Part shown: piece by piece, positions 1 to 64,000 of the stretch
How positions within the stretch are numbered: the stretch's first letter is position 1
Layout of the letters: each line of letters starts with the position of its first letter
Assembly (NCBI GenBank): GCA_951813045.1
Contig: CATOTF010000002.1
Span: 2,170,001 to 2,234,000, forward strand
Origin: an uncultured Rhizobiaceae bacterium
GTDB taxonomy: Bacteria > Pseudomonadota > Alphaproteobacteria > Rhizobiales > Rhizobiaceae
Direction of reading: 5' to 3'
DNA length: 64,000 bases
Notes under the pieces: model-generated
Databases searched by the model: none
Seen by the model: the letters and a program-made list of their open reading frames with translations, nothing else
What the model was told of the DNA's origin: nothing
Position numbers and translations under genes: made by a program

Positions 1-445
1 CCATACGAGGAGTGATATCAACGAGTATCAGCGCGGAAAACAATTGGCCAATTCCACTTACCTGATGTTTAAAATGAGCCAGCATCGCTGAAATACCACC
101 CATGGAAGCACCGATTAAAATTGGCGCATGACCACCATTCGCTGTCGCAATCTGCTGTTGAAGAGCTAAAAGATCATCCCTGAAATAGTCAAATGTATAG
201 CGACCGCTTAGGACCCATTCACTATCCCCATGCCCACGCGCATCAATCGTATAAGAACTGATACCCATTTGGGATATCTGCATCGCGGCGTCATGCCAGG
301 AGTGTCTCGTCTGCCCTCCCCCATGCATGAAAACAACCGCAGGCCCTGAACCTACCGTGGAGCTCTCCCCACGATAGTGAGAGCCGACGAGCTGGTTACT
401 TTCACAACCGACAAAGTGCACTTCCTTGAAACTGGATTGCAGCAT
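1..445 (-). CDS. alpha/beta hydrolase, C-terminal part beyond window
   Basis: The window opens inside a minus-strand gene whose N-terminal 148 or so codons are visible. It encodes an alpha/beta-hydrolase fold: an oxyanion-hole segment HGGGQTRHSWHD near residue 41, a GHGDSEW strand-turn near residue 71 and the nucleophile elbow GASMGG near residue 112, whose Ser would attack an ester or amide bond. The catalytic acid and His lie outside the window. Two adjacent ATG codons (448 and 445) are possible starts and both overlap the TGA of the upstream hydrolase gene, so the two are probably translationally coupled. Substrate unknown. Confidence 0.85.
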   Translation of the reverse strand, partial: MLQSSFKEVHFVGCESNQLVGSHYRGESSTVGSGPAVVFMHGGGQTRHSWHDAAMQISQMGISSYTIDARGHGDSEWVLSGRYTFDYFRDDLLALQQQIATANGGHAPILIGASMGGISAMLAHFKHQVSGIGQLFSALILVDITPRM

Positions 446-1221
446 CATTGCGGACCGTCCATCAAAAATCTCAGCACCCTTTTTTTGAACACGGAGGCGC
501 CGGTCATTTTCATATGATCCAAGCCATCTGGAGAAAATGAAGTCGCGTGAGGCATATCATTTGCCAACTGCTCAGCTGACCCACCAATTTCATCATCATT
601 ACCAACCGCCACAAGAACCGGCACTGAAATTCCTGCGGTAATTTCAGGTGTGATTTTATTTTTTGACGGCCGTATGCAAGCGGCAAGTGCCAAACGGTCG
701 CTGCCCATTGCATCGGAAAATTTTCGAAACAATTTGCCGCCCGGGTCTGTAATCGTCTCCGGGTCATCCGCTTCGAGAGCCTGAGCTATTTCTTCATAAC
801 CGCCGCGATTTCCGTAGATGTTTGCGCCCATTCCGCCGAACACAGCTTTTCGAAAACGTCCAGGTGCCTGGTGGCACAGCCAGCAGGTAATGCGTGCTCC
901 CATCGAGTATCCCATCACATCACATTCATGGATATCCAGGTAGTCCAACAATTTGAGCGCGTCACATGCGAATATATCCGGACCATATTGATCAGGAGAA
1001 TAAAACTTTTCGCTGTCTCCGTGCCCCCGGTTATCTATGGAGATAACACGGTACCCGTTTTCGATCAGCAATTGTACCCAGCCAGTACCCGCCCAATTCA
1101 CGGAGGCATTGGAAGCAAACCCGTGAATAAGCAAAATTACCCGACCACAGGATCCTGCGCCAGTGTCAAAATAAGCCAGATTAACGCCATTTAATTGGGC
1201 ATTTTGCTTTGTCGGGGTCAT
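445..1221 (-). CDS. alpha/beta hydrolase
   Basis: A 258-residue alpha/beta-hydrolase of ordinary length. Visible motifs are LIHGFASN (oxyanion region, residues about 31-38), GHGDSEKF near 66, the nucleophile elbow GYSMGAR near 104-110, a DDE acid region near 209 and the C-terminal GLDHMKM segment carrying the probable catalytic His. No signal peptide, so it should be cytosolic. It overlaps the start of a second hydrolase by a few bases, forming a two-gene minus-strand unit. Such tandem hydrolases often act on esters, lactones or ring-cleavage products. Nothing here fixes the substrate. Confidence 0.88.
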   Translation of the reverse strand: MTPTKQNAQLNGVNLAYFDTGAGSCGRVILLIHGFASNASVNWAGTGWVQLLIENGYRVISIDNRGHGDSEKFYSPDQYGPDIFACDALKLLDYLDIHECDVMGYSMGARITCWLCHQAPGRFRKAVFGGMGANIYGNRGGYEEIAQALEADDPETITDPGGKLFRKFSDAMGSDRLALAACIRPSKNKITPEITAGISVPVLVAVGNDDEIGGSAEQLANDMPHATSFSPDGLDHMKMTGASVFKKRVLRFLMDGPQ

Positions 1222-1367
1222 GGGGAATTCTAAATTTTGAGGGTCAATGCGGTTTTGATCACAAATCGGAATAATCGCAAGGGGCAGTTCGGAATTTCCA
1301 CCTTTGCAAATCCCATGGCACGGGTTAAACCAAATCTCAGATTCTTAAGAAGACGCATGGATTTCCA

Positions 1368-1613
1368 ATGGCCAAAGCGATTGTGCCTCATTTTCATAAC
1401 AACGACGGTGTGCGACAAATCGAGATTGGTGTGAAGGAGTTTATGTGTGTGGGTGCAACCGCGCCTTACGATCACCCTCATGTTTTCCTCGATATGGGCG
1501 ATGACAGCGAAAAAGTTTGTCCCTATTGTTCAACGTTGTTCAAATACAATGCTGATCTAGGTGCAGACTCAACGGATCCCGCTGGCTGCCTTCTCATTGA
1601 AGAAGTTGCTTGA
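1368..1613 (+). CDS. CHCC zinc-finger domain protein (NDUFS6-like)
   Basis: This 81-residue protein has the C-x8-H-x-n-C-x2-C pattern of the zinc-finger found in the 13-kDa complex I subunit (NDUFS6) and its alphaproteobacterial relatives: Cys near residue 27, His near 37 in YDHPHVFL, and CPYC near 51-54 followed by TLFKY. In mitochondria and alphaproteobacteria this family binds Zn and helps build the N-module of NADH dehydrogenase. It lies 15 bases before an FAD monooxygenase gene, an arrangement probably reflecting co-transcription only. The ATG is the first after an upstream stop. Confidence 0.85.
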   Translation: MAKAIVPHFHNNDGVRQIEIGVKEFMCVGATAPYDHPHVFLDMGDDSEKVCPYCSTLFKYNADLGADSTDPAGCLLIEEVA

Positions 1614-1628
1614 TTACAGCAAAACACA

Positions 1629-2810
1629 ATGGTCGTTGACCGCCAAACATTTGCAATCTCCGGCGCAGGGATCGCCGGGTTAACAGCTGCATTGTGCCTC
1701 GCGAAAGCTGGGTTTTTGATAAAGCTGTTTGAAAAAACAGCGGTACCCGCGATCTCCGGAACAGGGATTCAGCTTTCCCCCAACGGATTTCGAATTCTGG
1801 CCGAACTCGGGCTTCAGGATGCGCTTGAGTTGATTGGTAACGCACCGGATTTCATTCAGGTCGGCAATGGATCAAACGGCAAACCTCTCACACGGTTCAT
1901 GCTTGGAGATGCGATCAGGAAACGACATGGCGCGCCCTATGTCGTCCTTCATCGCAAGGATTTGAGTAAGGTTCTGGAGAACGCATGCCTCGAAAACCCC
2001 GCTATTGAGATACATCGCGACGCGAGCGTAGACGACATCCACCATGTTCAAAACGGAGTAGAAGTATCCGTTACCAACAAGAGTATCTTCGCTTCAGCAC
2101 TTATTGGTGCTGATGGCGCGTGGTCTGCTCTTCGAAATAATGTTCCAGGGTCAGAAACGCCTTATTTTACCGGGCGGGTGGCTTGGCGAACAGTTGTTCC
2201 CAAACATCAATTCCTGGAAACACAATCTCAAAACTCAACCGGCCTTTGGCTGGGGCGCGACGCACACCTCGTCTACTATCCTTTACGGGGCGGTGAAACT
2301 TTTAACGTCATTGCGATCACACCCTGGGTTGGGGAGCAACCGCCGCAAAGAGGTTGGATTAACGATCCAGATCACAACATGCGCAAACAAGTATTCAGTG
2401 ATTGGCACCCACCTCTTGCTGACATTGCCAATATCGCAGGAGAATGGGGGGGATGGCCCATATACTCGGTTTCCCGTGCCGGAGCTGCTGCTCACAAGTC
2501 GCTCTGTCTGATTGGAGATGCGGCCCACACAATGGTTCCGTTTGGCGCTCAGGGCGGTACTGCCGCAATAGAAGACGCAGCGGTATTGGCCCAATGTTGC
2601 GGAAATCATCCCGATAACCTTCAGCGGGCATTTGGTGAATTCAATGCGCTTCGAAAACCACGCATACAAAAGGTGCTCAATTTAAGTAATAACAACCGTC
2701 GTATTTATCATATGAACTGGCCAATGAGTACGGCTCGAAACCTGATCATGCGCATAACACCCCAGGAAGCGATGCAAAGACGCATGGACTGGCTGTATGG
2801 TTGGAAATAG
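1629..2810 (+). CDS. FAD-dependent monooxygenase (UbiH/salicylate hydroxylase type)
   Basis: A 393-residue group-A flavin monooxygenase. The N-terminal dinucleotide fold GAGIAGLTAALCLAKAG (residues about 12-28) binds FAD, the DG segment IGADGAWSALRNNV near 160 is the family's NAD(P)H/FAD motif, and LIGDAAHTMVPFGAQGG near 295 contacts the FAD ribityl chain. Length fits 3-hydroxybenzoate 6-hydroxylase and salicylate 1-monooxygenase relatives. The ring substrate cannot be read from sequence. It follows the CHCC zinc-finger gene by 15 bases and probably shares its transcript. Start is the first ATG, since the preceding gene ends just upstream. Confidence 0.88.
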   Translation: MVVDRQTFAISGAGIAGLTAALCLAKAGFLIKLFEKTAVPAISGTGIQLSPNGFRILAELGLQDALELIGNAPDFIQVGNGSNGKPLTRFMLGDAIRKRHGAPYVVLHRKDLSKVLENACLENPAIEIHRDASVDDIHHVQNGVEVSVTNKSIFASALIGADGAWSALRNNVPGSETPYFTGRVAWRTVVPKHQFLETQSQNSTGLWLGRDAHLVYYPLRGGETFNVIAITPWVGEQPPQRGWINDPDHNMRKQVFSDWHPPLADIANIAGEWGGWPIYSVSRAGAAAHKSLCLIGDAAHTMVPFGAQGGTAAIEDAAVLAQCCGNHPDNLQRAFGEFNALRKPRIQKVLNLSNNNRRIYHMNWPMSTARNLIMRITPQEAMQRRMDWLYGWK

Positions 2811-2901
2811 TCAGAACTATACGGGTTAGACCCGGCATCCTTCACGAAATCTTGAAAACTCATCCGTCCCACCTACATAAATATGAGCGGAAAGGACATC
2901 C

Positions 2902-3357
2902 ATGACCCACGATATGACACATACCTCCGGCGCTGGTTCCCACCCCACCCAGAGTGAGTTGGACGGCGTTCGAACCGCGCGGGTCATCTCGTTTTTCATC
3001 GACTACGCGATTGTTCTATTACTATGCGTGCCATTGGCCATCATCGTGTTTTTCCTCGGCATTATTACACTGGGCTTTGCGTGGGCACTTTACGCAATCC
3101 TTCCCGGCCTTGTCGCAGTACTCTACTTAGCTCTGACCATGGGCGGCGCCAATCAGGCAACCGTTGGTATGAGCATGATGGGCGTTCGAATTAAACGCTT
3201 GGATGGCGAACGGATAGACCCCTTTCTCGCAATCCTGCACGGTGTCTTGTTCTGGGTAATCAACTTTACGGTGTTCATGCTGCTGATTTCCTTTTTCTCA
3301 TCCAAAAAACGTCTTGCTCAAGACATATTGCTTGGCACTTACGTGGCACGCGATTAA
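2902..3357 (+). CDS. RDD family membrane protein
   Basis: A 151-residue RDD-domain protein. After a polar N-terminus comes the family signature, with an Arg in RVISFFIDY and the Asp in helix 1, then three hydrophobic segments (about 32-60, 62-85 and 112-130) and the GANQATVGMSMMGVRI loop typical of RDD proteins, ending in an AQDILLGTYV motif. RDD proteins sit in the inner membrane. Some are Na+/H+ antiporters, most are uncharacterised. A GGAAAGGA-like ribosome binding site precedes the ATG. A second ATG four codons in is also possible. Confidence 0.85.
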   Translation: MTHDMTHTSGAGSHPTQSELDGVRTARVISFFIDYAIVLLLCVPLAIIVFFLGIITLGFAWALYAILPGLVAVLYLALTMGGANQATVGMSMMGVRIKRLDGERIDPFLAILHGVLFWVINFTVFMLLISFFSSKKRLAQDILLGTYVARD

Positions 3358-3420
3358 ACTCCACTTGCCCGAGCGGAGAACCGCACCCTCGAGACAATCA
3401 TTTTGATTGAGAACTTCCAT

Positions 3421-5235
3421 ATGTGGATGACATTCGCTGTCATCACATGCACGATTGTTGCATTTGCATCTGAAAAATGGTCGATCGAGGGTGTATCACT
3501 GGCAACATTAGTTGCTCTGCTCTGCCTGTTCTCCCTCGTTCCCCAATCGTCGCAAACACCGGTAACCGCTCCGGACCTGCTGATGGGATTTGCAAATCCC
3601 GCCCTCATCACCGTACTGGCGCTACTGGTCATTGGGCAGGCGCTGTTCAATACCGACGCATTGGAACGCCCGGCAGAAGCGTTGTCTAATGCAGGTGGTA
3701 GCAATGCACGGCGCACAATTATTATCCTCTTGATTGCAGCGGGTGTAACCAGCGCTTTTTTGAATAATACTCCCGTGGTGGTGATGTTCATTCCCATCGT
3801 TGTTGCCATTGCGGCGCAACGAAATTTTTCCGCATCAGCTGCGCTGCTCCCTTTGTCCTTTGTAGGCATACTGGGCGGAATGACCACGTTAATTGGCTCA
3901 TCCACCAATCTGCTTGTTGCTGGAGTGGCCGAGCGTTACGATTATCACCTTGGGTTTTTCGACTTTACAGTTCCCGGCCTGGTAATGGCGGCGGTCGGCC
4001 TGGTTTTTATTCTGTTTGTCATGCCAGCAATATTGGGTAAGCGGTCTTCCGCCGACCTGGACAAACGACGGGCAAGCGGACGTCAATTCCTCGCTCAAAT
4101 TCACATCTCGCAAGGCCATCCTCTGGAAGGTGCCTCGTCGGTTGCCGGCCTGTTTCCAATATTAACGGACATTACCATTCGCAGCATCAAGCGCGGCGAT
4201 AAGATGATCCTGCCACCATTTGAGGATATCGTCTTGGGCAAGGACGATATCGTTATTGTCGCTGCGACACGATCAGCCCTTACCAAGGCATTGGCGGAAG
4301 GTGCGGCAAGCCTCCCCAAAATGTCTGAAGAAGATCTCAACCCGGAACGCAGAACAGATACATTATCGCGGGTTGCAGAGGATTTCATGGTGGCCGAGGC
4401 GGTAATTGCTCCAGGTTCGAGATATGCCGGGCGCACAATCGAAGCTTCACGCATCAGGGCAACCTATGGCACCATGATATTGGGGCTGCAAAGGCGGAGC
4501 GCCATGGCACGTGGCCTCGTGCGCAACATACGCCTTGAACCGGGCGACACTGTTCTCATCGGCGGTCTACCGGAAGATATGGAGCGACTTCGTGCTAGCA
4601 GAGAACTGCTTCTTCTGGAACATTCAGCCGGTGAAGTACCATTGCGAGCATATGCCCCCCGCGCGATATTAATATTTGCAATTGCAATTGCTTCCGCCTC
4701 ATTGGGTCTTTTGCCCATTGTGGCTGCGTCTGTCATCGGTGCCTATGCGGTAATCTCTGCAGGTTGTTTATCAATCAGACAGGCTGCGCGAAGCTTTGAC
4801 CGACAAATCTATATGATGGTTGGCGCGTCGCTTGCAGCAGCCACCGCCATGGAACGGACCGGCGGTGCGCAATTTATTGCCGAAGGGGTCGTTTCAACCA
4901 TGGCGGGACAAAGCCCTACAATGATATTGTCGGCCTTGTTTCTCGTCACCGCTGTTCTGACGAACGTTCTTTCAAACAATGCAACGGCTGTTCTATTTAC
5001 ACCTATCGCCATAGGAATAGCCCGGCAATTAAATGTGCCTCTGGAACCATTCATTGTCTGTATCATTTTTGCCGCCAACTGTTCTTTTGCCACCCCCGTT
5101 GGTTATCAAACCAATCTGCTTGTGCTGGGGCCCGGTCGTTATCGGTTCAGCGATTATCTGAGGACGGGAATTCCGCTTATATTCCTGTTATGGATAACAT
5201 TTTCAATTTTTGCTCCATTCTACTATGATCTCTAA
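3421..5235 (+). CDS. SLC13-family permease with two TrkA-C (RCK_C) domains
   Basis: An integral membrane permease of about 604 residues. Hydrophobic helices fill the first 210 residues and the last 190. Both halves carry the family's re-entrant motifs: FLNNTPVVVMFIPI with LIGSSTNLLV in the first half, and LSNNATAVLFTPIAIGIA with GYQTNLLVLGPG in the second. Between them are two TrkA-C/RCK_C regulatory domains (about 220-295 and 325-405). Related proteins move sulfate, dicarboxylates or cations, and the RCK_C pair suggests ligand gating. I prefer ATG 3421 as the start; a TTG six codons upstream is possible. The stop codon abuts the bpt start. Confidence 0.88.
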   Translation: MWMTFAVITCTIVAFASEKWSIEGVSLATLVALLCLFSLVPQSSQTPVTAPDLLMGFANPALITVLALLVIGQALFNTDALERPAEALSNAGGSNARRTIIILLIAAGVTSAFLNNTPVVVMFIPIVVAIAAQRNFSASAALLPLSFVGILGGMTTLIGSSTNLLVAGVAERYDYHLGFFDFTVPGLVMAAVGLVFILFVMPAILGKRSSADLDKRRASGRQFLAQIHISQGHPLEGASSVAGLFPILTDITIRSIKRGDKMILPPFEDIVLGKDDIVIVAATRSALTKALAEGAASLPKMSEEDLNPERRTDTLSRVAEDFMVAEAVIAPGSRYAGRTIEASRIRATYGTMILGLQRRSAMARGLVRNIRLEPGDTVLIGGLPEDMERLRASRELLLLEHSAGEVPLRAYAPRAILIFAIAIASASLGLLPIVAASVIGAYAVISAGCLSIRQAARSFDRQIYMMVGASLAAATAMERTGGAQFIAEGVVSTMAGQSPTMILSALFLVTAVLTNVLSNNATAVLFTPIAIGIARQLNVPLEPFIVCIIFAANCSFATPVGYQTNLLVLGPGRYRFSDYLRTGIPLIFLLWITFSIFAPFYYDL

Positions 5236-5985
5236 ATGACGGCACATTCCCTCGACACTCCGCAATTCTACCTGACAGCACCGTCCCCATGTCCCTATCT
5301 TAAAGGGCAGCTGGAACGCAAAGTGTTTACCCATCTGGTGGGGGAGCGGGCGCGACTTGCTCATGACGATCTCTCAAAAGGCGGATTTCGACGCAGCCAG
5401 AACATCGCCTATCGCCCAGCGTGTGAAAACTGCCGCGCCTGTGTGGCCACGCGGGTTCTGGCCAGCCGTTTCAAACCCAGCAAAAACATGCGCCGAATAT
5501 TGCGAAAAAACGATGATCTTATCGGCAGTACCCTGCCAAATACACCGACTTCCGAGCAATACTCGCTTTTCCAACGCTATATTGAATCCCGACACGGTGA
5601 CGGCGGAATGGCTGGAATGACAGTGCTGGACTACGCAATGATGGTGGAGGATAGCCATGTCGACACCAACATTATCGAGTATCGCAAAGCCGGCCCGGAC
5701 AGTGGAATTACCGGGAGAGGTATCGGTGAGTTAATCGCTGTTGTCCTCTTTGACAGGCTAAGCGACGGCTTATCCATGGTGTATAGTTATTTTGATCCAG
5801 ACTACGATGATCGTAGCCTTGGGACATATTTAATTCTTGATCACATTGAACGCGCAAATCAGGGTGGGCTTGCCTACTGTCATCTGGGTTATTGGGTCAA
5901 AGGGTCACAAAAAATGGAATACAAAGCCCGCTTTCAACCGCAGGAGAGATTGACTTCCAACGGCTGGAAAGAGATCAGCAGTTGA
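5236..5985 (+). CDS. bpt: aspartate/glutamate leucyl-tRNA-protein transferase (Bpt)
   Basis: A 249-residue aminoacyl-tRNA-protein transferase of the Ate1/Bpt family, which adds Leu (sometimes Arg) to proteins with N-terminal Asp or Glu and so marks them for ClpS/ClpAP degradation. Diagnostic are the N-terminal [13 protein letters not shown] stretch, the Cys-rich [15 protein letters not shown] near residues 55-70, and C-terminal [19 protein letters not shown]. The length is typical. Its ATG directly follows the TAA of the SLC13 permease gene, so translation is probably coupled, though this says little about shared function. Confidence 0.93.
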
Positions 5986-6017
5986 GCCCCTTGGCTTAAT
6001 CCGGCTGGTATTCCAAA

Positions 6018-6914
6018 TTGCATCCCGCACAACTTGAAAATAACCCCAACCGTGGACTCGCCCTCGCCCTTGCCGGTGGGTTAGCTCTTTCGTTTGACAT
6101 TCCCCTCATCAGGCTCGCTCAAAGTGATCCCTATACCGTCATGGTCATTCGTGGTTGCGGCTTAGCCCTAATCCTTTGGCTTTATTGGCAGTTTTTTGGA
6201 AAGCGGTCAGATATGCCATCCGGATTGTTGTCTGACAGGGATTTTCTACTGGTCGGTTCATTATCCGGGTTGAACAACATTACCTTCACCTTTGCGGTGT
6301 TCAATACGTCGACTGCCAATGTCGTGTTCATATTGGCGTTTAATGCTATGCTTGCCGCGCTAATTTCCTGGCCCTTAACAGGCGAACGGCCAAAACTTCA
6401 CACAATCGCGGCCATATTTGCGACACTGTTGGGTGTCGGCATTATCGTTTCCGAAAGCCTTGGCAGCGGCAATTTCCTAGGTGATATATTAGCGCTGATT
6501 TGCGCGGTTCTTCTTGCAGCATCTCTTACGCTGGCAAGGAAATCAGGCAAGGACCTGTCGCTGGCGCCCGGGTTTGGCGGCCTGATATCAGCCGCCTTCG
6601 CGCTGCCGATGGCAATCTGGATCGGCACAATTCCTGAAGCGCCTGAGTGGTTAGTGCTAGATGCTCTTGTCATTGTGCCGCTGGCAGGATTTACACTTTG
6701 GCTGGCGCCGCGATTTATCACAGCACCTCAGGTCGCCATGTTTTATCTGCTCGAAACCGCCCTCACCCCGCTTTGGGCGTGGTATCTGTTTCAGGAAATC
6801 CCCGGTCCGCGCGTCTTTATCGGCGGGACAATCGTCGTCGCAGCCTTGCTCGGCCATGGGGTTTGGGAGTTATACGCCCAACGCCAAAGTCAATCGACGC
6901 AAAGCATCGCCTGA
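6018..6914 (+). CDS. DMT-superfamily transporter (EamA domains)
   Basis: A 298-residue protein with about ten hydrophobic helices in two EamA repeats (about 10-140 and 150-285), as in drug/metabolite exporters. Recognisable family features include the N-terminal GGLALSFDIPLIRLA, the FTFAVFNTSTANVVFILAFNAMLAALISW helix pair, and an ALTPLWAWYLFQEIPG repeat near 245. It probably exports an amino acid or metabolite across the inner membrane. The only start that keeps the first helix intact is TTG at 6018; no ATG or GTG is suitably placed. Confidence 0.83.
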   Translation: MHPAQLENNPNRGLALALAGGLALSFDIPLIRLAQSDPYTVMVIRGCGLALILWLYWQFFGKRSDMPSGLLSDRDFLLVGSLSGLNNITFTFAVFNTSTANVVFILAFNAMLAALISWPLTGERPKLHTIAAIFATLLGVGIIVSESLGSGNFLGDILALICAVLLAASLTLARKSGKDLSLAPGFGGLISAAFALPMAIWIGTIPEAPEWLVLDALVIVPLAGFTLWLAPRFITAPQVAMFYLLETALTPLWAWYLFQEIPGPRVFIGGTIVVAALLGHGVWELYAQRQSQSTQSIA

Positions 6915-7376
6915 TAGGTATTCAAAATATGTTTAACGTATGCCGATTGTCACAATGAGAAATTATTACACCTGAAGGGGCCGCGATGGAAAACCAGCGC
7001 TGCCGGCTTTCCATCGACCGTGTAGCAATTCGCCCCAATCGCCACACAATTCGTAAATCTCGAACTTCTTGCTTTGTTCGATCTAAATATCCAGGATTAA
7101 GCAATATCCAATCATATCGAATATTTACTATAGCTCGCAACAATGTAGCGCACAATATATTATTCATAACTAAAAATCGCCACCTGCGGTGGCGGAATTT
7201 ATCTTTGAGTTAAGATATGATTCAGCACTTTCAGGAAGAGCACCAGCAGTATTCTTACAACAATACTCAAAAGCCTTATCTTAAAAGGCAGATGCTTAGA
7301 GATTGATGCAACTCATATGATGATTATTCGCAGATGCATTTGCGCGAAATATATATGCATCATAAGACTTGCAAAG
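6915..7376. other. intergenic region, no gene recognised
   Basis: About 460 bases between the convergent DMT and OhrR-like genes. It is A+T-rich and the short open frames resemble no known protein. It holds one perfect GC-rich hairpin (listed separately) and widely spaced complementary octamers (TTAAGATA near 7211, TATCTTAA near 7278) that I regard as chance. Confidence 0.6.
7171..7194 (-). terminator. probable terminator of the OhrR-like gene
   Basis: A perfect 7-bp hairpin, CGCCACC-TGC-GGTGGCG at 7178-7194, is followed on the minus strand by ATTTTTA. Form and orientation fit a rho-independent terminator about 180 bases downstream of the minus-strand regulator gene. The T run is short, so the call is moderate. 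Confidence 0.45.
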
Positions 7377-7844
7377 TCACATTTCTCTAAGCTGTGCATC
7401 GAGAGTTTTGACATTTTCCTTGAATGAGTTGAGATCATTCCCCGCCTGACCAAAAGCTTTGGAAAAAATTCCGGTGACGGAGTTGGTAACTTCCTTTTGC
7501 ATATTTACAATTTCAGGCTTCAACGCGATTGCCTTTTTTGTGAGCTTCACAAAAACCCAGCGCTCATCATCCTTAGTGCGGTTCCTCTCAACCAGTTCAG
7601 CAGCCTCCATCCTTTTTAACAAAGGTGTCAGTGTGCCGGTTTTGAGGTTTAATTTATTCCCCAACTCACCAACCGAAACCTGAGTTTTTTCGTCCAACAC
7701 CATGTAAACTAGGTATTGCGGGTAGGTAAGATTTAGCCGTTTTAAAAATGGTTGATATGTGGAGATAATCGCTTTGCTGCAGGAATAAAGAGCAAATGAC
7801 AACTGTTGCTCAAGACAAGCAAGGTTTTGGTCGCTCCCCATCAT
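7377..7844 (-). CDS. MarR-family regulator, OhrR-like with one cysteine
   Basis: A 155-residue MarR-family winged-helix repressor. The stretch FALYSCSKAI followed by YLVYMVLDE closely matches organic-hydroperoxide sensors of the OhrR group, and its Cys falls at residue 22, the position of the peroxidatic Cys in OhrR. No cysteine occurs after it, so it resembles the one-Cys class whose oxidised thiol is resolved by a small-molecule thiol. The DNA-binding segment with GELGNKLNLKTGTLTPLLKRME lies at about 59-80. No ohr-type peroxidase gene is adjacent, so its target must lie elsewhere. An alternative reading is a generic MarR regulator. Confidence 0.85.
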   Translation of the reverse strand: MMGSDQNLACLEQQLSFALYSCSKAIISTYQPFLKRLNLTYPQYLVYMVLDEKTQVSVGELGNKLNLKTGTLTPLLKRMEAAELVERNRTKDDERWVFVKLTKKAIALKPEIVNMQKEVTNSVTGIFSKAFGQAGNDLNSFKENVKTLDAQLREM

Positions 7845-8031
7845 TACCCCCTAAAAAAACTGCCATATGACGGTCATTTTCAAAATAAATTTAGAGATTT
7901 TCGAACTAAACATCAACAATACAATCCTCAGCGACGGAAAGTTGATCGCACCTCGTATGAGGTTTCATACGAACATTTAGCAGTAGCGGTCGTCTAATTG
8001 AGTAAAAGAACTTCGACAAATATAAGTTCGG

Positions 8032-8601
8032 TCAGACAATTGTATTATCGGCACTTCCGTCCCGCTCCATGATAATTGCTGGTTCACCCATGTATTCTAT
8101 TCGGCATTTTTCCCTAAATACGGCTTTTTCTGCCACTCGAATAGATGCCTGATGAGCGGGATCAATAATACAGTAGATTTTTCCATATTTCTGATTTTCA
8201 TCAAACCAGTTTATTGCGGCTTTGACAGTTTCGGTTGCCAGCCCTCTACCCTGAGCCCTCGGTGCCAACACCCAACCTGCTTCAGGGATACCGTCCAATG
8301 ACGGAGAGATGTCACGCAAATTTTCTGCAATGCCGACTTCACCCAAATATTCACCAGTGGCCCGATCTTCCACAACCCAATATCCAAAACCCATTATCTG
8401 CCAATGGCCGATATAACGTAGTAAGCGACCCCAAGATTCCGCGCGGGTAAAGGGATTGCCTGTGATGCGTCGTACAACTTCTTCGTTCGCCCACATGGCA
8501 GCACTTTCATCAAGGTCATTCGCGGTGGCGCACCTCATGATCGTTCGGGAAGTCTTCAAGATAGGAATGGAATTCGAAATAGCAGCTGACGGCATAGACA
8601 C
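8032..8601 (-). CDS. GNAT-family N-acetyltransferase (RimJ/RimL-like)
   Basis: A 189-residue acetyltransferase of the RimJ/RimL-type GNAT branch. Visible features are the N-terminal LKTSRTIMRCATANDLDESAAMW, the central VEDRATGEYLGEVGI strand pair, and the acetyl-CoA pyrophosphate loop AQGRGLATETVKAAI near 130-144, followed by HQASIRVAEKAVF near 160. Such enzymes acetylate ribosomal protein N-termini, aminoglycosides or small amines, and the substrate cannot be predicted. It stands alone on the minus strand with about 185 bases between it and the OhrR-like gene. Confidence 0.86.
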   Translation of the reverse strand: MSMPSAAISNSIPILKTSRTIMRCATANDLDESAAMWANEEVVRRITGNPFTRAESWGRLLRYIGHWQIMGFGYWVVEDRATGEYLGEVGIAENLRDISPSLDGIPEAGWVLAPRAQGRGLATETVKAAINWFDENQKYGKIYCIIDPAHQASIRVAEKAVFREKCRIEYMGEPAIIMERDGSADNTIV

Positions 8602-8820
8602 GGCCTAAATTAAATATCAATCAATAGGAAACTGCACCCGAATGAATTGAATTATCAGGTGAAACGCCGCGCGGTTTTCCTCCCGCCCGCGCGGCTCGTC
8701 AAGTGAGCATTTCCGCCCCTGACGACCAGCTCCTTCATGGAGAAGCCGGAATCTCGCTTGTGTAAATCGCATGGAAATCCAACGGTTGCAAGCGCCGTTT
8801 CGGGCGTATTTGTACACAAG

Positions 8821-9582
8821 TTAAAACAAACTCAACGGTGTATAGACATCACTTTCCAAAACACTAGACCCCGACAATTTCAACAGCTCCAATTCGGGGA
8901 TCAACCTTGCTTTGTCGATCCCTCGTCGTAGAGCAATCCGCATATTCTCAAGATCTTCATCACCAACGTTTCCTGTCGTGATGTAGGGTAAAGCTGGTTG
9001 TTGTGGGCTCCATTCAAGCACTTTAAGCGCGTTTGACAATTCCGGCTCAAACGTCTGAAAAAGATACCAGCAATATGCATCAACGGCACAAATATCTGCA
9101 TCACCCGTTGCCACCATTGTTGCTGAAGATCGATGCGCCCCACTGAGCACGGTGCGATCAAACCAGCTCAATGCATCTCCGATCATCGGTGTCAGGCATT
9201 TCACTCCGGATAGGGAATTTGGCCCGTTATAGGCAAATAACGCTTCCTTTGTTGCGGTAATATCGGAATACGAAAATTCTTTACTGATCAAAATCGCGCT
9301 GGCGTAATAAGGCCCACTCCAACCTCCAACATTGAAATGCGGAGTTCCCAACAAGGCCGCCTGCCCCTTTGGGAATTTTGAAAAGGGATAACCGCAAGTC
9401 TGGCTAAAAAACAGGCTCGAAGAATCCCACCAGCTGGTTTCGTCATCACCGCGAAAAAGTTCGTCAGGACGATCAAAGCCAAAATCGGCAAATGAGTCCC
9501 TCAACGCATCCCAATAAAGGTCCGTTTCAGCCCTGATTTCGGGCCAATCGTACATGGGCAGTGTAGCTATCAAAGCGTTCAA
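8821..9582 (-). CDS. PhnD/transferrin-like periplasmic-binding-fold protein
   Basis: A 253-residue protein with the fold of PhnD-type phosphonate/phosphite binding proteins: N-terminal ATLPMYDWPE, a central LFFSQTCGYPFSK with GTPHFNVGGWSGPYY, and NGPNSLSGVKCLTP near 120-135. It starts with no signal peptide, so it is unlikely to act as a classical secreted solute-binding protein and may be a cytosolic sensor or enzyme-like relative. No ABC permease or ATPase genes accompany it. Instead its ATG overlaps the end of a fatty-acid-desaturase gene by 4 bases (ATGA), implying coupling. Confidence 0.72.
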   Translation of the reverse strand: MNALIATLPMYDWPEIRAETDLYWDALRDSFADFGFDRPDELFRGDDETSWWDSSSLFFSQTCGYPFSKFPKGQAALLGTPHFNVGGWSGPYYASAILISKEFSYSDITATKEALFAYNGPNSLSGVKCLTPMIGDALSWFDRTVLSGAHRSSATMVATGDADICAVDAYCWYLFQTFEPELSNALKVLEWSPQQPALPYITTGNVGDEDLENMRIALRRGIDKARLIPELELLKLSGSSVLESDVYTPLSLF

Positions 9583-10496
9583 GAAGATGAATCTGCGGCT
9601 ACGTGATCACGATACATATACGGATGATCAACCGGCTGTTTTATAGAAAAGGCAAAGCGCCGCGTAATTTCACCATAGCCCTTGAACAATGTGTGTCCGT
9701 TCGCATTTAAAAACTGTTCTCGTCTTTCACGGTAGATGCCCGGCAAGTCATACCATGGCTCATGCGGGTTCGCGTGATGAACGATGTGCAGATTATTGTT
9801 AAGATAGAGCAACGCAAGCGCCGGGTTGGTCTCAACGATGGCCGTTCTCCCGCCAACATTTTCTGCAGCCTGATGTTCCGCGTATGAACGCAATGAAATC
9901 AGGCTCATCGCCGGATAAATAACAACCGCAGCGTAAACCCAAAACGGCATCGCGAAAACCACAGTAACGATAAACGTGAGAGCCGATAGGCCCAGAACAT
10001 GCAGCAACCAAGCACAACCAACGCCCTGTTCTCCCCTTCTCAAGCGCGCTATTTCAGTGCGCAAGAAGCCATAGATAGTTAGAGCGGGCCCGATTGTAAG
10101 GCGCCCGAAGAGCGTGTTGTTGAAACGGAACAGTTTTTTCATGAGTGGGCGCATCAATGTGTAATCCTGAAGCGGCCAAAAATAACTTTCCGGGTCTTCA
10201 TATGGATCGGTAAGATTTGCGTCATCGTGGTGTTTCAAATGCAAATCCCGATAACGTCGATAGGGAAATGTGACCGCCACTGGCAGGCTTACCAATATCT
10301 CATTTAACAACCGATATTTCGTCGGATGATCGTGGATTGTCTCATGCTGAAGAGAAGTATGAAACGCGCAAACAACTGGCAAAACCACCAGCCCAATCCA
10401 CCAAAGATCAGTCATCCACGCCAGCCCGGCAATCAGCCAAAGGCCATAGCACATAAATATCAACAGGAGCGTCGACCACTCAATTGATCGTTTCAT
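9579..10496 (-). CDS. membrane fatty acid desaturase
   Basis: A 305-residue di-iron membrane desaturase. Three histidine boxes are clear: HETIHDH near 49-55, HLKHHDD near 86-92 and HIVHHANPHEPW near 236-247. Hydrophobic helix pairs flank the boxes (about 10-45 and 165-200). The family introduces double bonds into acyl chains or hydroxylates hydrophobic substrates; the compact length and spacing fit either a fatty-acid desaturase or a carotenoid-type relative. It is divergent from bmt and shares a 160-bp intergenic region with it, and is coupled to the PhnD-like gene downstream. Confidence 0.86.
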   Translation of the reverse strand: MKRSIEWSTLLLIFMCYGLWLIAGLAWMTDLWWIGLVVLPVVCAFHTSLQHETIHDHPTKYRLLNEILVSLPVAVTFPYRRYRDLHLKHHDDANLTDPYEDPESYFWPLQDYTLMRPLMKKLFRFNNTLFGRLTIGPALTIYGFLRTEIARLRRGEQGVGCAWLLHVLGLSALTFIVTVVFAMPFWVYAAVVIYPAMSLISLRSYAEHQAAENVGGRTAIVETNPALALLYLNNNLHIVHHANPHEPWYDLPGIYRERREQFLNANGHTLFKGYGEITRRFAFSIKQPVDHPYMYRDHVAADSSS

Positions 10497-10576
10497 TAGT
10501 TTTTCTCAACCACCCCCGAAATTAAGGAGAATGTATCATGATTGAATCACCAAATAAATTTATTTTTGCATAGGTA

Positions 10577-10589
10577 TGCAAGCATTGCA
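10577..10589. promoter_or_regulatory. small inverted repeat in desaturase/bmt intergenic region
   Basis: TGCAA-GCA-TTGCA is a perfect 5-bp inverted repeat between the divergent desaturase and bmt genes. It could be an operator, but it is short and unsupported by a second copy. Confidence 0.25.
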
Positions 10590-10620
10590 CATATCATCAT
10601 AAGCATATAAAGCTAGAAAG

Positions 10621-10640
10621 ATATAAAGAATTCTTTATAT
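10621..10640. promoter_or_regulatory. palindromic operator upstream of bmt
   Basis: ATATAAAGAATTCTTTATAT is a perfect 20-bp palindrome ending 20 bases before the bmt ATG. Its core, ATAAAGA-N2-TCTTTAT, recurs with identical arms and spacing upstream of the CH3-THF methyltransferase gene at 27854-27869. A position just ahead of the ribosome binding site suits repression. From memory it resembles AT-rich sites of SAH-responsive ArsR-type SahR regulators of methionine genes, but I could not check this. Confidence 0.65.
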
Positions 10641-10660
10641 TGTTTTATCGAGAGGTTTCC

Positions 10661-11695
10661 ATGACCGGAAAATTACAAGCACTTATCGAAGAAAAAGGCG
10701 TCTTGCTGGCAGATGGTGCCACTGGCACCAATTTCTTCAATATGGGACTTATTTCTGGAGATGCACCGGAACTTTGGAATGAAGAATCACCTGAAAAGGT
10801 CAAATCCCTTCACCAAAGTTTTGTTGATGCGGGTTCGGACATAATTTTGACCAACACGTTTGGCGGCAACCGGCACCGGCTTAAGCTTCATGATGCCCAG
10901 GATCGGTCACGCGAACTTAACGAAAAAGCCGCAAGATTAGCTCGCGAAGTTGCAGATACGGTTGATAAGACCGTTCTTGTTGCAGGATCAGTCGGCCCGA
11001 CCGGAGAATTATTTGAACCGCTGGGTGAACTAACCCACAAAGACGCGGTCGCTTCATTTGCTGAACAGATGCATGGTTTAAAAGATGGTGGCGCGGATGT
11101 GCTTTGGATCGAAACGATGTCGGCCAGCGAAGAAATCAAAGCTGCAGCAGAAGCCGCTTCGCAGGTTGGTCTGGAATATATATTCACCGCCAGCTTTGAT
11201 ACCGCCGGACGTACAATGATGGGCATTACACCATCAGAGCTTAGTACACTGGCCAACGATCTCCCTTCCTCTCCAACTGCCGTTGGTGCCAACTGCGGGG
11301 TCGGCGCGACTGATCTGCTCTTCTCCATCCTTGATATGACCCAAAATGGCTCCACCGCAGACGGTGGTAATATCGCAGTCATCGCCAAAGCCAACTGCGG
11401 CGTACCGCGCGTGAGTGGCGATCAGGTGATCTACACCGGCACTCCTGAGCTCATGGCAAACTATGTGCAGCTGGCGATTGATGCCGGTGCAAAAATTATC
11501 GGCGGTTGCTGCGGAACTTCTGCAGAGCACCTTGAAGCCATGCGCGTTGCAATCGACACCCATGAAAAATCGGGCAGACCCACCTTGGATGCCGTTGTGG
11601 CCGCAACTGGAGCACTGGTAAACCCTATCTCGCAAGCTGGTTCATCGGATGCCGATAAATCAAGAGGCGGCAGACGCAGAGGTCGCCGGCGTTAA
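10661..11695 (+). CDS. bmt: betaine-homocysteine S-methyltransferase-type enzyme
   Basis: A 344-residue homocysteine methyltransferase, a Zn-dependent TIM-barrel enzyme that passes a methyl group from a betaine-type donor to homocysteine to form methionine. The zinc ligands are visible as Cys212 in GANCGVG and the Cys283-Cys284 pair in IIGGCCGTS; the N-terminal LLADGATGTNFF and TNTFGGNR also fit. ATG 10661 is preferred over an in-frame TTG seven codons upstream because a GAGAGG ribosome site precedes it. The last 15 residues are unusual: an Arg/Gly-rich tail, SRGGRRRGRRR, also present in related form on three other enzymes of the pathway in this window. A perfect palindrome lies just upstream. 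Confidence 0.9.
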   Translation: MTGKLQALIEEKGVLLADGATGTNFFNMGLISGDAPELWNEESPEKVKSLHQSFVDAGSDIILTNTFGGNRHRLKLHDAQDRSRELNEKAARLAREVADTVDKTVLVAGSVGPTGELFEPLGELTHKDAVASFAEQMHGLKDGGADVLWIETMSASEEIKAAAEAASQVGLEYIFTASFDTAGRTMMGITPSELSTLANDLPSSPTAVGANCGVGATDLLFSILDMTQNGSTADGGNIAVIAKANCGVPRVSGDQVIYTGTPELMANYVQLAIDAGAKIIGGCCGTSAEHLEAMRVAIDTHEKSGRPTLDAVVAATGALVNPISQAGSSDADKSRGGRRRGRRR

Positions 11696-11701
11696 ACGAA
11701 C

Positions 11702-12349
11702 TTATACAAACGCTCTCATATGAAAGGCCTGATGTTCAGGTTCGTAAATGTATTTGCACCCTACCGGACAGGCATGACGAGCAATACACCCGCCCGTAAA
11801 GCAATCTGCTCCTTCATCGCTACGCACATGAGATTTGCAGGCAAGATAATCGTACCCTTGGTCCGTAAACGCGCTAACTGGGCAGGATGTTAGACAGGGT
11901 TTATCCGTGCACGTGTCGCAAGGGTGAACACTGTTTATTTTTGAGACCTGACCAAGCTCAATATTAAAGATCAAAGCCGCGCGGAAGGCAGTCCACAGGC
12001 CGTATTCCGGATGAATAAGCAAACCGATTGGTGACTGCTGCATTCCCATTGCTTCCACCGCGTAGCGCTGGAAGGGCCAGACCGGGTCTCCAAATGGAAA
12101 ACGGATTTCCGCACAGATCTGTTCGGCGACGGGAGAAAGGGTGTTGACCGTCCAACGGTTCAATCCATCAGGTTCATCGTCGTTAAATTCCGACGAAGAA
12201 TAAAATTGCGACCAAAGGCTGCTACCAATATTACCAACCAACAGCCCGGCTTTACCGTCCGCATTGAACCAACCAAACGTGTGCAGCCCGGAAGGCGCAA
12301 GCAACACCTGCGCCTTCTGTTCCAGCGACTGCGTGGTATCAACTGTCAT
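11702..12349 (-). CDS. ferredoxin-like protein with two 4Fe-4S sites
   Basis: A 215-residue protein whose C-terminal third carries two cysteine sets: CDTCTDKPCLTSCP near residues 142-156, and a second set spanning about 167-198 ending CIARHACPVG. Together they resemble a two-cluster ferredoxin domain similar to that of QueG-type proteins, though the corrinoid-binding QueG core is not evident. The N-terminal 130 residues match nothing I recognise. It lies 19 bases downstream of the VWA gene, as third gene of a sigma-VWA-ferredoxin run, and converges on bmt with only 6 bases between. Role unknown, probably cytosolic electron transfer. Confidence 0.75.
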   Translation of the reverse strand: MTVDTTQSLEQKAQVLLAPSGLHTFGWFNADGKAGLLVGNIGSSLWSQFYSSSEFNDDEPDGLNRWTVNTLSPVAEQICAEIRFPFGDPVWPFQRYAVEAMGMQQSPIGLLIHPEYGLWTAFRAALIFNIELGQVSKINSVHPCDTCTDKPCLTSCPVSAFTDQGYDYLACKSHVRSDEGADCFTGGCIARHACPVGCKYIYEPEHQAFHMRAFV

Positions 12350-12368
12350 ATTTCGGCCAATTCCAGAT

Positions 12369-14423
12369 TCAATTCGATAATGACCCTGCCATGCGAACCA
12401 ATTGAACGAAAGACGCCCTATAGCCGAATATGTCTTTGCCCTTAAATTCTGATGCCCGGTCCGCGATATCCTTGTAGCTGAAATCAGAAAGAGCGGGATG
12501 ACCTCTCAATTTTTGTCCGAACGCAGCGACCATACTGGCAAAGCCCGCATCGGTAACATCTGTTCCATTCGTAGAACCTTCCAGAATTGGTGTCTTCAGC
12601 AGTTTGCTTTTCTCTTCGCCGGGAATCTTATAACGCAGTTTGAGGAAACCGATTTCATCGGAGGTCTCAGTCTCAGCCGCAGCACCATCCTTTTGATAAC
12701 GCAATGCATCGTTCAAAACCGCAGCGCTCCCAACAGGGGTGAGTTCGTAGATGGCGGTAACCGTATGCCCAGCCCCAATTTCACCAGCATCGATTTTATC
12801 GTTGTTGAAATCTTCACGATTGAGCGCGCGAGTTTCGTAACCAATCAACCTGTACTCGGCAATTTTTGCCGGGTTGAGCTCCACTTGAATTTTTACATCA
12901 TTTGCGATGGGAAACAGCGTGCTGCCCGCTTCTTCCACGAGGGATTTTTGTGCTTCGGCCAGCGTGTCGATATAGGCTGCCTGCCCGTTTCCGTTCTGCG
13001 CCAGGGATTGCATTAGCGCATCATTGTAATTGCCACGCCCAAAGCCAAAAACTGAAAGAAAAATCCCGCTTTTACGCTTTTTCGCAATGAAACCCTTCAA
13101 TTGTTCGGGGTCGGATATCCCAACATTGAAGTCCCCATCTGTCGCCAGCATGACTCGGTTTACGCCGCCTTCAACAAAGCTTTGTTCCGCCAGCCTGTAG
13201 GCCTGTTCGATGCCCTGAGCACCGCCCGTTGAACCACCAGAATAAAGGCTCTCAAGCGCATTGAGAATTTCATGGCTATTGGAAACCGTTGTTGGTTCTA
13301 ACACGGTCCCAGCACGTCCTGCATAGGTAACAATCGACACCATATCTGCTGGATTCAGTTTTTGAAGAAGCAGGCGAAAGCTCTTGATTAGAAGCGGTAG
13401 TTTATCTGACGCACCCATGGAACCTGACACATCCAGCAGGAACACAAGGTTGGCTTTAGGTTGCACCGCACGATCGACATCATAGCCCTTGATCCCGATA
13501 TGCATCAGCTTCGTGTGCTCATTCCAGGGCGTTTTCATGAGCGTAACACTTGGCTTGAACGGTTGAGATTTGTCGCCGGGAACCGGATAAGCATAATCAA
13601 AATAATTGATCATCTCCTCAACCCGCACCATGTCCTTCGGCGGCAGGTTACCGCTGTTCAACATGGCCCGAACGCGGGCATAGGACGCCGTATCAACGTC
13701 AATAGAGAAAGTTGAGACCGGGTCAATTTTGACTGATTTCACTCTATTGTCTTTAAACTGCTCGTATCTTTCACCGCTTACCGAAGAAGTCTCTGATTCG
13801 AGAGTGAATATGGTTTGAACACGCTGCTTTTTGCGAACATTATTAAAACTATCCAACTCGGCTGAACCATCAGGATTAGAACTAATGCCAAGGCGCGTCC
13901 CTTTATTTCTCAGTGGTGCTGGCTGCATCAATACAACACTTGGTTGAGGTTCTATTGATTTAGAAACGCCCGCCGCTTTTGCCGCGTTACGCCTACGTTC
14001 TTCTTTTGCGGGCGCAATCACGCTGTCGCTCAAAATTGTTTCAGCATCAAATTCTACCGGTGGCTGTTCCGTCAATGGAACAACCGCTTGTTGAGGTGCA
14101 AACCCCAGTGGGACTGGCTGCATTATGTTCCACGTCACGACGCCCGCTATGGGCAAAGTCAATGCTCCGGCAAATGTGGCCATTGCCGCGGGCTTCATAT
14201 TCCAAATTGGTTTCAGTGTGGAATTCACGATCATTCTCCATACATTTGTGAGTACGGACGTTTGACGGCCACTAACGCCGGTTCCTTGGGCTACGGCAGA
14301 ATTTATTTCATCCTGCGTTAGATCAAACGCGTCCAAAGCGGCGGAAACAGCCATCTCGCGTTGTTGATCGTTCGGCGTTGGAGCCGTCACACGACTCAGT
14401 ATTTCAAGATCTGGATCTTTCAT
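12369..14423 (-). CDS. VWA-domain protein (YfbK-like), membrane anchored
   Basis: A 684-residue protein. Its cytoplasmic N-terminus leads to one hydrophobic segment near residues 84-102 (MATFAGALTLPIAGVV), then a Pro-rich low-complexity linker, a conserved N-terminal vWF-type block (VDTASYARVRAMLNSGNLPP, about 243-262), a von Willebrand A domain with the metal site DVSGSMG near 330 and TDGDFNVG near 430, and a C-terminal block of the DUF3520 type. The architecture is that of E. coli YfbK. It follows the sigma-factor gene by a single base, so it may serve as that factor's membrane partner, by position only. Confidence 0.85.
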   Translation of the reverse strand: MKDPDLEILSRVTAPTPNDQQREMAVSAALDAFDLTQDEINSAVAQGTGVSGRQTSVLTNVWRMIVNSTLKPIWNMKPAAMATFAGALTLPIAGVVTWNIMQPVPLGFAPQQAVVPLTEQPPVEFDAETILSDSVIAPAKEERRRNAAKAAGVSKSIEPQPSVVLMQPAPLRNKGTRLGISSNPDGSAELDSFNNVRKKQRVQTIFTLESETSSVSGERYEQFKDNRVKSVKIDPVSTFSIDVDTASYARVRAMLNSGNLPPKDMVRVEEMINYFDYAYPVPGDKSQPFKPSVTLMKTPWNEHTKLMHIGIKGYDVDRAVQPKANLVFLLDVSGSMGASDKLPLLIKSFRLLLQKLNPADMVSIVTYAGRAGTVLEPTTVSNSHEILNALESLYSGGSTGGAQGIEQAYRLAEQSFVEGGVNRVMLATDGDFNVGISDPEQLKGFIAKKRKSGIFLSVFGFGRGNYNDALMQSLAQNGNGQAAYIDTLAEAQKSLVEEAGSTLFPIANDVKIQVELNPAKIAEYRLIGYETRALNREDFNNDKIDAGEIGAGHTVTAIYELTPVGSAAVLNDALRYQKDGAAAETETSDEIGFLKLRYKIPGEEKSKLLKTPILEGSTNGTDVTDAGFASMVAAFGQKLRGHPALSDFSYKDIADRASEFKGKDIFGYRASFVQLVRMAGSLSN

Positions 14424-14424
14424 C

Positions 14425-14979
14425 TCAATTATCAGCCTCCTGTATCATCAATATTTTCAGCCGTTTTTTTGCATCATGTATATTTGACGAAACTGTCCCC
14501 TCAGCACATTCCATCGCCGTCGCGGCTTCGCCATGGGTAAGCCCCTCCCCAAACACAAGCAGAACCGAATCCCGTTGCCGGTCCGGTAATTGTCGAACTG
14601 CGGCCCACAATTGTTCTACCGGGTCGTCGTGTGTCAGGTCGTGCGGAGCTTCGCAGACAGCACGTTCAGGTTCGTTAGCCCAGGCATCCAGTTTCTTCAG
14701 ATTCGCGGTTACGCGCCTCTGATGATCTTTAACTGCATTCAAAACCACCCGATAAAGCCACGTCGAAAAACGAGATTGCCGCGAGTAAGAACCAAGCGTG
14801 CGCGCAAGGCGAATACAGACTTCCTGCGCAATATCTTCCGCATCTTCGCGATTGCCGCACCATTTCCAAGCAACACGAAAAATCATGTCGTAATGACGTG
14901 AAATAAGTGCGGAAAAACCCGCCCGGTCCCCCGCAACCGCGCGTACTATCAACTCATCATCGGTATCATCAACAATCAT
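14425..14979 (-). CDS. ECF-type RNA polymerase sigma factor
   Basis: A 184-residue sigma-70-family factor with sigma-2 (about 25-95, including the DAEDIAQEVCIRLAR -10-binding helix and RFSTWLYRVVLNAVKDHQRR) and sigma-4 (about 125-175, LPDRQRDSVLLVFGEGLTHGEAATAMECAEGTVSSNIHDAKKRL split across helices) and no sigma-3, which is the ECF layout. No separate anti-sigma gene is visible. The adjacent membrane VWA protein begins one base after the stop codon and is the obvious candidate partner. Confidence 0.9.
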   Translation of the reverse strand: MIVDDTDDELIVRAVAGDRAGFSALISRHYDMIFRVAWKWCGNREDAEDIAQEVCIRLARTLGSYSRQSRFSTWLYRVVLNAVKDHQRRVTANLKKLDAWANEPERAVCEAPHDLTHDDPVEQLWAAVRQLPDRQRDSVLLVFGEGLTHGEAATAMECAEGTVSSNIHDAKKRLKILMIQEADN

Positions 14980-15414
14980 ATCTGACCGTTAGACGCACCA
15001 AAATGGGCAATCCTTGGGTGGCTTGGAAAAAGATTTGTACGCGACTAATCAGATCGACGGTGTATCAACAAACATGATGGGGGCCGGATTCAAATTCGCC
15101 CAAATTTACATCCCCTTGGGGGTAACCGCGGCAATCATCACCTAAGTGTCAACGAAAAACCTAAACAAACCAGCCGGCAGTTCACCTTCGGGGTGAATTG
15201 AACTCTAACTAAATATGAGCATTTGATGTCCGTTAAGAGAATCTATTGACATTTACAATTTTGACGGTTGTTCAACTTACAACATAACCATTGACGCTTC
15301 GACGGACAATTTGCTGACCGTCTGAAACTTGAACTCTTGATCAAAATGAATGGGTCGTGGGATCATTACAGAAGCGCTTGTATTTGTCTTGGTCGGCAAT
15401 AAATATCTCACGAA
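14980..15414. other. intergenic region upstream of the sigma factor
   Basis: About 435 bases with no gene I recognise. It should contain the sigma-factor promoter, but I could not assign -35/-10 elements. One stable hairpin with a UUCG-type loop lies at 15181-15197 (TTCACC-TTCGG-GGTGAA), without a T run. Confidence 0.5.
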
Positions 15415-15636
15415 TCACAATTGGAACGAATTTGCCCAGAATGCCAAACGAAACTGCACCATCGTGTTATTTGCGTCGCATCTATCTCCAGTAATCGTCG
15501 ACCCAGATAGCAGCGACAATAACACCAAAACCATTGAGAACAAGATCTGGCCTGTCGCTGATTTTGGCGTCCGCAAATCATTATTAAGGCAACTCGCCCC
15601 ACATTCGTTGCAATATTTGCCTCCAAACACACCCAT
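15415..15636 (-). CDS. possible small zinc-ribbon membrane protein
   Basis: A possible 73-residue protein starting at ATG 15636 (or 15645). It opens with a C-x2-C-x3-C pair (KYCNECGASC), like a degenerate zinc ribbon, then has a hydrophobic helix (ILFSMVLVLLSLLSGS, about 30-45). That arrangement is common in small alphaproteobacterial membrane proteins. No strong ribosome site and no homologue known to me, so it may be chance. Confidence 0.3.
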   Translation of the reverse strand: MGVFGGKYCNECGASCLNNDLRTPKSATGQILFSMVLVLLSLLSGSTITGDRCDANNTMVQFRLAFWANSFQL

Positions 15637-15788
15637 ATTTAGCATTTCAGCCGGTGTAAAGCACGTTCCAAATTCTCGAGTGAAATCACCGCCGGCGGAC
15701 GTAACGATTTAATACCGATAGTTCCCTTGCGTTCTGTTGTTCGCAACAACGCGCCACCAGTCGCATACATATTTTAGCCACACTCAGA

Positions 15789-16913
15789 CTACGTGCTTGC
15801 CGGAGTATTTGTCCAGATTTCGACCGATTGACCGCGGCCGCGAATTGCCATATCGCCGCGTGGGTGTAATTGTTCCAGCAATTTTTTCGCTTCTTCGCAT
15901 TCGTTTTCTTCAGTGACAGCAGTTATCAAGTTTTGACCTACGACGAGATCACACTGGAGTGTCCGGGTAGCCCGTTGGAGACGGCTCGCGATATTCACAG
16001 TGTCACCAATTACTGTAAAATTGACATATTCCTCGGTACCCACGTCGCCGAGAACCACGGCACCGTAATTCAGACCAATTCCGATTTGGATGGGTGTCAA
16101 TCCATTCTTGACCCGTTTTTGGTTCCAGGTTTGCGCCGCGATGAGAAGTCTGTAGGCGCAAGATAGCGCGTTGCTCGCGTCCTTTTGTCTCATCTCAGGA
16201 AAGCCAAAGATAGCCAAGACCTCATCACCGATATAGCCCTCAATCGTCCCGTCGCATTTGAATATTTCTTTCTCCATCCAACAATGTATCTCGCGGAGTA
16301 GATCTATCACTTGTTCAGGTTCGAGAGTTTCAGAAAGCTTAGTAAATCCAACGATATCAGCAAACAGAACAGCTAAATCCTGGCGCCTCACATCACCAAG
16401 CGGTTGGTCTTTCTCAGCCAAAGTCTCCACGATCTTTGGTGAAAAATATCTGGCCAGGTTGTTACGCGCTCGTTCGGCCACACGTTCGGCAGCTTGTGCC
16501 TCCTGAAGACGCTTCTCTGCCAGTATGCGGGCCGATACATCTCTTTGTACAGCGACATATTGATAGGCCTCACCACGCTCATTTTTCAGCGGCACGATTG
16601 ACCATTCCATCCAAAACTCTGATCCATCTTTCTTGTAGTTTATAGTTTGGCCGTCCCAGCGGCGCATGGAGATTAGTTTTTCCCTCATATCGTTAAATAC
16701 CAGAGGATCGGTATTGGGGCCTTGGAATATCCTCGGAGACTTGCCAAGAACCTCCGAACTTGACCATCCTGTCATTCTTTCAAATGCTGGATTCACATAA
16801 ACGATTGCTGGACCAGGAGCATCGAGCTCGGCCGTCGTAATCAATATACTTTCCGCCGCTTCCACAATTACCGCAGCGGCATCAATCTCGATTTTCTCCT
16901 CGAATACCGTCAA
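15789..16913 (-). CDS. PAS domain-class III nucleotide cyclase
   Basis: A 374-residue soluble protein. The N-terminal PAS domain (about 10-130) resembles LOV domains, but where LOV has NCRFLQ this has SPRIFQG, so the flavin-reactive Cys is absent. A coiled-coil linker (about 130-165) leads to a class III cyclase domain (about 175-345). The metal Asp in LFADIVGF, the second Asp in YIGDEV and the VNIASRL Asn/Arg pair are kept. The Lys normally three residues before the Gly of xIGD (adenine recognition) is Gly here, so nucleotide preference is uncertain. No transmembrane helix and no operon partners. Confidence 0.87.
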   Translation of the reverse strand: MTVFEEKIEIDAAAVIVEAAESILITTAELDAPGPAIVYVNPAFERMTGWSSSEVLGKSPRIFQGPNTDPLVFNDMREKLISMRRWDGQTINYKKDGSEFWMEWSIVPLKNERGEAYQYVAVQRDVSARILAEKRLQEAQAAERVAERARNNLARYFSPKIVETLAEKDQPLGDVRRQDLAVLFADIVGFTKLSETLEPEQVIDLLREIHCWMEKEIFKCDGTIEGYIGDEVLAIFGFPEMRQKDASNALSCAYRLLIAAQTWNQKRVKNGLTPIQIGIGLNYGAVVLGDVGTEEYVNFTVIGDTVNIASRLQRATRTLQCDLVVGQNLITAVTEENECEEAKKLLEQLHPRGDMAIRGRGQSVEIWTNTPAST

Positions 16914-17405
16914 TTAATCACTCTACCTGTAAATTGCTCGGCTGATATGCAAGGCTTTCTTCAAACACAGTCTATCATGTCGGCTTGCTTGCTCCAAATC
17001 CAACCCATTCAAACTCACCAATGTTTGCCAGAATAGTCTCAATTCGACTAATAACCCATCAAAATGGATGTCTAGGGCGGGTCTAAAATCTACATCTCGA
17101 TTCTGTCGTTGTGGTCACGCAGCAACATACTCAATGCAGTTAAAATTGGTTCCAAGCCGACCTCAATTCAGAATTGAATAATCGGAAGCGGAACCATCAT
17201 TAGGCCCAATACACCGCTTATTCGAAAGTTCGTTGTCGATTGCGACTGATTTGTTCCAACCATTTCGCCTCAGGTGTACTTGCCCGGTTTAATCAAGCCG
17301 CACTCACCCCTTTACCGCAGAACGCCAGACTTCCCGCTGGATGAAGTCGGCGATAAATTCGCGACTTCTTACTTCCCTGCAATTTGGTGCCCTGACCTCG
17401 CGTGT
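16914..17405. other. intergenic region between cyclase and mttB-like gene
   Basis: About 490 bases downstream of the minus-strand mttB-like gene and upstream of the cyclase gene. It should hold the cyclase promoter. I see no convincing gene, terminator hairpin or repeat. Confidence 0.5.
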
Positions 17406-18959
17406 TCAGGTGAATGCATCCGGCATGGATTCCTTTTTGCGCGCAACATAATCATCAAGCGCTTCGCGTTTTGTGACGTCCATTTCAGGGGAAACATGGT
17501 CATTAATCCATCTACGGGCGGTTTCGTTTGCCCGTTGGGGGGCAGATTTCGCCCCTTCCGTTTCCCATTGTTCAAACGAGTTATTATCCGCAATCGTGGA
17601 GCGGTAAAACGCGGTCTTGAAATTCGCCTGAGTGTGCTCTGTACCAAGATAATGGGTTACATTGCTCTCGACAATTTCGCGGATAGCGCCCATAGCCTGT
17701 CCGTTTTCGGTCACATCCACACCCTGCGCCATTTTTTGTTGAGCGGCCAATTGGTCACAGTCCATCACGAATTTTTCGTAGGATGAAACCAGACCACCTT
17801 CCAGCCAACCGGCTGCATGCAGCATGAAATTTACACCACCTAGGATAGCCGGGTTAAGCGTGTTCGCGCTTTCGTAAGCGGCTTGGGCATCAGGCAGTTT
17901 TGAACCAGTAAGTGACCCGCCAGAACGGAACGGCAGTTCAAACTTGCGAGCAAATTGTGCAGCCCCAAACAGCACCTGCGCAGGTTCCGGTGTACCAAAT
18001 GCAGGTGCGCCCGATTGCATTGAAATCGACGTCGCGAATGTTCCCATGATAACCGGGGCACCCGGCCGGCAAAGTTGTGAAAACGCAATCGCCGCCTGCG
18101 CTTCAGCCAGCACTTGCGTCAATGTTCCAGCAACAGTCACTGGAGACATGGCACCACCGACGATGAAAGGGGATATGATTGTCGCCTGCCCTGCCCGCGC
18201 GTAGGTTTTCAACGCGCCCAACATCGTATCATCCATCACCAATGGCGAATTGATGTTGATCAACGATGTGACAACGCAATTATTTTCAACAAATTCAGCA
18301 CCGAAGAGAATTTTCGACATCTCCACGGTATCAGCAGCCCGCTCAGGCGCGGTGACAGACCCCATGTAAGGTTTATCCGACAACGTCATATGGGCATGCA
18401 CCATGTCCAGATGACGCTTGTTCACAGCCACATCAACAGGCTCACAAACCGTTCCACCACTATGGTGCATCGCGGGTGCCATATAAGCCATCTTCACGAA
18501 ATTACTGAAATCCTCCATCGTCGCATAGCGCCGTTCGCCTTCCAGATCACGCACAAAGGGCGGACCATAAACCGGCGCAAATACGGTACTATTGCCGCCA
18601 ATAACAACACTACGTTCTGGATTACGAGCGTGTTGCGTAAATTCGGTTGGCGCCGTTTTCATCAGTGAACGGCATAGGCCCTTAGGAAAATGGACACGCT
18701 CGCCTTTCACATCGGCACCGGCGTCCTTCCACATCGCAATTGCTTCCGCATCATCTCGAAACTCAACACCGATCTCCTCCAATACGATGTCTGCATTATT
18801 CTCAATGATTTCCATTGCTTCATCATCAAGAATGTCGAATGTTGCAATTTTGCGGCGTATATAGGGAAGTTGCTCGGTTACACCATTAGTACGGGCAGCA
18901 CGTCGGGCAGCGGCGCCACCGCCACCGCGACCTCTTCTGGCTGATACAACATCACTCAT
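17406..18959 (-). CDS. MttB-superfamily corrinoid methyltransferase (MtgB-like)
   Basis: A 517-residue TIM-barrel methyltransferase of the MttB superfamily, which transfers a methyl group from a quaternary or tertiary amine to a Co(I) corrinoid protein. No in-frame amber codon is present, so it belongs to the non-pyrrolysine branch that includes the glycine-betaine (MtgB), proline-betaine and carnitine enzymes. Glycine betaine is inferred from the nearby dimethylglycine dehydrogenase remnant and GbdR-like regulator. ATG 18959 is chosen over an in-frame TTG three codons upstream. Residues 8-23 form a Gly/Arg-rich leader (RRGRGGGGAAARRAAR) that matches tails on three partner enzymes. It is divergent from the corrinoid-protein gene. 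Confidence 0.87.
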   Translation of the reverse strand: MSDVVSARRGRGGGGAAARRAARTNGVTEQLPYIRRKIATFDILDDEAMEIIENNADIVLEEIGVEFRDDAEAIAMWKDAGADVKGERVHFPKGLCRSLMKTAPTEFTQHARNPERSVVIGGNSTVFAPVYGPPFVRDLEGERRYATMEDFSNFVKMAYMAPAMHHSGGTVCEPVDVAVNKRHLDMVHAHMTLSDKPYMGSVTAPERAADTVEMSKILFGAEFVENNCVVTSLININSPLVMDDTMLGALKTYARAGQATIISPFIVGGAMSPVTVAGTLTQVLAEAQAAIAFSQLCRPGAPVIMGTFATSISMQSGAPAFGTPEPAQVLFGAAQFARKFELPFRSGGSLTGSKLPDAQAAYESANTLNPAILGGVNFMLHAAGWLEGGLVSSYEKFVMDCDQLAAQQKMAQGVDVTENGQAMGAIREIVESNVTHYLGTEHTQANFKTAFYRSTIADNNSFEQWETEGAKSAPQRANETARRWINDHVSPEMDVTKREALDDYVARKKESMPDAFT

Positions 18960-18989
18960 AGTTATCAATCCATCTCTACCGGAAAGGTT

Positions 18990-19009
18990 CGTGTCGCAAT
19001 CTGGACACG
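18990..19009. promoter_or_regulatory. inverted repeat between mttB-like and corrinoid-protein genes
   Basis: CGTGTC-N8-GACACG is a perfect 6-bp inverted repeat in the 300-bp divergent promoter region. The 9-mer GTCGCAATC inside it (18993-19001) recurs at 19164-19172. A regulator of quaternary-amine catabolism, such as the GlxA-like protein at 38942, could bind here, but this is conjecture. Confidence 0.4.
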
Positions 19010-19263
19010 TATACCGATCAATCTCTAAATACTATGATGCACTATTCCCGTTTCACCGGCGAGACAAATTTCCGCAAGCGTCACCTTTTGCCGCAATCAC
19101 GACGGTTAGACAGAAGGAATTTTCTTTGGTCATTAAGCCCTGTCTGCTACACCACTTCTACAGGTCGCAATCGTGTCCCATCGAGTCGTTTTAGGAGGCG
19201 TTGATTATTTTGGGCCATAGATAATTACGATCAGGATTTGCCGTCAGAAGGAATTATACGAGC

Positions 19264-19965
19264 ATGTCAGAAGAACCAGAAATTATCCTCTCAGAACTGG
19301 CGACAGAAGAACTCGTTCTTCAAATGCATGACGATCTATATGATGGCCTGAAAGAGGAGATCGAAGAAGGTACGCAAATTCTGCTCGACCGTGGATGGGC
19401 CCCTTACAAAGTGCTTACCGAGGCCCTTGTTGAAGGCATGCGAATTGTAGGTGAAGACTTTCGCGACGGTATCCTATTCGTCCCGGAAGTCTTGTTATCC
19501 GCCAATGCCATGAAAGGTGGGATGTTTATCCTCAGACCACTTCTTGCAGCAACCGGCGCACCGAAACAGGGCAAAATGGTGATTGGTACCGTAAAAGGCG
19601 ACATTCACGACATCGGGAAAAATCTCGTTGGCATGATGATGGAAGGTGCCGGTTTTGACGTGATCGACCTTAGCATTAACAATCCGGTGGAAAACTACCT
19701 GGATGCCATCGAAGAGCATGAACCTGATATCGTGGGGATGTCCGCATTGCTGACCACCACCATGCCTTACATGAAAGTCGTCATCGATACGATGAAGGAA
19801 AAAGGCATTCGCGATGACTACACCGTGCTCGTTGGTGGGGCTCCGCTAAACGATGAGTTTGGTGAAGCGATTGGCGCTGACGCCTATTGTCGCGACGCAG
19901 CGGTTGCTGTTGAAACGGCAAAGGATTTTATGATTCGCAAACATAATCAACGTCAATCGGCCTGA
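19264..19965 (+). CDS. corrinoid (B12-binding) methyl-carrier protein
   Basis: A 233-residue two-domain corrinoid protein of the MtbC/MttC/MtgC type. The N-terminal four-helix cap (about 15-100) precedes a Rossmann B12-binding domain with GDIHDIGKN at residues 112-120, where His115 would be the lower axial cobalt ligand, and further motifs SALLTTTMPYM and GGAPLNDEF. It carries the methyl group between the MttB-like enzyme (divergent gene upstream) and the CH3-THF methyltransferase. It leads a plus-strand run, but a strong terminator follows it, so it may be expressed more highly than the genes after it. AGAAGGA precedes the ATG. Confidence 0.93.
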   Translation: MSEEPEIILSELATEELVLQMHDDLYDGLKEEIEEGTQILLDRGWAPYKVLTEALVEGMRIVGEDFRDGILFVPEVLLSANAMKGGMFILRPLLAATGAPKQGKMVIGTVKGDIHDIGKNLVGMMMEGAGFDVIDLSINNPVENYLDAIEEHEPDIVGMSALLTTTMPYMKVVIDTMKEKGIRDDYTVLVGGAPLNDEFGEAIGADAYCRDAAVAVETAKDFMIRKHNQRQSA

Positions 19966-19992
19966 CGCCTTATTTCGACCTATTCGAGATGT

Positions 19993-20021
19993 AAAAAAAG
20001 GCGCCATAAGGCGCCTTTTTT
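19993..20021 (+). terminator. rho-independent terminator after corrinoid-protein gene
   Basis: A perfect GGCGCC-ATAA-GGCGCC hairpin (20000-20015) is flanked by seven A on the left and six T on the right, so it can terminate on either strand. It lies 30 bases after the corrinoid-protein stop codon and before the DUF1638 gene. Confidence 0.9.
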
Positions 20022-20051
20022 CGTTTAACGACATCAAGTTAGCTTAATTCA

Positions 20052-20660
20052 ATGAATCAAGATGTGAAACAGCAAGCCCGCAAAACCCGCGTCATCGGAT
20101 GCGGCATGATTGCGCGCGAAATCCTGGCCGTTTGCGAGCAGTTGGGGCTAGACCACATTGATCTAAAATGCCTTCCCGCCATGTGGCATCATTATCCTGA
20201 CAAAATTGCCCCCGGTGTGGACAGTGCAATTGAATCCGCGAAATCTGACGGTTTTGAACACATCTTTGTGGCCTATGCCGATTGCGGGACGGGCGGCCAT
20301 CTGGATGCTGTATGTGAAAAACATGGGGTCGAACGCATTGCCGGTCCCCATTGTTTCTCATTCTACATGGGCAACGAAACCTTTACCGAAGAAACCGACG
20401 ACCACATTACCTGTTTCTTCATGACAGACTTTTTGGCGCGCCATTTCGAGACATTTCTCGTGAAGCCTTTAGGTTTAGACAGGCACCCGGAATTACTTGA
20501 AATGTATTTCGGTAATTACACAAAAATGATCTACATAGCTCAAACTGACGATGAAACACTGAACAGCAACGCGGAGTGTGCCGCGGAATTTCTTGGGCTG
20601 GACTACGAACGTCGGGCAACAGGTTATGGAGATTTAACACAAGCATTAATAGCCAATTAG
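20052..20660 (+). CDS. DUF1638-family protein
   Basis: A 202-residue protein of the DUF1638 family, found in methanogens and in bacteria next to corrinoid methyltransferase genes. Features seen: an N-terminal RVIGCGMIAREIL strand-loop, conserved CLPAMWHHYPDKI, a Cys/Gly loop YADCGTGGHLD near 76-86 and GPHCFSFYMG near 99-108. Conserved Cys and His residues suggest metal or corrinoid handling. The biochemical role is unknown. It lies 30 bases after the terminator that follows the corrinoid-protein gene, and 144 bases before the next gene. No signal peptide, hence cytosolic. Confidence 0.85.
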   Translation: MNQDVKQQARKTRVIGCGMIAREILAVCEQLGLDHIDLKCLPAMWHHYPDKIAPGVDSAIESAKSDGFEHIFVAYADCGTGGHLDAVCEKHGVERIAGPHCFSFYMGNETFTEETDDHITCFFMTDFLARHFETFLVKPLGLDRHPELLEMYFGNYTKMIYIAQTDDETLNSNAECAAEFLGLDYERRATGYGDLTQALIAN

Positions 20661-20804
20661 TGGCATAATGACGGGTGGATAGATTACGAACGCGTGTGAG
20701 AAATTGACCGCGTCGCTTTTGAAGGCATACGCCGTCGCCCCTACATAAGTGCGAACCCCGACAAAGGCGCATTTTGAGCATCGAATTGAAATTAGAGAGT
20801 TTCC

Positions 20805-21107
20805 ATGGCACAGCTACAAATCGTTTATTGGCGTGACATTCCCGCTCAAGTGATGGTCAAGGCAGGGCGTCGCAATCAGGCAAAGCGTGAACTCTCTTTA
20901 CGGTTCACTGAGGCGATCGATATGGCAGCGATGCGAACTGGTGCCGCAGAAACTGACGATTATCTGGCAGAATGGCGGCGCGGCGATGCGCAACCGGTTG
21001 GAGATGATCTGGAAGCCGAAGCCCAGGCGGCGGCGGATGCCATTGAAAATGAATATGACAAGGCCCGACTTGTGGCTTTGGTCAAGAACGGTGGTAAAGA
21101 GGTGTGA
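20805..21107 (+). CDS. 'virulence factor'-family small protein next to MetF
   Basis: A 100-residue protein of the family generically labelled virulence factor (PF13769 type), with the typical IVYWRDIPAQV start and a Arg-rich ELSLRFTEAIDMAAMR helix. It is almost certainly not about virulence: it lies 2 bases before a MetF-like gene inside a corrinoid/C1 operon, and the pairing suggests a small partner or subunit of that flavoprotein. The ATG has an AGAGAG-type ribosome site upstream. Function inferred only from context. Confidence 0.78.
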   Translation: MAQLQIVYWRDIPAQVMVKAGRRNQAKRELSLRFTEAIDMAAMRTGAAETDDYLAEWRRGDAQPVGDDLEAEAQAAADAIENEYDKARLVALVKNGGKEV

Positions 21108-21109
21108 AC

Positions 21110-21970
21110 ATGGCAAAAATTAATGCATCCATCGAAGTCAGTGCTAAACATGTCATTGACGGGAAACTTGACAGTTCCATGTTGCCCGGCGGTACACGCG
21201 TTTACATTACTGATGTCGGCATCGACCCGGTGGAAGATATGATTTCGGCGGCCCGTAAAGTCACGGAGATGGGGTATCAAACTGTGCCTCATATTCCCGC
21301 TCGCCGCATAGAAAGTGAAGCTGCGTTGGATCACCGACTTTCCGGCTTCGTCAATGAAGCTGGTGTGTTTGACATCTTGATCATCGCCGGTGAAGCCGAC
21401 GAGCAAATGGGGCCTTATTCAAAAACGCTTGATGTTTTGCAATCCGGGATGATCGACAAACTGGGTATCCGCCATGTCGCAGTTGGCGGCCATCCGGAAG
21501 GCAATGTCGCATACGACGGTCAGGACGTCATGCAGGTATTGCGCGATAAAATTGCCTTTGCAGATCAAAGCGACGCAGAATTTCGCATCGCAACACAATT
21601 TGGATTTGATGGGGCAAACTTCATCAAATGGATAAAAGATGTCGACGCAGCTGGCATCACAGCTCCTATCCATTTGGGGGTGGCGGGTCCGGCCAAAATC
21701 ACAACCCTGATCAAATATGCTGCACTTTGCGGAGTCGGAAATTCTCTGAATTTCTTCAAAAAACGAACCAGTGCCATTGCCCAACTCGCGACAAAACACT
21801 CACCAGAAGATGTTGTTGGGCCGGTTGAAGCCGCATGGCAACAGGGCACCGGAAACCTGGCTCAAATTCACGTTTTTCCATTTGGCGGATTGCAAGCATC
21901 AGCAACATGGTTGACCGAACGGGGCAGTTTCCAGTTTGAAGAACAGCAGGCTTCTGCTGTACCGGCCTGA
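21110..21970 (+). CDS. MetF-like methylenetetrahydrofolate reductase
   Basis: A 286-residue flavin TIM-barrel protein related to MetF but divergent from the canonical form, a broken copy of which lies at 27253. Supporting segments: YQTVPHIPARRIES near 61-74 (folate/flavin face), ILIIAGEADEQMGPY, VGGHPEGN near 122-129, ATQFGFD and the GVAGPAKITTL loop. In methylotrophic-type demethylation such a protein would oxidise CH3-THF to CH2-THF, the reverse of its methionine-synthesis role. ATG 21110 lies two bases after the upstream stop; an in-frame GTG overlaps that stop and is a less likely start. Confidence 0.83.
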   Translation: MAKINASIEVSAKHVIDGKLDSSMLPGGTRVYITDVGIDPVEDMISAARKVTEMGYQTVPHIPARRIESEAALDHRLSGFVNEAGVFDILIIAGEADEQMGPYSKTLDVLQSGMIDKLGIRHVAVGGHPEGNVAYDGQDVMQVLRDKIAFADQSDAEFRIATQFGFDGANFIKWIKDVDAAGITAPIHLGVAGPAKITTLIKYAALCGVGNSLNFFKKRTSAIAQLATKHSPEDVVGPVEAAWQQGTGNLAQIHVFPFGGLQASATWLTERGSFQFEEQQASAVPA

Positions 21971-21981
21971 GTCAGCACGCC

Positions 21982-22938
21982 TTAATGTAGCGTTTTCGCA
22001 GCCATCCATTCAGGACTATAATCACAATACCAATGATCGAGATAAAGAATATCGATACGCTTTAGACATTCCAACGCCTTTTGATGTTCGCCAATATCAT
22101 AAAACATTGATGCAGCGACAGCCAAATCAACATCCAATGACGATGCGGACTTTTGTTCGGCAATCTTCCGTTGTATCACAGGTTCCCGAAACATAACTCC
22201 CATAGATTCTTCCACCCTATACACGGTTTTAAATATTTCGTGAAAGATTTCAGCTCCATTACCGGCTTGATTTTCATTGAACCCACGCGCTGCAAGTGCA
22301 TGGATCTGTTCAAAACTGCCGTACCATCGCGGCAAGAGTTGATGGGCGAACATTGACCAAACGCGGGTTGAATCTGGTTGGCATGCCAAAGCCAGTTCAA
22401 AACGCTCCGAATGATCTTCCGGGCCTCTATAGTCTGAAATTGCCAGATGTAAGTCTGTCTCGCGCCAATACCAATGATCGCCATGTTTTGAACGCGATTC
22501 GTCCAAGAGCAACACTGCCGATTCGGTTGCTCCATTAAGCCGTTCCCAACCTTCTTGAGTAACCTCGTGAGCCCAATCCGTTCCACGCCAGCTATAACCG
22601 ACATCATGCATTGCCGTTGCCGCAGTGGCTGCTGCGTAGGGATTGTCTGGATTTCCTTGATACCATTCCAATAAATGAGCGGCAGCACGTTCACCAGCGC
22701 TCGGATCATCTTCAGATTGATTGGAGTATACGTCCAGCGGTGCAATCAAAAATTCATATTCATAAATGCCATCAAATGCTAAAGCGCCGGAGAGAAACGA
22801 CTTTTCGATAATTTCGCAAGCCGAATTCATCTCCCATTTTGTCAATAAAGTTTCTACTTCGACGACCTTCTCGAGGATTGGCTTGGGAAGTTCTGCCTTT
22901 CTTCCAGGGAAATCATCCACCTGACGAACGGGCACGTG
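21982..22938 (-). pseudogene. DUF4034-like protein, C-terminal part, split by IS21
   Basis: This is the C-terminal 316-residue part of a minus-strand gene interrupted by the IS21 copy at 22939-25406. Removing the IS and one copy of the CACGTG duplication joins it in frame to a 26-codon start at 25407-25484, restoring a protein of about 342 residues: MGIFRQ... leading to ...YKHVPVRQVDD. The LLEWYQGNPDNPYAA and AYSWRG/WAHEVTQEGW-type repeats resemble DUF4034/TPR-like proteins; I hold that assignment loosely. An apparent start inside the IS adds 24 IS-encoded codons and is an artefact. Confidence 0.8.
22933..22938. repeat. IS21 copy 1 target-site duplication, left
   Basis: CACGTG directly abuts the IS end TGTGAATCCC, and the same hexamer abuts the other IS end at 25407-25412. 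It is read once in the reconstructed host gene. Confidence 0.85.
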
Positions 22939-23047
22939 TGTGAATCCCGGAGACAAAATGACCACAGAAATGGTTGGGTAATCTGACCGTCGCGGAGTAA
23001 AATTCCGCACTCTGACACCTTGTGCTTGTGAGTATTAGGTGGGGAAG

Positions 23048-24547
23048 ATGTATTCTGTGGATTTGTATAGTCGGGTGCGTCGAGCGTGCCATGTGGATGG
23101 GAAGAACAATAGCGAGGTGGCCCGTTTGTTCGGGATTGATCGCAAAACCGTGGCGAAGATCCTGAAGCACTCGGTTCCGCCCGGTTATCAAAGAACGACC
23201 GCGCCTGTTCGCCCGAAGTTGGATCCGTTTGTTGGGATAATTGATCAGATCCTGAAAGACGACAAAAAGGTCATCAAAAAGCAACGGCACACAGCCAAGC
23301 GTATTCATGCGCGGTTACGGGATGAGCACGGGTTCACTGGCGGGATCACCATTGTCACTGATTATGTGCGTGAGAAGCAAAGACGAACCCAGGAGGTGTT
23401 TGTTCCTCTGGTTCACGCGCCCGGCCATGCTCAGGTCGATTTTGGTGAGACGTTCGGCGTGATCGACGGTGTCGAACGCAAGCTGCATTACATCGCTATA
23501 TCGTTGCCGCATTCGGATGCGTTCTTCATGAAGGCGTATCCGGCGGAAACAACAGAAGCCTTCTGTGACGGTCACAATGCTGCGTTTGCTTTCTTCGGCG
23601 GTGTGCCGTTGTCGATGCTCTACGACAACACCGTGATTGCAGTTGCAAAGATCCTGGGCGGTGGCAAACGGATACGCACGAGAACTTTCTCAGAGCTACA
23701 ATCGCACTATCTGTTTGAGGATAAGTTTGGTCGCCCTGGCAAAGGCAATGATAAAGGGAATGTCGAAGGCGTCATTGGTTACGGTCGCAGGAACTTTCTC
23801 ATCCCAGCCCCACGGTTCGACAGCTTTGATGCCTTGAACGCCTGGTTGGAAGAATGCTGCCTGAAGCGTCAGGATGATGTTGTTCGCGGACATGGTGAGA
23901 GTATTGGTGAACGATTGCTGAGAGACCTGGACGCGCTGATGGCATTGCCCCCAACGCCATACGACGCGTGTGAAAAGTTTAGCACGCGGGCAACGTCAAT
24001 CTCGATGATCCGCTACCGCAATAATGATTACTCCGTTCCTGTCGCCTTTGCCCATCATGAGGTTCAGGTTCGCGGTTACATCCATGAGGTTGTGATTGGC
24101 AGTGGAACCGAGATTATTGCCCGCCATCGTCGGTCTTATGAGAAGGCAGACATGATCTTCGACCCGCTTCACTATCTGCCCTTGCTGGAACAAAAGGTAG
24201 GTGCTCTCGATCAGGCGGCACCATTGCAAGGCTGGGGTTTACCCGATGCATTTGCGATCCTTCATCGTTTATTAGAAGCCCGCATGGGTAAGGCGGGAAA
24301 ACGCGAGTATGTTCAGATCCTGCGTCTGCTGGAAACTTTTGAGCTGGAGCACGTTCACGCCGCAATCCAACAAGCTTTGGATCTGGGTGCCATTGGCTAT
24401 GATGCGATCAAGCACCTTATTCTGTGCCGGATCGAGCGGCGACCGCCCAGGCTTGATCTCGACATCTACCCCTATTTGCCCAAAGCGGTGGTCGAGACGA
24501 CAAAACCTGCCAGCTATGCCGTGCTGTTGTCGGAGGCGGCAGCATGA
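23048..24547 (+). CDS. istA: IS21 transposase IstA
   Basis: About 499 residues. N-terminal helix-turn-helix (NSEVARLFGIDRKTVAKIL, about 20-40), then a DDE integrase core: HAQVDFGETF with the first Asp, and SMLYDNTVIAV with the second, then the KGNVEGVIGY Glu region. These cut and join IS ends. ATG 23048 has AGGTGGGG upstream; an in-frame GTG three codons earlier is possible. The stop overlaps the istB start by 4 bases (ATGA). Confidence 0.93.
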   Translation: MYSVDLYSRVRRACHVDGKNNSEVARLFGIDRKTVAKILKHSVPPGYQRTTAPVRPKLDPFVGIIDQILKDDKKVIKKQRHTAKRIHARLRDEHGFTGGITIVTDYVREKQRRTQEVFVPLVHAPGHAQVDFGETFGVIDGVERKLHYIAISLPHSDAFFMKAYPAETTEAFCDGHNAAFAFFGGVPLSMLYDNTVIAVAKILGGGKRIRTRTFSELQSHYLFEDKFGRPGKGNDKGNVEGVIGYGRRNFLIPAPRFDSFDALNAWLEECCLKRQDDVVRGHGESIGERLLRDLDALMALPPTPYDACEKFSTRATSISMIRYRNNDYSVPVAFAHHEVQVRGYIHEVVIGSGTEIIARHRRSYEKADMIFDPLHYLPLLEQKVGALDQAAPLQGWGLPDAFAILHRLLEARMGKAGKREYVQILRLLETFELEHVHAAIQQALDLGAIGYDAIKHLILCRIERRPPRLDLDIYPYLPKAVVETTKPASYAVLLSEAAA

Positions 24548-25320
24548 ACGACACTGTTACCGATACACCGCAAGTTCTACTCAAACATCATCTGACCAAA
24601 CTTCGGCTGCCAACCTTCCAGAGTGAATATACCAAACAGGCCCAACAATGTGCCGCTGAGAATAAGGATCATGTCCAATATCTCCTGCGGTTATGTGAGT
24701 TGGAGCTGATTGAACGTGAGCGCCGAATGGTGGAGCGACGCATCAAAGCTGCGAAGTTCCCGGCAACCAAGAGCCTCGACAGCTTTGACTTCAAAACGAT
24801 CCCGTCAGTGAACAAGGTGCTCGTGATGGAACTGGCCCGTTGCGAGTACGCTGCGAAACGCCAAAACATCATCGCGTTAGGACCAAGTGGAACCGGCAAA
24901 ACCCATGTTGCCCTCGGCCTTGGACTGGCTGCCTGCCAAAAGGGGATGAAAGTCCGCTTCACCACGGCTGCTGCACTGGTTCATGAGATGATCGAGGCCG
25001 TTGATGAACGTCGCTTGCAACGGCATCAAAAACAACTGGCAGCTCAAGACCTGCTGATCATTGACGAACTGGGCTTCGTCCCTCTCTCCAAAACCGGGGC
25101 GGAGTTGCTGTTCGAAGTAATCAGCCAACGGTATGAACGCGGTTCCATCATCATCACATCCAATCTACCATTCGACGAATGGACAGAGGTCTTCGGATCA
25201 GAACGCCTAACGGGCGCAATACTCGACCGGCTGACACACCACGTCCACATCCTGGAGATGAATGGTGAAAGCTACAGGTTGCACCAGAGCCGAAAACAAA
25301 AATCTGTTCAAATCAACTGA
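24544..25320 (+). CDS. istB: IS21 helper ATPase IstB
   Basis: A 258-residue AAA+ ATPase of the DnaA/DnaC type that acts with IstA in target choice. Walker A GPSGTGKTHVALGLG near 113 and Walker B LLIIDELGFVPLS near 170 are intact, with SNLPFDEW as sensor region. It overlaps istA by ATGA. Confidence 0.94.
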   Translation: MNDTVTDTPQVLLKHHLTKLRLPTFQSEYTKQAQQCAAENKDHVQYLLRLCELELIERERRMVERRIKAAKFPATKSLDSFDFKTIPSVNKVLVMELARCEYAAKRQNIIALGPSGTGKTHVALGLGLAACQKGMKVRFTTAAALVHEMIEAVDERRLQRHQKQLAAQDLLIIDELGFVPLSKTGAELLFEVISQRYERGSIIITSNLPFDEWTEVFGSERLTGAILDRLTHHVHILEMNGESYRLHQSRKQKSVQIN

Positions 25321-25406
25321 CACTAAACCAGATCAAAAACACAAACGTCCCAAAATCTGGCCAATTTTACTCCGGGATCAAGACCCATTTTAGGCTGGGA
25401 TTGACA

Positions 25407-25412
25407 CACGTG
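25407..25412. repeat. IS21 copy 1 target-site duplication, right
   Basis: Second CACGTG copy, directly after the IS end ...GATTGACA; pairs with 22933-22938. Confidence 0.85.
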
Positions 25413-25484
25413 TTTATAGATTTCCCCACTCACAATCATTTTTCGAGCACGGATACTATTTATAGTTTGGCGAAAGATACCCAT
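25407..25484 (-). pseudogene. DUF4034-like gene, N-terminal fragment
   Basis: The 26 codons from ATG 25484 (MGIFRQTINSIRARKMIVSG...) run into the IS21 right end and continue in frame in the fragment at 21982-22938 once the IS is removed. A GGGGG ribosome site lies a few bases upstream of the ATG. Confidence 0.8.
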
Positions 25485-25584
25485 TAGTCAAACCCCCATA
25501 TTTGTCAGGAATTAATACTATTGATCTCGCTTTAAGTTAGATTGAATGACTATGGTTAAAGTTTAAGTACGCAATGTTTGTGAT

Positions 25585-25781
25585 TTAGTGCAAAGGCCAG
25601 CGTCCGGAATCTGTTTGGATAACGTCAACATTATCCCCGACTAAAATCGCGTTTCCCCCGGTTGGCACGCTGTTAATCCCAAAAAGTACACCGGGAATCT
25701 CCTGATGTGCCGACCGTCTCATGAACATAAGAGTAGCAATCGGTTCGTTCTCCGTTGCAATGTGTTCCCCGTCAGCATTCA
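25585..25781 (-). pseudogene. MOSC-domain protein, C-terminal fragment
   Basis: About 65 codons resembling the end of a MOSC-domain (molybdenum cofactor sulfurase-like) protein: a NEPIATLM-like strand, then VLFGINSVPTGGNAILVGDNVDVI, comparable to the family's FG-N...GTIRVGDPVEVL ending. The reading frame is cut at its 5' side exactly at the left end of the IS3-family element (25782), so the N-terminal two thirds are missing. The match is to a short segment only. Confidence 0.5.
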
Positions 25782-25846
25782 TGAGACAGAGGTTTGATTT
25801 TTCTTAAGAGATGATTTTGGTTCATCGTAGCCCTTATGGAGCGAAG

Positions 25847-26221
25847 ATGAGACATAAATCAGGAACCCAAGGATCAGGTTCAGAGAAATTGATCCGAACC
25901 ATCAAACGCAAGACCCGCCGTCAGTATAGTGCGGAGGAAAAGATCCGCATTGTGCTTGATGGCTTGCGCGGTGAAGACAGCATAGCTGAACTGTGCCGCC
26001 GTGAAGGTCTTGCTGAAAGCATGTACTACAAATGGTCGAAGGAGTTTATGGAGGCCGGTAAAAAGCGTCTGTCAGGCGATATAGTGCGTGAGGCTTCCAC
26101 CGATGAGGTCAAAGGTCTGCGCCGTGAAGCCCGTGATCTGAAGGAATGCGTGGCAGATCTCACGCTGGAAAACCGTCTTCTTAAAAAAAGCATGATCGCG
26201 GATGGGGAGGATATCGAATGA
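25847..26221 (+). CDS. IS3-family transposase OrfA
   Basis: About 124 residues: N-terminal basic region, HTH domain (YSAEEKIRIVLDGLRGEDSIAELCRREG..., about 26-60) and a C-terminal leucine-zipper-like coil ending LTLENRLLKKS. It binds the IS ends. ATG 25847 is preferred; an ATG at 25811 is in frame. It overlaps orfB by ATGA. Confidence 0.88.
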   Translation: MRHKSGTQGSGSEKLIRTIKRKTRRQYSAEEKIRIVLDGLRGEDSIAELCRREGLAESMYYKWSKEFMEAGKKRLSGDIVREASTDEVKGLRREARDLKECVADLTLENRLLKKSMIADGEDIE

Positions 26222-27198
26222 GATACCCAGCATCTGAGAAACTGGAAATCATCCGAATTGTTGAACAATCACATCTGCCAGCCAAGGTGACACTTGATAA
26301 GCTTGGCGTCTCACGGCCAACTTTTTATCGCTGGTATGATTTGTATCAGCGATTGGGTGAGACAGGATTGGAAGACAAACGTTCTGGTCCCAACAGAGCC
26401 TGGAACCGCGTGCCAGAAAATATACGGGCACAGATCATTGATCTGGCCCTTGATCAACCGGAACTGTCTCCTCGTGAACTGGCTGTGACATTCACAGACA
26501 CGAAGGCCTATTTTGTATCGGAAAGCTCAGTGTACCGACTGCTCAAGGCCCTGGACCTGATCACCAGCCCGGCATTTATCGTCATGAAAGCTGCCAGTGA
26601 GTTCCGCGACAAGACCACAGCCATCAACCAGCTGTGGCAAACAGACTTCACCTATCTGAAGGTCATTGGCTGGGGTTGGTTCTATCTCAGTACGATCCTT
26701 GATGATTATTCGCGATACATCATTGCCTGGAAGCTGTGTACCACCATGAACACATCGGATGTGACCGATACATTGGAAATGGCGCTTCAGGCCTCAGGCT
26801 GCGACAGGGCCAACGTTGCGCATAAACCCCGGCTACTATCTGATAATGGCCCCTGCTACATATCCAGTGATCTGGCAGAGTGGTTGGATGGCAAAGGCAT
26901 GGGTCATGTTCGCGGTGCGCCTTATCACCCGCAAACCCAAGGCAAGATTGAACGCTGGCATCAAACCCTGAAGAACCGCATCTTGCTGGAACACTACTTC
27001 ATACCAAGTGACTTAAACCGGCAGATCGAAGCTTTCATCGAACATTATAATCATCACAGATACCACGAGAGCCTGAGTAATCTCACGCCTGCGGACGTCT
27101 ACTTCGGGCGCAAAAATGAGATATTGAAGCGAAGAGAAAGGATCAAACAAAAAACCATCGAAACGCGGCGCTTGCAACACCGCAAACAAGCCGCATAA
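26218..27198 (+). CDS. IS3-family transposase OrfB
   Basis: A 326-residue DDE transposase. HTH at about 10-40 (VTLDKLGVSRPTFYRW), then the catalytic D-D-E residues in WQTDFTYLKV, LSDNGPCYIS and GKIERWHQTLKNR. It begins with its own ATG overlapping the orfA stop, in a different frame. Confidence 0.92.
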   Translation: MRYPASEKLEIIRIVEQSHLPAKVTLDKLGVSRPTFYRWYDLYQRLGETGLEDKRSGPNRAWNRVPENIRAQIIDLALDQPELSPRELAVTFTDTKAYFVSESSVYRLLKALDLITSPAFIVMKAASEFRDKTTAINQLWQTDFTYLKVIGWGWFYLSTILDDYSRYIIAWKLCTTMNTSDVTDTLEMALQASGCDRANVAHKPRLLSDNGPCYISSDLAEWLDGKGMGHVRGAPYHPQTQGKIERWHQTLKNRILLEHYFIPSDLNRQIEAFIEHYNHHRYHESLSNLTPADVYFGRKNEILKRRERIKQKTIETRRLQHRKQAA

Positions 27199-27252
27199 TA
27201 CAAACAACAGATGAGCTAGAGTCTCTCTTAAATCAGACCACCATCTGTCTCA

Positions 27253-27736
27253 AATACCCTGACTACGAACAATCACCGGCAAGATCAACGGCTCTGGGAT
27301 GAACTTCCGGGTAGGCAGAAACCGAAATATCAAACGGATATTCCTTCAACAACGCCTCAATAGCTCCAGCGACAGAACCGAATCCAGGCAGCTCTTCACC
27401 CCCTTCACTAATGGCGTCGCCGCGCAGCACAACCAATCTTGTTATGTCATTGGTCCAAAGGTGTCCGGCAAATTCGATCAACGAATCGCGATTGAAATGG
27501 TTCAGAGCAATATGACAGGCAGTTGGCACTTCGTTGAGAACTTGCAGGCGTAACGCCCAGTCAAGAGTTCCTTCTGCAACAGAGCCGCCTGCCCCAAAAG
27601 TAATTGTCTGAAAACTTGGCTCGAAACGACGCAATGCATGCGCCCCGGTCATCAATGCCCTCTCGGAGGAAAGCGTTTTTGGAGGAAAATATTCAATGCT
27701 TACCGTCGGGTAACCGTTATTTTCTATGCGAGTCAT
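27253..27736 (-). pseudogene. metF remnant (canonical MetF, N-terminal half)
   Basis: From ATG 27736, behind a good CAGGAG ribosome site, about 157 codons match the N-terminal half of canonical methylenetetrahydrofolate reductase: SIEYFPPKT, FQTITFGAGGS, HIALNHFNRDSL, LVVLRGD and SVSAYPEVHP. The frame then hits a stop 10 bases before the IS3 end and the C-terminal half is absent. It is divergent from the CH3-THF methyltransferase gene and shares its upstream region and operator, so it was probably part of the same C1 cluster. The divergent MetF-like gene at 21110 remains. Confidence 0.85.
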
Positions 27737-27853
27737 TTTTTGGACTCCTGTTAGGATAGCTTCAATCTCGACCGTTCAATTAGCGCCAAAATATGCGACA
27801 ATTCGTGTCGTGATTCAACAATACATCAAATTATTTTAATGATCAACATTGAT

Positions 27854-27869
27854 ATAAAGATTTCTTTAT
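27854..27869. promoter_or_regulatory. palindromic operator upstream of mtgA-like gene
   Basis: ATAAAGA-TT-TCTTTAT lies between the metF remnant and the CH3-THF methyltransferase gene. Its 7-bp arms and 2-bp spacing are identical to the site before bmt (10623-10638). It lies 149 bases before the GTG, so it may cover a promoter rather than the ribosome site. Confidence 0.65.
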
Positions 27870-28018
27870 GCAATTTTATCAATCCATAGCTGCCAGCGCC
27901 GATTCCGGCTTTCTACATGTCGCATTTGGCGCAGCCCCACGCCTGAAAAGCCGATGATAGTCGGTAAAACACATAGCTCGCGCTGCCTGGACTACGCCGC
28001 GCTTTTGGAGAATATATC

Positions 28019-28966
28019 GTGACAAGAACCATCGTTGCTTCGGCCACCAAAGAGGTCGTTATAGGATTTGACCAGAAGTTTTGCGTGATTGGTGAGCGCA
28101 TTAACCCAACTGGCCGCAAAAAACTGGCTGCTGAAATGCAGGCTGGAAATTTCGAGACTGTCAGAGCAGATGCGTTGGCGCAGGTTGCAGCAGGTGCGAC
28201 CATGCTGGATGTCAACGCAGGCGTCACATCTGTGGACCCGAATGCCACCGAGCCGGGTCTAATGGTTCAGACCCTGGAAATCGTCCAGGACCTTGTCGAC
28301 GTGCCCCTGTCAATTGACTCATCGGTGTCCGCTGCTATCGAAGCAGGTCTGAAAGTTGCTAAAGGCCGCCCCCTGGTGAACTCAGTCACCGGTGAGATGG
28401 AAAAACTGGAAGCCATCCTGCCCCTCATCAAACAATATGACGTACCCGTTGTTGCGATCTCGAACGATGAGACGGGAATTTCGGAAGACCCCGACGTGCG
28501 ATTTGAAGTCGCAAAAAAGATTGTGCAACACGCCGCTGATTACGGCATTCCAGCCCATGATATCGTAGTAGACCCTCTCGTTATGCCGATTGGCGCGATG
28601 GGCACCGCCGGTAAACAGGTCTTTGCCCTTGTGCGCCGCCTGCGCGAAGAGCTTGGCGTGAACACAACCTGTGGGCTGTCTAATATTTCTTTCGGCCTGC
28701 CCCACCGCCACGGCATTAACGCCGCCTTCATCCCCATGTGCATCTCCGCCGGTATGACCAGCGCCATCATGAACCCGTGCCGCCCGCAGGAAATGGAAAT
28801 GGTCCACTCAGCCAACGTTTTGTCAGGCAACGACGCGGATTGCGGACAATGGATCAGAAACTATAAAGACCACGCGGCCAACACCGCCGCAGGTGTAACC
28901 GCTCCGACCACCGCAGCAGGCAGCGCAAGCCGCAGACGCGGTGGCCGCGCCGCGCGGGCGGGTTGA
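28019..28966 (+). CDS. methyltetrahydrofolate:corrinoid methyltransferase (MtgA-like)
   Basis: A 315-residue pterin-binding TIM-barrel protein of the AcsE/MtgA/MetH-folate-domain type, which exchanges methyl groups between corrinoid protein and tetrahydrofolate. Markers are VIGERINPTGRKKL at about 22-35, DVNAGVTSVDP near 63, LSIDSSVSAAIEAGL, LVNSVTGE, and the GLSNISFGLPHR loop near 222. It starts at GTG behind GGAGAATATATC. The last 14 residues form an Arg/Gly-rich tail (SRRRGGRAARAG), not part of the usual enzyme. It opens an operon with a small membrane protein and the corrinoid activator. Confidence 0.9.
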   Translation: MTRTIVASATKEVVIGFDQKFCVIGERINPTGRKKLAAEMQAGNFETVRADALAQVAAGATMLDVNAGVTSVDPNATEPGLMVQTLEIVQDLVDVPLSIDSSVSAAIEAGLKVAKGRPLVNSVTGEMEKLEAILPLIKQYDVPVVAISNDETGISEDPDVRFEVAKKIVQHAADYGIPAHDIVVDPLVMPIGAMGTAGKQVFALVRRLREELGVNTTCGLSNISFGLPHRHGINAAFIPMCISAGMTSAIMNPCRPQEMEMVHSANVLSGNDADCGQWIRNYKDHAANTAAGVTAPTTAAGSASRRRGGRAARAG

Positions 28967-28973
28967 TCTAGAC

Positions 28974-29498
28974 TTGTTAATCAACAAACCACATTCACCA
29001 CATCGAACGTATTTCCGGGAAACTTCCAGAAATACTTATAGCGCTGCAAAGTATCTGAGCGATACAATTGGTATCATTTTAAGAGCTATCACGGCCTATG
29101 CGGTAGGGATTATCCTATTAATTGTGAGTTCAAAGGAGCTTGCGGTTGATCAGGCATCAATTTTGGAATCCACCCAAAATTGGATGGGTTTTAGCATGGC
29201 TATGATATTCATTTTCGCTGCATTTGGAAGCTTGCTTTTACTGTGCAATGCAGCAGGAAACTATCTATTTTCATGGATCACTATTGGAAGTGGAAAGATG
29301 TCTTTGATCGTATCTTCCATTTTGGCGACCATTATATTGAATGCTGTATCTCCTCCTATAGAAAAGTTAGCAACCGAAGGGTTATTAAAGAGTGCTTTGA
29401 TCAGTAATTCGGACAAAAATTCAATTCAAAAAGGCGGGTTTGGTAAATGGGTATTGGATCATATGTCACCGCTCAATTCTGAACCTAATTGGCCATGA
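28974..29498 (+). CDS. uncharacterised three-helix membrane protein
   Basis: About 174 residues from TTG 28974 (a GTG at 28941, inside mtgA, is also possible). Three hydrophobic segments lie at about 32-52, 70-96 and 105-125 of that product, with a polar C-terminus. I recognise no family. Base composition is clearly more A+T-rich than the flanking genes, which hints at different origin. Its TGA overlaps the ATG of the corrinoid activator gene (ATGA), so it is probably translated and coupled. No function is assigned. Confidence 0.6.
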   Translation: MLINKPHSPHRTYFRETSRNTYSAAKYLSDTIGIILRAITAYAVGIILLIVSSKELAVDQASILESTQNWMGFSMAMIFIFAAFGSLLLLCNAAGNYLFSWITIGSGKMSLIVSSILATIILNAVSPPIEKLATEGLLKSALISNSDKNSIQKGGFGKWVLDHMSPLNSEPNWP

Positions 29499-31549
29499 CC
29501 AACACAACTGATCCCCTCGTAATCTTCACCCCCAGCGGTAAACGCGGCAACTTTCCCATTGGCACGCCGATCCTAGACGCGGCGCGCGAACTTGGTGTCT
29601 ATGTAGAATCCGTTTGCGGTGGGCGCGGTATATGCGGGCGGTGTCAGGTGGCCCCGGAATTTGGCCATTTTGCCAAACACGGTATTGAATCGAAATCTGA
29701 CGCTGTTTCCGAATGGTCATCCAAAGAGGTACGCTACACGGATAAACGCGGCGAATTGAAAGACGGGCGGCGTCTCTCCTGCTCCACTACAATTCAGGGC
29801 CCATTGGTCGTTGATATCCCCTCTGACACGGTGGTCAATCAACAGACCATCCGCAAAGCGGCAGATACCCGTCACATTGAGCGTAATCCTGCTGTTCAGC
29901 TTTGTTATGTCGAGGTGGATGAGCCAGACATGCACAAACCTTTGGGCGATCTTGATCGTCTCAAGAAGGAGTTGGAAAAAGACTGGGGCTTTGAGGACAT
30001 TCTGGTTTCCCAACACATTATGCCCCACGTGCAAAAGACACTTCGGGCTGGCAAATGGACGGTCACAGCCGCAATCCATCAAGATCTGGATTCCTCCCGC
30101 CCGACTATGATTGCCCTCTATCCCGGCCTTAAAAACGAAGCCTACGGCATCGCCTGTGATATCGGGTCCACCACCATCGCGATGCACTTGTCCTCTTTAT
30201 TGTCCGGACACACGTTGGCTTCATCGGGCACGTCCAACCCTCAAATCAGGTTCGGCGAAGATGTCATGAGCCGCGTCTCCTACGTGATGATGAATCCTGA
30301 TGGTCGTGCTGCCATGACCAAAGCGGTGCGCGATGCGGTCAATGGATTAATCCAAAACGTCTGCACAGAAGCTGAGGTGGAACCGGAAGATATTCTCGAC
30401 AGCGTATTCGTCGGCAACCCGATCATGCACCACCTGTTTCTTGGGATTGACCCTACCGAACTGGGCGGCGCACCTTTCGCGCTCGCTGTATCCGGTGCTG
30501 TTCATACATGGGCAAGCGAGCTTGACTTGTCGATGAACGAAGGCACCCGCGTTTACATCCTACCCTGTATCGCAGGCCACGTGGGCGCAGATGCTGCTGC
30601 TGCTACGCTTTCAGAAGCACCTCATAAAGAAACAGAACTCTCCCTGCTTGTGGATGTGGGTACCAACGCTGAAATCGTACTTGGCAAACAGGGACGCACC
30701 CTCGCCTGCTCTTCCCCCACTGGCCCGGCTTTTGAAGGGGCGGAAATTTCATGCGGCCAGCGCGCCGCCCCAGGCGCAATCGAGCGCGTTCGCATTGACC
30801 CGGTCACGCTGGAACCACGCATCCGTATCATTGGCGTCGACATTTGGTCAGACGAACCGGGTTTTTACGAACAGGCAAAGGTAACCGGTGTCACCGGCAT
30901 TTGCGGTTCCGGTATCATCGAAGTGATGGCGGAAATGTTCCTCGCCGGAGTGATCGATGAAGACGGGGTTCTCGATGGTTCAAAAGCTGGAACGAGCGAC
31001 CGTATATTCGAGAAGAACCGAACATTCTCCTACCTGCTCTGGCGCACGGAAGATGGACCAGACATCACAGTCAGTCAAACGGATGTCCGCGCCATTCAAA
31101 TGGCGAAAGCTGCCCTTTACGCAGGCGTTAAACTGCTGATGGAAAAACATGGCGTTGAGCGGGTAGAGAAAATCAGCCTCGCCGGTGCATTTGGTACATT
31201 CATTGATCCCAAATATGCGCTGGTTCTGGGTCTGGTACCCGATTGTGAAATTGCCAAGGTCAAAGCAGTTGGCAATGCCGCCGGCACCGGTGCACGCATG
31301 GCGCTACTGAACCGCAACCACCGGCGCGAAATCGAAGATACTGTGCAAAACATCGAGAAAATCGAAACCGCTCTTGAAGCGAACTTCCAACGACATTTCG
31401 TCAATGCCATGGCATTCCCCAATAAGGTGGAGCCGTTCCCGCGCCTGCAGGCTGAGGTAAAGCTTCCGGACAGAAAACCGGGAGATGCTCCCAACACGGA
31501 CGGCTCAGCTGCAGCTCCTCGCAGACGAGGCGGCCGCCGTCGAGCCTGA
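29495..31549 (+). CDS. reductive activator of corrinoid protein (RACo/RamA-type, ASKHA domain)
   Basis: A 684-residue protein that would reduce oxidised Co(II) corrinoid back to Co(I) using ATP. An N-terminal 2Fe-2S domain has Cys41, Cys47, Cys50 and Cys96 (CGGRGICGRC...LSC); a linker domain follows to about 220; then an ASKHA ATPase region with CDIGSTTIAMHL near 222, VGNPIMHHLFLG near 307 and GSGIIEVMAEMFLAG near 470. It matches the DUF4445-type activators. The C-terminus ends in an Arg/Gly-rich tail, APRRRGGRRRA. It overlaps the membrane-protein gene by ATGA and ends the operon. Confidence 0.9.
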   Translation: MTNTTDPLVIFTPSGKRGNFPIGTPILDAARELGVYVESVCGGRGICGRCQVAPEFGHFAKHGIESKSDAVSEWSSKEVRYTDKRGELKDGRRLSCSTTIQGPLVVDIPSDTVVNQQTIRKAADTRHIERNPAVQLCYVEVDEPDMHKPLGDLDRLKKELEKDWGFEDILVSQHIMPHVQKTLRAGKWTVTAAIHQDLDSSRPTMIALYPGLKNEAYGIACDIGSTTIAMHLSSLLSGHTLASSGTSNPQIRFGEDVMSRVSYVMMNPDGRAAMTKAVRDAVNGLIQNVCTEAEVEPEDILDSVFVGNPIMHHLFLGIDPTELGGAPFALAVSGAVHTWASELDLSMNEGTRVYILPCIAGHVGADAAAATLSEAPHKETELSLLVDVGTNAEIVLGKQGRTLACSSPTGPAFEGAEISCGQRAAPGAIERVRIDPVTLEPRIRIIGVDIWSDEPGFYEQAKVTGVTGICGSGIIEVMAEMFLAGVIDEDGVLDGSKAGTSDRIFEKNRTFSYLLWRTEDGPDITVSQTDVRAIQMAKAALYAGVKLLMEKHGVERVEKISLAGAFGTFIDPKYALVLGLVPDCEIAKVKAVGNAAGTGARMALLNRNHRREIEDTVQNIEKIETALEANFQRHFVNAMAFPNKVEPFPRLQAEVKLPDRKPGDAPNTDGSAAAPRRRGGRRRA

Positions 31550-31625
31550 TCAACAGATGTTGACTGCTACTTTATAATTCAGTTCCATAACATCGACTTA
31601 TCAGCGTTTTGAAGAATGGGTCTGG

Positions 31626-33555
31626 ATGACCAGCAAATTGAATTCCACGGTCAATCCAAGTCCGACATCTATCGCGTCTCATTATCGCCCGGATATTCAG
31701 GGCATGCGTGCCATTGCCGTGGCTATGGTTCTGCTTTTCCACTTCCGTATTCCTGGGGGGGCCGGCGGGTTTGCCGGAGTTGATGTATTTTTCGTCCTCT
31801 CTGGTTATTTGATGACCAGCATTCTTGCAAAGACCGAAAACATTTCGATGGGCTCGTTGGTCGGAACGTTTTATGCCCGGCGCATCTGGCGTATCGCGCC
31901 AGCGTATCTTGTGACATTGCTAATTGTAATCGCCGGAGCCGCATTTTACATGCTGCCTGAAGACTACAGCAGGTTGGGCGCATCCGCACAAAGCGCACTT
32001 ACTTTCACAAGCAATATATTCTTCACCAGTGAAGCCGGATATTTCAGCGGTGACGCCATCAACAAGCCTCTGCTCCACACATGGTCACTTGGCGTGGAAA
32101 TGCAATTCTATCTGATATGGCCGGTTCTTTATATTTTTGTTCGGGGTTTCTCCCTTAAACTTCAGGCAGTATTTCTGATCGCGGGCGCGGTCGTTAGTTT
32201 TATTGGCGCGGTTATTGCCACCTCGCTCGATCCTGAAGCCGCATTTTACGCCATGCCGACCCGACTTTGGGAGTTCTGTGCTGGAAGCCTTTTGGCAAAC
32301 TCTTGGGTTCGGTCCAAAATACCAAGTTGGACAAACAACAACCTCTTACTGCAAGGCTTTGCGATCCTCAGTTTGCTTGGCTTTATGGCATTTGGATCAG
32401 AGCAGCTGGCTTGGCCCGCCCCCTATGGCCTCATCGCGGTTCTCGCCACTGCGGTTCTAATTGCAACCAACATAAGCCCGGCTCCGCCAAACGGCACCAG
32501 TATCGTAACGCGGACGCTGTCTTCATCGCCGTTCGTCTGGCTAGGTGAAATCTCATACAGCCTCTATCTCGTTCACTGGCCAATTACGTGTCTTATCTTC
32601 TTTATCTGGGCGCCTGAACCTTCATTGACGATACGGGCAAGCATGATGCTTTTGTGTATTCCAATTGCTTACGGTCTGTATCGATTTATCGAGACACCCA
32701 TGCGCAACAAACCCAATGCGACCGGAAGTGTATATTTAAGACCTGCAGTCCTCGTCGGATTATGTTGTGTAATTTTTTCTGTCGGATTACTAATTCGATC
32801 GAACAACGGGTATCCACAACGCTACCCCACCAGCCTTCAGGCGGCCCTTGTCGGGAAATTCCCGCTTAACAAACTACCGAATAAATCAGACTTCTGTAAC
32901 TCTGGAGATTTCGGCTGTCGCGCACCGCTGAGTACTGGCAAGTCGGTCTTTCTTTGGGGGGATTCGCACGCACGGCAATTTCAGCCGTCCATCGCTCAGC
33001 TCGCCCATCTTTCCGGGCACGACTTCTCTGCGAACATAATGGACGCCTGCCCACCGTTACCCAACGCAGGACGATCAGATGGCGCGTTCCAATTCAAACA
33101 GGAATGTCTTGAAAAAAATCTCCAGACGTTCGAAATGATAAATTCGGACCCCAATATTTCAACTGTGGTGATAGCCGCGCGTTGGGCGTATTACGCCAAT
33201 TCAACGCGAGTGGGAATGGAGTCCGGTAAGCCGATATTCATCGCGCGCTCATCATCAGATCAAACGAATATCGAACTCTCCCTTGAACGGTTGGAAACCG
33301 AACTGCGAACAACTGCCGATACTTTCTCCAAAAATGGAAAGAAGGTCGTGTTTGTTTTGCAAGCTCCAGAACATCTGACGAATTCAAGGCGCTGTTTCTT
33401 GATGGCGAAACTTGGAAATATCGACCTTAAGGATTGTAACATTTCCGAGGATGCAGTGGATCAAAGGCAGCGGCGTTACCGCGCGGTTTTTGATGGGTTA
33501 GTCGAATCCTATCCAGACATAAAGATCATCGATCCCCACAACACTTTTTGTACAA
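31626..33555 (+). pseudogene. OafA-type acyltransferase, disrupted by IS91-type element
   Basis: A long N-terminal piece of an OafA/YrhL-type membrane O-acyltransferase (acyltransferase 3). YRPDIQGMRAIAVAMVLLFHF near 20 carries the family's Arg-x-10-His start, and about ten helices follow to residue 390. Next comes a SGNH-like domain with the GDSHARQF Ser motif near 441. Translation then enters IS91-type sequence and adds about 25 foreign codons. The lost end, with the DNNH catalytic pair, is found beyond the IS at 36280-36398. Such enzymes acetylate surface sugars. The exact junction is uncertain by tens of bases. Confidence 0.85.
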
Positions 33556-33690
33556 GCACTAAATCGCTTCGCGATAGTTGGGGCGCGTTGTTTGGTTTTG
33601 TATTGACTATGTCAGATTTGCTGTTGGGGAGTTGATCGCGGTTCCTTTGTCTCGAGGTGCTTTTGCCTCGATTGACGGAGGATTTTTCCC

Positions 33691-34617
33691 ATGACCATTC
33701 AGACATTGCCCCGGACGCCGACTTCCACAACGCCGCTTCGTGCCCGCATGATTTCGGATATGAAAGGGCGCAATCTGGGTAAGGCATCGCAGACCAGTCA
33801 CCTGCGCGCCTGCAAGCGTTTTGCAGCCTGGCTCAATCGTTCTCCCGACACGGCAACACCCGATGATGTGAAGCACTTTCAGGAATATCTGATCGAGAGT
33901 GGCGCGAGCATTTGCACGCGCAACCAGACCATGACCGGCGTAAAGTTTCTGTTCCGGGTGACGCTGCGGCGACACGATTTGGTGGCGGAGATATTCAGCC
34001 TCAAGGAGCCAGTAAAGGTGCCGCTGGTTCTCAGTAAGGAGGAAGTGAAGCGTATTCTGGCCATGGCACCGAGCCTGAAGGCGAAGGTGATGTTATCACT
34101 GGCTTACGGTTGCGGGCTACGTGCAGGCGAAGTTGTTCGACTTAAAGTCGGCGATATAGACAGCGCCCAAAACATCATCCGCATTGTGCAGGCTAAGGGG
34201 CGCAAGGATCGCAACGTTATGTTGCCTTCCGATATTCTGGGCCTGCTGCGCGACTGGTGGAAAGAACGCCCAACCGGTCAGGATAAGAGTATCGCACGTG
34301 AAGACCGTTTGATATTTCCAGGATATAACGGAAAGCACCTTTCTTCCCGCCAGATCTCGCGATTGTTCAAGCAAGCAGCGCGGGCCGCCGGGATCACCAA
34401 GCCCGTTACATTGCACACGTTGCGGCATTCGTTTGCAACGCATTTGCTGGAGAGTGGTGTGGACATCCGGGTCATTCAGGCACTGCTGGGTCATACCAAG
34501 CTCACAACAACGGCGCGTTATGCAAGCGTTGCCACTGGAATGATTGCAGCTGTGGAAAGCCCATTGGATAATCTGAATGGGGTCAAACGCAAAAGGACCA
34601 AACGCAAGTCCTCATAA
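33691..34617 (+). CDS. tyrosine recombinase of IS91-type element
   Basis: A 308-residue phage-integrase-type recombinase. SAM-like core-binding domain at about 15-105, catalytic domain with Arg in GLRAGEVVRL near 150, HTLRHSFATHLLESG near 245, GHTKLTT near 267 and the Tyr nucleophile in ARYASV near 275. It begins behind GGAGGA. Such integrase genes accompany IS91-type transposases; the role in movement is unclear. Confidence 0.92.
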   Translation: MTIQTLPRTPTSTTPLRARMISDMKGRNLGKASQTSHLRACKRFAAWLNRSPDTATPDDVKHFQEYLIESGASICTRNQTMTGVKFLFRVTLRRHDLVAEIFSLKEPVKVPLVLSKEEVKRILAMAPSLKAKVMLSLAYGCGLRAGEVVRLKVGDIDSAQNIIRIVQAKGRKDRNVMLPSDILGLLRDWWKERPTGQDKSIAREDRLIFPGYNGKHLSSRQISRLFKQAARAAGITKPVTLHTLRHSFATHLLESGVDIRVIQALLGHTKLTTTARYASVATGMIAAVESPLDNLNGVKRKRTKRKSS

Positions 34618-34623
34618 TCTGCC

Positions 34624-35898
34624 TTGCCCCGTCCATCTTTTGGTCGCGGTCCTCGCATTCATCATCGCCGGGGCTCGTCCAACGCCTCTTGTCTGGAGGT
34701 TGCGGATATCTTCCGCGACCATGGTGCTGCGTGGCGCGCGGCTAATGCCGGGCGCATCAGCCTGAACCAATTGAAAGTGATGTCAGCGATTGAACGCTGC
34801 CGCACGGCCGCGCTCGGCGGTCATGTTACGCGTTGCGAAGACTGCGCCCACGAGCACATCGCCTACAACTCATGCCGGAACAGACACTGTCCAAAATGCC
34901 AGGCGAGTGCTGCAAAGGCATGGCTGGTCGCACGAGAGGCCGAACTGTTGCCTGTGAGGTATTTCCATCTCGTCTTCACGTTGCCAAAGCCAATCGCTGA
35001 CATCGCGCGCCAAAACAAACCGGAGATCTACAATCTGCTGATGCGGATCAGTGCAGACACGGTGATCAAAATCGCCTCCGATCCAAAACATCTCGGTGCG
35101 CAAGTTGGCATCACCTCGGTACTGCACACATGGGGATCGGCGATGACGCACCACCCGCACGTCCACATGATCGTACCGGGCGGCGGACTATCACCGGATC
35201 GGAGCGCATGGATAGCGAGCCGGAAGAACTTCTTCCTGTCCGTGCGTGTTCTGTCTCGCTTGTACCGGCGTCTCATTTTGGAAGAACTGGTCAGGTTGCA
35301 CAACGCCGGGAAGATGCGTTTCTTTGGCGATCACGCCCACCTTGTCAATAAGCCCGCCTTTGATGCTTTCCTCAAACCTTTGCGCAAAATCGAATGGGTC
35401 GTTTATGCCAAGGAGCCATTTGCCGGACCTAAAGCGGTGCTGGCATATCTGTCGCGCTATACCCACCGGGTTGCGATCTCAAATAGTCGCCTGATCCGTT
35501 TCGACGCAAATCATGTCACTTTCCGCGTCAAGGATTACCGCGTCGATGGTCCCCCGAACGCAAGGTGCAGACACAAAACCATGACCCTCAAGACCGATGA
35601 GTTCATTCGGCGGTTCCTGATCCATGTCCTGCCAAAAGGCCAGCATCGCATCCGCCATTACGGCTTCTTGGGAAACGGCAATCGAGCCAACAATATCACC
35701 CTGATCAGGAACCTGCTCAAAGCCAAAGCGCCAGACACGGATCATGATAATGGCGATCCCGTCGAAGGTGCCGATGAACAACCCCGTGTTCTTGCATTGC
35801 CCTGCCCATGCTGCGGCGGACGATTGATCATCGGCAAGGCTTTCGCGCCTAAACAGCAACCAAGAGCACCACCAAAATCAAAGAAGACCGCCGCATGA
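34624..35898 (+). CDS. IS91-family (HUH, Y1) transposase
   Basis: About 424 residues. Zn-binding N-terminus CRNRHCPKC near 82, HUH motif HPHVHMIVPGGG near 178, catalytic Tyr in YLSRYTHRVAISN near 279, and a C-terminal CPCCGGRL pair near 397. It nicks and transfers a single strand. Starts at TTG 34624, six bases after the integrase stop; no better start is near the first conserved residues, so the N-terminus is uncertain. Confidence 0.9.
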   Translation: MPRPSFGRGPRIHHRRGSSNASCLEVADIFRDHGAAWRAANAGRISLNQLKVMSAIERCRTAALGGHVTRCEDCAHEHIAYNSCRNRHCPKCQASAAKAWLVAREAELLPVRYFHLVFTLPKPIADIARQNKPEIYNLLMRISADTVIKIASDPKHLGAQVGITSVLHTWGSAMTHHPHVHMIVPGGGLSPDRSAWIASRKNFFLSVRVLSRLYRRLILEELVRLHNAGKMRFFGDHAHLVNKPAFDAFLKPLRKIEWVVYAKEPFAGPKAVLAYLSRYTHRVAISNSRLIRFDANHVTFRVKDYRVDGPPNARCRHKTMTLKTDEFIRRFLIHVLPKGQHRIRHYGFLGNGNRANNITLIRNLLKAKAPDTDHDNGDPVEGADEQPRVLALPCPCCGGRLIIGKAFAPKQQPRAPPKSKKTAA

Positions 35899-36275
35899 CA
35901 ATCCAAATCATGGCCCAGAACACGGCGCGCACATATCAGCAGACCTGCCTAACCGTCCGCCGAATGGCAGACGACACTGCCGATATGTGCAAAACAAACG
36001 GCAGAACCAAAACGCTATGCCCCGATCTGCCTAAACGGAAGAAACCGAGGCGAAATCGTGCCCAAATGGCCTCCAAAACCGGCATCAGTTCGGTGGTAAC
36101 TCTACCCTGTCAGACAATCCAAACCCCACAATGCCGCCCAAATCCCCATAGAACCCGCTGAACCATCTCAGCTAAACCTCATGCGATTCCGTGCTTGAGC
36201 GCTTCTCCGACGCCAGACAATCACTACCCGCGACTCAAAATTCGAGCGTGGCGTCCGAGAAACCTGCATCCAAGT
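35899..36275. other. 3' non-coding part of IS91-type element
   Basis: About 375 bases after the transposase. A short frame overlapping the transposase stop (35895-36161) is rich in Arg, Thr and Gln and resembles no protein, and I treat it as non-coding. The element's right end should lie here. Confidence 0.5.
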
Positions 36276-36279
36276 GAGA

Positions 36280-36398
36280 CTTGCAAGATCACAATTGACG
36301 ACAAACTGGCCTATTTCGACAATAACCACTTACTAAATGGTGGAGCGTGGCGCGTACTCGTCGATCACAAGGAAATCCTATCCGATGCGTTCTTCTAA
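36280..36398 (+). pseudogene. acyltransferase C-terminal fragment beyond IS91
   Basis: The codons CKITIDDKLAYFDNNHLL and onward match the end of SGNH-type acyltransferase domains (a Cys, then YFDDNHLS), including the Asp and His of the catalytic set missing from the fragment at 31626. Together the two show one gene split by the IS91-type element. Confidence 0.8.
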
Positions 36399-36399
36399 A

Positions 36400-37950
36400 T
36401 CACACCTCCCTGCGTGGTCGAATATACCAGACCACACCCATGGCAAGAGCGACGAGCACAATGGACGGGATGATGAGCAAACCATGATAGAACATCAATG
36501 CTGAACCCACCGCCCAGAGGACGGACACAAGAGCCTCGGTGATTGTTGCCGCTTTCGATGACACCTGCCGACGGCGGAACATGCTGCGGTTCGCCTGGCT
36601 TCTGAACCACAGTTGAATGGTCACCGAACACAATGTTGCCAGGAACACGCCGATTGCCAGACAAACGGCGGCTCGGGTGGACAATAATATCATCGCCAGC
36701 ATGAAGGGCGCCACAACAATCGCAATTATTGCGACCACTGCCTCGACTTTTGCCCGCAGGATCGTTCCCGTTGAAATTGGCCCTGTATCGATTAGCTCGT
36801 GAGCATCCTCCCCGGAAATAGTTACCCAGGACAGCCCGCCAGCAAGCTGGCCAGATGCCATCACAACTACTGGAATTACGACATAATAGACGCCATGGCC
36901 GATACCGTAGTTCACCCACAGCAGCAGCCCAGGTGTGATAAGATACAGCAATTGCTGCAGAGATTGGGACATCAACCAAGGGTCCCGTTTAAGCAGTTGC
37001 CACTCCTTACGGCGCAGCACCGCACGAACATTGCTGTTGTTTCCAAAGCCCTTGAATGGAGTGCTTTGGGTGCGTTTATGAACCAGCCCTGCTGTTGCCA
37101 AAACGTCCGCGCCAAATCGCCGGGCGGAATAGGAAATAATCACACTCAAAAACAGCATTCCGATCAGTAGAAGAAGGATCACTGACCCGATTTCTCCCAT
37201 CGCTGCTTTGGCAGGAAACCATAGCCAGCTTTCAACAGGAGGCATTAGGCCAATCGTTTTTTCCGATTGCAGAATGCTAATGCGTGAGAATTTTTCTCCA
37301 TATAATACCGCCGCGCCCTGAAGGGCGATAATGAAGCCAGCGCCAACGAACGCGGAAATAATTTGCGCAATCAAGCGCGTACGTGCGGTGCCCACAGTTC
37401 GAAACAACAACAATGTCATTAGCAATGCCAGCCCTGTGGCGATGCCACCCAAGGCTATCAATACGATATATGCGAACAACCAACTTGGCCCGTCCTTATA
37501 GGCCAGCACATTTATCAGCGGCGCAGCAATAAGAAGAGAGAAGGTAATCGTTTGGATCGCCAGAACACTGGTGCGCACCTGAAACAAGCGTTGCGATGCC
37601 GCCGGGGATGACAATATGAGGTCCATATCCGAACGCGCATAATAGGCGCGCGTTACACTCTCAATCGCTTGCGAGAACATCAGCAGAAATAGCATTGCAA
37701 GAAGCCCTGAAACCAGGACGAGTGTCGACTTGTCCATGGCTATACCGGCTTCAAACGCCCTGCGCATCAGGTGCGCCACAAACCAATGCATCAATCCGGC
37801 AAAAATCAACACAATAGTGCTGACCAAAGCAATGCGCTGCGGTTTTCCGCCGGTGACCAGCGAAGTAAAATCACGCCAGATCAACCGCCCTTCATGGGCG
37901 GCAAACCAGCGCAGTGAGTTTCCATTAGGCGAAAATGCAATCGAACTCAT
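36400..37950 (-). CDS. ABC transporter permease
   Basis: A 516-residue multi-spanning membrane protein with about ten to twelve hydrophobic segments in two sets (about 40-270 and 320-510). No periplasmic domain is evident. It resembles large ABC-2-type permeases that pair with a single ATPase. Its ATG overlaps the ATPase gene by 4 bases. An unusually long intracellular stretch (about 270-330) includes KEWQLLKRDPWLM. Substrate unknown; the short stretch to the split acyltransferase suggests nothing about it. Confidence 0.8.
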   Translation of the reverse strand: MSSIAFSPNGNSLRWFAAHEGRLIWRDFTSLVTGGKPQRIALVSTIVLIFAGLMHWFVAHLMRRAFEAGIAMDKSTLVLVSGLLAMLFLLMFSQAIESVTRAYYARSDMDLILSSPAASQRLFQVRTSVLAIQTITFSLLIAAPLINVLAYKDGPSWLFAYIVLIALGGIATGLALLMTLLLFRTVGTARTRLIAQIISAFVGAGFIIALQGAAVLYGEKFSRISILQSEKTIGLMPPVESWLWFPAKAAMGEIGSVILLLLIGMLFLSVIISYSARRFGADVLATAGLVHKRTQSTPFKGFGNNSNVRAVLRRKEWQLLKRDPWLMSQSLQQLLYLITPGLLLWVNYGIGHGVYYVVIPVVVMASGQLAGGLSWVTISGEDAHELIDTGPISTGTILRAKVEAVVAIIAIVVAPFMLAMILLSTRAAVCLAIGVFLATLCSVTIQLWFRSQANRSMFRRRQVSSKAATITEALVSVLWAVGSALMFYHGLLIIPSIVLVALAMGVVWYIRPRREV

Positions 37951-38714
37951 GCTGCAAGACTTTCAAACAGAGCATCCTGACCCGATTCAACAATATCGAG
38001 GAATACTTCCTCCAACGTTGAAGTTTCTTTGGTCGAGCGCTGACGCAACTCTTCAAACGTTCCTTCTGCCACTAATCGACCATCAGCTATCACGCCGATT
38101 CGCTCCGCCATACGCTCGGCGACTTCCAGGATATGCGTCGTCATAATGATTGTCGTTCCCTGACGAACTTTTGACAAAAGAACGTCCTTCACCTGACGGG
38201 CGGAACCGGCATCAAGACCGGTTAAAGGTTCGTCGAGGATAATGAGTTCAGGTTCGTGTACCAGTGCACCAGCAAGGGCAACTTTTTGCCGCATGCCTTT
38301 GGAAAATCCGCCGCAACGTTCCATCGCGTGCGGTGCAAGACCGAGCCATTTCACCAATTCCAGTGACCGGGCTTCACCAACCGACGGTTCAACGCCCCAA
38401 AGTCCGGAAATAAACTCCAGGTATTCCAGCGGCGTGAGTTTTTCGTAAATCATGGGCTCGTCAGAAACCCAGGCAACCTTGCGCTTTGCGTCCAGGGGAT
38501 CAACCAGCGCATTTGTGCCACAAACCGAAATACTACCTTCGTCGGGCTGAAGAAGCCCGGCAACCATGCGAAGCGTTGTGGTTTTCCCAGCCCCATTAGG
38601 ACCCAACAACGCATAAAATTCACCCGCTTTTACGCGTAGATTCAAACCATCGACAGCCGGGCGGTCAAAGGTTTTGCGGAGACCTGATATTTCAAGAGCA
38701 AGAGCCGTATTCAT
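37947..38714 (-). CDS. ABC transporter ATP-binding protein
   Basis: A 255-residue ABC ATPase of the CcmA/ABC-2 exporter kind. Walker A GPNGAGKTTTLR near 40, signature GFSKGMRQKVALA near 139, Walker B LIILDEPLTGLD near 159 and the switch His in TTHILEVAERM near 195. It drives the permease encoded next to it and precedes it in the operon. The pair probably exports a small molecule or drug, not specified by sequence. Confidence 0.92.
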   Translation of the reverse strand: MNTALALEISGLRKTFDRPAVDGLNLRVKAGEFYALLGPNGAGKTTTLRMVAGLLQPDEGSISVCGTNALVDPLDAKRKVAWVSDEPMIYEKLTPLEYLEFISGLWGVEPSVGEARSLELVKWLGLAPHAMERCGGFSKGMRQKVALAGALVHEPELIILDEPLTGLDAGSARQVKDVLLSKVRQGTTIIMTTHILEVAERMAERIGVIADGRLVAEGTFEELRQRSTKETSTLEEVFLDIVESGQDALFESLAA

Positions 38715-38891
38715 AATTCACTTCCCATTTTATTTTTCTTCAAATTAGATCACCGGGCTTTCAGCGGCGTGAAAAGAATTGGTGAATAGAAGCTCAACAA
38801 ATGCCTTCAATGTGTTTCGATCAAAGATACTGCGCGTGAATTCATCAAATTAATCGTAATTTGGATTGCGTGAATTGTTCTCTATGCGACG

Positions 38892-38907
38892 TATCATTTT
38901 CATGATA
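38892..38907. promoter_or_regulatory. inverted repeat upstream of GlxA-like regulator
   Basis: TATCAT-TTTC-ATGATA, a perfect 6-bp inverted repeat, lies 34 bases before the regulator ATG and could be an autoregulatory operator or part of a promoter. Confidence 0.35.
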
Positions 38908-38941
38908 GTGGCGATTAGGTGCACATTCGAAGGCCAGAAAA

Positions 38942-39988
38942 ATGAGTGAAATCGAGCAAAAACAGGGAAAAACGACGCTAGAAAATCAAAACATGGACAA
39001 AAACGACGGTGTTTTGCGAAGTTTTGTATTCTTTTTGGTCCCTGATTTTTCAATGATTGCATTTGCGACTGCGATAGAAGCTCTACGGCTCGCCAATCGT
39101 ATGCTCACCTACGACAGCTACAAATGGCGTCTGGCTTCCACCGATGGGCAACCCGTTCGCGCTTCAAATGGCGTCGAAGTTAGCGTTAATACATCTCTGG
39201 GAGAGGAACGACGCCTCCTATCGGGAAAAGATCGCCCGTCCATGCTGTTCGTTTGTTCGGGAATTAACGTCGAAAAATTCGATGACAAATCCGTCTACGG
39301 CTGGATTCGCGAAGAGCATAATCGTGGAGTTGCCGTTGGTGGGCTTTGCACCGGTGCCCATATTCTGGCGCAAGCGGGTTTATTGGCCAATCGCCGATGC
39401 GCCATTCATTGGGAGAATCTTCCCGGGTTCTCAGAGGCTTTTCCAAAAGCAGACGTATATGCCGATTTGTTTGAAGTTGACGGTAATGTTTACACATGCG
39501 CCGGAGGGACCGCAGCCCTCGATATGATGCTTTCCTTGATCGCGGAAGATCACGACGACAATCTGATCAACGCCATATGTGAGCAGGCCCTGACAGACCG
39601 GGTTCGTGGACCACATGACCGCCAACGGCTTCCGTTACGTGCACGGTTGGGGGTTCAAAACGCCCGCATACTCTCCATCATCGAAATGATGGAAGCGAAC
39701 CTTTCGGAACCCCTCACATTGATTGAGATCGCAGAATACGCTGGTCTGTCCAGGCGTCAGATAGAACGCCTGTTTCGGCACCACATGGGCCGGTCCCCTG
39801 CCCGATATTACCTTGAAATCCGTCTCGATCGGGCCCGGCATCTATTGCTGCAATCTTCACTGCCCGTGGTAGAAGTTGCAGTCGCATGCGGGTTTGTATC
39901 TGCATCGCATTTTTCAAAATGCTACCGTGAGCTTTATGGCCGTTCTCCTCAACAGGAACGCGCAGACCGCCAGACAGACGCAATTTAA
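38942..39988 (+). CDS. GlxA-family transcriptional regulator (GbdR/CdhR-like)
   Basis: A 348-residue AraC-family regulator with an N-terminal DJ-1/PfpI-like domain (about 28-195, including GLCTGAHILA near 137) that senses small molecules and a C-terminal double HTH domain (about 240-335, LSEPLTLIEIAEYAGLSRR and FVSASHFSKCYRELYGRSP). The layout matches GbdR, CdhR and SouR, which respond to glycine betaine, dimethylglycine, carnitine or sarcosine. Because betaine-catabolic genes surround it, it is a good candidate controller of the corrinoid cluster (inference). It ends five bases before the convergent GGDEF-EAL gene. Confidence 0.86.
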   Translation: MSEIEQKQGKTTLENQNMDKNDGVLRSFVFFLVPDFSMIAFATAIEALRLANRMLTYDSYKWRLASTDGQPVRASNGVEVSVNTSLGEERRLLSGKDRPSMLFVCSGINVEKFDDKSVYGWIREEHNRGVAVGGLCTGAHILAQAGLLANRRCAIHWENLPGFSEAFPKADVYADLFEVDGNVYTCAGGTAALDMMLSLIAEDHDDNLINAICEQALTDRVRGPHDRQRLPLRARLGVQNARILSIIEMMEANLSEPLTLIEIAEYAGLSRRQIERLFRHHMGRSPARYYLEIRLDRARHLLLQSSLPVVEVAVACGFVSASHFSKCYRELYGRSPQQERADRQTDAI

Positions 39989-39992
39989 ACGT

Positions 39993-42386
39993 TCAAGCTG
40001 CATCTTTGTTTTTAAGAACGTCACCGGATTGATGATGTTGTATCTGCCGCTCGCAAAACTCCCGGGTTCTGCTAAACGGCATTGGTTTGCTGATCAAATA
40101 CCCTTGCATTTGTTGGCAGCCTTCACGGTGCAACATATTAAGTTGCGCCGGTGTCTCAACACCTTCAGCAAGGGTCGTAATGTTCAAATCGCGGGCGAGA
40201 GACAAAATTGCGCGAATTATCGCGAGATTTTCCGGAGAAACATCGGCACTTTGCACGAAGTATCTGTCTATTTTGAGTTTATCAAACGGGAAACGGACTA
40301 GATAAGACAGGGAGGAATATCCCGTACCAAAATCGTCCAGCGAAATCTTGACCCCTAAATTACGCATCTTATTGAGCAAATTCATGGTAAATTCCGGATC
40401 CCCCAGCAAGACAGATTCGGTCACTTCAATTTCCAGCCTTTCCGGTGGCAGGCCAGAATCTTCAAGCGCAGCAATTATGGACTTTATGATGCGGTTCCCA
40501 CTCAGTTGTTTACCGGATAAATTTACCGCAACCTTCAATTCCCCCTGCCAGGATTTTGCATCGTTACACGCTCGGTCTATCACCCATTCACCGATCTCAT
40601 GAATTAGCCCGGTATCTTCCGCCAGAGAATTAAAGCTATCTGGATATACAACTCCTCGCTTGGGGTTGTTCCATCGAAGAAGCGCCTCAAACCCAATGAG
40701 TTTGCCTGATTCGATATCAGCAAGCGGTTGATAATAAAGCTCCAGCTCATCATTTTTCGATGCAGACCTTAATTCAGTTTCCAGTTCTCGCCTCTCTTTT
40801 TGGGCAAGGTCCATCGAGTCCGCATAAATTTCAAATCGGCCACGTCCTGCTTTCTTCGCGCGATATAGAGCCAAATCTGCTTTGTTGATCAAATCTGTCG
40901 CGGCCTCCAGTGGCCCTGACGCGAGTGCGACGCCAATACTTGCCCCAAAACTTAAACTGTGCCCCTTAATTTCCAGAGGTTGTGTGAACATCTGGATTAT
41001 TAACTGCGCGGTCCTCACCGCTTCAGCAAGCCCATCTTCACAGCGGATTCCGACAACAAACTCATCGCCACCAAAACGCGCGGCGCGGGCGTTGTTTCCA
41101 ACGACTTCGAAAATTCGACTTGCGGCCTCTCTGAGAACCTCATCGCCAATCGCATGGCCGAGTGTGTCATTAACGGTTTTGAATTTGTCCAGATCGATAT
41201 AGAGCAGCCCGACCGTTTTTGATTGTTCGGTGCATCCCCGGATATATTTGCTCAATTGATTGGTGAACTCCGTGCGGTTCATCAAGCCTGTTAAGTGATC
41301 GTACCGGGCCAAACGGTCAAGTTTCAATTGCGCTTCAATCTGCTCTGTTGCGTCGGATGCTACACCTCGGTAACCGTCAAACTCTCCATGTGAATCAAAC
41401 AATGGCTGACCGGAACACCGCCACCAGCGTTCAGTTCCCTTGATGTTCAACTTCAATAGGACTTCATGAAACTCCAATCGATCATCCATTAACCCCCAAA
41501 TTGGGACTGTGTCCTTTATAACGAGGCAGTTTTCCTGTTGCAGGCTTAATGCCTGTGAAATTTCGCGAAAGGAAATCTGCCCCAGGTCCGGCACTTCACC
41601 ATCCACGACCTCGCAAAAACGCTCGGAGGGGTTCACAAACCTATGGTCTTCATCCGTTCTCCACATCCAATCGCTGGACGCATCCTGAAATTGCTTCAAC
41701 AGCATACCGATTGTTTGGTTGGATTTTTCAATCTCAACCTCGTTCAATCGAACTGTTACGAACCGCGATCCATGTTCATTGACGGACTGAATAAGTGCGT
41801 ATCCGTAAACAACCACCAAAAAGCTGGTTGTAATAAGTATTATGTCCGACGATTGTACGAGCGTAATGAATGCGCCAGCAGCTATTGTCAGGCAAAACGC
41901 GGATGCAGTACCCGGCAATATCGCAAACGCCAACGCCCCTCCACCCATCATCCCCGCGGTTACACAAACGATGTATATCTTCTGTGGCAAAGTTGCATCG
42001 TGAAAGAACAAGATCGGTATTGCCGCCCAAATCATCCCAAGAACAAACGCGTTGCGTGTGGCTTTTTTCGTCGACGATGTGGGTCTTGCTTCAACAAACG
42101 CTCCGTGGTGTCGACGAACGTTTAGATAACCCATGCAGATGAAAATTGAAGAAACGCTCGCCCATAAAAACAATTCAATGGGTTCTGCTGTTGAATACAG
42201 AACCACACACGCAAACATCACATTAATCAAAGACGCCTTCATCAAAGACGGTGTGTTGCGTAAAATTGACGCCATTTGATTTCCGCGAATCATATCAGCG
42301 GCGTATCGGTCATCAACAAGCTGCCGAATCGGATCAGGAAGAATAATCGAGGTTATTCTTCCCAATATTGCAATTATTTGACGCAT
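39993..42386 (-). CDS. membrane PAS-GGDEF-EAL protein
   Basis: A 797-residue c-di-GMP turnover protein. About five to six N-terminal membrane helices (55-220), a PAS domain (about 240-355, DASSDWMWRTDED), a GGDEF cyclase domain with intact RFGGDEFVVGI near 438, and an EAL phosphodiesterase domain with EALLRW near 566, EVTES, and DDFGTGYSSLSYL. Both active sites look complete, so it could make or destroy c-di-GMP depending on signal. Transcribed toward the GlxA gene. Confidence 0.9.
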   Translation of the reverse strand: MRQIIAILGRITSIILPDPIRQLVDDRYAADMIRGNQMASILRNTPSLMKASLINVMFACVVLYSTAEPIELFLWASVSSIFICMGYLNVRRHHGAFVEARPTSSTKKATRNAFVLGMIWAAIPILFFHDATLPQKIYIVCVTAGMMGGGALAFAILPGTASAFCLTIAAGAFITLVQSSDIILITTSFLVVVYGYALIQSVNEHGSRFVTVRLNEVEIEKSNQTIGMLLKQFQDASSDWMWRTDEDHRFVNPSERFCEVVDGEVPDLGQISFREISQALSLQQENCLVIKDTVPIWGLMDDRLEFHEVLLKLNIKGTERWWRCSGQPLFDSHGEFDGYRGVASDATEQIEAQLKLDRLARYDHLTGLMNRTEFTNQLSKYIRGCTEQSKTVGLLYIDLDKFKTVNDTLGHAIGDEVLREAASRIFEVVGNNARAARFGGDEFVVGIRCEDGLAEAVRTAQLIIQMFTQPLEIKGHSLSFGASIGVALASGPLEAATDLINKADLALYRAKKAGRGRFEIYADSMDLAQKERRELETELRSASKNDELELYYQPLADIESGKLIGFEALLRWNNPKRGVVYPDSFNSLAEDTGLIHEIGEWVIDRACNDAKSWQGELKVAVNLSGKQLSGNRIIKSIIAALEDSGLPPERLEIEVTESVLLGDPEFTMNLLNKMRNLGVKISLDDFGTGYSSLSYLVRFPFDKLKIDRYFVQSADVSPENLAIIRAILSLARDLNITTLAEGVETPAQLNMLHREGCQQMQGYLISKPMPFSRTREFCERQIQHHQSGDVLKNKDAA

Positions 42387-42494
42387 ACCGAACTATGCCT
42401 TTTTCCATCATCCCGAGGAGAGGATGGGTCAAATTTGCTTACCTAACGTTAATAATGCGGGCGTCATTTTAATTGGTAAATTTATTCTACGCCG

Positions 42495-44063
42495 TCATGT
42501 GTCAGCGCGCAGTCTTTCATTTGAAGAATCAAATGGACTTTCCTCAATGACGACCGCCTTGTAGAGAGAGCCCAATATCTTGATATCCATCTCACTGCCT
42601 AACGCTTCATTGCCAGGTTCAACCATCGCCAGGGCGATGGATTTATTGAGGCGATACCCATAGCCTCCGTGGGTCGCGCGTCCGACAAGACGGCCATCTT
42701 TGTAGATTGCTTCGGAACCGCGGGCATCAGTGTCGTTCACACCTTGTACTTCAAGAGTCACAAACTTCCACTTATCCCCGTTCTCGTGGCGTTTGATGAG
42801 GTTTTCTTTGCCGATGAAGTCCTTGTCCAGCTTGATAAATCGATCCAGCGCCGATTCATAAGCCGAATATTCAATCGACAACTCGCGAGGAATTAGGCGG
42901 TATGATTTTTCTATCGCCATCGCAGTCATCGCCCGGATGCCGAATGGTTTGATATCAAACTCAGCACCCGCTTCCATAACCGCATCCCAAATCGCATTTT
43001 GTTGTTCGATCGGGTGGTGCAATTCCCATCCTAATTCACCGACAAAATTCACACGTATTGCATGGGCCTGCGCCGTACCGATGGAAATCGGCTGACCTGA
43101 TAGCCAAGGGAAACTCTTGTTATCAAGCGCTGTTCTGGTCAGTTTTGACATTACTTTGCGGCTATTTGGACCCGCCAGAACCAACACACCCCATTGGGTT
43201 GTTGCTGGTGCAAGTTTTACACTGCCGTCCTGCGGCATCAGTTTACGTAGATAGTCGTGATCGTGCGCTTCAAATCCGCCTGCGGAAACAAGATAGAAAG
43301 TCTGCGGCGCTGTTCGATAGACCGTAAATTCGCTTCGAACGCCTCCCTCAACCGTTAGCAAATGGCAAAGTGCCACTCGCCCAATTTTCTTGGGTATTTT
43401 GTTGGCAAACAGACTTTCCAGCCATTCCTCAGCACCAGCGCCCGAAACCCACATTTTCGCGAATGCTGACATATCCAGCAGACCACAGCTTTCCGTAACC
43501 GCTTTTACTTCATTGCCAACGTGTTCAAAGTAATTTGAGCGGCGGAAAGACCATTTCTCACGCACACGTCCGGTGTAATCGGACGGTGCGTGGTTTTCGT
43601 TCACCAGAACGTCGGCACCTACGCCGCGTTCGCTTTCTGGTAGTTCATAACCTTCCGGTGCATACCAGTTCGCCCGTTCCCAGCCGTATACGCTGCCGAA
43701 TACCGCACCCAACGCCTTTTGACGTTCGTAAGAAGGTGTCGTTTTCAGCGGGCGGGCAGCCGGACGTTCTTCGTCCGGAAAGTGCAGCGTGAATACATTG
43801 GCGTAGGCTTCTTCGTTCTTTTTAATCAGATAGCCTTCAGTTGCATATGGACCATAGCGGCGCGGGTCGACACCCATCATGTCGATGGTTGGTTCACCGT
43901 CGATTATCCATTCAGCCAGTTGCCACCCTGCCCCACCGGCTGCGGTGATGCCGAAAGAATGCCCTTCATTAAGCCAGAAACCTTTCAGGCCCGGAGCCGG
44001 ACCGACAATTGGGTTACCGTCGGGAGTATAGGCAATGGCACCGTTGTAAACTTTCTTGATCCC
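42495..44063 (-). pseudogene. dimethylglycine/sarcosine dehydrogenase, 5'-truncated by IS21
   Basis: About 523 codons from the C-terminal two thirds of a dimethylglycine dehydrogenase-type flavoprotein: end of the FAD domain (NGAIAYTPDGNPIVGPAPG..., GHSFGITAAGGAGWQLAEW), the linker, and both GcvT folate-binding domains (VGELGWELHHP, ERLRADT end). The first roughly 290 residues, with the FAD-binding GxGxxG motif, are missing, cut exactly at the IS21 copy 2 end. No start remains apart from one made partly of IS bases. The intact enzyme would oxidise dimethylglycine, the product of betaine demethylation. Confidence 0.88.
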
Positions 44064-44149
44064 TGTCAATCCCAGCCTAAAATGGGTCTTGATCCCGGAG
44101 TAAAATTGGCCAGATTTTGGGACGTTTGTGTTTTTGATCTGGTTTAGTG

Positions 44150-44926
44150 TCAGTTGATTTGAACAGATTTTTGTTTTCGGCTCTGGTGCAACCTGTAGCT
44201 TTCACCATTCATCTCCAGGATGTGGACGTGGTGTGTCAGCCGGTCGAGTATTGCGCCCGTTAGGCGTTCTGATCCGAAGACCTCTGTCCATTCGTCGAAT
44301 GGTAGATTGGATGTGATGATGATGGAACCGCGTTCATACCGTTGGCTGATTACTTCGAACAGCAACTCCGCCCCGGTTTTGGAGAGAGGGACGAAGCCCA
44401 GTTCGTCAATGATCAGCAGGTCTTGAGCTGCCAGTTGTTTTTGATGCCGTTGCAAGCGACGTTCATCAACGGCCTCGATCATCTCATGAACCAGTGCAGC
44501 AGCCGTGGTGAAGCGGACTTTCATCCCCTTTTGGCAGGCAGCCAGTCCAAGGCCGAGGGCAACATGGGTTTTGCCGGTTCCACTTGGTCCTAACGCGATG
44601 ATGTTTTGGCGTTTCGCAGCGTACTCGCAACGGGCCAGTTCCATCACGAGCACCTTGTTCACTGACGGGATCGTTTTGAAGTCAAAGCTGTCGAGGCTCT
44701 TGGTTGCCGGGAACTTCGCAGCTTTGATGCGTCGCTCCACCATTCGGCGCTCACGTTCAATCAGCTCCAACTCACATAACCGCAGGAGATATTGGACATG
44801 ATCCTTATTCTCAGCGGCACATTGTTGGGCCTGTTTGGTATATTCACTCTGGAAGGTTGGCAGCCGAAGTTTGGTCAGATGATGTTTGAGTAGAACTTGC
44901 GGTGTATCGGTAACAGTGTCGTTCAT
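44150..44926 (-). CDS. istB: IS21 helper ATPase IstB (copy 2)
   Basis: Identical in protein sequence to the copy at 24544, including Walker A GPSGTGKTHVALGLG. It overlaps istA by ATGA. Confidence 0.94.
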   Translation of the reverse strand: MNDTVTDTPQVLLKHHLTKLRLPTFQSEYTKQAQQCAAENKDHVQYLLRLCELELIERERRMVERRIKAAKFPATKSLDSFDFKTIPSVNKVLVMELARCEYAAKRQNIIALGPSGTGKTHVALGLGLAACQKGMKVRFTTAAALVHEMIEAVDERRLQRHQKQLAAQDLLIIDELGFVPLSKTGAELLFEVISQRYERGSIIITSNLPFDEWTEVFGSERLTGAILDRLTHHVHILEMNGESYRLHQSRKQKSVQIN

Positions 44927-46422
44927 GCTGCCGCCTCCGACAACAGCACGGCATAGCTGGCAGGTTTTGTCGTCTCGACCACCGCTTTGGGCAAATAGGG
45001 GTAGATGTCGAGATCAAGCCTGGGCGGTCGCCGCTCGATCCGGCACAGAATAAGGTGCTTGATCGCATCATAGCCAATGGCACCCAGATCCAAAGCTTGT
45101 TGGATTGCGGCGTGAACGTGCTCCAGCTCAAAAGTTTCCAGCAGACGCAGGATCTGAACATACTCGCGTTTTCCCGCCTTACCCATGCGGGCTTCTAATA
45201 AACGATGAAGGATCGCAAATGCATCGGGTAAACCCCAGCCTTGCAATGGTGCCGCCTGATCGAGAGCACCTACCTTTTGTTCCAGCAAGGGCAGATAGTG
45301 AAGCGGGTCGAAGATCATGTCTGCCTTCTCATAAGACCGACGATGGCGGGCAATAATCTCGGTTCCACTGCCAATCACAACCTCATGGATGTAACCGCGA
45401 ACCTGAACCTCATGATGGGCAAAGGCGACAGGAACGGAGTAATCATTATTGCGGTAGCGGATCATCGAGATTGACGTTGCCCGCGTGCTAAACTTTTCAC
45501 ACGCGTCGTATGGCGTTGGGGGCAATGCCATCAGCGCGTCCAGGTCTCTCAGCAATCGTTCACCAATACTCTCACCATGTCCGCGAACAACATCATCCTG
45601 ACGCTTCAGGCAGCATTCTTCCAACCAGGCGTTCAAGGCATCAAAGCTGTCGAACCGTGGGGCTGGGATGAGAAAGTTCCTGCGACCGTAACCAATGACG
45701 CCTTCGACATTCCCTTTATCATTGCCTTTGCCAGGGCGACCAAACTTATCCTCAAACAGATAGTGCGATTGTAGCTCTGAGAAAGTTCTCGTGCGTATCC
45801 GTTTGCCACCGCCCAGGATCTTTGCAACTGCAATCACGGTGTTGTCGTAGAGCATCGACAACGGCACACCGCCGAAGAAAGCAAACGCAGCATTGTGACC
45901 GTCACAGAAGGCTTCTGTTGTTTCCGCCGGATACGCCTTCATGAAGAACGCATCCGAATGCGGCAACGATATAGCGATGTAATGCAGCTTGCGTTCGACA
46001 CCGTCGATCACGCCGAACGTCTCACCAAAATCGACCTGAGCATGGCCGGGCGCGTGAACCAGAGGAACAAACACCTCCTGGGTTCGTCTTTGCTTCTCAC
46101 GCACATAATCAGTGACAATGGTGATCCCGCCAGTGAACCCGTGCTCATCCCGTAACCGCGCATGAATACGCTTGGCTGTGTGCCGTTGCTTTTTGATGAC
46201 CTTTTTGTCGTCTTTCAGGATCTGATCAATTATCCCAACAAACGGATCCAACTTCGGGCGAACAGGCGCGGTCGTTCTTTGATAACCGGGCGGAACCGAG
46301 TGCTTCAGGATCTTCGCCACGGTTTTGCGATCAATCCCGAACAAACGGGCCACCTCGCTATTGTTCTTCCCATCCACATGGCACGCTCGACGCACCCGAC
46401 TATACAAATCCACAGAATACAT
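44923..46422 (-). CDS. istA: IS21 transposase IstA (copy 2)
   Basis: Identical in protein sequence to the copy at 23048, with intact HTH and DDE core, so it should be active. ATG 46422 is preferred over an in-frame GTG three codons upstream. Confidence 0.93.
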   Translation of the reverse strand: MYSVDLYSRVRRACHVDGKNNSEVARLFGIDRKTVAKILKHSVPPGYQRTTAPVRPKLDPFVGIIDQILKDDKKVIKKQRHTAKRIHARLRDEHGFTGGITIVTDYVREKQRRTQEVFVPLVHAPGHAQVDFGETFGVIDGVERKLHYIAISLPHSDAFFMKAYPAETTEAFCDGHNAAFAFFGGVPLSMLYDNTVIAVAKILGGGKRIRTRTFSELQSHYLFEDKFGRPGKGNDKGNVEGVIGYGRRNFLIPAPRFDSFDALNAWLEECCLKRQDDVVRGHGESIGERLLRDLDALMALPPTPYDACEKFSTRATSISMIRYRNNDYSVPVAFAHHEVQVRGYIHEVVIGSGTEIIARHRRSYEKADMIFDPLHYLPLLEQKVGALDQAAPLQGWGLPDAFAILHRLLEARMGKAGKREYVQILRLLETFELEHVHAAIQQALDLGAIGYDAIKHLILCRIERRPPRLDLDIYPYLPKAVVETTKPASYAVLLSEAAA

Positions 46423-46531
46423 CTTCCCCACCTAATACTCACAAGCACAAGGTGTCAGAGTGCGGAATTTTACTCCGCGACGGTCAGATTACCCAACCAT
46501 TTCTGTGGTCATTTTGTCTCCGGGATTCACA

Positions 46532-46808
46532 GATAGACAAGACCGGTTAACGGGGTGAGGTAATCTCCTTCAAAGTCCTCAAGCGCTCGAATGTTCTCCA
46601 CCTCTTGAAGGCAAAACAGGTCCGCATGGCAGTCAGCAATCGCCGCAGCCGTCATCTGTCGGGCATCATCCTCATGAGCGATGATATGCGTGTTTTTACG
46701 GGTGTCCTTTTTCGAACGGGAGCGAGCTTTACCAAGTCCCCTCTCCTCAGTAAAATCAAACCTCTCCATGAGGTTCTCAACATTAAATGTAGCAATGCGA
46801 ATAGACAT
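46532..46808 (-). pseudogene. endonuclease/exonuclease/phosphatase-family protein, N-terminal fragment
   Basis: About 92 codons of an EEP-fold protein from ATG 46808: IATFNVENLMERFD with the catalytic Asn, and LFCLQEVENIRAL with the metal-binding Glu. The remainder is replaced by the IS21 copy 2 right end. Full members exceed 250 residues, so about two thirds are lost. Confidence 0.82.
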
Positions 46809-46939
46809 GAAGTGAAGGCCGGATAAACAATCTCCCCTTTATGCGATAGCATAGGGAAAGGAGCAACAGGCATGATTCAAGGGGATTTTATTGATCGCCG
46901 GATACAGTCAGCGCAAATCAATTTGGACACCCAAACGTG

Positions 46940-48322
46940 TCATCCTGACCAGAGTTCTGTATTTGGGTGGAATTGCGACCAGGCGAACCAAAAGGCCTGA
47001 TGACTTCCCAAATCGGAACCATCAGCATCCACGACTTTGATTCCTCCTGCATCGAGCTTTAAGCGAACATTTTCAAACGCGATAACGTCACCTTTTCTCA
47101 GTGCCAGATATGCTGTGCTTCTTTGAAAGGCGACTGGCTTCCCTGAGGCCGTTACGATACCGATGATATCCTCATGAACGGGCAGGCGCGGATCAACGTT
47201 ACCAACTGGAAATATCGGGCCATTGGCGTCACGGCCATTACGGAAATCCGGGTCGCGTCCAAGGGCGTATTTTTCGAGAAGCACCGTTGTGGTCGGGTGG
47301 GCTTTTTTCCACCTGCCCCAGTTTGTGGTTACAACGCTCGCCTGTTTCAATTTCAGTTTCTTCTTTGCGAGCGGCCCCGTCACCGCACTACCAAGAAATG
47401 TATCGAACACTGAGTAAGTATTAATGTCGTACATCACTTTGTTGGATCGAATAAGCAGTCCTGATGTGCGCAATACGGGTCGTTCAATCCCTTTTGGCAA
47501 TTGATCGGTAAAATACGCCTGCGCGGCGCCGCACAAGGTACAATAAGGAATCCCAAGGTGCCGTCCACCCAATGTGTCATTGACCATCTCGCGCACTTCC
47601 ATGATGCGGCGGGGATAAGCCCGGTATTCACCATTTACTTCAATTCCAAAGACAACATCCTCGTCTTTAAGCCATTTGGCATCCGCTGCTGTACTAACTT
47701 CAGGGTTATCAGCCGCTGGAATACAGTTGCACCGTTCATCCGTCTTATCGTATTCGCGATTGTCGATAAGCACACCTCCCCAGGAGACATGTCGCCAATC
47801 GATTGTTCCTTTGACAAATATCTTGTCCCAGCCCGGTTCCACGCTCGTAAAAATTGCCCGTTTACTGCGAAGATAATCTGGCGGTTCTGGAATATCCCAT
47901 GCAATGAGGTGATCCGTCACCACGCCCCAATGGTTTACATCAGGCAACTTCTTTTCCAACAGTTTTGAAGCTGCGTTGGCGAGTACAGCTTGTAATTCTC
48001 CGCTAGAAATAAAACGCATCAAATCGCTAATAACCCAGACAACTCTGGGGTCTTTGGACTCGGAGATTTCAATCAATGCCGATGTTTGTGCACGGCCCCA
48101 GCTCGACTGAACCATACTATCAACAAAGGCAACCTTGATTGCAGACTGTAATTCCTTCGACAAGGGGCCTGTCGGCACCGCTGGAGGTTTTCCAAACTGT
48201 TTGATTACATAGTCAGGAAGTTTTGATTCCTGGGCCCGGGCCTGCCCAGCCCAGAGCAGGGCAAACATTACAAGCGAGGCAATCCATAGTATGCGCATGT
48301 AAGTACTGAATGAAGTTGCCAT
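46940..48322 (-). CDS. DUF3179-family secreted protein
   Basis: A 460-residue protein with a signal peptide (hydrophobic 10-28 then AQARAQE cleavage region), so exported. The C-terminal half is DUF3179: GIPYCTLCGAAQAYF near 258, GLLIRSNKVMYD near 286, DTFLGSAVTGPL near 300, and QRSTAYLALRKGDVIAFENV near 405. The middle region (45-160) is a helical repeat-like stretch. Function unknown; a CxxC-like pair suggests a redox or metal site. ATG 48322 is behind GAAAGG; an in-frame TTG five codons upstream is unlikely. Confidence 0.85.
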   Translation of the reverse strand: MATSFSTYMRILWIASLVMFALLWAGQARAQESKLPDYVIKQFGKPPAVPTGPLSKELQSAIKVAFVDSMVQSSWGRAQTSALIEISESKDPRVVWVISDLMRFISSGELQAVLANAASKLLEKKLPDVNHWGVVTDHLIAWDIPEPPDYLRSKRAIFTSVEPGWDKIFVKGTIDWRHVSWGGVLIDNREYDKTDERCNCIPAADNPEVSTAADAKWLKDEDVVFGIEVNGEYRAYPRRIMEVREMVNDTLGGRHLGIPYCTLCGAAQAYFTDQLPKGIERPVLRTSGLLIRSNKVMYDINTYSVFDTFLGSAVTGPLAKKKLKLKQASVVTTNWGRWKKAHPTTTVLLEKYALGRDPDFRNGRDANGPIFPVGNVDPRLPVHEDIIGIVTASGKPVAFQRSTAYLALRKGDVIAFENVRLKLDAGGIKVVDADGSDLGSHQAFWFAWSQFHPNTELWSG

Positions 48323-48337
48323 GGAAGTGCCTTTCAA

Positions 48338-48655
48338 GCGTTAAATTCGTTTTCCTAACACAGGTCACTCAAAAGCTCCCTATGCAGTCGACACTGCTAG
48401 GTTTGGCTACAGCCCGTCCAAAACCCAATAAGCAGCGCTGGCGACGACTCAAACCATATGCATTCCAAGATCACTTTCACCAATCACATTATATCAGCAT
48501 TCGGTGTAGGAAAACGACAGCGGACTACAAAGTGTTTATCCAGCTCCAGCTTCGTTCAGATACCGTTCAGGTAGAATAATCCATTCTGGTTTCATCAAGT
48601 CGCAGTACGGCATCCGCCAGCGACCAAAACGGGACACCAGGAAGTGGAGATTTCC
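48338..48655. other. intergenic region between DUF3179 and BA14K genes
   Basis: About 320 bases between divergent genes, presumably holding both promoters. I see no gene, hairpin or repeat worth naming. Confidence 0.5.
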
Positions 48656-49117
48656 ATGAAAAGAATTTTAGCTCTCACTATCGCAACTTTTACGGCTTTC
48701 ACAATTGCCGCCACATCTCTCACCACCACGGCCCAAGCGGGTAAAAGAGAACGCGGAATCGCCGCAGGCGTACTACTTGGAGCAATTGGCGGTGCCATCA
48801 TCGCCAAGGAAATTCAACGTAACAAAAAGAAACGCCACTACCGCAAACATCATCGTGGACACAACGTCTATGGAAGTCGTCATCGTAGACATGACGTTTA
48901 CAGAAGTCGCCGCGACGACCGCGGTTTCTACTACGACGAATACCGTGAACCGGTCCGTGTTCGCCGCCACAGTAACCGCGGTCAATTCCGCAATACATCG
49001 CGGAACTCCCGCTGGCAGCGCCACGTAAACCGTTGTCACAATCGTTACCGGTCATATGACCAACGTAGCGATACATTCATCGGTTACGACGGTCGCGAGC
49101 GTCAGTGCCGCCTGTAA
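48656..49117 (+). CDS. BA14K-family basic secreted protein
   Basis: A 153-residue exported protein: signal peptide (about 1-30, ending TTAQAG), a Gly/Ala membrane-like segment (GIAAGVLLGAIGGAIIAKEI, 35-54), a His/Arg-rich central region (60-120), and a C-terminal BA14K-like motif WQRHVNRCHNRYRSYDQRS with FIGYDGRERQC. BA14K proteins are small lectin-like or immunoreactive surface proteins of Rhizobiales. ATG 48656 follows GTGGAGA; upstream in-frame ATG is less likely. A strong terminator follows. Confidence 0.83.
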   Translation: MKRILALTIATFTAFTIAATSLTTTAQAGKRERGIAAGVLLGAIGGAIIAKEIQRNKKKRHYRKHHRGHNVYGSRHRRHDVYRSRRDDRGFYYDEYREPVRVRRHSNRGQFRNTSRNSRWQRHVNRCHNRYRSYDQRSDTFIGYDGRERQCRL

Positions 49118-49137
49118 ATAATATTGCCCCCAAACGG

Positions 49138-49168
49138 AAAAGCCCGGTCAAGTTGACCGGGCTTTTTT
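49138..49168 (+). terminator. terminator after BA14K gene
   Basis: AAAAGCCCGGTCAA-GT-TTGACCGGGCTTTTTT: a perfect hairpin with A run before and T run after, 20 bases past the BA14K stop codon. It can act on both strands. Confidence 0.9.
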
Positions 49169-49295
49169 ATGTTCCAATTCGAAAAGATGGAAGGTGTGGC
49201 TAAATTCACAATCCCCAACGCCGTCATCATAGATCTTGTACCCATGATCTACCTTACGACCAACACACACATCGGCACGCTGGGTATTCGGTGGA

Positions 49296-49316
49296 TCCTA
49301 CCCACAAGGGGTAGGA
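49296..49316. repeat. perfect 8-bp inverted repeat between BA14K and ilvC
   Basis: TCCTACCC-ACAAG-GGGTAGGA forms a perfect stem. It lacks a T run and lies between two clear terminators. Role unknown; possibly a terminator relic or structured RNA. Confidence 0.4.
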
Positions 49317-49367
49317 TAACGACCTAAGATGATCGGGTGGAAGCGATCCGCCGGTGCGAAGCACGGC

Positions 49368-49398
49368 AAAAAAGAGGCCTTGGATCAACCAAGACCTC
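49368..49398 (-). terminator. ilvC terminator
   Basis: On the minus strand GAGGTCTTGG-TTGAT-CCAAGGCCTC forms a hairpin (one T-G pair) followed by TTTTTT, 10 bases beyond the ilvC stop. Confidence 0.85.
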
Positions 49399-49407
49399 CA
49401 AGATCAG

Positions 49408-50493
<1,086 letters not shown>

Positions 50494-50660
50494 TTAGACG
50501 GGTGCGGCGAGAAAGGCAATTGGAGAAGGTATATTGGCTTGATATATGGCCTTAATAGCAGCATGGGGCCTAAACCCGAGCCAGTAACTTGCAAAACTGG
50601 ACTTGTCACGGTTTAGTTCCGTGTCCTTGAATTGGATTAATCCCATCAAGGAGAACTATT

Positions 50661-50936
50661 ATGGCACGAGGCCACACAGACGAATTCAAGCGTGAAGCGG
50701 TGCGTATTGCGCTGACCAGCGGACTTACCCGGAAACAAGTGGCATCAGATTTGGGGGTCGGCTTTTCGACGTTATCGAAATGGATACAACAATCCCGGCC
50801 TGATGACCTTCCACCATCGGTTGATATTGATCTGGCCAAAGAGAATGAGCGGCTTCGCAGAGAGGTTCGTCTCCTCACGGAGGAGAGGGAGATATTAAAG
50901 AAGGCAACAGTGTTCTTCGCGGGTCAAAGCAAGTGA
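50661..50936 (+). CDS. IS3-family transposase OrfA
   Basis: A 91-residue helix-turn-helix protein (FKREAVRIALTSGLTRKQVASDLGVGFSTLSKWI, about 9-43, in two runs) with a C-terminal coiled coil ENERLRREVRLLTEEREILKKA. Overlaps orfB by 4 bases. Confidence 0.9.
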   Translation: MARGHTDEFKREAVRIALTSGLTRKQVASDLGVGFSTLSKWIQQSRPDDLPPSVDIDLAKENERLRREVRLLTEEREILKKATVFFAGQSK

Positions 50937-51790
50937 GATTTGCGTTTGTCGAAGAACACAGGAAACACGTTCCGGTGGATCGGCTTTGCCATATTCTGAA
51001 TGTTACATCGCGTGGTTATCGTGCCTGGCACAACCGCCCTGTTAGTCAACGGCAGCGCGATGACATGGTGGTTCTGGCGCACATCCGTGAACAGCATCAC
51101 TTGAGCCTTGGCAGTTATGGTCGCCCGAGAATGACGCAGGAGTTGAAGGAAGCCGGCCTTGCTATTGGTCACCGCCGTGTTGGCCGCCTGATGCGCGACA
51201 ACGGCATTCGAGTGGTCAGAACACGCAAATACAAAGCTACGACCGATAGCAATCACCGCTTCAACATTGCGCCTAACTTGCTGGGGCGGAACTTCCAAGC
51301 GGATAAACCCAACCAGAAATGGGCAGGTGACATCAGCTACATCTGGACCCGTGAGGGCTGGCTGTATCTGGCAGTGATGATCGATCTACATTCACGCCGT
51401 GTGGTGGGTTGGGCTGTCAGCAACCGGTTGAAGAAAGACTTGGCATTGCAGGCTCTCAACCGGGCTTTGGCCCTTCGAAACCCACCGCCGGGCTGCATTC
51501 ATCATACGGACCGTGGCAGTCAATACTGCTCTCATGATTATCAAAAACGAATGCGTGAACTGAAGTTTAAAGTGTCCATGAGCCGAAAAGGCAATTGCTG
51601 GGACAACGCCGTGGTCGAGACGTTCTTCAAAACACTCAAAGCCGAACTCATCTGGCGCGGCACATGGCAAACACGACAGCAAGCAACCGACGCCCTGTTC
51701 CAATACATCAACGGCTTTTACAACAGCCGCAGAAGACACTCAGCAATAGGAGGAATGTCGCCCATCAAATTTGAACGAAAAACGAGTTAA
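50933..51790 (+). CDS. IS3-family transposase OrfB
   Basis: A 285-residue DDE transposase: KWAGDISYIWT and YLAVMIDLHSRRVVGW near 125-150, HHTDRGSQYCS near 195, and NCWDNAVVETFFKTLKAEL near 225, giving intact D-D-E. Start is GTG at 50933, reading over the orfA stop; likely also made by frameshift fusion. Confidence 0.91.
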   Translation: MRFAFVEEHRKHVPVDRLCHILNVTSRGYRAWHNRPVSQRQRDDMVVLAHIREQHHLSLGSYGRPRMTQELKEAGLAIGHRRVGRLMRDNGIRVVRTRKYKATTDSNHRFNIAPNLLGRNFQADKPNQKWAGDISYIWTREGWLYLAVMIDLHSRRVVGWAVSNRLKKDLALQALNRALALRNPPPGCIHHTDRGSQYCSHDYQKRMRELKFKVSMSRKGNCWDNAVVETFFKTLKAELIWRGTWQTRQQATDALFQYINGFYNSRRRHSAIGGMSPIKFERKTS

Positions 51791-51828
51791 ACGAGAACAG
51801 GATGCGGAATTAATACGGGACAAGTCCA

Positions 51829-52346
51829 CAATCTGTTTCCCAAAAAGCAAGTGTGGTGCAACTCAGCACTTCCTTGGGTGATGGACTTATCGGCAATTTC
51901 CAAACTGGCCAACCAAACGAAATGACTCGGACCTGAATTGTGCTTTTGGTCCGCTTTGTTCGGTGGTTGTGTGAAAACTCGAAATTCTGCCGAGCCGTTA
52001 GAATAGATTTCTTGGATCGAAAGTTACTTCCGAGATAATGAGAATAGCATTTTTTCTGGTGTCGATTGGTGCAACCGAGTTCTAACGGAAAATCACCAGT
52101 CGGACTTTTCACACAGCCTCTCCACCTTACTGACCTTGGTTGCTTGCGCTCTGTAATCGACCGGAAGTCAGGATTGAGTCCTTTATACCAAAGCGGTACT
52201 GTCGCAGTTTGAATGTTCGGAGTGGTCTACCGACGTGAATGTTGGCCCCATGCGGACCTTCGCGGTATTTGAGCAGTGCCAAGAAAGCGGATAATTTGAG
52301 AATACTGTCTTGCATGCGACATGTGGTGCAGGCTTGATATTGGTTC
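51829..52346. other. gene-poor region with possible IS-end remnant
   Basis: About 520 bases between the IS3 element and the TRAP genes. No protein is recognised in any frame. The stretch CACACAGCCTCTCC near 52105 also occurs at about 60318-60331, at the end of the IS1182-like remnant, so a second IS-end scrap may lie here. Confidence 0.45.
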
Positions 52347-53642
52347 TTAGTTTCCAATCAAATTAGGCAATGTCAGAGAAATTGCTGGAATAAACGTGAT
52401 CAACATGAGTGCTGCGAAGATCGCCAGATAGAATGGCCAGATTGTTCTGACTGCTTGTTCTATTGGAATTTTCCCAACCGCACATCCAACAAACAGGCAG
52501 GTTCCAACTGGCGGTGTGCAAAGTCCTAACCCTAAATTGACCAGCATCATGATCCCAAACTGTAGTGGGTCCATGCCGAGGCTGTGCGCTACGGGTAAAA
52601 AGATCGGTGTGCAAATCAGGATCAACGCTGCCATGTCCATAATCATGCCAAGCACGAGCAACACAGCGTTGATCGTCAGCAATATCATAATCGGATTTTC
52701 GGTAATGCCAGTCACAAGTTCTACGGTTTTGTCGGGAACGCGATAGAAGGTCAGCATATATGCAAATGCGCCAGCGCAAGCGATCAGGATCATAACCATG
52801 GATGTCGTACGCACTGATGAGATCACGGCGGTCTTAAACCCTTCCCATGAAAGGCTGCGATAGACCAACAGAGTAACAAGCAAGGCGTACATTGCGCCAA
52901 ATGCACCGGATTCAGTCACTGTGAAAATGCCGGAAAGAACGCCGCCGACAATGATCACTGCGGTCAGAAGCCCTGGAATGGCCAGAACAAATGCCATAAT
53001 GAGCGCCGACCAACCGGGGAATTTTTCGGCCCTGTATCCCCGTTTTACAGCGACAAGATAGGCAGCAAAGGCAAGGCAAAGGCACATCAAAACACCCGGC
53101 ACAACGCCAGCCAAAAACAGCTTGGAGATTGAAACAGAACCCGCCACGCCTGCTCCGGCTGCCAGCGCATAGATGATCATATTGTGGCTGGGCGGGATAA
53201 TAATTCCGGCAATTGATGACGTCACAGTTACGTTCACAGCATAGTCAGCGTCGTAGCCCTTGTCTTTCATCACAGGGACGAGAATTGACCCAAGAGCCGA
53301 AATATCGGCAATAGCTGATCCGGAGATGCCGCCAAACAACATGGATGATAGAACGTTCACAACGCCTAGGCCACCACGCACGGCGCCGACAGCGGCTTGC
53401 GCAAAGCGCACCAGCCGCATTGCAATGCCACCGTGGAACATGAGTTCACCAGCGAAAATGAAAAACGGGATTGCCATAAAAGCATACACGTTGATGCCCG
53501 AGACAATGCGTTGGAAACCGATAAAAAGTGGCAGGCCTTCAAACCAAAACGCCGATAGAGCAGCAATGCCGAGAGCAAAGGCAACTGGCGTTCCGATGAT
53601 CACGCAAATTGCAAACACGCTTAGAAGAAGTAAAATTCCCAT
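52347..53642 (-). CDS. TRAP transporter large permease (DctM)
   Basis: A 431-residue DctM-type permease with about twelve helices. Typical motifs: the N-terminal IGTPVAFALGIAALSAFWF, FIFAGELMFHGGIAMRLVRFA, SMLFGGISGSAIADISALGSI near 90-115, PPSHNMIIYAL, and the C-terminal NLGLGLCTPPVGTCLFVGCAVG. It is the Na+-coupled transport unit of a TRAP system. Follows dctQ by 8 bases. Confidence 0.93.
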   Translation of the reverse strand: MGILLLLSVFAICVIIGTPVAFALGIAALSAFWFEGLPLFIGFQRIVSGINVYAFMAIPFFIFAGELMFHGGIAMRLVRFAQAAVGAVRGGLGVVNVLSSMLFGGISGSAIADISALGSILVPVMKDKGYDADYAVNVTVTSSIAGIIIPPSHNMIIYALAAGAGVAGSVSISKLFLAGVVPGVLMCLCLAFAAYLVAVKRGYRAEKFPGWSALIMAFVLAIPGLLTAVIIVGGVLSGIFTVTESGAFGAMYALLVTLLVYRSLSWEGFKTAVISSVRTTSMVMILIACAGAFAYMLTFYRVPDKTVELVTGITENPIMILLTINAVLLVLGMIMDMAALILICTPIFLPVAHSLGMDPLQFGIMMLVNLGLGLCTPPVGTCLFVGCAVGKIPIEQAVRTIWPFYLAIFAALMLITFIPAISLTLPNLIGN

Positions 53643-53650
53643 TGCAATCT

Positions 53651-54178
53651 CTATTCAATACTGTCTTCACGCTCGTCGCGTTTAAGAAACACACGGATCA
53701 GGTGGCCTGCGGAAAATAGGAATACAAACAGTCCGCAAATGGTCAAAGGCAGCGAACGCAAACCTTCCGAAACCTGAATCAGCGGGATGAGTGTGTTCCA
53801 TTTAAACTGAGTAAGTTGGATACCGTACCAAAACATCATGCCGCCGAAGATCAACATCAAAATGTCGGTTACAACCACAAATACGATGCGCATCCAGCTC
53901 GGAACGACGCTGCGGAATATGACGACAGACAAATGCCTGTTCTGATTTACGCCAACCGCTCCGCCGAAAAACGTGATGACCATAATGAGTAACAGTGAAA
54001 CCTGCTCAACCCATGTTGGCGTGTCATTCAAAACGTAGCGTCCGTAAACCAACAACGCGAATATTACAGTCATCACGACGAGGGCAGTCCCCGCCAAAAT
54101 CATGCACAGACGGGAAATCAGATCGAAGGCCGCATCCATTTTCCGCAGAAGTAGGGGTGGTTCGCTCGATCCACGCAT
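53651..54178 (-). CDS. TRAP transporter small permease (DctQ)
   Basis: A 175-residue DctQ-type protein with four hydrophobic segments (about 25-50, 58-80, 97-120 and 140-160). RHLSVVIF and the second-helix VMTVIFALLVYGRYVLNDTPTW region fit the family. It bridges DctP and DctM. The gene start is separated from dctP by an intercistronic terminator. Confidence 0.88.
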   Translation of the reverse strand: MRGSSEPPLLLRKMDAAFDLISRLCMILAGTALVVMTVIFALLVYGRYVLNDTPTWVEQVSLLLIMVITFFGGAVGVNQNRHLSVVIFRSVVPSWMRIVFVVVTDILMLIFGGMMFWYGIQLTQFKWNTLIPLIQVSEGLRSLPLTICGLFVFLFSAGHLIRVFLKRDEREDSIE

Positions 54179-54190
54179 TGGTTTCTCCCC

Positions 54191-54227
54191 AAAAAAAAAC
54201 GCCCGACATCCAGAGTGGAGCCGGGCG
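54191..54227 (-). terminator. intra-operon terminator between dctP and dctQ
   Basis: On the minus strand CGCCCG...CGGGCG (54200-54227) forms a hairpin followed by nine T (54191-54199). It lies 25 bases after the dctP stop and would reduce, not abolish, dctQM transcription, giving excess binding protein. Confidence 0.85.
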
Positions 54228-54252
54228 CCCTTAGTCTACTTTTGACTATATG

Positions 54253-55233
54253 CTATTTTGTCGATTTAGCGAGGTCGACCAGTTTTTGCATGTCAGGGTT
54301 GGCCTTTAGATAGTCTGCATAGACCGAATCCATAGCATTTTGGAACGGTGCCTTATCAGCAATCTCATTCACCTTAATGCCAGCAGCTTCAACATCTTTA
54401 CGAGCTTGACCGGACTGAACAGCCCAAAGTTCACGCTGGTAGACAGCAGCCGCTTTAGCGGCCTTGGTAACAGCAGCCTGCATTTCCGATGAAAGCGCGT
54501 CGAACTTGGCTGTATTCACGCAGATGCATTCAGGAATAATCAGGTGTTCGGAGAGCGAATAGTTTTTCGTCACTTCGAAGTGGCCAACGTTCTTGAAGGA
54601 TGGGAAATTGTTTTCCGCACCATCAACAACACCAGTTTTAAGCGCCTGTTGAACCTCAGAGAAAGCCATTGGTGACGGGTTACCACCCATTGCAGAAATC
54701 ATGGCAGTGTACAGATTGTTGTTCATCACCCGGATTTTAAGGCCCTTCACGTCAGCGGGCGTTTCAATGGCCTTTTGAGCGTAGAATGAACGTGCACCCG
54801 CATCAAACCAAGCGATGGGTTTGACACCAGCCTCGGCCATAGCTTTCGACATGATGTCACCGGCTTCACCGTCAAGCACGCGGAACATATGTGGCACGCT
54901 TTTAAAGATGAAAGGCAAGGAAACGAGGTTGGCCTCTTTCACCATTGGACCAATGGGTCCGAGATTGAAATTACCGACTTCGATTGCACCGATACGAACC
55001 TGTTCCAATGCATCTGGCTGAGAGCCAAGCACACCACCGTGGAAAACCTGAAGCTTGATCTCGCCATTGGTTTCCTTCGCAATGAGCTCCGCGAAACGGT
55101 CCATTGCGCCATGGTTCGGGTGTCCCTCGTTGTGGATGTTCCACGCACGCCAGTCTGCGGCCGTGGCAATGCCACATGCCATGGTGAGTGCAGCAGCGGC
55201 ACCGAGTAGTTTTGCTGAAAGTTTCTTGTACAT
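54253..55233 (-). CDS. TRAP transporter solute-binding protein (DctP)
   Basis: A 326-residue periplasmic protein with signal peptide (about 1-24, ending TAADWRAWN). The DctP signature is seen in GAIEVGNFNLGPIGPMVKEANLVSLPFIF near 75-108, in a GLKIRVMNN-type Arg loop near 165-175 that binds a ligand carboxylate, and in GVVDGAENNFPSF near 207. Substrate is probably a carboxylic acid. Nearby SDR, RraA-like and GntR genes fit a hydroxy-acid or sugar-acid pathway. Confidence 0.92.
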   Translation of the reverse strand: MYKKLSAKLLGAAAALTMACGIATAADWRAWNIHNEGHPNHGAMDRFAELIAKETNGEIKLQVFHGGVLGSQPDALEQVRIGAIEVGNFNLGPIGPMVKEANLVSLPFIFKSVPHMFRVLDGEAGDIMSKAMAEAGVKPIAWFDAGARSFYAQKAIETPADVKGLKIRVMNNNLYTAMISAMGGNPSPMAFSEVQQALKTGVVDGAENNFPSFKNVGHFEVTKNYSLSEHLIIPECICVNTAKFDALSSEMQAAVTKAAKAAAVYQRELWAVQSGQARKDVEAAGIKVNEIADKAPFQNAMDSVYADYLKANPDMQKLVDLAKSTK

Positions 55234-55289
55234 CTTAATTCCTCCCTTGGATGATGCAGTTGGTTTGTTAAATGACCGGCAAAAGCCGA

Positions 55290-56045
55290 TCAGGAAAAGA
55301 GCATGCCCCCATTGATGTCAATATTGGCACCCGTGATAAATGCTGCCTCATCAGACGCGAGGTAAGCCGCCAGATTAGCGACATCCTCTGATGAACCTTC
55401 GCGTTTTAAAGGCGTTACGTTAGCAACATGGGTGCGCACTTCAGGCTTCGTAAACGTGTTGTGAAAATCTGTATCAATCATGCCCGGACAGATTGAGTTG
55501 ACCCGAATATCCGGCCCCAGCTCCTTGGCCAGACCGCGCGTAAATGTCATCACTGCACCCTTTGAAGCCGCATAAGCAGATGCTCCTGGTCCACCACCGT
55601 CACGGCCTGCCTGACTGGCCAGCCCAACGATGGAACCGCCATTTTTCATATGAGGGAGCACGGCCTGAGTGGTGCGCATGAACGAAGTGGCGTTGAGAGC
55701 CATCACATAGTCCCAGTGGTCGACGTCCATTTCTGCCAAAGTTTTGCGCGCCACCAATCCGCCGGTAACATGCACCAATATATCGATTTTTCCACCCAGT
55801 TGCTGAACAGTCTTTTCAACCAAGACCGAAACATCGCCGCCAGATGTCATGTCCCCCTGCATCGCAAATGCTTGCCCACCGGCAGCTTCAATCTCACTTA
55901 CCGCACTTTCTGCTCCATCAGATGAACTATGATAATTGATTGCAACCGCGGCCCCACATGCGGCCAGCTTCAATGCACACGCTCGCCCGATGTCTCTCCC
56001 GCCACCGGTTACAACAGCAACTTTGCCAGCTAGGTTTCCCGACAT
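55290..56045 (-). CDS. SDR-family oxidoreductase (FabG-like)
   Basis: A 251-residue classical short-chain dehydrogenase. NAD(P) loop VVTGGGRDIGRACALKLA near 11-28, NHVTGG-type segment near 90, catalytic Ser in SIVGLASQAGR region near 138, Tyr-x-x-x-Lys as YAASKG near 157-162, and C-terminal ANIDINGGMLFS. It probably oxidises or reduces a hydroxy intermediate taken up by the TRAP system. It is the first gene of the minus-strand operon and divergent from the GntR gene. Confidence 0.9.
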   Translation of the reverse strand: MSGNLAGKVAVVTGGGRDIGRACALKLAACGAAVAINYHSSSDGAESAVSEIEAAGGQAFAMQGDMTSGGDVSVLVEKTVQQLGGKIDILVHVTGGLVARKTLAEMDVDHWDYVMALNATSFMRTTQAVLPHMKNGGSIVGLASQAGRDGGGPGASAYAASKGAVMTFTRGLAKELGPDIRVNSICPGMIDTDFHNTFTKPEVRTHVANVTPLKREGSSEDVANLAAYLASDEAAFITGANIDINGGMLFS

Positions 56046-56116
56046 TTAATAATCCTACTACTCGACGCGCGGCGATTTGAATGGCGCTCATTCCAAAACT
56101 TCTATGGCATTAGATG

Positions 56117-56130
56117 ACTAGTATTCTAGT
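56117..56130. promoter_or_regulatory. candidate GntR operator
   Basis: ACTAG-TATT-CTAGT, a perfect inverted repeat with 5-bp arms, lies midway between the divergent SDR and GntR genes; an overlapping tandem pair of CTAGTATT is also present. Size and place suit the FadR-type regulator encoded beside it. Confidence 0.55.
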
Positions 56131-56285
56131 ATTGTCAATAGGGTTTTTTGCGGTTATCCTCACCACCAATAACTTTTGAGAATTACTGATCGCATTGTAA
56201 GTTTTGGATTGAATTACTTAACAATTGAGATTTTTGGCACTTCGTGCGACTGCACACTAACCGAGTGAAACGAAAGAAATTCTGA

Positions 56286-56966
56286 ATGCTGGACGTTGCG
56301 GAAAACTTACAAAGACGCACAACAACGGACGTGGTATTTGATCATTTGAGTGAGGAAATCGCATCGCTGAAAATGCTGCCGGGTGCGAAATTATCGGAAT
56401 CTGATATCGCCCAACGCTTTGGAGTTTCTCGCCAACCGGTACGCGATGCATTCAATCGTCTTGAACATCTGGGCCTGTTGCTCATCCGCCCTCAGCGGGC
56501 GACCGAGGTGCGCGGGTTCTCCATGCAGCAGGTAGGTCATGCACGGTTCGTTCGGCTTTCCGTGGAATTGGAAGTAATACGGCATGCCTGTTCAATATGG
56601 GATCAACAGCGCGCCGAGGCCCTTGACCGGAATATGCAACTGCAGCGACAGGCACTTGCAAAAGAGCAGGCGGATCAATTCCATCTGCTAGACTACCAGT
56701 TTCACAAATTGATCTGCGAACTCGGCGATCGGCCTCTGGCATTTGATACGATCGAAGAGTGTAAGAGGAAAGTGGATCGCTTGTGCGTGCTCAGTCTGGA
56801 TAGAAAAGACGAATCTGCAACTTTGTTTGATGATCACCAACAACTTGCTAAAGCGTTGAAGGACGGCTCAGAGGAAAAAGCAACAGCAGTGGCCCGAAAA
56901 CATTTCGCTCGATTGGATTCCATAATTGCAGACATCCATAACAAACATTCGGAGTATTTTGAATGA
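56286..56966 (+). CDS. GntR-family regulator (FadR/FCD type)
   Basis: A 226-residue regulator: winged helix at about 15-75 (LSEEIASLKMLPGAKLSESDIAQRFGVSRQ), and a helical FCD effector domain with metal-type residues in FHLLDYQFHKLICE and the HFARLDSII end near 205-215. It faces the SDR-TRAP operon and probably represses it. The stop overlaps the redoxin gene by 4 bases. Confidence 0.9.
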   Translation: MLDVAENLQRRTTTDVVFDHLSEEIASLKMLPGAKLSESDIAQRFGVSRQPVRDAFNRLEHLGLLLIRPQRATEVRGFSMQQVGHARFVRLSVELEVIRHACSIWDQQRAEALDRNMQLQRQALAKEQADQFHLLDYQFHKLICELGDRPLAFDTIEECKRKVDRLCVLSLDRKDESATLFDDHQQLAKALKDGSEEKATAVARKHFARLDSIIADIHNKHSEYFE

Positions 56967-57481
56967 CAATTGCCAGACCTAACGTAGGCGCTCAAATCGG
57001 CGAATTCAGCTTTCCAACTGTTGCAGGCGGAGATCCAATCACAGTTGGCGCGCCCAAAGACCGTTGGACGATGCTGATTGTTTACAGGGGCAAACATTGC
57101 CCTCGTTGCAAGCGTTATTTGAACAAACTCAACGACACGTTAGATTCATGGACTGATTTCATGGATGTTGTAGTGGTGTCAGCCGACACCAAAGAAAAAT
57201 CACTTACCGACAAGGTGGAGTTCGGTTGGAACTTTGATCTGTGCTACGGCCTCTCGGAAGTTCAAATGCGTTCGCTGGGGCTGTATGTTTCAGAACCGTT
57301 ATCTGAGGCAGAAACAACGGGATTGTTTGCAGAACCCGGCACGTTCGCAATTCGCCCTGACGGATCGCTCATGCTGGTAGATATCTCAAATGGCCCCGCA
57401 TCACGACCCGATCTGGAAGAGCTGTTGGACGGTATGAAATTCAATATTGAGAATGACCGCCCGATCAGAGGTACTGCATAA
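56963..57481 (+). CDS. thioredoxin-like (redoxin) protein with CPRC site
   Basis: A 172-residue AhpC/TSA-like redoxin. It has the conserved YRGKHCPRCKRYL motif near 47-59, giving a CxxC redox pair (Cys, Pro, Arg, Cys), and FAEPGTFAIRPDGSLMLVDISNGP near 113-136. No signal peptide, so cytosolic. It overlaps the GntR gene by ATGA. Co-expression of a regulator with a thiol protein is unusual and may mean redox sensing or simply a shared transcript. Confidence 0.83.
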   Translation: MTIARPNVGAQIGEFSFPTVAGGDPITVGAPKDRWTMLIVYRGKHCPRCKRYLNKLNDTLDSWTDFMDVVVVSADTKEKSLTDKVEFGWNFDLCYGLSEVQMRSLGLYVSEPLSEAETTGLFAEPGTFAIRPDGSLMLVDISNGPASRPDLEELLDGMKFNIENDRPIRGTA

Positions 57482-57519
57482 AGCTATTTGAGGTGCGGTC
57501 CAGGTTTCATTGAAATGAC

Positions 57520-58236
57520 CTACCGACCATTTACTTTGCGCCATTCCTGAAATTTCTTGAGAACGACATCGTTAGTGGCCGGATAAAGGCCAATAATGGT
57601 CTCACCCGCATGGACACGTTCAAGGACGAAGTCTTCGTAGGCCGACATTTCAACACCTTCCGTGGCGATCTCATCCGCCAAATGTTTTGGAATGACAATC
57701 ACACTGTCATCGTCACCGACGATAATGTCTTCAGGGAATACGGGCGCTTCTCCACAACCGATTGGGCAATTGATCTCGATGGCTTCATTTATTGTAAGAT
57801 TTGTCGGTGAAGATGGTCGTTGATGGTAAGCGGGAATATCCAGTTCACCTATCCGCATCGCATCGCGAAAACCGCCGTCAGTAACGACGCCAGCGGCGCC
57901 CCGAACCATCAGACGCGTTATCAAAATGTCTCCGGCTGATGCTGCATCTGCTTTGCCTCGGCTGTCCATAACCAAAACGTGTCCCGCGGGGCAAGTTTCA
58001 ATTGCGTGGCGTTGGGGGTGTTCCGGGTTCCGAAATTCAGAAAGCTGGTTGCGGTCTTCACGAGCTGGCATGTAACGCAGAGTAAACGCCGGCCCAACCA
58101 TGTTTTTCCCCTTTTGTGAGACAGCACGAACGTTTTGAACGACCTGATTACGCAACCCTCGTTTAAAAAGTGCTGTTGCTAGAGTCGCAACCGAGACGTG
58201 CCTCAGCTTCTCAATTGTTTTATTGTTGCTCACCAT
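57520..58236 (-). CDS. RraA-like / HMG-type aldolase family protein
   Basis: A 238-residue RraA-fold protein. GDILITRLMVRGAAGVVTDGGFRD near 124-147, with the Arg-Asp pair used by 4-hydroxy-4-methyl-2-oxoglutarate/CHA aldolases, and RHAIETCPAGHVLVMD near 93-108 fit the family, and length fits the aldolase branch or generic RraA. It may cleave a hydroxy-oxo acid in the same pathway as the TRAP and SDR genes (inference). ATG 58236 has AGTAGGAAC upstream; an upstream GTG in frame is less likely. Confidence 0.78.
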   Translation of the reverse strand: MVSNNKTIEKLRHVSVATLATALFKRGLRNQVVQNVRAVSQKGKNMVGPAFTLRYMPAREDRNQLSEFRNPEHPQRHAIETCPAGHVLVMDSRGKADAASAGDILITRLMVRGAAGVVTDGGFRDAMRIGELDIPAYHQRPSSPTNLTINEAIEINCPIGCGEAPVFPEDIIVGDDDSVIVIPKHLADEIATEGVEMSAYEDFVLERVHAGETIIGLYPATNDVVLKKFQEWRKVNGR

Positions 58237-58476
58237 AACAAAGTTCCTACTTATCTGTCTTACGATCACAAAATATTAAATGCCGCGTTCCGCAAACCCT
58301 TCGCGCTTTGCTAACCACATACGGTAGGAAGAATCCAATCTTTGCGAAGATTGTGTTGAGAGTTCGGTCTATCCTTCTATCTGCGACAATCGCCAAACTG
58401 CGCAAATTTGCATCTAATCCATTTATCTCAAAATTAATCAACGGCCGGTGTTGGCACTTTGGTTTTGCCCTTGTTT
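58237..58476. other. intergenic region before the IS mosaic
   Basis: About 240 bases upstream of the RraA-like gene. No gene or clear repeat seen. Confidence 0.4.
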
Positions 58477-58521
58477 TGTGGACACCTAAACTGAAGCGCG
58501 AAGAGCGCAAGGAGGTGTCGA

Positions 58522-58860
58522 ATGCCCAACGCACAACCGACGCCAAAACGGCGGTATAAACGCTACAGTCCAGAGTTCAAACGCGAAGACCTACTTCGTG
58601 CCAGCGAGGAAGGCATGACCGTCAAAGCGGTTTGCGATGAACTTGGGATCAGCACACGTCAGTTCAAGCGTTGGCTCGATGAGCTATCACTACTTGGCAA
58701 GGAAGCGTTTCCCGGCAACGGTGTCAGCCGTGACCAGGAAGTGACAGGTCTGAAGCGAGAATTGGCTCAAGTTAAGAAGGAACGGGATTTTTTACGAGAA
58801 GCGGCAGCGGGTTTTGCCAAGACGGTTCATGACGGTCCCAGTGAGGTACGCCTGCATTGA
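58522..58860 (+). CDS. IS3-family OrfA (in decayed element)
   Basis: A 112-residue HTH protein (VKAVCDELGISTRQFKRWLDEL, about 34-55) with a C-terminal coil LKRELAQVKKERDFLREAAAGFAK. The frame is intact, but the element is not. Confidence 0.85.
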   Translation: MPNAQPTPKRRYKRYSPEFKREDLLRASEEGMTVKAVCDELGISTRQFKRWLDELSLLGKEAFPGNGVSRDQEVTGLKRELAQVKKERDFLREAAAGFAKTVHDGPSEVRLH

Positions 58861-59729
58861 CCGTCGTCGCGATAAATACCGGTTCGACAAATGTGTCGCC
58901 CGCTTGGCGTATCTGCGAGCGGTTATTATGCTTGGCGTAAGCGCCCCATGAGTGAGCGAGTAAAGCGCAATCTTGAATTGCTTGCGAAGATTCGAAATGT
59001 CCATACAGCAAGCAAAGGTATCTACGGGAGCCCACGGGTTCACGCTGAGTTGGTTGCTAATGACGTGCATGTAGGTCGCCAAAAGATAGCGCAATTGATG
59101 CGCACAGCACGGCTTCGGGGGTGTCCCAAGCGGCGTTGTCGGTCGACGACAAAGCGTGATCCAAGCCATCCTGTAGCGGACAATCTGCTTAAGCAGAACT
59201 TCACGACTGATGCTCCCAACCGTCGTTGGGCGGGCGATATCACCTATATCCCGACACGTCAGGGGTGGCTCTATCTTGCAGTCGTAATCGACCTCTATTC
59301 ACGCCGTTTTGTGGGATGGTCAATGGATCGCAGTTCGGGCCACCATTTGGTCATTGATGCGCTCAAGATGGCGGTCGAGGCCCGCAGGCCAAAGGGGCCT
59401 TTGATCCATCATTCAGACCGTGGCGGTCAGTATTCCAGCGATAATTTCCGCAGTGAGCTTGCCAAACACGACATCACCTGTTCCATGAGCAGTACAGGCA
59501 ACTGCTATGAGTGAGCGCATTGCGCCATCGATTCGAGCAATGCAAAGCGAACGCCGCAGTGGAAAGCTTCTTTGGCGTCCTCAAGCGTGAACGCGTCAGC
59601 CGGGTCCGCTATCGAAACGCTGAGGAAGCTAAAGCCGATTTGTTCGAGTACATCGAAGTATTCTACAACCGAAAGCGTCGCCATGGATATCTTGGCAACG
59701 TCAGCTCCAAGCGCCAAAGGGCGCTTTGA
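58858..59729 (+). pseudogene. IS3-family OrfB, frameshifted and interrupted
   Basis: OrfB coding similarity runs from about 58830 to 59729 in pieces. One base is missing near 58888, so YRFDK...MCRPLGVS splits into two frames. The catalytic Asp segments WAGDITYIPT and HHSDRGGQYSS are present, but after GNCYE a stop and about 43 extra bases (59512-59554) break the frame before the Glu segment NAAVESFFGVLKRER. Not functional. Confidence 0.85.
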
Positions 59730-59730
59730 C

Positions 59731-60164
59731 CGAGCCGACTTTGCCTATGACACTGACAGGGATGTTTATGTTTGCCCTGCTGGCGAGCATTTAACCTATC
59801 GCTCAACACCTGGTTGGATGGAAAGGTGCAACGCCTGTATTACTGCAGTTTTGGTGAAGGCTGTGTGATCAAGGATAAATGTACACCGTCCAAAGAGCGG
59901 CGCATTCGTCGCTGGGAGCATGAAGATGTTCTGGAGCGCATGCAGCGTCGTATCGACGATGATCCATCAAAATAGGCATTGCGCTCAATGACAGTTGAGC
60001 ATCCTTATGGAACCATCAAAGCATGGATGGACAACACGCACTTTAAGATGAGGCGATTGAAGAATGTTGCAACAGAAATGGCGCTGCACGTTCTCGCCCA
60101 CAATATGACCCGCGTCATGAACATCATAGGCATTCCGGCGTTGATCAGTACGATGAAGGCATAA
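59731..60164 (+). pseudogene. IS1182-like transposase, C-terminal remnant
   Basis: Segments match the end of IS1182-type transposases: ADFAYDTDRDVYVCPAGEHL, then after a frameshift near 59815 YYCSFGEGCVIKDKCT, then, past an in-frame stop at 59973, TVEHPYGTIKAWMDNTHFKMRRLKNVATEMALHVLAHNM in pieces. The N-terminal half is absent. The IS end presumably lies near 60340. Confidence 0.8.
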
Positions 60165-60358
60165 TGGGCCCTTGTCGCGGCAATTTGCAGAGATAATCAA
60201 AGAGACGGCACCCAAGCGGTCAATATCAATCGAGAGACGGCATATCCGTGGATTGTTGGGAAAATCCCAAAATACAGCCCGGCCGATTCCAAAACTCGAA
60301 GACTGTCCAACTTTCCACACAGCCTCTCCGCACACCAGCCATTCGTTGAATTAATAAA

Positions 60359-61123
60359 TTATTCCACCAATCCAATTACATCCTCCCACCCACAAGCACC
60401 CAAAAACCGCTTCACAGTCTCGCTCATTCCATATTCCAGCGCATCCGCCGTCAAGCCATGGCCGATTGAGACTTCGAGCAGATTGGGAATGCGTGCGACC
60501 AGCGCAGGCAAGTTCGCCACGGTTAAATCATGCCCGGCGTTAACGCCGAGGCCGAGCGCGTGCGCAGCATCAGCGGTAGCGCCTAATTTCTCGATTTCCA
60601 ATGCAGCAGCTTTTGGATCGTCGTAATAGCTACCATAAGGGCCGGTGTAGAGTTCAATACGATCACATCCCGTGTCTGCTGCCCATTTAACCGCTTCCGG
60701 CTCGGCATCGGCAAACAGCGAGACTTCCATTCCCGCCTGACTCAATCTGGCAACAATTGGCTTTAAATAATTGTGTTGATTCCGAAAATCCCAACCATGA
60801 TCAGATGTTGGTTGCGATGGGTCGTCGGGCACAAGTGTCACCTGCTCCGGTTGATTGGCCTCGCACAACTCCAGAAAATGGTCGGTCGGATAACCTTCAA
60901 TATTATAGGTCGCATCGGGAAATTCATCGTCGATCAGTGCGCGCAGTTCCGGTACATCGGTGAAACGAATGTGCCTTTGATCCGGCCTTGGGTGGACGGT
61001 CAACCCGTGGGCGCCCGCTTCCAGCGCAATTTGTCCCATGCCCACAACACTGGGCCACGGTAAATCCCGACGGTTCCGCAATTGGGCAACAGCATTGAGA
61101 TTGACGGAAAGGGAAACGGGCAT
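60359..61123 (-). CDS. pdxJ: pyridoxine 5'-phosphate synthase
   Basis: A 254-residue PdxJ, which joins 1-deoxyxylulose 5-phosphate and 3-amino-1-hydroxyacetone phosphate to make PNP. N-terminal [32 protein letters not shown] near 36-52, [20 protein letters not shown] near 198-211 and [16 protein letters not shown] near 224-239. The start is ATG 61123, which gives the usual length; ten extra N-terminal codons of a longer frame are unlikely. A decayed IS lies just downstream. Confidence 0.94.
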
Positions 61124-61228
61124 AATGGTGTTCCGAACTAGGGTGACTCGCAAAGTCGTGGTGATACATCATATGAAACACAAATTCAGATCAATGGAAG
61201 CCAATTTTACGGGGTCAGGTAACGCGAT

Positions 61229-62110
61229 ATGACGTCCATGCTGAATACAGACCTGCCTAATCCGTTCTCGATCGGTCTTGCACCCCTGGATAAAGATCAG
61301 TTCATCCAGATTGACAATGATTTTCTGCCATATCGCAAGGAGAAACAGGCGCTTTATCAATCCTCGTTCCCGCAAATATTTATGGCAGAACCGGAGACAC
61401 AGAACGCCCAACGGGAAGTCTGTGATCTGATCCTATCCAATCTAAAAAAGCACCACTCCGACTTATACGAATTCACCGATGATAGTGCGACCTGCACGAA
61501 GACCGGCGAACAATTTGAACTGGGTACTGACGCTCCAATTGCGGACATCGCCCTGCTTATCCCCGAAGACCTCATATTAATGCGGCGCGACGAACGCGGC
61601 TGGCGTCTGGTTGCGGCTTCTCTTTGTTTTCCATCGTCATGGAATCTGCAACAGAAATTCTCCAAGCCGATGGAGGCGATCCATGGGCCGGTGCCAATCC
61701 CGGAAAAGATGAGCCAGCGCATCAACCGCATATTCGACGGGTTGAGGCCGGAAATTCCGACCTGGCGCACCAATTGGGCACTGGTTGACGATGGTGATTT
61801 GCGCCACGACAGAACCGAAGAACACCATCATGGTACAGTCAGGTTGGAAAAATCTGCACAAAGTACGTTTCTTCGTACAGAGTTCCAGACACTCCATAAA
61901 CTGCCGCAATCTAACGACATTTTGTTTACGGTTCGGATAAAAACTCACCCAATCTCCCATGTCGGGAATGACGAGACCGGGCGGGCCAAGTTGACTGCGC
62001 TGCATGATCAATATCTTGAAATGACAGACGCAGAACGAGCCTATAAAGGCATGGATCATCACGCCGACAGCCTGATCAAATGGCTGGCCAACCATTCCCC
62101 CGCCTCATGA
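61229..62110 (+). CDS. heme-dependent oxidative N-demethylase (DUF3445)
   Basis: A 293-residue DUF3445 protein, the family of heme-dependent oxidative N-demethylases (HODM) that use O2 to demethylate dimethylamine and related amines. Visible are the N-terminal NPFSIGLAPLDKDQFIQID, ALYQSSFPQIF, LIPEDLILMRRD region near 110-121, the SLCFPSSWNLQQKF loop near 130-144 and the KPMEAIHGPVPIPEKMSQRINRIFDGL block. No signal peptide. This fits the window's N-methyl metabolism, although it is 30 kb from the corrinoid genes. Overlaps the next gene's start by 4 bases. Confidence 0.86.
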   Translation: MTSMLNTDLPNPFSIGLAPLDKDQFIQIDNDFLPYRKEKQALYQSSFPQIFMAEPETQNAQREVCDLILSNLKKHHSDLYEFTDDSATCTKTGEQFELGTDAPIADIALLIPEDLILMRRDERGWRLVAASLCFPSSWNLQQKFSKPMEAIHGPVPIPEKMSQRINRIFDGLRPEIPTWRTNWALVDDGDLRHDRTEEHHHGTVRLEKSAQSTFLRTEFQTLHKLPQSNDILFTVRIKTHPISHVGNDETGRAKLTALHDQYLEMTDAERAYKGMDHHADSLIKWLANHSPAS

Positions 62111-62970
62111 GACAAAACATGACCGTAGAACCGACATTGGACGAAACCGTATTAAAATCCTGGGTTGGGAACACCCAGAGCGTTACAGACACGCTTGACC
62201 CGAAACAGGCCCGGCTAATGGAAGCGGCGATGGACCGCCCCATGTCGCTCAAAGCTGGTGACGAGCTGCCCCCATGCTGGCAATGGATATATTTCCTCGA
62301 CGCGGCCCCCATGTCAGGTCTCGGGCGCGATGGCCACGCCGCCCTTGGGGAATTCCTCCCGCCGGTCGCCCTGCCCCGCCGCATGTGGGCCGGTGGGCGA
62401 CTCAAATTTGAAAAGCCGATATATCTCGGTGAGATAATCGAAAAGCGCTCCACGATCACCAATATTACCATGAAGTCGGGCAAAAGCGGACAGTTGTGTT
62501 TCGTCACCGTGCGCCATGATGTTCTGGGTGAAGATGGTGGCCTGCGGCTCAGCGAAGAGCAAGATCTCGTCTACCGCGATGAGGCTCCAGCCAATGCACC
62601 TGCTCCCGCACCGGTTCTCTGTCCGCCAAACAGTGTGTCGCAAAAAGAGATTTCACCGTCCCCCGTGCAACTGTTTCGCTATTCCGCCCTCACCTTCAAC
62701 AGCCACCGCATTCATTATGACCGCAGTTATTGTACGGATGTGGAAAGCTATCCCGGCCTGATTTATCACGGGCCTTTATCGGCAACTGTTCTGGCCGATC
62801 TGGCAATTAAAACCCATAAAGGAAAACGCCTGAAATCTTTCGATTTCCGGGCCGCCGCCCCAATATTCGACACCGCACCGTTCACACTGCACCACGACGG
62901 GTTGGAAACATTCTGGACGCAAACACCAGCAGGTGGATTGGCCATGAAGGCCGTCGCAAGGTTTACCTAA
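62107..62970 (+). CDS. MaoC-like/FAS1-type dehydratase
   Basis: A 287-residue two-domain hotdog dehydratase. N-terminal half: PPCWQWIYFLDAAPMSGLGRDGHA. C-terminal half: YSALTFNSHRIHYDRSYC, then VESYPGLIYHGPLSATVLADL, containing the catalytic His/Asp of R-specific hydratases. Relatives hydrate itaconyl-, mesaconyl-C4- or beta-methylmalyl-type CoA esters. I start at ATG 62107 (ATGA overlap with the DUF3445 stop) rather than an earlier ATG at 62080 inside that gene. Confidence 0.82.
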   Translation: MRQNMTVEPTLDETVLKSWVGNTQSVTDTLDPKQARLMEAAMDRPMSLKAGDELPPCWQWIYFLDAAPMSGLGRDGHAALGEFLPPVALPRRMWAGGRLKFEKPIYLGEIIEKRSTITNITMKSGKSGQLCFVTVRHDVLGEDGGLRLSEEQDLVYRDEAPANAPAPAPVLCPPNSVSQKEISPSPVQLFRYSALTFNSHRIHYDRSYCTDVESYPGLIYHGPLSATVLADLAIKTHKGKRLKSFDFRAAAPIFDTAPFTLHHDGLETFWTQTPAGGLAMKAVARFT

Positions 62971-62990
62971 AACCGCACCGTTATTGGCCG

Positions 62991-63743
62991 TTAATGGGTG
63001 TGGCTTCCCTGAATTGTCTTGCCAATATCGCCCGCTAATCCAACAAGCTTTTCCCCCAAGGCTTTACGGTGCGTCTCATTAAACCTGCGGATCGGGCCGA
63101 TTGTACCGATACTGAATACCGCTCCCACATTGTCTATAGTTACAGGCGCGGCCACGCTTGATACCCCCACCTCAATTTCTTCCACGCATTCGGCAAATCC
63201 CGCATCGCGAATGCCTTCGAACTCTCGTTCCAGTTCCGCCCGGGTGGTACAGGTTTTGTCGGTGTATGATTTCATCGGACCATCCAGAATGAACCCTCGA
63301 AAGGCATCATCAGCGAATGCGGCAATAGCTTTTGAACAAGAACAGGCGTGCATCGGTCGATAACCGAGCCCCGGGTGAATATAAGAGATTTTCGGGTCGC
63401 CGGGGATCTCCACATGAATGATGCTGACACCATTTTTGCGAAAACGAGAGAGAAACACCGCTTCACCAAAATCAACCGCAGCATCCTTTAATATCGGCGC
63501 GGTCACACCGCATACGTCTGCATCGGTTTTTGCAAGGTGGGCAATCCGCACCAGCCTGTCGCCGATAACATAGCGAGAATTTGCTTCCGGGTCGTCCAGC
63601 AAGCGCTGGTCCTTGAGCATCTGCAAGAGGCGATAACAGGTGGGCAAGGGCAGTGATGTCATATCCCGCAATTCAGCCGGAGAAAGCGGACGCCCGGCCA
63701 TCGCTATTGCTTCAAGTACGGTCACAAGGCGATCAAGGTGCAT
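62991..63743 (-). CDS. IclR-family transcriptional regulator
   Basis: A 250-residue IclR-type regulator: N-terminal winged helix (LSPAELRDMTSLPLPTCYRLLQML, about 19-42), and an effector domain with GLGYRPMHACSCSKAIAAF near 125-143 and ARAELEREFEGI-type helix near 170. It faces the methanethiol-oxidase-like gene and is convergent with the dehydratase gene. It probably regulates one or both. Confidence 0.9.
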   Translation of the reverse strand: MHLDRLVTVLEAIAMAGRPLSPAELRDMTSLPLPTCYRLLQMLKDQRLLDDPEANSRYVIGDRLVRIAHLAKTDADVCGVTAPILKDAAVDFGEAVFLSRFRKNGVSIIHVEIPGDPKISYIHPGLGYRPMHACSCSKAIAAFADDAFRGFILDGPMKSYTDKTCTTRAELEREFEGIRDAGFAECVEEIEVGVSSVAAPVTIDNVGAVFSIGTIGPIRRFNETHRKALGEKLVGLAGDIGKTIQGSHTH

Positions 63744-63770
63744 AAATCAATTTCTCACTTTACAGAATAT

Positions 63771-63789
63771 ATTATCAATATATGATAAT
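63771..63789. promoter_or_regulatory. candidate IclR operator
   Basis: ATTATC-N7-GATAAT, a perfect inverted repeat, lies between the IclR gene and the divergent selenium-binding gene. Spacing suits a dimeric regulator; assignment to IclR is by position. Confidence 0.5.
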
Positions 63790-63829
63790 TCCAAATACTT
63801 GGCAATATTAGACCTTCGGGGAGACCCCA

Positions 63830-64000
63830 GTGGCAGAGACGATTAAATCATGTTGCGGCCCAGGTTATGAATCGCCCATGGCTGCCATGCAGGCACCCCG
63901 CGAAAAACTGCTTTATACAATTGCGATTTATGTCGGCACCGGCATTCAAAAGCCTGATTATTTGGCAACAATCGACGCAGACCCGGAAAGCCTGACTTTC
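63830..64000 (+). CDS. selenium-binding protein/methanethiol oxidase family, partial
   Basis: A 57-codon beginning of an SBP56-type protein, running off the window. GTG start with GGGGAG upstream. It opens with SCCGPGYESPMAAMQAPREK and continues to YVGTGIQKPDYLATIDADPES, which matches the family start (CCGPGY...AM..PRE) and its PDYLATVD-type strand. Bacterial members oxidise methanethiol to formaldehyde, sulfide and peroxide with copper. The metal-binding part is outside the window. Confidence 0.87.
   Translation, partial: MAETIKSCCGPGYESPMAAMQAPREKLLYTIAIYVGTGIQKPDYLATIDADPESLTF

What the first reader, a model, noticed from the sequence alone, without database searches (positions are those of the whole stretch)
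10661..31549. Shared Arg/Gly-rich tails on four enzymes of one corrinoid pathway
Four unrelated folds end or begin with near-identical basic, glycine-rich segments: the bmt C-terminus (SRGGRRRGRRR, 11651-11692), the mtgA-like C-terminus (SRRRGGRAARAG, 28929-28963), the RACo C-terminus (APRRRGGRRRA, 31511-31546) and the mttB-like N-terminus (RRGRGGGGAAARRAAR, from codon 8 of the gene starting at 18959). They join the proteins through short Ala/Ser/Gly linkers. The other pathway proteins here (corrinoid carrier, DUF1638, MetF-like) lack them. A common tag on a TIM-barrel methyltransferase, a pterin enzyme, an ATPase and a homocysteine methyltransferase suggests co-localisation, docking to a shared scaffold or nucleic acid, or condensate formation to channel the methyl-corrinoid. 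It could also be a convergent low-complexity drift of the host lineage.
Basis: partly seen in the sequence, partly recalled or inferred. Interest (0 to 1): 0.78.

Follow-up and report, generated by a model that had tools for sequence, protein, structure and literature searches.

The report
Arginine tags on shared-cobalamin-carrier enzymes
In marine and soil bacteria, the different enzymes that must touch one shared vitamin-B12 carrier protein nearly all carry a short, floppy, arginine-rich tag at one end, while the carrier itself and neighbouring enzymes do not, which suggests an unrecognised way of keeping a split enzyme together.

Summary
The four tagged proteins are the four classes of enzyme that must reach the cobalamin on one carrier, MtgC, in the published MtgBCDE split methionine synthase / glycine-betaine demethylase: MttB family (MtgB), MtgD, MtgE/Bmt and reactivase RACo/RamA. 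A strict C-end test found MtgD 30/30 and 80/80, RACo 27/30 and 52/55, MtgE 25/28 and 3/3; a laxer test found MttB N-tags in 30/35. MtgC 0/61, DUF1638 0/31, MetF2 0/51 and MetH 0/6 lack C-tails. In 347 sampled genes of the same genome 3 passed at each end; of 59 window genes exactly these four passed. Tail arginine does not follow GC (rho 0.04). In a second class, 20/20 RACo of this system and 19/19 neighbouring MtgD are tailed; 3 distant RACo and 2 neighbouring pterin enzymes are not. Drift is rejected. Most likely the tags are disordered electrostatic docking tails bringing each client to MtgC, whose first 40 residues are more acidic than those of all 347 sampled proteins. The partner is inferred: corrinoid proteins are acidic in general.

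The parts
10661..11695 (+). bmt / MtgE (homocysteine-binding subunit of the split methionine synthase)
   Evidence: PF02574 213 bits; NCBIfam NF005718 505.5 bits, cutoff 338
11660..11692 (+). C-terminal Arg/Gly tail of MtgE (SRGGRRRGRRR)
   Evidence: orthologue loci 25 of 28 and 3 of 3 tailed
17406..18959 (-). MttB-family methyltransferase (MtgB-like)
   Evidence: PF06253 743 bits
18891..18938 (-). N-terminal Arg/Gly tag of MttB (RRGRGGGGAAARRAAR)
   Evidence: seven of seven intact paralogues of the same genome have a basic Arg-rich N-terminus by eye
19264..19965 (+). MtgC, cobalamin carrier; no tag
   Evidence: PF02310 and PF02607; 0 of 61 orthologue ORFs with a C-tail
19264..19383 (+). acidic N-terminal 40 residues of MtgC, proposed receptor of the tags
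   Evidence: acidic minus basic = 12, above 347 of 347 sampled proteins; 12-18 D/E in 56 orthologues, mean 1.1 K/R; helix at residues 14-26 in the AlphaFold model
20052..20660 (+). DUF1638 protein (linked to cobalamin reactivation in the literature); no tag
   Evidence: PF07796 100 bits; C end 0 of 31, N end 1 of 25
21104..21970 (+). MetF2-like protein; no tag
   Evidence: PF02219 23.1 bits, just under the cutoff of 24; C end 0 of 51, N end 1 of 44
28019..28966 (+). MtgD (pterin-binding, methyl-H4folate:corrinoid methyltransferase)
   Evidence: PF00809 104 bits; NF005719 397 bits
28928..28963 (+). C-terminal Arg/Gly tail of MtgD (SRRRGGRAARAG)
   Evidence: 30 of 30 and 80 of 80 orthologue loci tailed; predicted disordered, residues 289-315 pLDDT under 50
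29495..31549 (+). RACo/RamA-like corrinoid reactivase
   Evidence: PF14574 305, PF17651 166, PF17650 89 bits
31514..31546 (+). C-terminal Arg/Gly tail of RACo (APRRRGGRRRA)
   Evidence: 27 of 30 and 52 of 55 orthologue ORFs tailed by the strict test

Best explanation
The segments are disordered, arginine-rich docking tags that mark the enzymes which must dock on the free-standing cobalamin carrier MtgC: substrate:corrinoid methyltransferases (MttB family, N-terminal tag), methyl-H4folate:corrinoid methyltransferase MtgD, homocysteine methyltransferase MtgE and the reductive activator RACo (C-terminal tags). In ordinary MetH the same modules are joined covalently; here they are separate proteins competing for one carrier, and the tag would replace the covalent link by fast, loosely specific electrostatic capture on MtgC's acidic N-terminus and cap helices, after which folded-domain contacts position the cobalamin. 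Shown: the tags are real, concentrated on these families, conserved in composition rather than sequence, independent of GC, predicted disordered in MtgD, and present or absent together on RACo and MtgD in the second class. Inferred: that they are functional, that they bind MtgC, and that they speed or channel methyl transfer or protect cob(I)alamin in aerobes.
For: Conservation: MtgD 30/30 and 80/80, RACo 27/30 and 52/55, MtgE 25/28 and 3/3; MttB N-tag 30 of 35 read in the frame of the domain, 4 of the 5 others short and basic by eye. C-tails absent on MtgC 0/61, DUF1638 0/31, MetF2 0/51, MetH 0/6; N-tags absent or rare on DUF1638 1/25 and MetF2 1/44. Second class: 20/20 RACo of this system plus 19/19 neighbouring MtgD tailed; 3 distant RACo and 2 neighbouring pterin enzymes untailed, no discordant pair, read by eye. 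An untagged system with its own corrinoid protein also occurs in the window's order (L268/L374). No GC dependence. MtgD tail coil, pLDDT about 37-44. MtgC N40 more acidic than 347 of 347 sampled proteins, whole protein more acidic than 98.3%. A Phaeobacter inhibens plasmid MttB keeps the tag behind its annotated start.
Against: No binding or functional data. Corrinoid proteins are acidic in general: cap segments of MttC and MtaC are as acidic per residue as MtgC, so acidity is not special to the tagged clade. Anaerobic homologues seem to work without the tag: solved MtgD relatives 1f6y and 2yci leave room for 2 residues after the core, 3zyy RACo for 9, 2qne and 9yce MtgB for 15 and 4 before the aligned part; several anaerobic MttB homologues are reported to share one carrier (PMC12478193; their ends were not looked at here), so sharing alone may not require tags. 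MtgC was not found in 3 of 35 genomes with MtgD: G071, G077, G176 (repeated at E 1e-5: only a MetH-type place in G176, nothing in the other two); G176 (93% complete) has tagged MtgD, RACo and MttB together on a contig without MtgC in the 16.6 kb read. Two MttB-like proteins beside other corrinoid proteins also have basic N-termini, a third does not (L328, L330, L329). Two divergent MtgE (L093, L094), one RACo (L069) and one divergent MttB (L327) lack tags in the frames read.
Confidence: 0.5

Rival explanations
1. The tags drive co-assembly of the enzymes with each other or with a polyanion (RNA, DNA, polyphosphate), giving a condensate or nucleoid/ribosome-associated cluster in which MtgC is a soluble substrate.
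For: Composition resembles RG/RGG segments (recalled); in the named loci Arg is used almost to the exclusion of Lys (mean K in last 20: 0.14 in MtgD, 0.37 in RACo), which fits nucleic-acid or multivalent binding at least as well as a simple acidic patch; tail sequences are unalignable but compositionally alike.
Against: Tags are short (net +4 to +6 in the window); C-tails are restricted to proteins that must touch MtgC, with MetF2 and MetH excluded; tails of the second class contain some Lys. No polyanion partner was tested.
Confidence: 0.25
2. The tags bind an unidentified common scaffold protein other than MtgC.
For: Same tag type on enzymes of several families; DUF1638 is also very acidic (more acidic than 97.4% of the sample) and its presence nearly matches that of the reactivase across alphaproteobacteria (PMC5764234 passage).
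Against: DUF1638's N-terminus is not acidic. I did not search systematically for other acidic partners, so this is open.
Confidence: 0.17
3. Low-complexity drift or GC-driven codon creep at protein ends.
For: Arg and Gly have GC-rich codons (CGN, GGN).
Against: No GC correlation over 60 ends, tail kept at 34% GC; 347-gene background nearly free of such ends; C-tails absent from MtgC, DUF1638 and MetF2 of the same loci and from 6 MetH of genomes with tailed MtgD.
Confidence: 0.02
4. The tags serve solubility, turnover or export (for example twin-arginine export).
For: The RR pairs near the N-terminus of MttB superficially recall Tat signals (recalled).
Against: No hydrophobic stretch follows the RR in the window's MttB; the other three proteins carry the tag at the C-terminus. 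Solubility and turnover were not tested.
Confidence: 0.06

Closest known systems
MtgBCDE split methionine synthase / glycine-betaine methyltransferase of roseobacters (PMC12478193; split MetH of Phaeobacter inhibens, PMC5764234)
   Same: Same set of proteins: MttB-family, MtgC, MtgD, MtgE, RamA/RACo, DUF1638, MetF2
   Different: The sections and passages read do not mention the tags; here they are the object, and they reach a second class of the phylum
MetH (single-chain cobalamin-dependent methionine synthase)
   Same: Same three catalytic modules
   Different: Modules joined covalently; no Arg C-tail in 6 of 6 MetH from class-sample genomes that have a tailed MtgD
MttB-MttC and related corrinoid methyltransferase systems of anaerobes
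   Same: Homologous methyltransferase and corrinoid protein; MttC of 7xcn is the top Foldseek match of the MtgC model
   Different: Alignments to solved relatives leave little room for the tags; a passage of PMC9842639 discusses the specificity of each corrinoid protein
Short assembly or cargo tags (microcompartment encapsulation peptides, RGG boxes)
   Same: A short terminal peptide shared by different enzymes
   Different: Encapsulation peptides are amphipathic helices (recalled), the MtgD tail is predicted coil; RGG function not testable here

Membership tests
MtgBCDE split methionine synthase / GBT demethylase | Separate genes for Hcy-binding, pterin-binding and B12-binding modules plus MttB-family methyltransferase | tested here: met
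   PF02574, PF00809, PF02310+PF02607, PF06253 on separate proteins
MtgBCDE split methionine synthase / GBT demethylase | RamA/RACo-type reactivase and DUF1638 present | tested here: met
   PF14574, PF17651, PF17650 and PF07796
MtgBCDE split methionine synthase / GBT demethylase | Needed for methionine synthesis and growth on glycine betaine | not testable with these tools
   Shown by others for mtgC and mtgD in Ruegeria pomeroyi
NCBIfam MtgC models (NF047995, NF047996) | Score above the curated cutoff | tested here: not met
   210.6 vs 370 and 178.4 vs 310 bits; the PNAS paper also places the roseobacter MtgC apart from that of anaerobes
Twin-arginine signal peptide | RR followed by a hydrophobic stretch at the N-terminus | tested here: not met
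   No hydrophobic stretch after the RR in the window's MttB, by eye; three of four tags are C-terminal
Microcompartment encapsulation peptide | Terminal amphipathic helix | tested here: not met
   MtgD tail predicted coil, pLDDT 37-44; of the four tagged proteins only MtgD was modelled
RGG-box nucleic-acid-binding segment | RGG/RG motifs that bind RNA | tested here: inconclusive
   RGG or RG present in many tags, but many are RRRRRR or R/E mixed; binding not testable

The most novel reading that the evidence does not exclude
An arginine 'client tag' carried at the N- or C-terminus of at least four enzyme families converts a covalent multidomain enzyme (MetH) into an open hub: an enzyme bearing the tag can plug into the acidic carrier MtgC, which would explain how many MttB-family enzymes in one genome (up to 14 places in G034, some of them fragments) can share one carrier and how new substrates are added.
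Probability: 0.4. Interest if true: 0.87.

Novelty: new variant of a known kind. Interest (0 to 1): 0.72.

Why it matters
It offers a sequence signature for clients of a widespread glycine-betaine and methionine pathway, so that uncharacterised MttB-family enzymes can be assigned to MtgC-dependent systems. If the docking reading holds, it is a simple natural solution to channelling a reactive, oxygen-sensitive cofactor between separate proteins in aerobes, and a portable design for split multi-enzyme systems.

Tried and rejected
GC-driven drift was rejected. The pattern search for six consecutive R/G codons in the own genome was uninformative: 107 hits against 242 for the reversed control. A first, looser tail test let through 7 C ends and 10 N ends of the 347 background genes and a transposase in the window (26218-27198); I replaced it by the stricter one. 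Automatic start finding put 18 of 65 MttB below the loose threshold, in many cases because it picked internal methionines; instead scan up to 75 and 60 residues upstream of the domain, which can include untranslated codons. The idea that MtgC's acidity is special to the tagged clade was weakened. Rfam on 7500-34000 gave no match at gathering threshold. The N ends of DUF1638 and MetF2 were tested only at the end, on those with a usable start. Seven literature searches were run; they listed 6 of 6, 10 of 303, 10 of 55, 10 of 121,809, 14 of 14, 0 of 0 and 10 of 1,635 papers, and no listed title or abstract start was about such tags; two searches returned mostly unrelated papers and are weak evidence. 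In main texts searched by term, PMC12478193 has no 'arginine', 'disordered', 'tail' or 'docking'; PMC5764234 has no 'tail' or 'disordered', and its four 'arginine' are about amino-acid synthesis; PMC12366255 has no 'arginine' or 'disordered'. Supplements were not available and most subscription papers are not in the library.
Full report
What is there. The window lies in a 4.84 Mb genome in two contigs; sampled stretches have 50.5% GC. Four proteins end or begin with Arg/Gly segments as described. Pfam and NCBIfam place them in one published system: bmt = MtgE (homocysteine-binding), 28019 = MtgD (pterin-binding), 29495 = RACo/RamA reactivase, 17406-18959 minus = MttB family (MtgB-like), with MtgC (19264), DUF1638 (20052) and a MetF2-like protein (21104). 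This set corresponds to the split methionine synthase of Phaeobacter inhibens (PMC5764234, passages) and the dual methionine synthase / glycine-betaine methyltransferase MtgBCDE of Ruegeria pomeroyi (PMC12478193; abstract, part 1 of 2 of Results, and Discussion). In that model MtgC carries the methyl-cobalamin and MtgB, MtgD and MtgE act on it; RamA and DUF1638 are predicted to reactivate it.

Chance and background. With one strict rule (a 12-residue window with at least 4 R, at most 1 K, at most 1 hydrophobic, at most 2 P, in the last 30 or first 45 residues) 59 called window genes give exactly four hits, the four enzymes; there are 455,126 ways to choose 4 of 59. In 347 genes called on 20 stretches of 20 kb from the same genome (gene calls and starts are mechanical), 3 pass at the C end and 3 at the N end, five different genes; none looks like an Ala/Gly/Ser linker plus RG tail by eye. 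Among 987 closed background ORFs of the 80 named loci 52 pass; many look like wrong-frame ORFs of GC-rich DNA, but I did not verify each.

Conservation of C-tails. MtgD was searched in 190 genomes of the class: 35 have it, own included. Of 37 places 30 were fetched, and 30 of 30 have the tail. RACo was found in 34 of these 35 genomes; 30 of 35 places fetched; 27 of 30 pass. The misses are L054 and L070, which show an Arg-rich stretch followed by an extension, and L069 without one in the frame read. MtgE: 28 orthologue-type loci, 25 pass; L096 ends basic, L093 and L094 lack a tail. Six of the 35 genomes (G041, G148, G168, G176, G178, G185) have only MetH-strength matches to MtgE; where their ends were read, MtgD and RACo are tailed nevertheless. 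A scan of named genomes with the MtgD core kept the best 80 of at least 588 relatives, mainly Rhizobiales and Rhodobacterales, including Sinorhizobium, Mesorhizobium, Roseibium and Ruegeria: MtgD 80 of 80; RACo 52 of 55 ORFs (misses: L196, ending GRRRRR by eye; L174, one of two pieces of a broken frame; L203, an ORF covering only positions 4-373); MtgE 3 of 3. These 80 were chosen by similarity, not at random, and may overlap the unnamed class sample.

MttB family. The own genome has nine PF06253 places: seven intact genes and one in two pieces. The seven intact ones start with a basic Arg-rich segment by eye. In 35 N-terminal stretches of 18 genomes, read in the frame of the domain (start codon not fixed), 30 pass a test of 20 residues with at least 5 R, four more are short and basic by eye (L262, L320, L325, L326), and L327 lacks it. 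Over an overlapping set of 70 loci, 59 of the 65 with an alignment pass the strict test and 5 had no alignment; L278 and L305 in it are the same gene. In the named loci 23 of 31 pass; seven of the eight misses show the tag split by a GASGGAAA-like spacer, and L137 was misaligned. A Phaeobacter inhibens plasmid copy has the tag behind its annotated start. Tags shrink to forms such as MARQRRTRKD (L312), so composition, not a motif, is what is kept.

Negative controls. At the C end MtgC 0 of 61, DUF1638 0 of 31, MetF2 0 of 51 and complete MetH 0 of 6 pass. At the N end DUF1638 1 of 25, MetF2 1 of 44, MtgC 0 of 13, MtgD 0 of 78, RACo 0 of 24 and MtgE 0 of 3 with a usable start pass, against 22 of 30 MttB. 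A RACo search in another class of the phylum found 22 of 369 genomes, 23 places. The 20 RACo of this system (L338-L357, 44-59% identity) have the tail, as do the 19 MtgD in the same loci; the three distant RACo (L358-L360, 34-39% identity) and the two pterin enzymes beside two of them have none (by eye). In the window's own order, G364 has a RACo, a pterin enzyme and its own corrinoid protein, all untagged; the distant RACo of G202 is untagged too. So the tag follows the MtgC system, not the enzyme fold. Solved homologues leave room for only 2 residues (1f6y, 2yci), 9 (3zyy), and 15 and 4 (2qne, 9yce) where the tag would be; the letters of those few residues were not seen. 4yyc, 'putative trimethylamine methyltransferase', has the tag in its sequence.

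Not composition drift. Arg count in the last 25 residues of 60 MtgD and RACo ends does not follow locus GC (Spearman rho 0.04, p 0.75), and the 34% GC locus has nine Arg. Lysine is rare in the tails of the named loci; tails of the second class contain some.

Structure. In the AlphaFold model of MtgD (23 sequences, mean pLDDT 82.7) residues 289-315 are below 50 and without secondary structure. The MtgC model (25 sequences, mean 84.7) has a confident helix at 14-26 within the acidic segment; its top fold matches are MttC (7xcn), MetH B12 domains and 4jgi.

Mechanism. The tagged families are those that must present a substrate or an electron to the cobalamin on MtgC; untagged MetF2 and MetH need not meet it. 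MtgC is the natural receptor: its first 40 residues hold 12-18 acidic and on average 1.1 basic residues in 56 orthologues (5 of 61 dropped for lack of an anchor), and in the window's genome they are more acidic than those of 347 of 347 sampled proteins. I infer electrostatic capture in place of the covalent linkers of MetH. Against this: corrinoid proteins are acidic in general; anaerobic homologues appear to manage without tags; MtgC was not found in 3 of 35 genomes with MtgD, of which G176 has a tagged set on one contig; and of three MttB-like proteins beside other corrinoid proteins two have basic N-termini. DUF1638, though linked to reactivation, has no tail. Binding to nucleic acid or polyphosphate, or mutual condensation, is not excluded.

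Novelty. The enzymes and pathway are known. The tags are not mentioned in what I read of the key papers, nor in the listings of seven searches, several of them capped. The library lacks most subscription papers, so 'unreported' is limited to that.

Noticed in passing
23039-27198: An IS21-like istA/istB pair (23039-25320) and an integrase-type transposase (26218-27198) sit between the MetF2-like gene and mtgD; ORFs with the same C-terminal 45 residues as the latter occur at two other sampled places (L241, L251), so the cluster seems to have been split by mobile elements. Element names recalled, not searched.
   Followed up: no
27263-27736: A short MetF-type ORF (157 aa, PF02219 positions 4-161 of 287) beside the transposase, probably a remnant.
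   Followed up: no
11702-12349: Directly downstream of bmt on the other strand, a protein with a weak MMACHC match (19.8 bits, cutoff 27) and a ferredoxin-like cysteine pattern; a possible cobalamin-handling protein.
   Followed up: no
L007 and L010 (G000:C2:1858452-1859896): An MttB paralogue of the same genome lies in two pieces, with a stop inside one match.
   Followed up: no
L328, L329, L330: Extra MttB-like genes next to their own corrinoid proteins; two have basic N-termini, one does not.
   Followed up: partly
L153 18989-20854, L154 18904-20853: In two loci of Rhizobium rhizogenes / Rhizobiales a 622-650 aa ORF not matched to the pathway ends in RRRGRTAAE after an acidic stretch; a possible unrelated user of such a tail.
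   Followed up: no
28941-29498: An ORF of 185 aa overlaps the end of mtgD in another frame and lies between mtgD and RACo; it looks membrane-spanning and was not identified.
   Followed up: no
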